A DNA stretch of 36,304 nt, taken from Saccoglossus kowalevskii. Lineage: Eukaryota > Hemichordata > Enteropneusta > Harrimaniidae. The stretch's first letter is position 1, and each line of letters begins with the position of its first letter. Made by a program: the position numbers and the translations under genes. Shown piece by piece: positions 1-36,304 of the stretch. Location: contig NW_003155262.1 in NCBI RefSeq assembly GCF_000003605.2, positions 1 through 36,304 on the forward strand. Reading direction: 5' to 3'. The notes beneath the pieces are model-generated. The model searched no databases. It had not been told where the DNA came from and was given only the letters and a program-made list of their open reading frames with translations.

Positions 1-3
1 TCA

Positions 4-3000
4 TCAAGTGGTAGGTTCCATTGTTGTCTCTATTTCAGTGGTTAACTCAGTAGTTGCAGCATCCGTTGTGACATCAGTGGTAGGTTCCATTGTTGTCTCC
101 ATTTCAGTAGTTAACTCAGTAGTTGCAGCATCTGTTGTGACATCAGTGGTAGGTTCCATTGTTGTCTCCATTTCAGTGGTTAACTCAGTAGTTACAGCAT
201 CCGTTGTTACATCAGTGGTAGGTTCCATTGTTGTCTCCATTTCAGTAGTTAACTCAGTAGTTGCAGCAGCCGTTGTGACATCAGTGGTAGGTTCCATTGT
301 TGTCTCTATTTCAGTGGTTAACTCAGTAGTTGCAGCATCCGTTGTTACATCAGTGGTAGGTTCCATAGTTGTCTCCATTTCAGTGGTTAAATCAGTAGTT
401 ACAGCATCTGTAGTTACATCAGTGGTAGGTTCAATTGTTGTCTCTATTTCAGTGGTTAAATCAGTAGTTACAGCATCTGTAGTTACATCAGTGGTAGGTT
501 CCAATGTTGTCTCTATTTCAGTGGTTAACTCAGTAGTTGCAGCAGCCGTTGTGACATCAGTGGTAGTTTTCATTGTTGTCTCCATTTCAGTGGTTAACTC
601 AGTAGTTGCAACATCCGTTGTTACATCAGTGGTAGGTTCCATTGTTGTCTCTATTTCAGTGGTTAACACAGTAGTTGCAGCATCCGTTGTTACATCAGTG
701 GTAGGTTCCATTGTTGTCTCCATTTCAGTGGTTAACTCAGTAGTTACAGCATCTGTAGTTACATCAGTGGTAGTTTCCATTGTTGTCTCCATTTCAGTGG
801 TTAACTCAGTAGTTGCAGTATCCGTTGTTACATCAGTGGTAGGTTCCATTGTTGTCTCCATTTCAGTGGTTAACTCAGTAGTTACAGCATCCGTTGTTAC
901 ATCAGTGGTAGGTTCCATTGTTGTCTCCATTTCAGTTGTTAACTCAGTAGTTGCAGAATCCGTTGTGACATCAGTGGTAGGTTCCATTGTTGTCTCTATT
1001 TCAGTGGTTAACTCAGTAGTTAAAGCATCCGTTGTGACATCAGTGGTAGGTTCCATTGTTGTCTCCATTTCAGTAGTTAACTTGGTAGTTGCAGCATCTG
1101 TAGTGACATCAGTGGTAGGTTGCATTGTTGTCTCCATTTCAGTGCTTAACTCAGTAGTTGCAGAATCCGTTGTGACATCAGTGGTAGGTTCCATTGTTGT
1201 CTCCGTTTCAGTAGTTAACTCAGTAGTTGCAGAATCCGTTGTGACATCAGTGGTAGGTTCCATTGTTGTCTCCATTTCAGTAGTTAACTCGGTAGTTGCA
1301 GCATCTGTAGTGACATCAGTGGTAGGTTCCATTGTTGTCTCCATTTCAGTGGTTAACTCAGTAGTTAAAGCATCCGTTGTGACATCAGTGGTAGGTTCCA
1401 TTGTTAACTCAGTAGTTTCAGCATCTGTCGTTACATCAGTGGTAGGATCCATTGTTGTCTCTATTTCAGTAGTTAACTCTGTAGTTGCAGCATCCGTTGT
1501 TACATCAGTGGTAGGTTCCATTGTTGTCTCCATTCCAGTGGTTAACTCAGTAGTTACAGCATCTGTAGTTACATCAGTGGTAGGTTCCATTGTTGTCTCC
1601 ATTTCAGTGGTTAACTCAGTAGTTGCAGTATCCGTTGTGACATCAGTCGTAGGTTCCATTGTTGTCTCTATTTCAGTGGTTAACTCAGTAGTTACAGCAT
1701 CTGTAGTTACATCAGTGGTAGGTTCCATTGTTGTCTCCATTTCAGTGGTTAACTCAGTAGTTACAGCATCCGTTGTTACATCAGTGGTAGGTTCCATTGT
1801 TGTCTCCATTTCAGTGGTTAACTCAGTAGTTACAGCATCTGCAGTTACATCAGTGGTAGATTCCATTGTTGTCTCCATTTCAGTAGTTAACTCAGTAGTT
1901 GCAGAATCCGTTGTTACATCAGTGGTAGGTTCCATTGTTGTCTCCATTTCAGTGGTTAACTCAGTAGTTACAGCATCCGTTGTTACATCAGTGGTAGGTT
2001 CCATTGTTGTCTCCATTTCAGTGGTTAACTCAGTAGTTACAGCATCTGTAGTTACATCAATGGTAGGTTCCATTGTTGTCTCCATTTCAGTAGTTAACTC
2101 AGTAGTTACAGCATCCGTTGTTACATCAGTGGTAGGTTCCATTGTTGTCTCCATTTCAGTGGTTAACTCAGTAGTTGCAGCATCCGTTGTTACATCAGTG
2201 GTAGGTTCCATTGTTGTCTCCATTTCAGTGGTTAACTCATTAGTTGCAGCATCTGTAGTTACATCGGTGGTAGGTTCCATTGTTGTCTCAATTTCCGTGG
2301 TTAACTCAGTAGTTACAGCATCCGTTGTTACATCAGTGGTAGGTTCCATTGTTGTCTCCATTTCAGTGGTTATCTCAGTAGATACATAATCCGTTGTTAC
2401 ATCAGTGGTAGGTTCCATTGTTGTCTCCATTTCAGTGGTTAACTCAGTAGTTACAGCGTCCGTTGTTACATCAGTGGTAGGTTCCATTGTTGTCTCCATT
2501 TCAGTGGTCAACTCAGTAGTTACAGAATCCGTTGTTACATTAGTGGTAGGTTGCATTGTTGTCTCCATTTCAGTGGTTAACTCAGTTGTTGCAGCATCCG
2601 TTGTTACATCAGTGGTAGGTTGCATTGTTGTCTCCATTTCAGTGGTTAACTCAGAAGTTAAAGCATCTGTAGTGACATCAGTGGTAGGTTCCATTGTTGT
2701 CTCCATTTTAGTGGTTAACTCAGTAGTTACAGCATCCGTTGTGACATCAGTGGTAGGTTCCATTGTTGTCTCCATTTCAGTGGTTAACCCAGTAGTTACA
2801 GAATCTGTAGTGACATCAGTGGTAGGTTCCATTGTTGTCTCCATTTCAGTGGTTAACTCAGTAGTTTCAGCATCCGTTGTTACATCAGTGGTAGGTTCCA
2901 TTGTTGTCCCCATTTCAGTGGTTAACTCAGTAGTTACAGTATCTGTAGTTACATCAGTGGTAGGTTCCATGGTTGTCTCCATTTCAGTGGTTAACCCAGT

Positions 3001-5112
3001 AGTTAAAACATCTGTAGTGACATCAGTGGTTGGTTCCATTGTTGTCTCCATTTCAGTAGTTAACTCTGTAGTTGCAGCATCCGTTGTTACATCAGTGGTA
3101 GGTTCCATTGTTGTCTCCATTCCAGTGGTTAACTCAGTAGTTACAGCATATGTAGTTACATCAGTGGTAGGTTCCATTGTTGTCTCCATTTCAGTGGTTA
3201 ACTCAGTAGTTGCAGTATCCGTTGTGACATCAGTCGTAGGTTCCATTGTTGTCTCTATTTCAGTGGTTAACTCAGTAGTTACAGCATCTGTAGTTACATC
3301 AGTGGTAGGTGTCATTGTTGTCTCCATTTCAGTGGTTAACTCTGTAGTTTCAGCATCTGTTGTGACATCAGTGGTAGGTTCCATTGTTGTCTCCATTTCA
3401 GTGGTTAATTCAGTAGTTACAGCATCTGTAGTTACATCAGTGGTAGGTTCCATTGTTGTCTCCATTTCAGTGGTTAACTCAGTTGTTTCAGCATCTGTTG
3501 TGACATCAGTGGTAGGTTCCATTGTTGTTTCCATTTCAGTGGTTAACTCAGTAGTTGCAGCATCCGTTGTTACATCAGTGGTAGTTTCCATTGTTGTCTC
3601 CATTTCAGTGGTTAACTCAGTAGTTGCAGCATCTGTAGTTACATCGGTGGTAGGTTCCATTGTTGTCTCCATTTCAGTGGTTAACTCAGTAGTTACAGCA
3701 TACGTTGTTACATCAGTGGTAGGTTCCATTGTTGTCTCCATTTTAGTGGTTAACTCAGTAGTTACAGAATCCGTTGTTACATCAGTGGTAGGTTCCCTTG
3801 TTGTCTCCATTTCAGTGGTTAACTCAGTAGTTACAGAATCCGTTGTTACATCAGTGGTAGGTTCCATTGTTGTCTCCATTTCAGTGGTTAACTCAGTTGT
3901 TGCAACATCCGTGGTTACATCAGTGGTAGGTTCCATTGTTGTCTCCATTTCAGTGGTTAACTCAGTAGTTACAGCATCCGTTGTTACATCAGTGGTAGGT
4001 TCCATTGTTGTCTCCATTTCAGTGGTTAACTCAGTAGTTACAGCATCTGTAGTTACATCAGTGGTAGGTTCCATTGTTGTCTCCATTTCAGTGGTTAACT
4101 CGGTAGTTGCAGCATTCCCGTTTGTTACATCAGTGGTAGGTTCCATTGTTGTCTCCATTTCAGTAGTTAACTCAGTAGTTGCAGCATCTGTAGTTACATC
4201 TGTGGTAGGTTCCATTGTTGTCTCCATTTCAGTGGTTAACTCAGTAGTTGCAGCATCCGTTGTTACATCAGTGGTAGGTTCCATTGTTGTCTCAATTTCA
4301 GTGGTTAACTCAGTAGTTGCAGCATCCGTTGTGACATCAGTGGTAGGTTCCATTGTTGTCTCCATTTCAGTGGTTAACTCAGTAGTTGCAGCATCCGTTG
4401 TAACATCAGTGGTAGGTTCCATTGTTGTCTCTATTTCAGTGGTTAACTCAGTAGTTGCAACATCTGTAGTTACATCAGTGGTAGGTTCCATTGTTGTCTC
4501 CATTTCAGTGGTTAACTCAGTAGTTGCAGCATCCGTTGTTACATCAGTGGTAGGTTCCATTGTTGTCTCCATTTCAGTAGTTAACACAGTAGTTGCAGCA
4601 TCCGTTGTGACATCAGTGGTAGGTTCCATTGTTGTCTCTATTTCAGTGGTTAACTCAGTAGTTACAGCATCTGTAGTTACATCAGTGGTAGGTTCCATTG
4701 TTGTCTCCATTTCAGTGGTTAACTCAGTAGTTACAGTATCTGTAGTTACATCAATGGTAGGTTCCATTGTTGTCTCTATTTCAGTGGTTAACTCAGTAGT
4801 TACAGCATCTGTAGTTACATCAGTGGTAGGTTCCATTGTTGTCTCCATTTCAGTGGTTAACTCAGTAGTTGCAGCATCCGTTGTTACATCAGTGGTAGGT
4901 TCCATTGTTGTCTCAATTTCAGTGGTTAACTCAGTAGTTGCAGTATCCGTTGTGACATCAGTGGTAGGTTCCATTGTTGTCTCCATTTCAGTGGTTAACT
5001 CAGTAGTTGCAGCATCCGTTGTAACATCAGTGGTAGGTTCCATTGTTGTCTCTATTTCAGTGGTTAACTCAGTAGTTGCAGCATCTGTAGTTACATCAGT
5101 GGTAGGTTCCAT
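4..5112 (-). CDS. Mucin-like Thr/Glu-rich repeat protein, segment 1 (most C-terminal in window)
   Basis: This frame of 1,702 codons consists only of the 23-residue repeat and is the most varied part of the array. Residue 12 is A, V, E or L, and residue 11 is A, V, S or T. Single units carry MTPTT, MGTTM, DYVST or MQPTTNV. A 17-residue short unit lies at about 1390-1440. A 24-residue unit with an N-G-N insertion at 4113-4123 is probably a read error. The TGA at 4-6 that ends the frame is created by one extra A at 6-7, so it is unlikely to be the true C terminus. The first Met at 5112 is simply the first Met after the indel cluster at 5124-5333; each unit has two Met codons, so it is not a real start. 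Composition (about 43% Thr, 26% acidic) fits a densely O-glycosylated, extended extracellular domain. That role is inferred from composition, not from a recognised family domain. Confidence 0.7.
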   Translation of the reverse strand: MEPTTDVTTDAATTELTTEIETTMEPTTDVTTDAATTELTTEMETTMEPTTDVTTDTATTELTTEIETTMEPTTDVTTDAATTELTTEMETTMEPTTDVTTDAVTTELTTEIETTMEPTIDVTTDTVTTELTTEMETTMEPTTDVTTDAVTTELTTEIETTMEPTTDVTTDAATTVLTTEMETTMEPTTDVTTDAATTELTTEMETTMEPTTDVTTDVATTELTTEIETTMEPTTDVTTDAATTELTTEMETTMEPTTDVTTDAATTELTTEIETTMEPTTDVTTDAATTELTTEMETTMEPTTDVTTDAATTELTTEMETTMEPTTDVTNGNAATTELTTEMETTMEPTTDVTTDAVTTELTTEMETTMEPTTDVTTDAVTTELTTEMETTMEPTTDVTTDVATTELTTEMETTMEPTTDVTTDSVTTELTTEMETTREPTTDVTTDSVTTELTTKMETTMEPTTDVTTYAVTTELTTEMETTMEPTTDVTTDAATTELTTEMETTMETTTDVTTDAATTELTTEMETTMEPTTDVTTDAETTELTTEMETTMEPTTDVTTDAVTTELTTEMETTMEPTTDVTTDAETTELTTEMETTMTPTTDVTTDAVTTELTTEIETTMEPTTDVTTDTATTELTTEMETTMEPTTDVTTYAVTTELTTGMETTMEPTTDVTTDAATTELTTEMETTMEPTTDVTTDVLTTGLTTEMETTMEPTTDVTTDTVTTELTTEMGTTMEPTTDVTTDAETTELTTEMETTMEPTTDVTTDSVTTGLTTEMETTMEPTTDVTTDAVTTELTTKMETTMEPTTDVTTDALTSELTTEMETTMQPTTDVTTDAATTELTTEMETTMQPTTNVTTDSVTTELTTEMETTMEPTTDVTTDAVTTELTTEMETTMEPTTDVTTDYVSTEITTEMETTMEPTTDVTTDAVTTELTTEIETTMEPTTDVTTDAATNELTTEMETTMEPTTDVTTDAATTELTTEMETTMEPTTDVTTDAVTTELTTEMETTMEPTIDVTTDAVTTELTTEMETTMEPTTDVTTDAVTTELTTEMETTMEPTTDVTTDSATTELTTEMETTMESTTDVTADAVTTELTTEMETTMEPTTDVTTDAVTTELTTEMETTMEPTTDVTTDAVTTELTTEIETTMEPTTDVTTDTATTELTTEMETTMEPTTDVTTDAVTTELTTGMETTMEPTTDVTTDAATTELTTEIETTMDPTTDVTTDAETTELTMEPTTDVTTDALTTELTTEMETTMEPTTDVTTDAATTELTTEMETTMEPTTDVTTDSATTELTTETETTMEPTTDVTTDSATTELSTEMETTMQPTTDVTTDAATTKLTTEMETTMEPTTDVTTDALTTELTTEIETTMEPTTDVTTDSATTELTTEMETTMEPTTDVTTDAVTTELTTEMETTMEPTTDVTTDTATTELTTEMETTMETTTDVTTDAVTTELTTEMETTMEPTTDVTTDAATTVLTTEIETTMEPTTDVTTDVATTELTTEMETTMKTTTDVTTAAATTELTTEIETTLEPTTDVTTDAVTTDLTTEIETTIEPTTDVTTDAVTTDLTTEMETTMEPTTDVTTDAATTELTTEIETTMEPTTDVTTAAATTELTTEMETTMEPTTDVTTDAVTTELTTEMETTMEPTTDVTTDAATTELTTEMETTMEPTTDVTTDAATTELTTEIETTMEPTT
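1010..1745. repeat. Higher-order block, duplicated 330 units away (copy 1)
   Basis: About 735 bp match 23769-24504 unit by unit. They share GTTAAAG, AACTTGG, GTGCTTAAC, CCGTTTCAG, the 18-bp deletion, GGATCC and ATTCCAG variants. I count about four base differences: near 1105, 1112, 1131 and 1427. Similarity stops near 1746, where the other copy switches to a different unit. Confidence 0.88.
1390..1440 (-). repeat. Short 17-residue unit (18-bp in-frame deletion), copy 1
   Basis: The unit lacks 18 bases (six residues, TEMETT-type), so TTELT runs directly into MEPTTDV. The junction is at about 1401-1410 on the plus strand. Only one other unit in the window has this deletion, at about 24160, and its neighbouring units match too. 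The deletion is in frame. Confidence 0.9.
2520..3015. repeat. Relative of the 34.9-35.9 kb block (470 units away)
   Basis: The ordered variants GTTACAGAATCC, TTGCATTG, GTTGTTGCAG, GAAGTTAAAG, ATTTTAGTGG, GTTAACCCAG, GTTTCAG and GTTAAAACATC match 34,935-35,430. The distance 32,415 becomes 32,430 (470 x 69) after indel correction. Several private substitutions suggest this pair is older than the 9-unit duplication at 35 kb. Confidence 0.82.
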
Positions 5113-5345
5113 TGTTGTCTCAATTTTCAGTGGTTAACTCAGTAGTTGCAGCATCCGTTGTTACATCAGTGGTAGGTTTCCATTGTTGTCTCTATTTCAG
5201 TGGTTAAACTCTGTAGTTACAGCATCTGTAGTTACATCAGTGGTAGGTTCCCATAGTTGTCTCCATTTCAGTGGTTAAATTCAGTAGTTGCAGCATCCGT
5301 TGTGACATCAGTGGTAGGGTTCCATTGTTGTCTTATTTCAGTGGT
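5113..5345. other. Cluster of seven single-base indels breaking the frame
   Basis: Compared with neighbouring units there is an extra T at 5124-5127, an extra T at 5177-5179, an extra A at 5206-5208, an extra C at 5250-5252, an extra base at 5276-5282, an extra G at 5317-5319 and a missing base at about 5333 (net +5). Nearly all lie in homopolymers. Thousands of bases on either side have none, so this looks like uncorrected low-quality read sequence rather than biological decay. Confidence 0.85.
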
Positions 5346-8300
5346 TAACTCAGTAGTTGCAGCATCTGTAGTTACATCAGTGGTAGCTTCCATTGTTGTC
5401 TCCATTTCAGTGGTTAACTCAGTAGTTGCAGCATCCGTTGTGACATCAGTGGTAGGTTCCATAGTTGTCTCCATTTCAGTGGTTAACTCAGTAGTTGCAG
5501 CATCCGTTGTGACATCAGTGGTAGGTTCCATTGTTGACTCCATTTCAGTGGTTAACTCAGTAGTTACAGCATCTGTAGTTACATCAGTGGTAGGTTCCAT
5601 TGTTGTCTCCATTTCAGTGGTTAACTCAGTAGTTGCAGCGTCCGTTGTTACATCAGTGGTAGGTTCCATTGTTGTCTCCATTTCAGTAGTTAACTCAGTA
5701 GTTGCAGCATCCGTTGTGATATCAGTGGTAGGTTCCATTGTTGTCTCTATTTCAGTGGTTAACTCAGTAGTTACAGCATCTGTAGTTACATCAGTGGTAG
5801 GTTCCATTGTTGTCTCCATTTCAGTGGTTAACTCAGTAGTTTCAGCATCTGTAGTTACATCAGTGGTAGGTTCCATTGTTGTCTCCATTTCAGTGGTTAA
5901 CTCAGTAGTTGCAGCATCCGTTGTGACATCAGCGGTAGGTTCCATTGTTGTCTCTATTTCAGTGGTTAACTCAGTAGTTACAGCATCTGTAGTTACATCA
6001 GTGGTAGGTTCCATTGTTGTCTCCATTTCAGTAGTTAACTCAGTAGTTGCAGCATCCGTTGTGACATCAGTGGTAGGTTCCATTGTTGTCTCCATTTCAG
6101 TGGTTAACTCAGTAGTTGCAGCATCTGTAGTTACATCAGTGGTAGGTTCCATTGTTGGCTCCATTTCAGTGGTTAACTCAGTAGTTGCAGCATCTGTAGT
6201 TACATCAGTGGTAGGTTCCATTGTTGTCTCCATTTCAGTGGTTAACTCAGTAGTTGCAGCATCCGTTGTGACATCAGTGGTAGGTTCCATTGTTGTCTCC
6301 ATTTCAGTGGTTAACTCAGTAGTTGCAGCATCCGTTGTGACATCAGTGGTAGGTTCCATTGTTGTCTCCATTTCAGTGGTTAACTCAGTAGTTACAGCAT
6401 ATGTAGTTACATCAGTCGTAGGTTCCATTGTTGTCTCCATTTCAGTGGTTAACTCAGTAGTTGCAGCATCCGTTGTTACATCAGTGGTAGGTTCCATGGT
6501 TGTCTCCATTTCAGTAGTTAACTCAGTAGTTGCCGCATCCGTTGGTACATCAGTGGTAGGTTCCATTGTTGTCTCCATTTCAGTAGTTAACTCAGTAGTT
6601 GCAGCATCCGTTGTTACATCAGTGGTAGGTTCCATTGTTGTCTCCATTTCAGTAGTTAACTCAGTAGTTGCAGCATCCGTTGGTACATCAGTGGTAGGTT
6701 CCATTGTTGTCTCCATTTCAGTGGTTAACTCTGTAGTTTCAGCATCTGTTGTGACATCAGTGGTAGGTTCCATTGTTGTCTCCATTTCAGTGGTTAACTC
6801 AGTAGTTACAGCATCTGTAGTTACATCAGTGGTAGGTTCCATTGTTGTCTCCATTTCAGTGGTTAACTCAGTAGTTGCAGCATCCATTGTTACATCAGTG
6901 GTAGGTTCCATTGTTGTCTCCATTTCAGTAGTTAACTCAGTAGTTGCCGCATCCGTTGGTACATCAGTGGTAGGTTCCATTGTTGTCTCCATTTCAGTAG
7001 TTAACTCAGTAGTTGCAGCATCCGTTGTTACATCAGTGGTAGGTTCCATTGTTGTCTCCATTTCAGTGGTTAACTCAGTAGTTGCAGCATCTGTAGTTAC
7101 ATCAGTGGTAGGTTCCATTGTTGTCTCCATTTCAGTGGTTAACTCAGTAGTTGCAGCATCCGTTGTGACATCAGTGGTAGGTTCCATTGTTGTCTCCATT
7201 TCAGTGGTTAACTCAGTAGTTGCAGCATCCGTTGTGACATCAGCGGTAGGTTCCATTGTTGTCTCCATTTCAGTGGTTAACTCAGTAGTTGCAGCATCTG
7301 TAGTTACATCAGTGGTAGGTTCCATTGTTGTCTCCATTTCAGTGGTTAACTCAGTAGTTGCAGCATCCGTTGTGACATCAGTGGTAGGTTCCATTGTTGT
7401 CTCCATTTCAGTGGTTAACTCAGTAGTTGCAGCATCCGTTGTGACATCAGTGGTAGGTTCCATTGTTGTCTCCATTTCAGTGGTTAACTCAGTAGTTACA
7501 GCATATGTAGTTACATCAGTGGTAGGTTCCATTGTTGTCTCCATTTCAGTGGTTAACTCACTAGTTGCAGCGTCCGTTGTTACATCAGTGGTAGGTTCCA
7601 TTGTTGTCTCCATTTCAGTAGTTAACTCAGTAGTTGCAGCATCCGTTGTGATATCAGTGGTAGGTTCCATTGTTGTCTCTATTTCAGTGGTTAACTCAGT
7701 AGTTACAGCATCTGTAGTTACATCAGTGGTAGGTTCCATTGTTGTCTCCATTTCAGTGGTTAACTCAGTAGTTTCAGCATCTGTAGTTACATCAGTGGTA
7801 GGTTCCATTGTTGTCTCCATTTCAGTGGTTAACTCAGTAGTTGCAGCATCCGTTGTGACATCAGCGGTAGGTTCCATTGTTGTCTCCATTTCAGTAGTTA
7901 ACTCAGTAGTTGCAGCATCTGTAGTTACATCAGTGGTAGGTTCCATTGTTGTCTCCATTTCAGTGGTTAACTCAGTAGTTGCAGCATCCGTTGTTACATC
8001 AGTGGTAGGTTCCATTGTTGTCTCAATTTCAGTGGTTAACTCAGTAGTTGCAGCATCCGTTGTGACATCAGTGGTAGGTTCCATTGTTGTCTCCATTTCA
8101 GTGGTTAACTCAGTAGTTGCAGCATCCGTTGTAACATCAGTGGTAGGTTCCATTGTTGTCTCTATTTCAGTGGTTAACTCAGTAGTTGCAACATCTGTAG
8201 TTACATCAGTGGTAGGTTCCATTGTTGTCTCCATTTCAGTGGTTAACTCAGTAGTTGCAGCATCCGTTGTTACATCAGTGGTAGGTTCCATTGTTGTCTC

Positions 8301-9476
8301 CATTTCAGTAGTTAACACAGTAGTTGCAGCATCCGTTGTGACATCAGTGGTAGGTTCCATTGTTGTCTCTATTTCAGTGGTTAACTCAGTAGTTACAGCA
8401 TCTGTAGTTACATCAGTGGTAGGTTCCATTGTTGTCTCCATTTGAGTGGTTAACTCAGTAGTTACAGTATCTGTAGTTACATCAATGGTAGGTTCCATTG
8501 TTGTCTCTATTTCAGTGGTTAACTCAGTAGTTGCAGCATCCGTTGTTACATCAGTGGTAGGTTCCATTGTTGTCTCCATTTCAGTAGTTAACTCAGTAGT
8601 TGCAGCATCCGTTGTGACATCAGTGGTAGGTTCCATTGTTGTCTCTATTTCAGTGGTTAACTCAGTAGTTACAGCATCTGTAGTTACATCAGTGGTAGGT
8701 TCCATTGTTGTCTCCATTTCAGTGGTTAACTCAGTAGTTGCAGCATCCGTTGTGACATCAGTGGTAGGTTCCATTGTTGTCTCTATTTCAGTGGTTAACT
8801 CAGTAGTTGCAGCATCCGTTGTGACATCAGTGGTAGGTTCCATTGTTGTCTCCATTTCAGTGGTTAACTCAGTAGTTGCAGCATCCGTTGTGACATCAGT
8901 GGTAGGTTCCATTGTTGTCTCCATTTCAGTGGTTAACTCTGTAGTTTCAGCATCTGTTGTGACATCAGTGGTAGGTTCCATTGTTGACTCCATTTCAGTG
9001 GTTAACTCAGTAGTTACAGCATCTGTAGTTACATCAGTGGTAGGTTCCATTGTTGTCTCCATTTCAGTGGTTAACTCACTAGTTGCAGCGTCCGTTGTTA
9101 CATCAGTGGTAGGTTCCATTGTTGTCTCCATTTCAGTAGTTAACTCAGTAGTTGCAGCATCCGTTGTGATATCAGTGGTAGGTTCCATTGTTGTCTCTAT
9201 TTCAGTGGTTAACTCAGTAGTTACAGCATCTGTAGTTACATCAGTGGTAGGTTCCATTGTTGTCTCCATTTCAGTGGTTAACTCAGTAGTTTCAGCATCT
9301 GTAGTTACATCAGTGGTAGGTTCCATTGTTGTCTCCATTTCAGTGGTTAACTCAGTAGTTGCAGCATCCGTTGTGACATCAGCGGTAGGTTCCATTGTTG
9401 TCTCCATTTCAGTAGTTAACTCAGTAGTTGCAGCATCTGTAGTTACATCAGTGGTAGGTTCCATTGTTGTCTCCAT
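5268..9476 (-). CDS. Mucin-like Thr/Glu-rich repeat protein, segment 2
   Basis: These 1,402 codons of the same repeat are much more uniform than segment 1, with most units A12 or V12 and M20 or I20. Recurrent variants are MEPTADV (5930, 7241, 7862, 9380), DITTD, MESTM, TSEL and DVPTD. The last replaces Thr with Pro and occurs three times, near 6545, 6684 and 6958. The end at 5268 is a frameshift scramble (residues IRQQWN near 5318-5333) inside the cluster of single-base indels at 5124-5333. The beginning at 9476 follows a one-base loss at about 9494, itself compensated by an extra C at 9529-9531. Neither end is biological. I read this as a continuation of the protein of segment 1. Confidence 0.7.
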   Translation of the reverse strand: METTMEPTTDVTTDAATTELTTEMETTMEPTADVTTDAATTELTTEMETTMEPTTDVTTDAETTELTTEMETTMEPTTDVTTDAVTTELTTEIETTMEPTTDITTDAATTELTTEMETTMEPTTDVTTDAATSELTTEMETTMEPTTDVTTDAVTTELTTEMESTMEPTTDVTTDAETTELTTEMETTMEPTTDVTTDAATTELTTEMETTMEPTTDVTTDAATTELTTEIETTMEPTTDVTTDAATTELTTEMETTMEPTTDVTTDAVTTELTTEIETTMEPTTDVTTDAATTELTTEMETTMEPTTDVTTDAATTELTTEIETTMEPTIDVTTDTVTTELTTQMETTMEPTTDVTTDAVTTELTTEIETTMEPTTDVTTDAATTVLTTEMETTMEPTTDVTTDAATTELTTEMETTMEPTTDVTTDVATTELTTEIETTMEPTTDVTTDAATTELTTEMETTMEPTTDVTTDAATTELTTEIETTMEPTTDVTTDAATTELTTEMETTMEPTTDVTTDAATTELTTEMETTMEPTADVTTDAATTELTTEMETTMEPTTDVTTDAETTELTTEMETTMEPTTDVTTDAVTTELTTEIETTMEPTTDITTDAATTELTTEMETTMEPTTDVTTDAATSELTTEMETTMEPTTDVTTYAVTTELTTEMETTMEPTTDVTTDAATTELTTEMETTMEPTTDVTTDAATTELTTEMETTMEPTTDVTTDAATTELTTEMETTMEPTADVTTDAATTELTTEMETTMEPTTDVTTDAATTELTTEMETTMEPTTDVTTDAATTELTTEMETTMEPTTDVTTDAATTELTTEMETTMEPTTDVPTDAATTELTTEMETTMEPTTDVTMDAATTELTTEMETTMEPTTDVTTDAVTTELTTEMETTMEPTTDVTTDAETTELTTEMETTMEPTTDVPTDAATTELTTEMETTMEPTTDVTTDAATTELTTEMETTMEPTTDVPTDAATTELTTEMETTMEPTTDVTTDAATTELTTEMETTMEPTTDVTTYAVTTELTTEMETTMEPTTDVTTDAATTELTTEMETTMEPTTDVTTDAATTELTTEMETTMEPTTDVTTDAATTELTTEMEPTMEPTTDVTTDAATTELTTEMETTMEPTTDVTTDAATTELTTEMETTMEPTTDVTTDAVTTELTTEIETTMEPTADVTTDAATTELTTEMETTMEPTTDVTTDAETTELTTEMETTMEPTTDVTTDAVTTELTTEIETTMEPTTDITTDAATTELTTEMETTMEPTTDVTTDAATTELTTEMETTMEPTTDVTTDAVTTELTTEMESTMEPTTDVTTDAATTELTTEMETTMEPTTDVTTDAATTELTTEMETTMEATTDVTTDAATTELTTEIRQQWNPTTDVTTDAATTEFNH

Positions 9477-9489
9477 TTCAGTGGTTAAC

Positions 9490-9535
9490 TCAGTAGTGCT
9501 GCATCCGTTGTGACATCAGTGGTAGGTTCCCATTG
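9490..9535. other. Compensated indel pair (-1 then +1)
   Basis: A base is missing and the order is altered at about 9494-9501 (GTAGTGCTGC in place of GTAGTTGCAGC). An extra C follows at 9529-9531. Only about 12 codons between them are out of register. The stop at 9516-9518 on the minus strand exists only in this shifted stretch. Confidence 0.85.
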
Positions 9536-12500
9536 TTGTCTCCATTTCAGTAGTTAACACAGTAGTTGCAGCATCCGTAGTGACATCAGTGGTAGGTTCC
9601 GATGTTGTCTCTATTTCAGTGGTTAACTCAGTAGTTGCAGCATTCGTTGTAACATCAGTGGTAGGTTCCATTGTTGTCTTTATTTCAGTGGTTAACTCAG
9701 TAGTTGCAGCATCTGTAGTTACATCAGTGGTAGGTTCCATTGTTGTCTCCATTTCAGTGGTTAACTCAGTAGTTGCAGCATCTGTAGTTACATCAGTTGT
9801 AGGTTCCATTGTTGTCTCCATTTCAGTAGTTAACTCAGTAGTTGCAGCATCCGTTGTGACATCAGTGGTAGGTTCTATTGTTGTCTCCATTTCAGTAGTT
9901 AACACAGTAGTTGCAGCATCCGTAGTGACATCAGTGGTAGGTTCCATTGTTGTCTCTATTTCAGTGGTTAACTCAGTAGTTACAGCATCTGTAGTTACAT
10001 CAGTGGTAGGTTCCATTGTTGTCTCCATTTCAGTGGTTAACTCAGTAGTTACAGCATCTGTAGTTACATCAGTGGTAGGTTCCATTGTTGTCTCCATTTC
10101 AGTGGTTAACTCGGTAGTTGCAGCATCCGTTGTTACATCAGTGGTAGGTTCCATTGTTGTCTCCATTTCAGTAGTTAACTCAGTAGTTGCAGCATCTGTA
10201 GTTACATCTGTGGTAGGTTCCATTGTTGTCTCCATTTCAGTGGTTAACTCAGTAGTTGCAGCATCCGTTGTTACATCAGTGGTAGGTTCCATTGTTGTCT
10301 CAATTTCAGTGGTTAACTCGGTAGTTGCAGCATCCGTTGTGACATCAGTGGTAGGTTCCATTGTTGTCTCCATTTCAGTGGTTAACTCAGTAGTTGCAGC
10401 ATCCGTTGTAACATCAGTGGTAGGTTCCATTGTTGTCTCTATTTCAGTGGTTAACTCAGTAGTTGCAACATCTGTAGTTACATCAGTGGTAGGTTCCATT
10501 GTTGTCTCCATTTCAGTGGTTAACTCAGTTGTTGCAGCATCCGTTGTTACATCAGTGGTAGGTTCCAATGTTGTCTCTATTTCAGTGGTTAACTCAGTAG
10601 TTGCAGCATCCGTTGTTACATCAGTGGTAGGTTCCATTGTTGTCTCCATTTCAGTAGTTAACACAGTAGTTGCAGCATCCGTTGTGACATCAGTGGTAGG
10701 TTCCATTGTTGTCTCTATTTCAGTGGTTAACTCAGTAGTTACAGCATCTGTAGTTACATCAGTGGTAGGTTCCATTGTTGTCTCCATTTCAGTGGTTAAC
10801 TCAGTAGTTACAGTATCTGTAGTTACATCAATGGTAGGTTCCATTGTTGTCTCTATTTCAGTGGTTAACTCAGTAGTTACAGCATCTGTAGTTACATCAG
10901 TGGTAGGTTCCATTGTTGTCTCCATTTCAGTGGTTAACTCAGTAGTTGCAGCATCCGTTGTTACATCAGTGGTAGGTTCCATTGTTGTCTCCATTTCAGT
11001 AGTTAACTCAGTAGTTGCAGCATCCGTTGTTACATCAGTGGTAGGTTCCATTGTTGTCTCCATTTCAGTAGTTAACACAGTAGTTGCAGCATCCGTTGTG
11101 ACATCAGTGGTAGGTTCCATTGTTGTCCCTATTTCAGTGGTTAACTCAGTAGTTACAGCATCTGTAGTTACATCAGTGGTAGGTTCCATTGTTGTCTCCA
11201 TTTCAGTGGTTAACTCAGTAGTTTCAGCATCTGTAGTTACATCAGTGGTAGGTTCCATTGTTGTCTCCATTTCAGTGGTTAACTCAGTAGTTGCAGCATC
11301 CGTTGTGACATCAGCGGTAGGTTCCATTGTTGTCTCCATTTCAGTAGTTAACTCAGTAGTTGCAGCATCTGTAGTTACATCAGTGGTAGGTTCCATTGTT
11401 GTCTCCATTAAAGTGGTTAACTCAGTAGTTGCAGCATCCGTTGTTACATCAGTGGTAGGTTCCATTGTTGTCTCAATTTCAGTGGTTAACTCAGTAGTTG
11501 CAGCATCCGTTGTGACATCAGTGGTAGGTTCCATTGTTGTCTCCATTTCAGTGGTTAACTCAGTAGTTGCAGCATCCGTTGTAACATCAGTGGTAGGTTC
11601 CATTGTTGTCTCTATTTCAGTGGTTAACTCAGTAGTTGCAACATCTGTAGTTACATCAGTGGTAGGTTCCATTGTTGTCTCCATTTCAGTGGTTAACTCA
11701 GTAGTTGCAGCATCCGTTGTTACATCAGTGGTAGGTTCCATTGTTGTCTCCATTTCAGTAGTTAACACAGTTGTTGCAGCATCCGTTGTGACATCAGTGG
11801 TAGGTTCCATTGTTGTCTCTATTTCAGTGGTTAACTCAGTAGTTACAGCATCTGTAGTTACATCAGTGGTAGGTTCCATTGTTGTCTCCATTTGAGTGGT
11901 TAACTCAGTAGTTACAGTATCTGTAGTTACATCAATGGTAGGTTCCATTGTTGTCTCTATTTCAGTGGTTAACTCAGTAGTTACAGCATCTGTAGTTACA
12001 TCAGTGGTAGGTTCCATTGTTGTCTCCATTTCAGTGGTTAACTCAGTAGTTGCAGCATCCGTTGTTACATCAGTGGTAGGTTCCATTGTTGTCTCCATTT
12101 CAGTAGTTAAATCAGTAGTTGCAGCATCCGTTGTGACATCAGTGGTAGGTTCCATTGTTGTCTCTATTTCAGTGGTTAACTCAGTAGTTACAGCATCTGT
12201 AGTTACATCAGTGGTAGGTTCCATTGTTGTCTCCATTTCAGTGGTTAACTCAGTAGTTTCAGCATCTGTTGTGACATCAGTGGTAGGTTCCATTGTTGTC
12301 TCCATTCCAGTGGTTAACTCAGTAGTTACATCATCTGTAGTTACATCAGTGGTAGGTTCCATTGTTGTCTCCATTTCAGTGGTTAACTCAGTAGTTGCAG
12401 CATCCGTTGTGACATCAGTGGTAGGTTCCATTGTTGTCTCTATTTCAGTGGTTAACTCAGTAGTTACAGCATCTGTAGTTACATCAGTGGTAGGTTCCAT

Positions 12501-15500
12501 TGTTGTCTCCATTTCAGTGGTTAACTCAGTAGTTGCAGCATCCGTTGTGACATCAGTGGTAGGTTCCATTGTTGTCTCTATTTCAGTGGTTAACTCAGTA
12601 GTTGCAGCATCTGTAGTTACATCAGTGGTAGGTTCCATTGTTGTCTCCATTTCAGTGGTTAACTCAGTAGTTGCAGCATCTGTAGTTACATCAGTGGTAG
12701 GTTCCATTGTTGTCTCCATTTCAGTGGTTAACTCAGTAGTTGCAGCATCCGTTGTGACATCAGTGGTAGGTTCCATTGTTGTCTCCATTTCAGTGGTTAA
12801 CTCAGTAGTTGCAGCATCCGTTGTGACATCAGTGGTAGGTTCCATTGTTGTCTCCATTTCAGTGGTTAACTCAGTAGTTGCAGCATCTGTAGTTACATCA
12901 GTGGTAGGTTCCATTGTTGTCTCCATTTCAGTGGTTAACTCAGTAGTTGCAGCATCCGTTGTGACATCAGTGGTAGGTTCCATTGTTGTCTCCATTTCAG
13001 TGGTTAACTCAGTAGTTGCAGCATCCGTTGTGACATCAGTGGTAGGTTCCATTGTTGTCTCCATTTCAGTGGTTAACTCAGTAGTTACAGCATATGTAGT
13101 TACATCAGTGGTAGGTTCCATTGTTGTCTCCATTTCAGTGGTTAACTCACTAGTTGCAGCGTCCGTTGTTACATCAGTGGTAGGTTCCATTGTTGTCTCC
13201 ATTTCAGTAGTTAACTCAGTAGTTGCAGCATCCGTTGTGATATCAGTGGTAGGTTCCATTGTTGTCTCTATTTCAGTGGTTAACTCAGTAGTTACAGCAT
13301 CTGTAGTTACATCAGTGGTAGGTTCCATTGTTGTCTCCATTTCAGTGGTTAACTCAGTAGTTTCAGCATCTGTAGTTACATCAGTGGTAGGTTCCATTGT
13401 TGTCTCCATTTCAGTGGTTAACTCAGTAGTTGCAGCATCCGTTGTGACATCAGCGGTAGGTTCCATTGTTGTCTCCATTTCAGTAGTTAACTCAGTAGTT
13501 GCAGCATCTGTAGTTACATCAGTGGTAGGTTCCATTGTTGTCTCCATTAAAGTGGTTAACTCAGTAGTTGCAGCATCCGTTGTTACATCAGTGGTAGGTT
13601 CCATTGTTGTCTCAATTTCAGTGGTTAACTCAGTAGTTGCAGCATCCGTTGTGACATCAGTGGTAGGTTCCATTGTTGTCTCCATTTCAGTAGTTAACTC
13701 AGTAGTTGCAGCATCTGTAGTTACATCAGTGGTAGGTTCCATTGTTGTCTCCATTTCAGTGGTTAACTCAGTAGCTGCAGCATCCGTTGTTACATCAGTG
13801 GTAGGTTCCATTGTTGTCTCAATTTCAGTGGTTAACTCAGTAGTTGCAGCATCCGTTGTGACATCAGTGGTAGGTTCCATTGTTGTCTCTATTTCAGTGG
13901 TTAACTCAGTAGTTGCAACATCTGTAGTTACATCAGTGGTAGGTTCCATTGTTGTCTCCATTTCAGTGGTTAACTCAGTAGTTGCAGCATCCGTTGTTAC
14001 ATCAGTGGTAGGTTCCATTGTTGTCTCCATTTCAGTAGTTAACACAGTAGTTGCAGCATCCGTTGTGACATCAGTGGTAGGTTCCATTGTTGTCTCTATT
14101 TCAGTGGTTAACTCAGTAGTTACAGCATCTGTAGTTACATCAGTGGTAGGTTCCATTGTTGTCTCCATTTGAGTGGTTAACTCAGTAGTTACAGCATCCG
14201 TTGTTACATCAGTGGTAGGTTCCATTGTTGTCTCCATTTCAGTAGTTAACTCAGTAGTTGCAGCATCCGTTGTGACATCAGTGGTAGGTTCCATTGTTGT
14301 CACTATTTCAGTGGTTAACTCAGTAGTTACAGCATCTGTAGTTACATCAGTGGTAGGTTCCATTGTTGTCTCCATTTCAGTGGTTAACTCAGTAGTTGCA
14401 GCATCCGTTGTTACATCAGTGGTAGGTTCCATTGTTGTCTCCATTTCAGTAGTTAACTCAGTAGTTGCAGCATCCGTTGTGACATCAGTGGTAGGTTCCA
14501 TTGTTGTCACTATTTCAGTGGTTAACTCAGTAGTTACAGCATCTGTAGTTACATCAGTGGTAGGTTCCATTGTTGTCTCCATTTCAGTGGTTAACTCAGT
14601 AGTTTCAGCATCTGTAGTTACATCAATGGTAGGTTCCATTGTTGTCTCTATTTCAGTGGTTAACTCAGTAGTTACAGCATCTGTAGTTACATCAGTGGTA
14701 GGTTCCATTGTTGTCTCCATTTCAGTGGTTAACTCAGTAGTTGCAGCATCCGTTGTTACATCAGTGGTAGGTTCCATTGTTGTCTCCATTTCAGTAGTTA
14801 TCTCAGTAGTTGCAGCATCCGTTGTGACATCAGTGGTAGGTTCCATTGTTGTCACTATTTCAGTGGTTAACTCAGTAGTTACAGCATCTGTAGTTACATC
14901 AGTGGTAGGTTCCATTGTTGTCTCCATTTGAGTGGTTAACTCAGTAGTTACAGCATCCGTTGTTACATCAGTGGTAGGTTCCATTGTTGTCTCCATTTCA
15001 GTAGTTAACTCAGTAGTTGCAGCATCCGTTGTGACATCAGTGGTAGGTTCCATTGTTGTCACTATTTCAGTGGTTAACTCAGTAGTTACAGCATCTGTAG
15101 TTACATCAGTGGTAGGTTCCATTGTTGTCTCCATTTCAGTGGTTAACTCAGTAGTTGCAGCATCCGTTGTTACATCAGTGGTAGGTTCCATTGTTGTCTC
15201 CATTTCAGTAGTTAACTCAGTAGTTGCAGCATCCGTTGTGACATCAGTGGTAGGTTCCATTGTTGTCACTATTTCAGTGGTTAACTCAGTAGTTACAGCA
15301 TCTGTAGTTACATCAGTGGTAGGTTCCATTGTTGTCTCCATTTCAGTGGTTAACTCAGTAGTTTCAGCATCTGTAGTTACATCAATGGTAGGTTCCATTG
15401 TTGTCTCTATTTCAGTGGTTAACTCAGTAGTTACAGCATCTGTAGTTACATCAGTGGTAGGTTCCATTGTTGTCTCCATTTCAGTGGTTAACTCAGTAGT

Positions 15501-16859
15501 TGCAGCATCCGTTGTTACATCAGTGGTAGGTTCCATTGTTGTCTCCATTTCAGTAGTTATCTCAGTAGTTGCAGCATCCGTTGTGACATCAGTGGTAGGT
15601 TCCATTGTTGTCACTATTTCAGTGGTTAACTCAGTAGTTACAGCATCTGTAGTTACATCAGTGGTAGGTTCCATTGTTGTCTCCATTTCAGTGGTTAACT
15701 CAGTAGTTTCAGCATCTGTTGTGACATCAGTGGTAGGTTCCATTGTTGTCTCCATTCCAGTGGTTAACTCAGTAGTTACATCATCTGTAGTTACATCAGT
15801 GGTAGGTTCCATTGTTGTCTCCATTTCAGTGGTTAACTCAGTAGTTGCAGCATCCGTTGTGACATCAGTGGTAGGTTCCATTGTTGTCTCTATTTCAGTG
15901 GTTAACTCAGTAGTTACAGCATCTGTAGTTACATCAGTGGTAGGTTCCATTGTTGTCTCCATTTCAGTGGTTAACTCAGTAGTTGCAGCATCCGTTGTGA
16001 CATCAGTGGTAGGTTCCATTGTTGTCTCTATTTCAGTGGTTAACTCAGTAGTTGCAGCATCTGTAGTTACATCAGTGGTAGCTTCCATTGTTGTCTCCAT
16101 TTCAGTGGTTAACTCAGTAGTTGCAGCATCCGTTGTGACATCAGTGGTAGGTTCCATAGTTGTCTCCATTTCAGTGGTTAACTCAGTAGTTGCAGCATCC
16201 GTTGTGACATCAGTGGTAGGTTCCATTGTTGACTCCATTTCAGTGGTTAACTCAGTAGTTACATCATCTGTAGTTACATCAGTGGTAGGTTCCATTGTTG
16301 TCTCCATTTCAGTGGTTAACTCAGTAGTTGCAGCGTCAGTTGTTACATCAGTGGTAGGTTCCATTGTTGTCTCCATTTCAGTAGTTAACTCAGTAGTTGC
16401 AGCATCCGTTGTGATATCAGTGGTAGGTTCCATTGTTGTCTCTATTTCAGTGGTTAACTCAGTAGTTACAGCATCTGTAGTTACATCAGTGGTAGGTTCC
16501 ATTGTTGTCTCCATTTCAGTGGTTAACTCAGTAGTTTCAGCATCTGTAGTTACATCAGTGGTAGGTTCCATTGTTGTCTCCATTTCAGTGGTTAACTCAG
16601 TAGTTGCAGCATCCGTTGTGACATCAGCGGTAGGTTCCATTGTTGTCTCTATTTCAGTGGTTAACTCAGTAGTTACAGCATCTGTAGTTACATCAGTGGT
16701 AGGTTCCATTGTTGTCTCCATTTCAGTGGTTAACTCAGTAGTTGCAGCATCCGTTGTGACATCAGTGGTAGGTTCCATTGTTGTCTCTATTTCAGTGGTT
16801 AACTCAGTAGTTGCAGCATCTGTAGTTACATCAGTGGTAGGTTCCATTGTTGTCTCCAT
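9516..16859 (-). CDS. Mucin-like Thr/Glu-rich repeat protein, segment 3
   Basis: These 2,447 codons are all repeat. Distinctive variant units are TTQMETT (Glu to Gln, at 11893, 14170 and 14929), TTLMETT (Glu to Leu, at about 11409 and 13548, exactly 31 units apart), TTEIVTT (Glu to Val, from 14.3 kb to 15.6 kb) and TTDDV. The stretch contains a clean 11-unit tandem duplication (14170-15687) and several markers spaced 50 units apart. Its upstream boundary is a single missing G at about 16909, and its downstream end is the compensated indel pair at 9494/9531. There is no signal peptide, membrane segment or cysteine-rich domain, so this is interior repeat only. Confidence 0.7.
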   Translation of the reverse strand: METTMEPTTDVTTDAATTELTTEIETTMEPTTDVTTDAATTELTTEMETTMEPTTDVTTDAVTTELTTEIETTMEPTADVTTDAATTELTTEMETTMEPTTDVTTDAETTELTTEMETTMEPTTDVTTDAVTTELTTEIETTMEPTTDITTDAATTELTTEMETTMEPTTDVTTDAATTELTTEMETTMEPTTDVTTDDVTTELTTEMESTMEPTTDVTTDAATTELTTEMETTMEPTTDVTTDAATTELTTEMETTMEATTDVTTDAATTELTTEIETTMEPTTDVTTDAATTELTTEMETTMEPTTDVTTDAVTTELTTEIETTMEPTTDVTTDAATTELTTEMETTMEPTTDVTTDDVTTELTTGMETTMEPTTDVTTDAETTELTTEMETTMEPTTDVTTDAVTTELTTEIVTTMEPTTDVTTDAATTEITTEMETTMEPTTDVTTDAATTELTTEMETTMEPTTDVTTDAVTTELTTEIETTMEPTIDVTTDAETTELTTEMETTMEPTTDVTTDAVTTELTTEIVTTMEPTTDVTTDAATTELTTEMETTMEPTTDVTTDAATTELTTEMETTMEPTTDVTTDAVTTELTTEIVTTMEPTTDVTTDAATTELTTEMETTMEPTTDVTTDAVTTELTTQMETTMEPTTDVTTDAVTTELTTEIVTTMEPTTDVTTDAATTEITTEMETTMEPTTDVTTDAATTELTTEMETTMEPTTDVTTDAVTTELTTEIETTMEPTIDVTTDAETTELTTEMETTMEPTTDVTTDAVTTELTTEIVTTMEPTTDVTTDAATTELTTEMETTMEPTTDVTTDAATTELTTEMETTMEPTTDVTTDAVTTELTTEIVTTMEPTTDVTTDAATTELTTEMETTMEPTTDVTTDAVTTELTTQMETTMEPTTDVTTDAVTTELTTEIETTMEPTTDVTTDAATTVLTTEMETTMEPTTDVTTDAATTELTTEMETTMEPTTDVTTDVATTELTTEIETTMEPTTDVTTDAATTELTTEIETTMEPTTDVTTDAAATELTTEMETTMEPTTDVTTDAATTELTTEMETTMEPTTDVTTDAATTELTTEIETTMEPTTDVTTDAATTELTTLMETTMEPTTDVTTDAATTELTTEMETTMEPTADVTTDAATTELTTEMETTMEPTTDVTTDAETTELTTEMETTMEPTTDVTTDAVTTELTTEIETTMEPTTDITTDAATTELTTEMETTMEPTTDVTTDAATSELTTEMETTMEPTTDVTTYAVTTELTTEMETTMEPTTDVTTDAATTELTTEMETTMEPTTDVTTDAATTELTTEMETTMEPTTDVTTDAATTELTTEMETTMEPTTDVTTDAATTELTTEMETTMEPTTDVTTDAATTELTTEMETTMEPTTDVTTDAATTELTTEMETTMEPTTDVTTDAATTELTTEIETTMEPTTDVTTDAATTELTTEMETTMEPTTDVTTDAVTTELTTEIETTMEPTTDVTTDAATTELTTEMETTMEPTTDVTTDDVTTELTTGMETTMEPTTDVTTDAETTELTTEMETTMEPTTDVTTDAVTTELTTEIETTMEPTTDVTTDAATTDLTTEMETTMEPTTDVTTDAATTELTTEMETTMEPTTDVTTDAVTTELTTEIETTMEPTIDVTTDTVTTELTTQMETTMEPTTDVTTDAVTTELTTEIETTMEPTTDVTTDAATTVLTTEMETTMEPTTDVTTDAATTELTTEMETTMEPTTDVTTDVATTELTTEIETTMEPTTDVTTDAATTELTTEMETTMEPTTDVTTDAATTELTTEIETTMEPTTDVTTDAATTELTTLMETTMEPTTDVTTDAATTELTTEMETTMEPTADVTTDAATTELTTEMETTMEPTTDVTTDAETTELTTEMETTMEPTTDVTTDAVTTELTTEIGTTMEPTTDVTTDAATTVLTTEMETTMEPTTDVTTDAATTELTTEMETTMEPTTDVTTDAATTELTTEMETTMEPTTDVTTDAVTTELTTEIETTMEPTIDVTTDTVTTELTTEMETTMEPTTDVTTDAVTTELTTEIETTMEPTTDVTTDAATTVLTTEMETTMEPTTDVTTDAATTELTTEIETTLEPTTDVTTDAATTELTTEMETTMEPTTDVTTDVATTELTTEIETTMEPTTDVTTDAATTELTTEMETTMEPTTDVTTDAATTELTTEIETTMEPTTDVTTDAATTELTTEMETTMEPTTDVTTDAATTELTTEMETTMEPTTDVTTDAATTELTTEMETTMEPTTDVTTDAVTTELTTEMETTMEPTTDVTTDAVTTELTTEIETTMEPTTDVTTDAATTVLTTEMETTIEPTTDVTTDAATTELTTEMETTMEPTTDVTTDAATTELTTEMETTMEPTTDVTTDAATTELTTEIKTTMEPTTDVTTNAATTELTTEIETTSEPTTDVTTDAATTVLTTEMETTMGTYH
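14170..14928. repeat. 11-unit tandem duplication, first copy
   Basis: This 759-bp block (11 x 69) begins with a TTTGAGTGG variant. It contains GTCACTATT three times and a GTTATCTC variant at about 14797. The following 759 bp repeat the same order of variants with no difference that I could find except at the far end. It is one of the youngest events in the array. Confidence 0.9.
14929..15687. repeat. 11-unit tandem duplication, second copy
   Basis: This is a direct copy of 14170-14928; the GTTATCTC variant recurs at about 15556, 759 bp after the first. It ends at a unit with TTTCAGTGG instead of TTTGAGTGG, after which the array changes to the block also found at 12.2 kb and 32.6 kb. Confidence 0.9.
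15690..16780. repeat. Higher-order block, copied at 32,645-33,735 (246 units) and partly at 5.3-6.0 kb (155 units)
   Basis: Shared variants in order are GTTTCAG, ATTCCAG, ACATCATCTG, GGTAGCTTCC (16081, 33036 and 5386, numbered at GCTTC), CCATAGTTG, GTTGACTCC, GCGTC, GATATCAG, GTTTCAG and CAGCGG. I see about three single-base differences between the 16-kb and 33-kb copies. The first 400 bp also occur at 12.24 kb, 50 units before. Confidence 0.86.
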
Positions 16860-16894
16860 TTCAGTGGTTAACTCAGTAGATGCAGCATCTGTAG

Positions 16895-19800
16895 TTACAT
16901 CAGTGGTAGTTCCATTGTTGTCTCCATTTCAGTGGTTAACTCAGTAGTTGCAGCATCCGTTGTGACATCAGTGGTAGGTTCCATTGTTGTCTCTATTTCA
17001 GTGGTTAACTCAGTAGTTACAGCATCTGTAGTTACATCAGTGGTAGGTTCCATTGTTGTCTCCATTTCAGTGGTTAACTCAGTAGTTGCAGCATCCGTTG
17101 TGACATCAGTGGTAGGTTCCATTGTTGTCTCTATTTCAGTGGTTAACTCAGTAGTTGCAGCATCTGTAGTTACATCAGTGGTAGGTTCCATTGTTGTCTC
17201 CATTTCAGTGGTTAACTCAGTAGTTGCAGCATCCGTTGTGACATCAGTGGTAGGTTCCATTGTTGTCTCCATTTCAGTGGTTAACTCAGTAGTTGCAGCA
17301 TCCGTTGTGACATCAGTGGTAGGTTCCATTGTTGTCTCCATTTCAGTGGTTAACTCTGTAGTTTCAGCATCTGTTGTGACATCAGTGGTAGGTTCCATTG
17401 TTGACTCCATTTCAGTGGTTAACTCAGTAGTTACAGCATCTGTAGTTACATCAGTGGTAGGTTCCATTGTTGTCTCCATTTCAGTGGTTAACTCACTAGT
17501 TGCAGCGTCCGTTGTTACATCAGTGGTAGGTTCCATTGTTGTCTCCATTTCAGTAGTTAACTCAGTAGTTGCAGCATCCGTTGTGATATCAGTGGTAGGT
17601 TCCATTGTTGTCTCTATTTCAGTGGTTAACTCAGTAGTTACAGCATCTGTAGTTACATCAGTGGTAGGTTCCATTGTTGTCTCCATTTCAGTGGTTAACT
17701 CAGTAGTTTCAGCATCTGTAGTTACATCAGTGGTAGGTTCCATTGTTGTCTCCATTTCAGTGGTTAACTCAGTAGTTGCAGCATCCGTTGTGACATCAGC
17801 GGTAGGTTCCATTGTTGTCTCCATTTCAGTAGTTAACTCAGTAGTTGCAGCATCTGTAGTTACATCAGTGGTAGGTTCCATTGTTGTCTCCATTTCAGTG
17901 GTTAACTCAGTAGTTGCAGCATCCGTTGTTACATCAGTGGTAGGTTCCATTGTTGTCTCAATTTCAGTGGTTAACTCAGTAGTTGCAGCATCCGTTGTGA
18001 CATCAGTGGTAGGTTCCATTGTTGTCTCCATTTCAGTGGTTAACTCAGTAGTTGCAGCATCCGTTGTAACATCAGTGGTAGGTTCCATTGTTGTCTCTAT
18101 TTCAGTGGTTAACTCAGTAGTTGCAACATCTGTAGTTACATCAGTGGTAGGTTCCATTGTTGTCTCCATTTCAGTGGTTAACTCAGTAGTTGCAGCATCC
18201 GTTGTTACATCAGTGGTAGGTTCCATTGTTGTCTCCATTTCAGTAGTTAACACAGTTGTTGCAGCATCCGTTGTGACATCAGTGGTAGGTTCCATTGTTG
18301 TCTCTATTTCAGTGGTTAACTCAGTAGTTACAGCATCTGTAGTTACATCAGTGGTAGGTTCCATTGTTGTCTCCATTTGAGTGGTTAACTCAGTAGTTAC
18401 AGTATCTGTAGTTACATCAATGGTAGGTTCCATTGTTGTCTCTATTTCAGTGGTTAACTCAGTAGTTACAGCATCTGTAGTTACATCAGTGGTAGGTTCC
18501 ATTGTTGTCTCCATTTCAGTGGTTAACTCAGTAGTTGCAGCATCCGTTGTTACATCAGTGGTAGGTTCCATTGTTGTCTCCATTTCAGTAGTTAACTCAG
18601 TAGTTGCAGCATCCGTTGTGACATCAGTGGTAGGTTCCATTGTTGTCTCTATTTCAGTGGTTAACTCAGTAGTTACAGCATCTGTAGTTACATCAGTGGT
18701 AGGTTCCATTGTTGTCTCCATTTCAGTGGTTAACTCAGTAGTTTCAGCATCTGTTGTGACATCAGTAGTAGGTTCCATTGTTGTCTCCATTTCAGTGGTT
18801 AACTCAGTAGTTACAGCATCTGTAGTTACATCAGTGGTAGGTTCCATTGTTGTCTCCAGTTCAGTAGTTAACTCAGTAGTTGCAGCTTCCGTTGTGACAT
18901 CAGTGGTAGGTTCCATTGTTGTCTCTATTTCAGTAGTTAACTCAGTAGTTGCAGCAGCCGTTGTGACATCAGTGGTAGGTTCCATTGTTGTCTCCATTTC
19001 AGTAGTTAACTCAGTAGTTGCAACATCCGTTGTTACATCAGTGGTAGGTTCCATTGTTGTCTCTATTTTAGTGGTTAACTCAGTAGTTGCAGCATCCGTT
19101 GTGACATCAGTGGTAGGTTCCATTGTTGTCTCTATTTCAGTAGTTAACTCAGTAGTTGCAGCATCTGTAGTTACATCAGTGGTAGGTTCCATTGTTGTCT
19201 CCATTTCAGTGGTTAACTCAGTAGTTGCAGCATCCGTTGTGACATCAGTTGTAGGTTCCATTGTTGTCTCCATTTCAGTGGTTAACTCAGTAGTTACAGC
19301 ATACGTTGTGACATCAGTGGTAGGTTCCATTGTTGTCTCTATTTCAGTGGTTAACTCAGTAGTTGCAGCATCCGTTGTGACATCAGTGGTAGGTTCCATT
19401 GTTGTCTCCATTTCAGTGGTTAACTCAGTAGTTGCAGCATCCGTTGTGACATCAGTGGTAGGTTCCATTGTTGTCTCTATTTCAGTGGTTAACTCAGTAG
19501 TTGCAGCATCTGTAGTTACATCAGTGGTAGGTTCCATTGTTGTCTCCATTTCAGTGGTTAACTCAGTAGTTACAGCATCCGTTGTTACATCAGTGGTAGG
19601 TTCCATTGTTGTCTCAATTTCAGTGGTTAACTCAGTAGTTGCAGTATCCGTTGTGACATCAGTGGTAGGTTCCATTGTTGTCTCCATTTCAGTGGTTAAC
19701 TCAGTAGTTGCAGCATCCGTTGTAACATCAGTGGTAGGTTCCATTGTTGTCTCTATTTCAGTGGTTAACTCAGTAGTTGCAGCATCTGTAGTTACATCAG

Positions 19801-22800
19801 TGGTAGGTTCCATTGTTGTCTCCATTTCAGTGGTTAACTCAGTAGTTGCAGCATCCGTTGTTACATCAGTGGTAGGTTCCATTGTTGTCTCCAATTCAGT
19901 AGTTAACTCAGTAGTTGCTGTATCCGTTGTGACATCAGTGGTAGGTTCTATTGTTGTCTCCATTTCAGTAGTTAACACAGTAGTGGCAGCATCCGTAGTG
20001 ACATCAGTGGTAGGTTCCATTGTTGTATCTATTTCAGTTGTTAACTCAGTAGTTACAGCATCTGTAGTTACATCAGTGGTAGGTTCCATTGTTGTCTCCA
20101 TTTCAGTGGTTAACTCGGTAGTTGCAGCATCCGTTGTTACATCAGTGGTAGGTTCCATTGTTGTCTCCATTTCAGTGGTTAACTCAGTAGTTACAGCATC
20201 TGTAGTTACATCAGTAGTAGGTTCCATTGTTGTCTCCATTTCAGTGGTTAACTCAGTAGTTACAGCATCTGTAGTTACATCAGTGGTAGGTTCCATTGTT
20301 GTCTCCATTTCAGTAGTTAACTCAGTAGTTGCAGCATCCGTTGTGACATCAGTTGTAGGTTCCATTGTTGTCTCCATTTCAGTAGTTAACTCAGTAGTTG
20401 CAGCATCCGTTGTGACATCAGTGGTAGGTTCCATTGTTGTCTCCATTTCAGTGGTTAACTCAGTAGTTACAGCATCTGTAGTTACATCAGTGGTAGGTTC
20501 CATTGTTGTCTCCATTTCAGTGGTTAACTCAGTAGTTGCAGCATCCGTTGTTACATCAGTGGTAGGTTCCATTGTTGTCTCCATTTCAGTGGTTAACTCT
20601 GTAGTTACAGCATCTGTTGTGACATCAGTGGTAGGTTCCATTGTTGTCTCCAGTTCAGTAGTTAACTCAGTAGTTACAGCATCCGTTGTTACGTCAGTGG
20701 TAGGTTCCATTGTTGTCTCCATTTCAGTGGTTAACTCAGTAGTTGCTGCATCCGTTGTGACATCAGTGGTAGGTTCCATTGATGTCTCTATTTCAGTGGT
20801 TAACTCAGTAGTTACAGCATCTGTTGTAACATCAGTGGTAGGTTCCATTGTTGTCTCCATTTCAGTAGTTAACTCAGTAGTTGCAGCATCCATTGTGACA
20901 TCAGTGGTAGGTTCCATCGTTGTCTCCATTTCAGTGGTTAACTCAGTAGTTACAGCATCTGTTGTGACATCAGTGGTAGGTTCCATTGTTGTCTCTATTT
21001 CAGTAGTTAACTCAGTAGTTGCAGCAGCCGTTGTGACATCAGTGGTAGTTTCCATTGTTGTCTCCATTTCAGTGGTTAATTCAGTAGTTACAGCATACGT
21101 TGTGACATCAGTGGTAGGTTCCATTGTTGTCTCTATTTCAGTGGTTAACTCAGTAGTTGCAGCATCTGTAGTTACATCAGTGGTAGGTTCCATTGTTGTC
21201 TCCATTTCAGTGGTTAACTCAGTAGTTACAGCATCCGTTGTTACATCAGTGGTAGGTTCCATTGTTGTCTCAATTTCAGTGGTTAACTCAGTAGTTGCAG
21301 TATCCGTTGTGATATCAGTGGTAGGTTCCATTGTTGTCTCCATTTCAGTGGTTAACTCAGTAGTTGCAGCATCCGTTTTAACATCAGTGGTAGGTTCCAT
21401 TGTTGTCTCTATTTCAGTGGTTAACTCAGTAGTTGCAGCATCTGTAGTTACATCAGTGGTAGGTTCCATTGTTGTCTCCATTTCAGTGGTTATCTCAGTA
21501 GTTGCAGCATCCGTTGTTACATCAGTAGTAGGTTCCATTGTTGTCTCCATTTCAGTAGTTAACACAGTAGTTGCAGCATCCGTAGTGACATCAGTGGTAG
21601 GTTCCATTGTTGTCTCTATTTCAGTGGTTAACTCAGTAGTTGCAGCATCTGTAGTTACATCAGTGGTAGGTTCCATTGTTGTCTCCATTTCAGTGGTTAA
21701 CTCAGTAGTTGCTACATCCGTTGTTACATCAGTGGTAGGTTCTATTGTTGTCTCCATTTCAGTAGTTAACACAGTAGTTGCAGCATCCGTAGTGACATCA
21801 GTGGTAGGTTCCATTGTTGTCTCTATTTCAGTGGTTAACTCAGTAGTTACAGCATCTGTAGTTACATCAGTGGTAGGTTCCATTGTTGTCTCCATTTCAG
21901 TGGTTAACTCAGTAGTTACAGCATCTGTAGTTACATCAGTGGTAGGTTCCATTGTTGTCTCCATTTCAGTGGTTAACTCGGTAGTTGCATCATCCGTTGT
22001 TACATCAGTGGTAGGTTCCATTGTTGTCTCCATTTCAGTGGTTAACTCAGTAGTTACAGCATCTGTAGTTACATCAGTGGTAGGTTCCATTGTTGTCTCC
22101 ATTTCAGTGGTTAACTCAGTAGTTGCAGCATCCGTTGTTACATCAGTGGTAGGTTCCATTGTTGTCTCCATTTCAGTGGTTAACTCTGTAGTTACAGCAT
22201 CTGTTGTGACATCAGTGGTAGGTTCCATTGTTGTCTCCAGTTCAGTAGTTAACTCAGTAGTTGCAGCATCCGTTGTTACATCAGTGGTAGGTTCCATTGT
22301 TGTCTCCATTTCAGTGGTTAACTCAGTAGTTGCTGCATCCGTTGTGACATCAGTGGTAGGTTCCATTGATGTCTCTATTTCAGTGGTTAACTCAGTAGTT
22401 ACAGCATCTGTTGTGACATCAGTGGAAGGTTCCATTGTTGTCTCCAGTTCAGTAGTTAACTCAGTAGTTGCTGCATCCGTTGTTACATCAGTGGTAGGTT
22501 CCATTGTTGTCTCCATTTCAGTGGTTAACTCAGTAGTTGCTGCATCCGTTGTGACATCAGTGGTAGGTTCCATTGAAGTCTCTATTTCAGTGGTTAACTC
22601 AGTAGTTACAGCATCTGTTGTGACATCAGTGGAAGGTTCCATTGTTGTCTCCAATTCAGTAGTTAACTCAGTAGTTGCAGCTTCCGTTGTGGCATCAGTG
22701 GTAGGTTCCATTGTTGTCTCCATTTCAGTAGTTAACTCAGTAGTTGCAGCAGACGTTGTGACATCAGTGGTAGTTTCCATTGTTGTCTCCATTTCAGTAG

Positions 22801-24901
22801 TTAACTCAGTAGTTGCAACATCCGTTGTTACATCAGTGGTAGGTTCCATTGTTGTCTCTATTTCAGTGGTTAACTCAGTAGTTGCAGCATCCGTTGTGAC
22901 ATCAGTGGTAGGTTCCATTGTTGTCTCCATTTCAGTAGTTAACTCAGTAGTTGCAGCATCTGTTGTGACATCAGTGGTAGGTTCCATTGTTGTCTCCATT
23001 TCAGTGGTTAACTCAGTAGTTACAGCATCCGTTGTTACATCAGTGGTAGGTTCCATTGTTGTCTCCATTTCAGTAGTTAACTCAGTAGTTGCAGCAGCCG
23101 TTGTGACATCAGTGGTAGGTTCCATTGTTGTCACTATTTCAGTGGTTAACTCAGTAGTTGCAGCATCCGTTGTTACATCAGTGGTAGGTTCCATAGTTGT
23201 CTCCATTTCAGTGGTTAACTCAGTAGTTACAGCATCTGTAGTTACATCAGTGGTAGGTTCAATTGTTGTCTCCATTTCAGTAGTTAACTCAGTAGTTGCA
23301 GCAGCCGTTGTGACATCAGTGGTAGTTTCCATTGTTGTCTCCCTTTCAGTGGTTAACTCAGTAGTTGCAACATCCGTTGTTACATCAGTGGTAGGTTCCA
23401 TTGTTGTCTCTATTTCAGTGGTTAACTCAGTAGTTGCAGCATCCGTTGTTACATCAGTGGTAGGTTCCATTGTTGTCTCTATTTCAGTGGTTAACTCAGT
23501 AGTTGCAGCAGCCGTTGTGACATCAGTGGTAGTTTCCATTGTTGTCTCCATTTCAGTGGTTAACTCAGTAGTTGCAACATCCGTTGTTACATCAGTGGTA
23601 GGTTCCATTGTTGTCTCCATTTCAGTGGTTAACTCAGTAGTTACAGCATCTGTAGTTACATCAGTGGTAGTTTCCATTGTTGTCTCCATTTCAGTGGTTA
23701 ACTCAGTAGTTGCAGTATCCGTTGTTACGTAAGTGGTAGGTTCCATTGTTGTCTCTATTTCAGTGGTTAACTCAGTAGTTAAAGCATCCGTTGTGACATC
23801 AGTGGTAGGTTCCATTGTTGTCTCCATTTCAGTAGTTAACTTGGTAGTTGCAGTATCTGTAGTTACATCAGTGGTAGGTTCCATTGTTGTCTCCATTTCA
23901 GTGCTTAACTCAGTAGTTGCAGAATCCGTTGTGACATCAGTGGTAGGTTCCATTGTTGTCTCCGTTTCAGTAGTTAACTCAGTAGTTGCAGAATCCGTTG
24001 TGACATCAGTGGTAGGTTCCATTGTTGTCTCCATTTCAGTAGTTAACTCGGTAGTTGCAGCATCTGTAGTGACATCAGTGGTAGGTTCCATTGTTGTCTC
24101 CATTTCAGTGGTTAACTCAGTAGTTAAAGCATCCGTTGTGACATCAGTGGTAGGTTCCATTGTTAACTCAGTAGTTTCAGCATCTGTTGTTACATCAGTG
24201 GTAGGATCCATTGTTGTCTCTATTTCAGTAGTTAACTCTGTAGTTGCAGCATCCGTTGTTACATCAGTGGTAGGTTCCATTGTTGTCTCCATTCCAGTGG
24301 TTAACTCAGTAGTTACAGCATCTGTAGTTACATCAGTGGTAGGTTCCATTGTTGTCTCCATTTCAGTGGTTAACTCAGTAGTTGCAGTATCCGTTGTGAC
24401 ATCAGTCGTAGGTTCCATTGTTGTCTCTATTTCAGTGGTTAACTCAGTAGTTACAGCATCTGTAGTTACATCAGTGGTAGGTTCCATTGTTGTCTCCATT
24501 TCAGTTGTTAACTCTGTAGTTTCAGCATCTGTTGTGGCATCAGTGGTAAGTTCCATTGTTGTCTCCATTTCAGTGGTTAATTCAGTAGTTACAGCATCTG
24601 TAGTTACATCAGTGGTAGGTTCCATTGTTGTCTCCATTTCAGTGGTTAACTCAGTAGTTTCAGCATCCGTTGTTACATCAGTGGTAGGTTCCATTGTTGT
24701 CTCTATTTCAGTGGTTAACTCAGTAGTTGCAGCATCCGTTGTGACATCAGTGGTAGGTTCCATTGTTGTCTCCATTTCAGTAGTTAACTCAGTAGTTGCA
24801 ACATCCGTTGTTACATCAGTGGTAGGTTCCATTGTTGTCTCCATTTCAGTAGTTAACTCAGTAGTTGCAACATCCGTTGTTACATCAGTGGTAGGTTCCA
24901 T
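16895..24901 (-). CDS. Mucin-like Thr/Glu-rich repeat protein, segment 4 (longest open stretch)
   Basis: At 2,668 codons this is the longest unbroken stretch, about 116 units without a stop, which is strong support for a coding role on this strand. The low-coordinate half is uniform. From about 22,400 upward the units diversify: EPSTDV, METSM, METTTDV (Pro to Thr), TTAAATTEL (Asp to Ala), DALTT and DAETT. It also carries the second copy of the 17-residue short unit, at about 24150-24200. The frame begins just below a one-base loss at about 24963 and ends at a stop exposed by the loss at 16909, so both limits look artificial. It should be joined conceptually with the neighbouring segments as one gene. 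Confidence 0.72.
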   Translation of the reverse strand: MEPTTDVTTDVATTELTTEMETTMEPTTDVTTDVATTELTTEMETTMEPTTDVTTDAATTELTTEIETTMEPTTDVTTDAETTELTTEMETTMEPTTDVTTDAVTTELTTEMETTMELTTDATTDAETTELTTEMETTMEPTTDVTTDAVTTELTTEIETTMEPTTDVTTDTATTELTTEMETTMEPTTDVTTDAVTTELTTGMETTMEPTTDVTTDAATTELTTEIETTMDPTTDVTTDAETTELTMEPTTDVTTDALTTELTTEMETTMEPTTDVTTDAATTELTTEMETTMEPTTDVTTDSATTELTTETETTMEPTTDVTTDSATTELSTEMETTMEPTTDVTTDTATTKLTTEMETTMEPTTDVTTDALTTELTTEIETTMEPTTYVTTDTATTELTTEMETTMETTTDVTTDAVTTELTTEMETTMEPTTDVTTDVATTELTTEMETTMETTTDVTTAAATTELTTEIETTMEPTTDVTTDAATTELTTEIETTMEPTTDVTTDVATTELTTERETTMETTTDVTTAAATTELTTEMETTIEPTTDVTTDAVTTELTTEMETTMEPTTDVTTDAATTELTTEIVTTMEPTTDVTTAAATTELTTEMETTMEPTTDVTTDAVTTELTTEMETTMEPTTDVTTDAATTELTTEMETTMEPTTDVTTDAATTELTTEIETTMEPTTDVTTDVATTELTTEMETTMETTTDVTTSAATTELTTEMETTMEPTTDATTEAATTELTTELETTMEPSTDVTTDAVTTELTTEIETSMEPTTDVTTDAATTELTTEMETTMEPTTDVTTDAATTELTTELETTMEPSTDVTTDAVTTELTTEIETSMEPTTDVTTDAATTELTTEMETTMEPTTDVTTDAATTELTTELETTMEPTTDVTTDAVTTELTTEMETTMEPTTDVTTDAATTELTTEMETTMEPTTDVTTDAVTTELTTEMETTMEPTTDVTTDDATTELTTEMETTMEPTTDVTTDAVTTELTTEMETTMEPTTDVTTDAVTTELTTEIETTMEPTTDVTTDAATTVLTTEMETTIEPTTDVTTDVATTELTTEMETTMEPTTDVTTDAATTELTTEIETTMEPTTDVTTDAATTVLTTEMETTMEPTTDVTTDAATTEITTEMETTMEPTTDVTTDAATTELTTEIETTMEPTTDVKTDAATTELTTEMETTMEPTTDITTDTATTELTTEIETTMEPTTDVTTDAVTTELTTEMETTMEPTTDVTTDAATTELTTEIETTMEPTTDVTTYAVTTELTTEMETTMETTTDVTTAAATTELTTEIETTMEPTTDVTTDAVTTELTTEMETTMEPTTDVTMDAATTELTTEMETTMEPTTDVTTDAVTTELTTEIETSMEPTTDVTTDAATTELTTEMETTMEPTTDVTTDAVTTELTTELETTMEPTTDVTTDAVTTELTTEMETTMEPTTDVTTDAATTELTTEMETTMEPTTDVTTDAVTTELTTEMETTMEPTTDVTTDAATTELTTEMETTMEPTTDVTTDAATTELTTEMETTMEPTTDVTTDAVTTELTTEMETTMEPTTDVTTDAVTTELTTEMETTMEPTTDVTTDAATTELTTEMETTMEPTTDVTTDAVTTELTTEIDTTMEPTTDVTTDAATTVLTTEMETTIEPTTDVTTDTATTELTTELETTMEPTTDVTTDAATTELTTEMETTMEPTTDVTTDAATTELTTEIETTMEPTTDVTTDAATTELTTEMETTMEPTTDVTTDTATTELTTEIETTMEPTTDVTTDAVTTELTTEMETTMEPTTDVTTDAATTELTTEIETTMEPTTDVTTDAATTELTTEMETTMEPTTDVTTDAATTELTTEIETTMEPTTDVTTYAVTTELTTEMETTMEPTTDVTTDAATTELTTEMETTMEPTTDVTTDAATTELTTEIETTMEPTTDVTTDAATTELTTKIETTMEPTTDVTTDVATTELTTEMETTMEPTTDVTTAAATTELTTEIETTMEPTTDVTTEAATTELTTELETTMEPTTDVTTDAVTTELTTEMETTMEPTTDVTTDAETTELTTEMETTMEPTTDVTTDAVTTELTTEIETTMEPTTDVTTDAATTELTTEMETTMEPTTDVTTDAATTELTTEMETTMEPTTDVTTDAVTTELTTEIETTMEPTIDVTTDTVTTELTTQMETTMEPTTDVTTDAVTTELTTEIETTMEPTTDVTTDAATTVLTTEMETTMEPTTDVTTDAATTELTTEMETTMEPTTDVTTDVATTELTTEIETTMEPTTDVTTDAATTELTTEMETTMEPTTDVTTDAATTELTTEIETTMEPTTDVTTDAATTELTTEMETTMEPTTDVTTDAATTELTTEMETTMEPTADVTTDAATTELTTEMETTMEPTTDVTTDAETTELTTEMETTMEPTTDVTTDAVTTELTTEIETTMEPTTDITTDAATTELTTEMETTMEPTTDVTTDAATSELTTEMETTMEPTTDVTTDAVTTELTTEMESTMEPTTDVTTDAETTELTTEMETTMEPTTDVTTDAATTELTTEMETTMEPTTDVTTDAATTELTTEMETTMEPTTDVTTDAATTELTTEIETTMEPTTDVTTDAATTELTTEMETTMEPTTDVTTDAVTTELTTEIETTMEPTTDVTTDAATTELTTEMETTMELPLM
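16900..16915. other. Single missing G (frameshift)
   Basis: GTGGTAGTTCC replaces the usual GTGGTAGGTTCC. One G of a GG pair is missing, which exposes a minus-strand stop at 16895-16897. The same lesion occurs again at about 24963. The exact distance bookkeeping between markers on either side (for example 14929 to 18378 = 50 x 69 - 1) confirms a one-base loss here. Confidence 0.88.
18765..20165. repeat. Higher-order block, duplicated 122 units away (copy 1)
   Basis: About 1.4 kb match 27,164-28,565. Shared variants in order are CTCCAGTTCAG, GCAGCTTCC, GCAGCAGCC, CTATTTTAG, CTCAATTTC with GCAGTATCC, GTAACATC, CTCCAATTCAG, GTTGCTG and GGTTCTATTG. The offset is 8,399 before and 8,400 after the indel cluster at 27.65 kb, as expected for 122 units. 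Confidence 0.87.
20925..22118. repeat. Higher-order block, copied at 29,532-30,725 (125 units away)
   Basis: About 1.19 kb share, in order, GGTTAATTCA with GCATACG, CTCAATTTC with GCAGTATCC and GATATCAG, CCGTTTTAAC, GTTATCTC with AGTAGTAGG, GTTGCTACATCC, GGTTCTATTG and GTTGCATCATCC. The distance of 8,607 equals 125 x 69 after correction for 18 bp. Confidence 0.87.
23769..24504. repeat. Higher-order block, duplicated 330 units away (copy 2)
   Basis: This is the partner of 1010-1745. Beyond 24504 the sequence continues like 3,330-3,500 (307 units away) instead of like 1,746 onward. Relative to copy 1, about 23 units are therefore absent at this point. Upstream of 23769 the two copies are similar again but differ by the gain or loss of single units. 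Confidence 0.85.
24150..24200 (-). repeat. Short 17-residue unit (18-bp in-frame deletion), copy 2
   Basis: This carries the same 18-bp loss as at 1401-1410, with the same flanking variant units and the same GGATCC variant in the next unit (1445 and 24204). It lies 22,759 bases from copy 1, which is 330 units after correction for the intervening indels. Confidence 0.9.
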
Positions 24902-24957
24902 TGTTGTCTCTATTTCAGTGGTTAACTCAGTAGTTGCAGCATCCGTTGTGACATCAG

Positions 24958-25066
24958 TGGTAGTTCCATTGTTGTCTCCATTTCAGTAGTTAACTCAGTA
25001 GTTGCAGCATCTGTTGTGACATCAGTGGTAGGTTCCATTGTTGTCTCCATTTCAGTGGTTTAACTC
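24958..25066. other. Compensated indel pair (-1 at about 24963, +1 at about 25060)
   Basis: One G is missing in GTGGTAGTTCC and one T is added in GTGGTTTAAC. The two cancel, leaving about 100 bases out of register between segments 4 and 5. Confidence 0.87.
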
Positions 25067-26776
25067 AGTAGTTAAGGCATCTGTAGTTACATCAGTGGTA
25101 GGTTCCATTGTTGTCTCCATTTCAGTGGTTAACTCAGTAGTTGCAGCATCCGTTGTGACATCAGTGGTAGGTTCCATTGTTGTCTCTATTTCAGTGGTTA
25201 ACTCAGTAGTTGCAGCATCTGTAGTTACATCAGTGGTAGGTTCCATTGTTGTCTCCATTTCAGTGGTTAACTCAGTAGTTGCAGCATCCGTTGTGACATC
25301 AGTTGTAGGTTCCATTGTTGTCTCCATTTCAGTGGTTAACTCAGTAGTTACAGCATCCGTTGTGACATCAGTGGTAGGTTCCATTGTTGTCTCTATTTCA
25401 GTGGTTAACTCAGTAGTTGCAGCATCCGTTGTGACATCAGTGGTAGGTTCCATTGTTGTCTCCATTTCAGTGGTTAACTCAGTAGTTGCAGCATCTGTTG
25501 TGACATCAGTGGTAGGTTCCATTGTTGTCTCTATTTCAGTGGTTAACTCAGTAGTTGCAGCAGCTGTAGTTACATCAGTGGTAGGTTCCATTGTTGTCTC
25601 CATTTCAGTGGTTAACTCAGTAGTTGCAGCATCCGTTGTTACATCAGTGGTAGGTTCCATTGTTGTCTCAATTTCAGTGGTTAACTCAGTAGTTGCAGCA
25701 TCCGTTGTGACATCAGTGGTAGGTTCCATTGTTGTCTCCATTTCAGTGGTTAACTCAGTAGTTGCAGCATCCGTTGTAACATCAGTGGTAGGTTCCATTG
25801 TTGTCTCTATTTCAGTGGTTAACTCAGTAGTTAAAGCATCTGTAGTTACATCAGTGGTAGGTTCCATTGTTGTCTCCATTTCAGTGGTTAACTCAGTAGT
25901 TGCAGCATCCGTTGTTACATCAGTGGTAGGTTCCATTGTTGTCTCAATTTCAGTGGTTAACTCAGTAGTTGCAGCATCCGTTGTGACATCAGTGGTAGGT
26001 TCCATTGTTGTCTCCATTTCAGTGGTTAACTCAGTAGTTGCAGCATCCGTTGTAACATCAGTGGTAGGTTCCATTGTTGTCTCTATTTCAGTGGTTAACT
26101 CAGTAGTTAAAGCATCTGTAGTTACATCAGTGGTAGGTTCCATTGTTGTCTCCATTTCAGTGGTTAACTCAGTAGTTGCAGCATCCGTTTTGACATCAGT
26201 GGTAGGTTCCATTGTTGTCTCCATTTCAGTAGTTAACTCAGTAGTTGCAGCATCCGTTGTGACATCAGTTGTAGGTTCCATTGTTGTCTCCACTTCAGTG
26301 GTTAACTCAGTACTTACAGCATCCGTTGTGACATCAGTGGTAGGTTCCATTGTTGTCTCCATTTCAGTGGTTAACTCAGTAGTTTCAGCATCTGTAGTTA
26401 CATCAGTGGTAGGTTCCATTGTTGTCTCCATTTCAGTGGTTAACTCAGTAGTTGCAGCATCCGTTGTGACATCAGCGGTAGGTTCCATTGTTGTCTCTAT
26501 TTCAGTGGTTAACTCTGTAGTTGCAGCATCCGTTGTGACATCAGTGGTAGGTTCCATTGTTGTCTCCATTTCAGTGGTTAACTCAGTAGTTGCAGCATCT
26601 GTAGTTACATCAGTGGTAGGTTCCATTGTTGTCTCCATTTCAGTGGTTAACTCAGTAGTTGCAGCATCTGTAGTTACATCAGTGGTAGGTTCCATTGATG
26701 TCTCCATTTCAGTGGTTAACTCAGTAGTTGCAGCATCCGTTGTGACATCAGTGGTAGGTTCCATTGTTGTCTCCAT
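25052..26776 (-). CDS. Mucin-like Thr/Glu-rich repeat protein, segment 5
   Basis: These 574 codons are repeat with low diversity. The marker DALTTELTTEI recurs exactly four units apart because of a recent 276-bp tandem duplication (25588-26139). Two units carry DVKTD (Thr to Lys, near 26190) or EVETT. The low-coordinate end is caused by an extra T at about 25060. The high-coordinate end is caused by a damaged unit at 26824-26843, which has one lost base and several substitutions. The loss at 24963 and the gain at 25060 cancel, so only about 100 bases between them are out of frame. Confidence 0.65.
   Translation of the reverse strand: METTMEPTTDVTTDAATTELTTEMETSMEPTTDVTTDAATTELTTEMETTMEPTTDVTTDAATTELTTEMETTMEPTTDVTTDAATTELTTEIETTMEPTADVTTDAATTELTTEMETTMEPTTDVTTDAETTELTTEMETTMEPTTDVTTDAVSTELTTEVETTMEPTTDVTTDAATTELTTEMETTMEPTTDVKTDAATTELTTEMETTMEPTTDVTTDALTTELTTEIETTMEPTTDVTTDAATTELTTEMETTMEPTTDVTTDAATTELTTEIETTMEPTTDVTTDAATTELTTEMETTMEPTTDVTTDALTTELTTEIETTMEPTTDVTTDAATTELTTEMETTMEPTTDVTTDAATTELTTEIETTMEPTTDVTTDAATTELTTEMETTMEPTTDVTTAAATTELTTEIETTMEPTTDVTTDAATTELTTEMETTMEPTTDVTTDAATTELTTEIETTMEPTTDVTTDAVTTELTTEMETTMEPTTDVTTDAATTELTTEMETTMEPTTDVTTDAATTELTTEIETTMEPTTDVTTDAATTELTTEMETTMEPTTDVTTDALTTELNH
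25588..26139. repeat. 4-unit (276-bp) tandem duplication
   Basis: Two copies of four units run in the same order: A12 with GTTAC, a CTCAATTTC unit, an A12 unit with GTAAC, and a CTCTATTTC unit with TTAAAG. TTAAAG lies at 25831 and 26107, exactly 276 bp apart. Relatives of the same four-unit cassette, with GCAACATC in place of TTAAAG, occur near 4.3, 8.1, 10.3, 11.5 and 18.0 kb. Confidence 0.85.
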
Positions 26777-26811
26777 TTCAGTAGTTAGCTCAGTAGTTGC
26801 AGCATCCGTTG

Positions 26812-27603
26812 TTACATCAGTGGTACTTTCCCTTTTGTCTCCATTTCAGTAGTTAACTCAGTAGTTGCATCATCCGTTGTGACATCAGTGGTAGGTTCCA
26901 TTGTTGTCTCCATTTCAGTGGTTAACTCAGTAGTTACAGCATCTGTAGTTACATCAGTGGTAGGTTCCATTGTTGTCTCCATTTCAGTTGTTAACTCCGT
27001 AGTTGCAGAATCCGTTGTGACATCAGTGGTAGGTTCCATTGTTGTCTCCATTTCAGTAGTTAACTCAGTAGTTGCAGCATCCGTTGTGACATCAGTGGTA
27101 GGTTCCATTGTTGTCTCCATTTCAGTGGTTAACTCAGTAGTTACAGCATCTGTAGTTACATAAGTAGTAGGTTCCATTGTTGTCTCCATTTCAGTGGTTA
27201 ACTCAGTAGTTACAGCATCTGTAGTTACATCAGTGGTAGGTTCCATTGTTGTCTCCAGTTCAGTAGTTAACTCAGTAGTTGCAGCTTCCGTTGTGACATC
27301 AGTGGTAGGTTCCATTGTTGTCTCTATTTCAGTAGTTAACTCAGTAGTTGCAGCAGCCGTTGTGACATCAGTGGTAGGTTCCATTGTTGTCTCCATTTCA
27401 GTAGTTAACTCAGTAGTTGCAACATCCGTTGTTACATCAGTGGTAGGTTCCATTGTTGTCTCTATTTTAGTGGTTAACTCAGTAGTTGCAGCATCCGTTG
27501 TGACATCAGTGGTAGGTTCCATTGTTGTCTCTATTTCAGTAGTTAACTCAGTAGTTGCAGCATCTGTAGTTACATCAGTGGTAGGTTCCATTGTCGTCTC
27601 CAT
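26812..27603 (-). CDS. Mucin-like Thr/Glu-rich repeat protein, segment 6 (short)
   Basis: These 263 codons are repeat. The C-terminal few residues (KGKVPLM) are out of register and come from the damaged unit at 26824-26843. One unit has Tyr in place of Asp at residue 6 (TTYVTTDAV), which puts a TAA at 27161-27163 on the opposite strand. The variants TTAAATTEL, DVTTEAATTEL and TTKIETT match, in the same order, units near 18,850-19,240 in segment 4. The segment is thus part of a block duplicated 122 units away. The upstream limit is a cluster of three single-base indels at 27649-27681. Confidence 0.62.
   Translation of the reverse strand: METTMEPTTDVTTDAATTELTTEIETTMEPTTDVTTDAATTELTTKIETTMEPTTDVTTDVATTELTTEMETTMEPTTDVTTAAATTELTTEIETTMEPTTDVTTEAATTELTTELETTMEPTTDVTTDAVTTELTTEMETTMEPTTYVTTDAVTTELTTEMETTMEPTTDVTTDAATTELTTEMETTMEPTTDVTTDSATTELTTEMETTMEPTTDVTTDAVTTELTTEMETTMEPTTDVTTDDATTELTTEMETKGKVPLM
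26820..26850. other. Damaged unit with one-base loss and several substitutions
   Basis: The usual GGTAGGTTCCATTG part of the unit is replaced by GGTACTTTCCCTTTTG. This is one base shorter and differs at several positions, more than any other unit in the window. It interrupts both strands. Confidence 0.8.
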
Positions 27604-28565
27604 TTCAGTGGTTAACTCAGTAATTGCAGCATCCGTTGTGACATCAGTGTAAGTTCCATTGTTGTCTCCATTTTCAGTGGGTTAACTCAGTAGTTACAGC
27701 ATCTGTTGTGACATCAGTGGTAGGTTCCATTGTTGTCTCTATTTCAGTGGTTAACTCAGTAGTTGCAGCATCCGTTGTGACATCTGTGGTAGGTTCCATT
27801 GTTGTCTCCATTTCAGTGGTTAACTCAGTAGTTGCAGCATCCGTTGTGACATCAGTGGTAGGTTCCATTGTTGTCTCTATTTCAGTGGTTAACTCAGTAG
27901 TTGCAGCATCTGTAGTTACATCAGTGGTAGGTTCCATTGTTGTCTCCATTTCAGTCGTTAACTCAGTAGTTACAGCATCCGTTGTTACATCAGTGGTAGG
28001 TTCCATTGTTGTCTCAATTTCAGTGGTTAACTCAGTAGTTGCAGTATCCGTTGTGACATCAGTGGTAGGTTCCATTGTTGTCTCCATTTCAGTGGTTAAC
28101 TCAGTAGTTGCAGCATCCGTTGTAACATCAGTGGTAGGTTCCATTGTTGTCTCTATTTCAGTGGTTAACTCAGTAGTTGCAGCATCTGTAGTTACATCAG
28201 TGGTATGTTCCATTGTTGTCTCCATTTCAGTGGTTAACTCAGTAGTTGCAGCATCCGTTGTTACATCAGTGGTAGGTTCCATTGTTGTCTCCAATTCAGT
28301 AGTTAACTCAGTAGTTGCTGCATCCGTTGTGACATCAGTGGTAGGTTCTATTGTTGTCTCCATTTCAGTAGTTAACACAGTAGTTGCAGCATCCGTAGTG
28401 ACATCAGTGGTAGGTTCCATTGTTGTCTCTATTTCAGTTGTTAACTCAGTAGTTACAGCATCTGTAGTTACATCAGTGGTAGGTTCCATTGTTGTCTCCA
28501 TTTCAGTGGTTAACTCAGTAGTTGCAGCATCCGTTGTTACATCAGTGGTAGGTTCCATTGTTGTC
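27164..28565. repeat. Higher-order block, duplicated 122 units away (copy 2)
   Basis: This is the partner of 18,765-20,165. Its second half (about 28,020-28,785, extending slightly beyond this block) is copied again at 33,745-34,510, including the rare GGTATGTTCC and AGCAGTAGG variants, 83 units further on. Confidence 0.87.
27646..27684. other. Cluster of three single-base indels
   Basis: A base is missing in CAGTGTAAGTTCC (27649-27651), an extra T lies at 27671-27674 and an extra G at 27678-27681, net +1. The homologous block at 18.8-20.1 kb has none of these and the two copies keep the same 122-unit register on both sides. This points to base-level error rather than a rearrangement. Confidence 0.86.
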
Positions 28566-31500
28566 TCAATTTCAGTGGTTAACTCAGTAGTTGCAGCATC
28601 CGTTGTGACATCAGTGGTAGGTTCCATTGTTGTCTCCATTTCAGTGGTTAACTCAGTAGTTGCAGCATCCGTTGTTACATCAGTGGTAGGTTCCATTGTT
28701 GTCTCCATTTCAGTGGTTAACTCAGTAGTTACAGCATCTGTAGTTACATCAGCAGTAGGTTCCATTGTTGTCTCCATTTCAGTGGTTAACTCAGTAGTTA
28801 TAGCATCCGTTGTTACATCAGTGGTAGGTTCCATTGTTGTCTCAATTTCAGTGGTTAACTCAGTAGTTGCAGTATCCGTTGTGACATCAGTGGTAGGTTC
28901 CATTGTTGTCTCCATTTCAGTGGTTAACTCAGTAGTTGCAGCATCCGTTGTAACATCAGTGGTAGGTTCCATTGTTGTCTCTATTTCAGTGGTTAACTCA
29001 GTAGTTGCAGCATCTGTAGTTACATCAGTGGTAGGTTCCATTGTTGTCTCAATTTCAGTGGTTAACTCAGTAGTTGCAGCATCCGTTGTTACATCAGTGG
29101 TAGGTTCCATTGTTGTCTCCATTTCAGTGGTTAACTCTGTAGTTACAGCATCTGTTGTGACATCAGTGGTAGGTTCCATTGTTGTCTCTATTTCAGTGGT
29201 TAACTCAGTAGTTGCAGCATCCGTTGTGACATCTGTGGTAGGTTCCATTGTTGTCTCCATTTCAGTGGTTAACTCAGTAGTTGCAGCATCCGTTGTGACA
29301 TCAGTGGTAGGTTCCATTGTTGTCTCTATTTCAGTGGTTAACTCAGTAGTTGCAGCATCTGTAGTTACATCAGTGGTAGGTTCCATTGTTGTCTCCATTT
29401 CAGTGGTTAACTCGGTAGTTGCATCATCCGTTGTTACATCAGTGGTAGGTTCCATTGTTGTCTCCATTTCAGTGGTTAACTCAGTAGTTACAGCATCTGT
29501 AGTTACATCAGTGGTAGGTTCCATTGTTGTCTCCATTTCAGTGGTTAACTCAGTAGTTACAGCATCTGTTGTGACATCAGTGGTAGGTTCCATTGTTGTC
29601 TCTATTTCAGTAGTTAACTCAGTAGTTGCAGCAGCCGTTGTGACATCAGTGGTAGTTTCCATTGTTGTCTCCATTTCAGTGGTTAATTCAGTAGTTACAG
29701 CATACGTTGTGACATCAGTGGTAGGTTCCATTGTTGTCTCTATTTCAGTGGTTAACTCAGTAGTTGCAGCATCTGTAGTTACATCAGTGGTAGGTTCCAT
29801 TGTTGTCTCCATTTCAGTGGTTAACTCAGTAGTTACAGCATCCGTTGTTACATCAGTGGTAGGTTCCATTGTTGTCTCAATTTCAGTGGTTAACTCAGTA
29901 GTTGCAGTATCCGTTGTGATATCAGTGGTAGGTTCCATTGTTGTCTCCATTTCAGTGGTTAACTCAGTAGTTGCAGCATCCGTTTTAACATCAGTGGTAG
30001 GTTCCATTGTTGTCTCTATTTCAGTGGTTAACTCAGTAGTTGCAGCATCTGTAGTTACATCAGTGGTAGGTTCCATTGTTGTCTCCATTTCAGTGGTTAT
30101 CTCAGTAGTTGCAGCATCCGTTGTTACATCAGTAGTAGGTTCCATTGTTGTCTCCATTTCAGTAGTTAACACAGTAGTTGCAGCATCCGTAGTGACATCA
30201 GTGGTAGGTTCCATTGTTGTCTCTATTTCAGTGGTTAACTCAGTAGTTGCAGCATCTGTAGTTACATCAGTGGTAGGTTCCATTGTTGTCTCCATTTCAG
30301 TGGTTAACTCAGTAGTTGCTACATCCGTTGTTACATCAGTGGTAGGTTCTATTGTTGTCTCCATTTCAGTAGTTAACACAGTAGTTGCAGCATCCGTAGT
30401 GACATCAGTGGTAGGTTCCATTGTTGTCTCTATTTCAGTGGTTAACTCAGTAGTTACAGCATCTGTAGTTACATCAGTGGTAGGTTCCATTGTTGTCTCC
30501 ATTTCAGTGGTTAACTCAGTAGTTACAGCATCTGTAGTTACATCAGTGGTAGGTTCCATTGTTGTCTCCATTTCAGTGGTTAACTCGGTAGTTGCATCAT
30601 CCGTTGTTACATCAGTGGTAGGTTCCATTGTTGTCTCCATTTCAGTGGTTAACTCAGTAGTTACAGCATCTGTAGTTACATCAGTGGTAGGTTCCATTGT
30701 TGTCTCCATTTCAGTGGTTAACTCAGTAGTTACAGCATCTGTTGTGACATCAGTGGTAGGTTCCATTGTTGTCTCTATTTCAGTAGTTAACTCAGTAGTT
30801 GCAGCAGCCGTTGTGACATCAGTGGTAGTTTCCATTGTTGTCTCCATTTCAGTGGTTAATTCAGTAGTTACAGCATACGTTGTGACATCAGTGGTAGGTT
30901 CCATTGTTGTCTCTATTTCAGTGGTTAACTCAGTAGTTGCAGCATCTGTAGTGACATCAGTGGTAGATTCCATTGTTGTCTCTATTTCAGTGGTTAACTC
31001 AGTAGTTGCAGCATCCGTTGTGACATCAGCGGTAGGTTCCATTGTTATCTCTATTTCAGTGGATAACTCAGTAGTTGCAGCATTCGTTGTCACATCGGTG
31101 GTAGGTTCCATTGTTGTCTCCATTTCAGTGGTTAACTCAGTTGTTGCAGCATTCGTTGTCACATCAGTGGTAGGTTCCATTGTTGTCTTCATTTCAGTGG
31201 TTAACTCAGTAGTTACAGCATCTGTAGTTACATCAGTGGTAGGTTCCATTGTTGTCTCCATTTCAGTGGTTAACTCAGTAGTTACAGCATCTGTAGTTAC
31301 ATCAGTGGTAGGTTCCATTGTCGTCTCCATTTCAGTGGTTAACTCAGTAGTTGCAGCATCCGTTGTGACATCAGTGGTAGGTTCCATTGTTGTCTCTATT
31401 TCAGTGGTTAACTCAGTAGTTGCAGCATCTGTAGTGATATCAGTGATAGGTTCCATTGTTGTCTCCTTTTCAGTGGTTAACTCAGTAGTTGCAGCATCCG

Positions 31501-33733
31501 TTGTAACATCAGTGGTAGGTTCCATTGTTGTCTTTATTTCAGTGGTTAACTCAGTAGTTGCAGCATCTGTAGTTACATCAGTGGTAGGTTCCATTGTTGT
31601 CTCCATTTCAGTGGTTAACTCAGTAGTTGCAGCATCTGTAGTTACATCAGTTGTAGGTTCCATTGTTGTCTCCATTTCAGTAGTTAACTCAGTAGTTGCA
31701 GCATCCGTTGTGACATCAGTGGTAGGTTCTATTGTTGTCTCCATTTCAGTAGTTAACACAGTAGTTGCAGCATCCGTAGTGACATCAGTAGTAGGTTCCA
31801 TTGTTGTCTCTATTTCAGTGGTTAACTCAGTAGTTACAGCATCTGTAGTTACATCAGTGGTAGGTTCCATTGTTGTCTCCATTTCAGTGGTTAACTCGGT
31901 AGTTGCAGCATCCGTTGTTACATCAGTGGTAGGTTCCATTGTTGTCTCCATTTCAGTAGTTAACTCAGTAGTTGCAGCATCTGTAGTTACATCAGTGGTA
32001 GGTTCCATTGTTGTCTCCATTTCAGTGGTTAACTCAGTAGTTGCAGCATCCGTTGTTACATCAGTGGTAGGTTCCATTGTTGTCTCAATTTCAGTGGTTA
32101 ACTCAGTAGTTGCAGCATCCGTTGTGACATCAGTGGTAGGTTCCATTGTTGTCTCTATTTCAGTGGTTAACTCAGTAGTTGCAACATCTGTAGTTACATC
32201 AGTGGTAGGTTCCATTGTTGTCTCCATTTCAGTGGTTAACTCAGTAGTTGCAGCATCCGTTGTTACATCAGTGGTAGGTTCCATTGTTGTCTCCATTTCA
32301 GTAGTTAACACAGTAGTTGCAGCATCCGTTGTGACATCAGTGGTAGGTTCCATTGTTGTCTCTATTTCAGTGGTTAACTCAGTAGTTACAGCATCTGTAG
32401 TTACATCAATGGTAGGTTCCATTGTTGTCTCTATTTCAGTGGTTAACTCAGTAGTTGCAGCATCCGTTGTTACATCAGTGGTAGGTTCCATTGTTGTCTC
32501 CATTTCAGTAGTTAACTCAGTAGTTGCAGCATCCGTTGTGACATCAGTGGTAGGTTCCATTGTTGTCTCTATTTCAGTGGTTAACTCAGTAGTTACAGCA
32601 TCTGTAGTTACATCAGTGGTAGGTTCCATTGTTGTCTCCATTTCAGTGGTTAACTCAGTAGTTTCAGCATCTGTTGTGACATCAGTGGTAGGTTCCATTG
32701 TTGTCTCCATTCCAGTGGTTAACTCAGTAGTTACATCATCTGTAGTTACATCAGTGGTAGGTTCCATTGTTGTCTCCATTTCAGTGGTTAACTCAGTAGT
32801 TGCAGCATCCGTTGTGACATCAGTGGTAGGTTCCATTGTTGTCTCTATTTCAGTGGTTAACTCAGTAGTTACAGCATCTGTAGTTACATCAGTGGTAGGT
32901 TCCATTGTTGTCTCCATTTCAGTGGTTAACTCAGTAGTTGCAGCATCCGTTGTGACATCAGTGGTAGGTTCCATTGTTGTCTCTATTTCAGTGGTTAACT
33001 CAGTAGTTGCAGCATCTGTAGTTACATCAGTGGTAGCTTCCATTGTTGTCTCCATTTCAGTGGTTAACTCAGTAGTTGCAGCATCCGTTGTGACATCAGT
33101 GGTAGGTTCCATAGTTGTCTCCATTTCAGTGGTTAACTCAGTAGTTGCAGCATCCGTTGTGACATCAGTGGTAGGTTCCATTGTTGACTCCATTTCAGTG
33201 GTTAACTCAGTAGTTACAGCATCTGTAGTTACATCAGTGGTAGGTTCCATTGTTGTCTCCATTTCAGTGGTTAACTCAGTAGTTGCAGCGTCCGTTGTTA
33301 CATCAGTGGTAGGTTCCATTGTTGTCTCCATTTCAGTAGTTAACTCAGTAGTTGCAGCATCCGTTGTGATATCAGTGGTAGGTTCCATTGTTGTCTCTAT
33401 TTCAGTGGTTAACTCAGTAGTTACAGCATCTGTAGTTACATCAGTGGTAGGTTCCATTGTTGTCTCCATTTCAGTGGTTAACTCAGTAGTTTCAGCATCT
33501 GTAGTTACATCAGTGGTAGGTTCCATTGTTGTCTCCATTTCAGTGGTTAACTCAGTAGTTGAAGCATCCGTTGTGACATCAGCGGTAGGTTCCATTGTTG
33601 TCTCTATTTCAGTGGTTAACTCAGTAGTTACAGCATCTGTAGTTACATCAGTGGTAGGTTCCATTGTTGTCTCCATTTCAGTGGTTAACTCAGTAGTTGC
33701 AGCATCCGTTGTGACATCAGTGGTAGGTTCCAT
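27674..33733 (-). CDS. Mucin-like Thr/Glu-rich repeat protein, segment 7
   Basis: These 2,019 codons are repeat. Notable variant units include MEHTTDV (Pro to His, about 28203), DAITTEL, DVKTD, TTEITTEM, MEPITDI, TTEKETT and MESTTDV. A 17-unit tandem duplication lies within about 29390-30950. The stretch 32,645-33,733 matches 15,690-16,780 unit by unit. The frame begins at a Met just below a cluster of four single-base losses (33740-33844) and ends in the 27649-27681 cluster. No non-repeat residues are present apart from the last two, which are frameshift products. Confidence 0.7.
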   Translation of the reverse strand: MEPTTDVTTDAATTELTTEMETTMEPTTDVTTDAVTTELTTEIETTMEPTADVTTDASTTELTTEMETTMEPTTDVTTDAETTELTTEMETTMEPTTDVTTDAVTTELTTEIETTMEPTTDITTDAATTELTTEMETTMEPTTDVTTDAATTELTTEMETTMEPTTDVTTDAVTTELTTEMESTMEPTTDVTTDAATTELTTEMETTMEPTTDVTTDAATTELTTEMETTMEATTDVTTDAATTELTTEIETTMEPTTDVTTDAATTELTTEMETTMEPTTDVTTDAVTTELTTEIETTMEPTTDVTTDAATTELTTEMETTMEPTTDVTTDDVTTELTTGMETTMEPTTDVTTDAETTELTTEMETTMEPTTDVTTDAVTTELTTEIETTMEPTTDVTTDAATTELTTEMETTMEPTTDVTTDAATTELTTEIETTMEPTIDVTTDAVTTELTTEIETTMEPTTDVTTDAATTVLTTEMETTMEPTTDVTTDAATTELTTEMETTMEPTTDVTTDVATTELTTEIETTMEPTTDVTTDAATTELTTEIETTMEPTTDVTTDAATTELTTEMETTMEPTTDVTTDAATTELTTEMETTMEPTTDVTTDAATTELTTEMETTMEPTTDVTTDAVTTELTTEIETTMEPTTDVTTDAATTVLTTEMETTIEPTTDVTTDAATTELTTEMETTMEPTTDVTTDAATTELTTEMETTMEPTTDVTTDAATTELTTEIKTTMEPTTDVTTDAATTELTTEKETTMEPITDITTDAATTELTTEIETTMEPTTDVTTDAATTELTTEMETTMEPTTDVTTDAVTTELTTEMETTMEPTTDVTTDAVTTELTTEMKTTMEPTTDVTTNAATTELTTEMETTMEPTTDVTTNAATTELSTEIEITMEPTADVTTDAATTELTTEIETTMESTTDVTTDAATTELTTEIETTMEPTTDVTTYAVTTELTTEMETTMETTTDVTTAAATTELTTEIETTMEPTTDVTTDAVTTELTTEMETTMEPTTDVTTDAVTTELTTEMETTMEPTTDVTTDDATTELTTEMETTMEPTTDVTTDAVTTELTTEMETTMEPTTDVTTDAVTTELTTEIETTMEPTTDVTTDAATTVLTTEMETTIEPTTDVTTDVATTELTTEMETTMEPTTDVTTDAATTELTTEIETTMEPTTDVTTDAATTVLTTEMETTMEPTTDVTTDAATTEITTEMETTMEPTTDVTTDAATTELTTEIETTMEPTTDVKTDAATTELTTEMETTMEPTTDITTDTATTELTTEIETTMEPTTDVTTDAVTTELTTEMETTMEPTTDVTTDAATTELTTEIETTMEPTTDVTTYAVTTELTTEMETTMETTTDVTTAAATTELTTEIETTMEPTTDVTTDAVTTELTTEMETTMEPTTDVTTDAVTTELTTEMETTMEPTTDVTTDDATTELTTEMETTMEPTTDVTTDAATTELTTEIETTMEPTTDVTTDAATTELTTEMETTMEPTTDVTTDAATTELTTEIETTMEPTTDVTTDAVTTELTTEMETTMEPTTDVTTDAATTELTTEIETTMEPTTDVTTDAATTELTTEIETTMEPTTDVTTDAATTELTTEMETTMEPTTDVTTDTATTELTTEIETTMEPTTDVTTDAITTELTTEMETTMEPTADVTTDAVTTELTTEMETTMEPTTDVTTDAATTELTTEMETTMEPTTDVTTDAATTELTTEIETTMEPTTDVTTDAATTELTTEMETTMEPTTDVTTDAVTTELTTEIETTMEPTTDVTTDAATTVLTTEMETTIEPTTDVTTDAATTELTTELETTMEPTTDVTTDAATTELTTEMETTMEHTTDVTTDAATTELTTEIETTMEPTTDVTTDAATTELTTEMETTMEPTTDVTTDTATTELTTEIETTMEPTTDVTTDAVTTELTTEMETTMEPTTDVTTDAATTELTTEIETTMEPTTDVTTDAATTELTTEMETTMEPTTDVTTDAATTELTTEIETTMEPTTDVTTDAVTTELTH
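29390..30950. repeat. 17-unit (1,173-bp) period, about 1.3 copies
   Basis: The markers GTTGCATCATCC (29420 and 30593) and GGTTAATTCA (29681 and 30854) each recur exactly 1,173 bp apart, which is 17 units. About 390 bp are repeated at the end of the block. After about 30,950 the sequence diverges. The same block occurs once more at 20,925-22,118. Confidence 0.87.
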
Positions 33734-33737
33734 TGTT

Positions 33738-33848
33738 GTCTCATTTCAGTGGTTAACTCAGTAGTTGCAGTATCCGTGTGACATCAGTGGTAGGTTCCAT
33801 TGTGTCTCCATTTCAGTGGTTAACTCAGTAGTTGCAGCATCCGTGTAA
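33738..33848. other. Cluster of four single-base losses at a block transition
   Basis: Bases are missing at about 33741 (TCTCATTT), 33777 (CCGTGTG), 33802 (TTGTGTC) and 33844 (CCGTGTA). Each is a one-base shortening of a doubled base or short run. Left of the cluster the units match 15.7-16.8 kb; right of it they match 28.0-28.8 kb. Confidence 0.86.
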
Positions 33849-34510
33849 CATCAGTGGTAGGTTCCATTGTTGTCTCTATTTCAGTGGTTAACTCAGTAGT
33901 TGCAGCATCTGTAGTTACATCAGTGGTATGTTCCATTGCTGTCTCCATTTCAGTGGTTAACTCAGTAGTTGCAGCATCCGTTGTTACATCAGTGGTAGGT
34001 TCCATTGTTGTCTCCAATTCAGTAGTTAACTCAGTAGTTGCTGCATCCGTTGTGACATCAGTGGTAGGTTCTATTGTTGTCTCCATTTCAGTAGTTAACA
34101 CAGTAGTTGCAGCATCCGTAGTGACATCAGTGGTAGGTTCCATTGTTGTCTCTATTTCAGTTGTTAACTCAGTAGTTACAGCATCTGTAGTTACATCAGT
34201 GGTAGGTTCCATTGTTGTCTCCATTTCAGTGGTTAACTCAGTAGTTGCAGCATCCGTTGTTACATCAGTGGTAGGTTCCATTGTTGTCTCAATTTCAGTG
34301 GTTAACTCAGTAGTTGCAGCATCCGTTGTGACATCAGTGGTAGGTTCCATTGTTGTCTCCATTTCAGTGGTTAACTCAGTAGTTGCAGCATCCGTTGTTA
34401 CATCAGTGGTAGGTTCCATTGTTGTCTCCATTTCAGTGGTTAACTCAGTAGTTACAGCATCTGTAGTTACATCAGCAGTAGGTTCCATTGTTGTCTCCAT
34501 TTCAGTGGTT
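33745..34510. repeat. Third copy of the 28.0-28.8 kb block (83 units away)
   Basis: GGTATGTTCC (28203 and 33926, numbered at GTATG) and CAGCAGTAGG (28751 and 34474, numbered at AGCAG) keep a constant offset of 5,723. That is 83 x 69 minus the four bases lost in the 33.74-33.84 kb cluster. The order of unit types agrees throughout. Confidence 0.86.
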
Positions 34511-36279
34511 AACTCAGTAGTTACAGCATCTGTAGTTACATCAGTGGTAGGTTCCATTGTTGTCTCCATTTCAGTAGTTAACTCAGTAGTTGCAGCATCC
34601 GTTTTGACATCAGTGGTAGGTTCCATTGTTGTCTCCATTTCAGTGGTTAACTCAGTAGTTACAGCATCTGTAGTTACATCAGTAGTAGGTTCCATTGTTG
34701 TCTCCATTTCAGTGGTTAACTCAGTAGTTACAGCATCTGTAGCTACATCAGTGGTAGGTTCCATTGTTGTCTCCATTTCAGTGGTTAACTCAGTAGTTGC
34801 AGCATCCGTTGTTACATCAGTGGTAGGTTCCATTGTTGTCTCCATTTCAGTGGTTAACTCTGTAGTTACAGCATCCGTTGTGACATCAGTGGTAGGTTCC
34901 ATTGTTGTCTCCATTTCAGTAGTTAACTCAGTAGTTACCGAATCCGTTGTTACATCAGTGGTAGGTTGCATTGTTGTCTCCATTTCAGTGGTTAACTCAG
35001 TTGTTGCAGCATCCGTTGTTACATCAGTGGTAGGTTCCATTGTTGTCTCCATTTCAGTGGTTAACTCAGAAGTTAAAGCATCTGTAGTGACATCAGTGGT
35101 AGGTTCCATTGTTGTCTCCATTTTAGTGGTTAACTCAGTAGTTACAGCATCCGTTGTGACATCAGTTGTAGGTTCCATTGTTGTCTCCATTTCAGTGGTT
35201 AACCCAGTAGTTACAGAATCTGTAGTGACATCAGTGGTAGGTTCCATTGTTGTCTCCATTTCAGTGGTTAACTCAGTAGTTTCAGCATCCGTTGTTACAT
35301 CAGTGGTAGGTTCCATTGTTGTCTCCATTTCAGTGGTTAACTCAGTAGTTACAGCATCTGTAGTTACATCAGTGGTAGGTTCCATTGTTGTCTCCATTTC
35401 AGTGGTTAACCCAGTAGTTAAAACATCTGTAGTGACATCAGTGGTAGGTTCCATTGTTGTCTCCATTTCAGTGGTTAACTCAGTAGTTTCAGCATCCGTT
35501 GTTACATCAGTGGTAGGTTCCATTGTTGTCTCCATTTCAGTGGTCAACTCAGTAGTTACCGAATCCGTTGTTACATCAGTGGTAGGTTGCATTGTTGTCT
35601 CCATTTCAGTGGTTAACTCAGTTGTTGCAGCATCCGTTGTTACATCAGTGGTAGGTTCCATTGTTGTCTCCATTTCAGTGGTTAACTCAGAAGTTAAAGC
35701 ATCTGTAGTGACATCAGTGGTAGGTTCCCTTGTTGTCTCCATTTTAGTGGTTAACTCAGTAGTTACAGCATCCGTTGTGACATCAGTGGTAGGTTCCATT
35801 GTTGTCTCCATTTCAGTGGTTAACCCAGTAGTTACAGAATCTGTAGTGACATCAGTGGTAGGTTCCATTGTTGTCTCCATTTCAGTGGTTAACTCAGTAG
35901 TTTCAGCATCTGTAGTTACATCAGTGGTAGGTTCCATTGTCTCCATTTCAGTGGTTAACTCAGTAGTTGCAGCATCCGTTGTTACATCAGTGGTAGGTTC
36001 CATTGTTGTCTCCATTTCAGTGGTTAACTCTGTAGTTACAGCATCTGTTGTGACATCAGTGGTAGGTTCCATTGTTGTCTCCAGTTCAGTAGTTAACTCA
36101 GTAGTTGCAGCATCCGTTGTTACATCAGTGGTAGGTTCCATTGTTGTCTCCATTTCAGTGGTTAACTCAGTAGTTGCTGCATCCGTTGTGACATCAGTGG
36201 TAGGTTCCATTGATGTCTCTATTTCAGTGGTTAACTCAGTAGTTACAGCATCTGTTGTGACATCAGTGGAAGGTTCCAT
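33820..36279 (-). CDS. Mucin-like Thr/Glu-rich repeat protein, segment 8 (most N-terminal in window)
   Basis: These 819 codons are repeat, with diversity rising again above 34,500: DALTSEL, DSVTTGL, DVLTTGL, MQPTTDV, METTREP and TTKMETT. One unit at about 35936-35942 lacks a 3-bp GTT, giving a 22-residue unit (METMEP) without breaking the frame. A 9-unit near-tandem duplication starts at 34935. The frame ends at 33820 in a short scramble caused by the indel cluster at 33740-33844. It begins at 36279 only because one base is missing at about 36281. The real N terminus and any signal peptide lie beyond the right edge of the window. Confidence 0.68.
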   Translation of the reverse strand: MEPSTDVTTDAVTTELTTEIETSMEPTTDVTTDAATTELTTEMETTMEPTTDVTTDAATTELTTELETTMEPTTDVTTDAVTTELTTEMETTMEPTTDVTTDAATTELTTEMETMEPTTDVTTDAETTELTTEMETTMEPTTDVTTDSVTTGLTTEMETTMEPTTDVTTDAVTTELTTKMETTREPTTDVTTDALTSELTTEMETTMEPTTDVTTDAATTELTTEMETTMQPTTDVTTDSVTTELTTEMETTMEPTTDVTTDAETTELTTEMETTMEPTTDVTTDVLTTGLTTEMETTMEPTTDVTTDAVTTELTTEMETTMEPTTDVTTDAETTELTTEMETTMEPTTDVTTDSVTTGLTTEMETTMEPTTDVTTDAVTTELTTKMETTMEPTTDVTTDALTSELTTEMETTMEPTTDVTTDAATTELTTEMETTMQPTTDVTTDSVTTELTTEMETTMEPTTDVTTDAVTTELTTEMETTMEPTTDVTTDAATTELTTEMETTMEPTTDVATDAVTTELTTEMETTMEPTTDVTTDAVTTELTTEMETTMEPTTDVKTDAATTELTTEMETTMEPTTDVTTDAVTTELTTEMETTMEPTADVTTDAVTTELTTEMETTMEPTTDVTTDAATTELTTEMETTMEPTTDVTTDAATTELTTEIETTMEPTTDVTTDAATTELTTEMETTMEPTTDVTTDAVTTELTTEIETTMEPTTDVTTDAATTVLTTEMETTIEPTTDVTTDAATTELTTELETTMEPTTDVTTDAATTELTTEMETAMEHTTDVTTDAATTELTTEIETTMEPTTDVTRMLQLLS
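34935..35910. repeat. 9-unit (621-bp) near-tandem duplication
   Basis: The marker TTACCGAATCC lies at 34935 and 35556, 621 bp apart. It is followed in both copies by TTGCATTG, GTTGTTGCAG, GAAGTTAAAG, ATTTTAGTGG and GTTAACCCAG units in the same order. The second copy is cut short near 35910. A third, older relative lies at 2,520-3,015, 470 units away. Confidence 0.86.
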
Positions 36280-36304
36280 TGTGTCTCCAGTTCAGTAGTT
36301 AACT

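Follow-up and report, generated by a model that had tools for sequence, protein, structure and literature searches.

Very long mucins and mucin-like proteins are known from humans and Drosophila. The predicted products of human MUC12 alleles are as long as 23,080 aa, the alleles spanning a size range of 55,233 bp, and the longest MUC4 allele measures 27,843 bp (PMC13345508). Mucin-like proteins of Drosophila reach 23,000 aa (PMC2515642). Mucin-like sequence is also found joined to cadherin repeats: in CDHR5, a mucin-like protocadherin, four EC repeats are followed by a mucin-like domain and a membrane segment (PMC8691648).

The window analysed here, a stretch of 36,304 nucleotides, is the entire contig C4466 of the 572-Mb Saccoglossus kowalevskii assembly and contains 69-bp units alone. 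The size of the assembly, its mitochondrial contig and its cadherin genes rule against a bacterial or phage source. The mitochondrial contig itself points to a Saccoglossus-like acorn worm, since AAA read as Lys and an inverted COX1 fit Saccoglossus; a lancelet was discarded because the lancelet rearrangements consulted in detail include no COX1 inversion, one more event, in the A. lucayanum complex, being mentioned without such detail. Like the VNTR exons of the human tethered mucins MUC12, MUC4 and MUC16, each a single exon of variable length (PMC13345508), the window array is a very long, putatively coding repeat. It is set apart from these mucins by composition, in being Thr-rich and acidic with almost no Ser and no Cys, and no SEA, EGF or VWD domain is known beside it, its flanks being missing. 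The initial annotation had called it one of the longer coding minisatellite tracts imaginable. Given the published MUC12 and Drosophila lengths (PMC13345508; PMC2515642) this was overstated and, with MUC12 alleles of such length, the array is no record by size alone. We read the window as the interior of a giant acidic, Thr-rich, mucin-like minisatellite tract, putatively protein-coding on the minus strand.

Extent, reading frame and composition of the array

The 69-bp period holds across the full window in both a TRF run and a wraparound alignment. TRF reported rows of 69 x 20.3 (2-1405) and 69 x 329.8 (1403-24164) and a further 69-period row at 2088-36304. The alignment resolved 528 units, two of them partial; 509 measure 69 bp, two 51 bp and the others 66-72 bp. 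Full units are on average 95.8% identical to the consensus, so the array is not due to chance. The spacing from position 10 to position 36268 equals 526 x 69 minus 36 bases. The two 51-bp units explain the missing bases, therefore the remaining indels cancel and the 526 unit steps originally counted between these anchors are right, as was the observation that both window edges still lie inside the array. The region around the second 51-bp unit is 95-99.7% identical to about 600-2100 (diagonal 22759, 300-base bins), and a third copy of this short unit occurs in contig C1709. Feature coordinates are collected in Table 1.

Table 1. Features of the window and the evidence on which each is based
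Position	Strand	Feature	Basis
1..36304	-	Tandem 69-bp repeats with translated unit TTDAATTELTTEMETTMEPTTDV (23 aa); neither edge of the array present	TRF, contig span, wraparound alignment, frame test
4..5112	-	Open frame of 1709 codons between stops; 1702 aa if begun at the first ATG	ORF analysis
1382..1432	-	51-bp (17-aa) in-frame short unit	Wraparound alignment, frame analysis
5124..5334		Cluster of 7 single-base indels, probable assembly joint	Indel positions, unit mismatches
5268..9476	-	Open frame of 1415 codons between stops; 1402 aa if begun at the first ATG	ORF analysis
9516..16859	-	Open frame of 2470 codons between stops; 2447 aa if begun at the first ATG	ORF analysis
16895..24901	-	Open frame of 2695 codons between stops; 2668 aa if begun at the first ATG	ORF analysis
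20919..22124		1206 bp repeated without change at 29526-30731, a long-range block copy	Self-comparison
24141..24191	-	Second copy of 51-bp short unit	Wraparound alignment, frame analysis
25052..26776	-	Open frame of 597 codons between stops; 574 aa if begun at the first ATG	ORF analysis
26815..27681	-	Open frame of 289 codons, frame shifted, with an indel cluster on each side	Coordinates converted from reverse strand
27674..33733	-	Open frame of 2023 codons between stops; 2019 aa if begun at the first ATG	ORF analysis
33742..33844		4 clustered single-base deletions, probable assembly joint	Indel positions
33820..36279	-	Open frame of 823 codons between stops; 819 aa if begun at the first ATG	ORF analysis

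In the minus frame none of the 509 full units, each wrapped on itself, contains a stop, and 836 of 1482 substitution occurrences are synonymous against 19.8% expected. The plus frame sharing its third positions has a synonymous share above this (991/1482) and is nearly as clean, so that the coding direction rests on homology. Plus-strand coding was considered and rejected: the open runs are long, but they give a valine-rich chain with 8 stops in 509 units, and they run opposite to the cadherin-linked relatives described below. A continuous product of about 12,100 residues, as first projected, fails in the sequence as assembled. Single-base indels interrupt the minus frame at seven places, which speaks against a coding reading, and the eight minus-strand stop-to-stop stretches comprise 12,021 codons, the longest 2,695.

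Over 11,631 aa the composition is T 43.1%, E 17.0%, D 8.6% and P 4.3%, with no Cys. A dense PTS domain is expected to carry S+T of at least 40 and P of at least 5 per 100 aa. When seven ATG-started ORFs were joined, leaving out the 289-codon stretch, the S+T part of this rule held in 11,521 of 11,532 PTS windows and both parts in 3,802 of 11,532, proline being slightly low. The mucin thresholds of Syed et al. 2008 (S+T >25%, over three ten-residue repeats, P >0.1%; PMC2515642) are exceeded, with S+T at 43.5%, P at 4.25% and the 23-aa repeat present in more than 500 copies. Pfam gave no families for a 704-aa piece of the array, and PF00028 cadherin repeats were not found in the window, which holds its own repeat only.

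Threonine-rich blocks beside cadherin genes

Judged by repeat sequence, the closest relative of the array is the Thr-rich block of contig C1877, which likewise consists of minus-strand repeats (TTMEPTTDVTTEA). Compared with the six commonest window units it matches at up to 20/23 residues (11-14 in 20 shuffles), and its consensus has an 11-residue run in common with the window unit (0/2000 shuffles). It is in frame with a pre-cadherin segment, and it differs from the window in its 14-aa (42-bp) unit. About two dozen units are visible before the sequence gives way to 8.7 kb of N (C1877:43857-52592), on the side of the block away from the cadherin exons. A second block, on contig C1513, resembles the window in having mostly 23-aa (69-bp) units, in one open stretch of 557 codons, and differs in its roughly 20 copies and in weak unit similarity: 12/23, a value reached by 60 of 2000 shuffles, with a scan no better than 20 shuffles. 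In tblastn the order is reversed, C1513 scoring 66.9 bits (47% identity) and C1877 53.9 bits (62%), which counts against the link to C1877; weak matches fell on C3731, C1485, C1224 and C4281. The DNA consensus comparison was weak, the observed score being reached by 7/300 (C1513) and 5/300 (C1877) codon shuffles.

Both Thr-rich frames run into a common segment (QCEVILGYEN.. in C1877, PCEVVSGYEN.. in C1513; 64% identical) and then into cadherin exons. PF00028 was detected in one open stretch each of C1877 and C1513 (E 6.4e-45 and 1.2e-41), and all cadherin matches, three and four respectively, lie on the C-terminal side of the Thr block. Pfam searches of the two Thr frames plus the following segment gave no families. 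No Thr-rich frame of at least 60 aa was found in the 3.2 kb examined of each of the contigs C167, C3527 and C187, which carry further cadherin-family members. C1513 was rejected as host of the array despite its higher tblastn score: its Thr frame appears complete, preceded by a splice-acceptor-like sequence (judged by eye) within a 9.9-kb stretch free of N, and its unit is only weakly like that of the window. Since C1877 carries the nearest repeat and its sequence breaks into Ns at that very place, the array most likely belongs to the C1877 cadherin gene or a close sister. The difference in unit length, 14 aa in C1877 against 23 in the window, stands against this link, as does the C1877 N run, which is shorter than the 47.8 kb of 69-bp array present on two contigs. 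No drift toward C1877-type units, which might have hinted at orientation, was seen at either array end.

Block copying and the weighing of other readings

To the extent that the assembly can be trusted, the array grew or was homogenised by block copying. This follows from the many near-identical multi-unit block copies: 111 such tracts were detected, against 0-2 in 5 shuffled orders, and the 25 best of the 111 have mean identities of 0.983-0.999. The 21 single-base indels are also clustered: of the 20 gaps between them, 13 are no longer than 250 bp (maximum 9 in 20,000 random draws), and those that break the frame are probably assembly joints. At the end of 5124..5334 the first full-length unit carries 14 mismatches, 6 of them rare. 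A 26-base core was found, allowing two mismatches, on only two of 4,830 contigs, C4466 and C1709; the latter (11.5 kb) is also array alone. Pattern search of the 4,830 contigs and tblastn found no contig carrying either array edge and none joining the 69-bp array to any gene.

How far can the assembled length be trusted? Given the suspect joints and a second array-only contig, we do not take it as the true length. There is an appreciable chance, a little short of even, that the array is real and that its length and order are in part artefact, reads from two alleles, or from an array of another length, having been joined at low-quality joints; C4466 and C1709 may then be alleles or parts of one array. 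The tight indel clusters and the error burst at 5124-5334 point this way, exact copies of up to 1206 bp could mislead an assembler, and C1709 has 50 distinct full units in common with the window. Simple mis-joining, however, would not be expected to spread the best tracts over many different lags, nor to leave eight stretches that keep frame over 289-2695 codons. Such an artefact touches the size of the array and not its nature, and is compatible with a cadherin-linked tract.

The nature of the array could itself be read differently. It might be the mucin-like coding array of a separate gene, for example a secreted mucin with end exons on repeat-free contigs, Thr-rich repeats being merely common to cadherin-linked loci. 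The confinement of the array, in the pattern search, to two array-only contigs, the difference in unit length from C1877 and the weak similarity of C1513 agree with this, but the C1877 terminal unit exceeds all 20 shuffles and the C1877 Thr frame is itself cut by the N run; we consider a separate gene unlikely, while giving it some weight. Satellites often yield array-only contigs, and a non-coding satellite or minisatellite, open on the minus strand by accident, would also accommodate the seven frame breaks. It would not be expected to combine a stop-free minus frame with a synonymous excess, to resemble Thr-rich frames that lead into cadherin genes, or to be restricted to two contigs, and we regard it as very improbable. 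The original description, of a mucin-like coding minisatellite with 526 units or more, is supported, its superlative apart, by that frame, by the excess and by the Thr-rich open frames beside cadherin exons.

A putative mucin-like bristle on a cadherin

We propose, with moderate confidence, that the array is a giant mucin-like coding tract, probably a bristle at the outer, N-terminal end of a large cadherin. Because 69 is 3 x 23 bases, whole units could be gained or lost without loss of frame. Dense putative O-glycosylation of paired threonines, together with the acidic residues, would keep the chain extended and hydrated, as a brush on the cell surface. The brush may serve as barrier, lubricant or spacer, and the cadherin chain would act as its tether or linker. 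CDHR5 likewise combines cadherin repeats with a mucin-like domain (PMC8691648); in C1877 and C1513, in contrast, the Thr block precedes the cadherin exons, and the tract would be far longer than the CDHR5 domain if the window belongs to a gene of the C1877/C1513 type. More tentatively, and with appreciably less confidence than in the proposal as a whole, we envisage a membrane-linked hemichordate cadherin with a putative single-exon N-terminal mucin-like bristle of 12,000 to 16,000+ residues (C4466 plus C1709), exceeding the rest of the protein, in a layout opposite to that of CDHR5; the copy number of its units could change without a frameshift. In the literature searched we did not meet cadherin repeats with a giant mucin-like brush at the far end.

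What are the implications of such an array? It is an example of a putative giant repeat gene broken or lost in a draft assembly. If the cadherin link is true, it would offer an extreme coding minisatellite outside the vertebrates for studies of block copying, frame keeping and homogenisation, and one family would unite repeats for calcium-dependent adhesion and, at the far end, a giant mucin-like brush.

Structure, copying and coding direction of the array

The window comprises the whole of contig C4466 in an assembly of 572,110,611 bases and 4,830 contigs. Tandem Repeats Finder returned a period of 69 across its entire length, as the initial annotation had claimed, and wraparound alignment to the consensus resolved 528 units, two of them partial, with 509 of 69 bp, two of 51 bp and the remainder of 66-72 bp. 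The 526 unit steps counted earlier between positions 10 and 36268 also hold: the spacing is 526 x 69 minus 36 bases, a shortfall due to the two 51-bp units. Full units have a mean identity of 95.8% to the consensus, and 189 distinct sequences occur among the 509. Adjacent units are slightly less similar (0.9325) than the average pair (0.9365). Near-identical multi-unit tracts number 111, against 0 to 2 in five shuffled unit orders; the best 25 of the 111 are 9 to 20 units long and lie 11 to 401 units apart. The array has grown by block copying (unequal exchange or conversion), beyond slippage of single units alone, and part of this pattern could stem from assembler error.

On the minus strand the unit reads TTDAATTELTTEMETTMEPTTDV. 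With each of the 509 full units wrapped on itself, this frame contains no stops, four of the five other frames contain 526 to 1,526, and the remaining one, on the plus strand and sharing its third codon positions with the minus frame, contains eight. Because units are copied, substitution occurrences in the set are not independent; of the 1,482 counted in the minus frame, 836 are synonymous versus an expected share of 19.8%, 644 change a residue and two would give a stop if placed alone on the consensus. The synonymous share is higher still in the plus frame (991/1,482), so this test alone gives no direction; the predicted minus-strand direction rests on relatives in C1877 and C1513, two contigs that each carry a threonine-rich block and a cadherin gene. 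On the antisense plus strand, stretches of up to 2,040 codons (27642-33761 and others) are open and read as a valine-rich chain, owing to the coincidence of third codon positions.

Translation, if continuous, had been expected to give about 12,100 residues. As assembled, the minus strand instead consists of eight open stretches of 2695, 2470, 2023, 1709, 1415, 823, 597 and 289 codons (sum 12,021), which span nearly the whole window and are separated by seven breaks. Single-base indels (n=21, a set excluding the changes at the two 51-bp units and at 4115-4121, multi-base runs and the first 10 bases) are tightly clustered: 13 of the 20 gaps are <=250 bp, whereas 20,000 random draws averaged 2.7 such gaps and never exceeded 9. 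One cluster, 5124-5334, terminates in a unit with 14 mismatches, six of them rare. We interpret the clusters as probable, poorly polished assembly joints rather than decay.

The array in the rest of the assembly

A 26-base core, searched with up to two mismatches through the whole assembly, gave 515 forward and 161 reverse matches. The window holds 515 and C1709, a second contig, holds 161, so that all core matches lie in these two. C1709 (11,478 bp) is array from end to end; it has 168 units, 155 of them of 69 bp, and 98 of these 155 are identical to some window unit. A protein search, with 150 of 941 candidates scored, yielded 149 matches, all in the two array contigs apart from ten (see table). 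Neither search found a contig with an array edge; since most protein-search candidates were unscored, an edge that has diverged strongly may have escaped detection. A DNA search with 600 window bases (one of three candidates scored) returned one match, on C1877, at 64% identity.

Locations of repeat features and search matches
Feature	Extent or copies	Location	Strand or frame
Longest exact copy	1,206 bp	window, starts 20919 and 29526	
51-bp short unit	3 copies	2 in window, 1 in C1709	reading frame kept
Threonine-rich frame at a cadherin gene, own 69-bp repeat		5232-6902 of piece C1513:24001-33900	minus
Match of DNA search		C1877:42850-43121	
N run		C1877:43857-52592	
Protein-search matches outside array contigs	4, 1, 1, 2, 1, 1	C1513, C1877, C3731, C1485, C1224, C4281 respectively	

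The mitochondrial contig of the assembly, C4830, was found by a COX1 search, and 4341 bases around this gene were examined. COX1 lies between ND1 and COX2, on the strand opposite both. At positions judged by eye, AAA falls on Lys, TGA on Trp, AGA on a conserved Ser and ATA where Ile fits. In Saccoglossus kowalevskii COX1 is inverted relative to Balanoglossus and AAA encodes Lys (Perseke et al. 2011, PMC3121625); the COX1 inversion is not among the lancelet rearrangements spelled out in PMC2034537. The sequenced layout and code fit a Saccoglossus-like enteropneust.

Threonine blocks beside cadherin genes

C1877 carries on its minus strand a block built of 14-aa units, TTMEPTTDVTTEA, which continues in frame into QCEVILGYENVTV, with cadherin exons after it. 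C1513 has an open stretch of 557 codons, made up mainly of 23-aa units, TTSLDTTTESTTETTTEEPTTDL; this leads into PCEVVSGYENATF, and cadherin exons again follow. One open stretch on each matches Pfam PF00028 (1.2e-41 on C1513, 6.4e-45 on C1877), and no Pfam family was detected at 1e-3 in the threonine frames and the segment following them. All cadherin matches with E <=1e-10, four on C1513 and three on C1877, are on the C-terminal side of the block. Of the 100 matches that this search reported after scoring 150 of 317 candidates, none lies N-terminal of the block on these contigs. The post-repeat segment also led to family members on C167, C3527 and C187, where 3.2 kb each contained no threonine-rich frame of at least 60 aa. 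The common GFENxTxQ segment lies, in C167 and C3527, in an open stretch behind cadherin-like sequence; thus the block of C1877 and C1513 may have arisen by insertion ahead of this segment or may have replaced upstream repeats.

Which of the two genes is closer to the array? Against C1877, the six most frequent units of the window reach as many as 20/23 matching residues (11-14 in 20 shuffles); against C1513 they reach 12/23 (11-13 in 20 shuffles). The C1877 consensus agrees with the window unit at 12 of 14 positions, with a run of 11 (0/2000 shuffles), and that of C1513 at 12/23 (reached by 60/2000 shuffles), with a run of 5 (200/2000). tblastn ranks C1513 higher, at 66.9 bits and 47% identity versus 53.9 bits and 62%. 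The DNA consensuses of both are weakly similar to the window, their scores being reached by 7/300 (C1513) and 5/300 (C1877) codon shuffles. Given the unit similarity and an N run directly N-terminal of the C1877 block, the array would most simply be the missing part of the C1877 cadherin gene or of a close sister. Two points speak against a simple fit to C1877: the difference in unit length (14 versus 23 aa) and the size of the N run, 8.7 kb. This run may represent either a gap in the assembly or sequence that was withheld. No threonine-rich frame of at least 70 aa was seen on C1877 between the N run and the contig end. The same unit length with weakly similar sequence in C1513 and the window suggests that a 23-aa period may be favoured or may have arisen twice.

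A predicted mucin-like chain

The seven open stretches other than that of 289 codons total 11,631 aa and comprise T 43.1%, E 17.0%, D 8.6%, M 7.3%, A 6.8%, V 5.9%, L 4.6%, P 4.25% and S 0.4%, with no Cys and one N-glycosylation sequon. The predicted protein is a mucin-like chain, rich in threonine and strongly acidic. Its likeness in size to the largest known mucins stands insofar as 12,000 residues fall within their range; it is no record, since human MUC12 alleles are predicted to encode 4,677 to 23,080 aa (PMC13345508, a preprint, which gives 27,843 bp for the longest MUC4 allele) and Drosophila mucin-like proteins span 300 to 23,000 aa (PMC2515642). With C1709 added, if both are one array, about 15,900 residues are likewise in the large-mucin range and no record. 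CDHR5, like the proposed gene, combines cadherin repeats and a mucin-like domain in one protein, but its mucin-like domain follows the cadherin repeats and precedes the membrane segment (PMC8691648). Titles and abstract openings in literature listings on threonine-rich N-terminal cadherins, Saccoglossus together with mucin and cadherin, and acorn-worm mucins contained no layout like that proposed.

What would such an array contribute to a cadherin? O-glycans on clustered threonines extend a mucin chain into a hydrated brush, and the clustered threonines of the array, if O-glycosylated, would form one. At the N-terminus of a cadherin the array would be the outermost part, with the cadherin chain acting as its tether, and the brush could space cells, lubricate or guard the epithelium.
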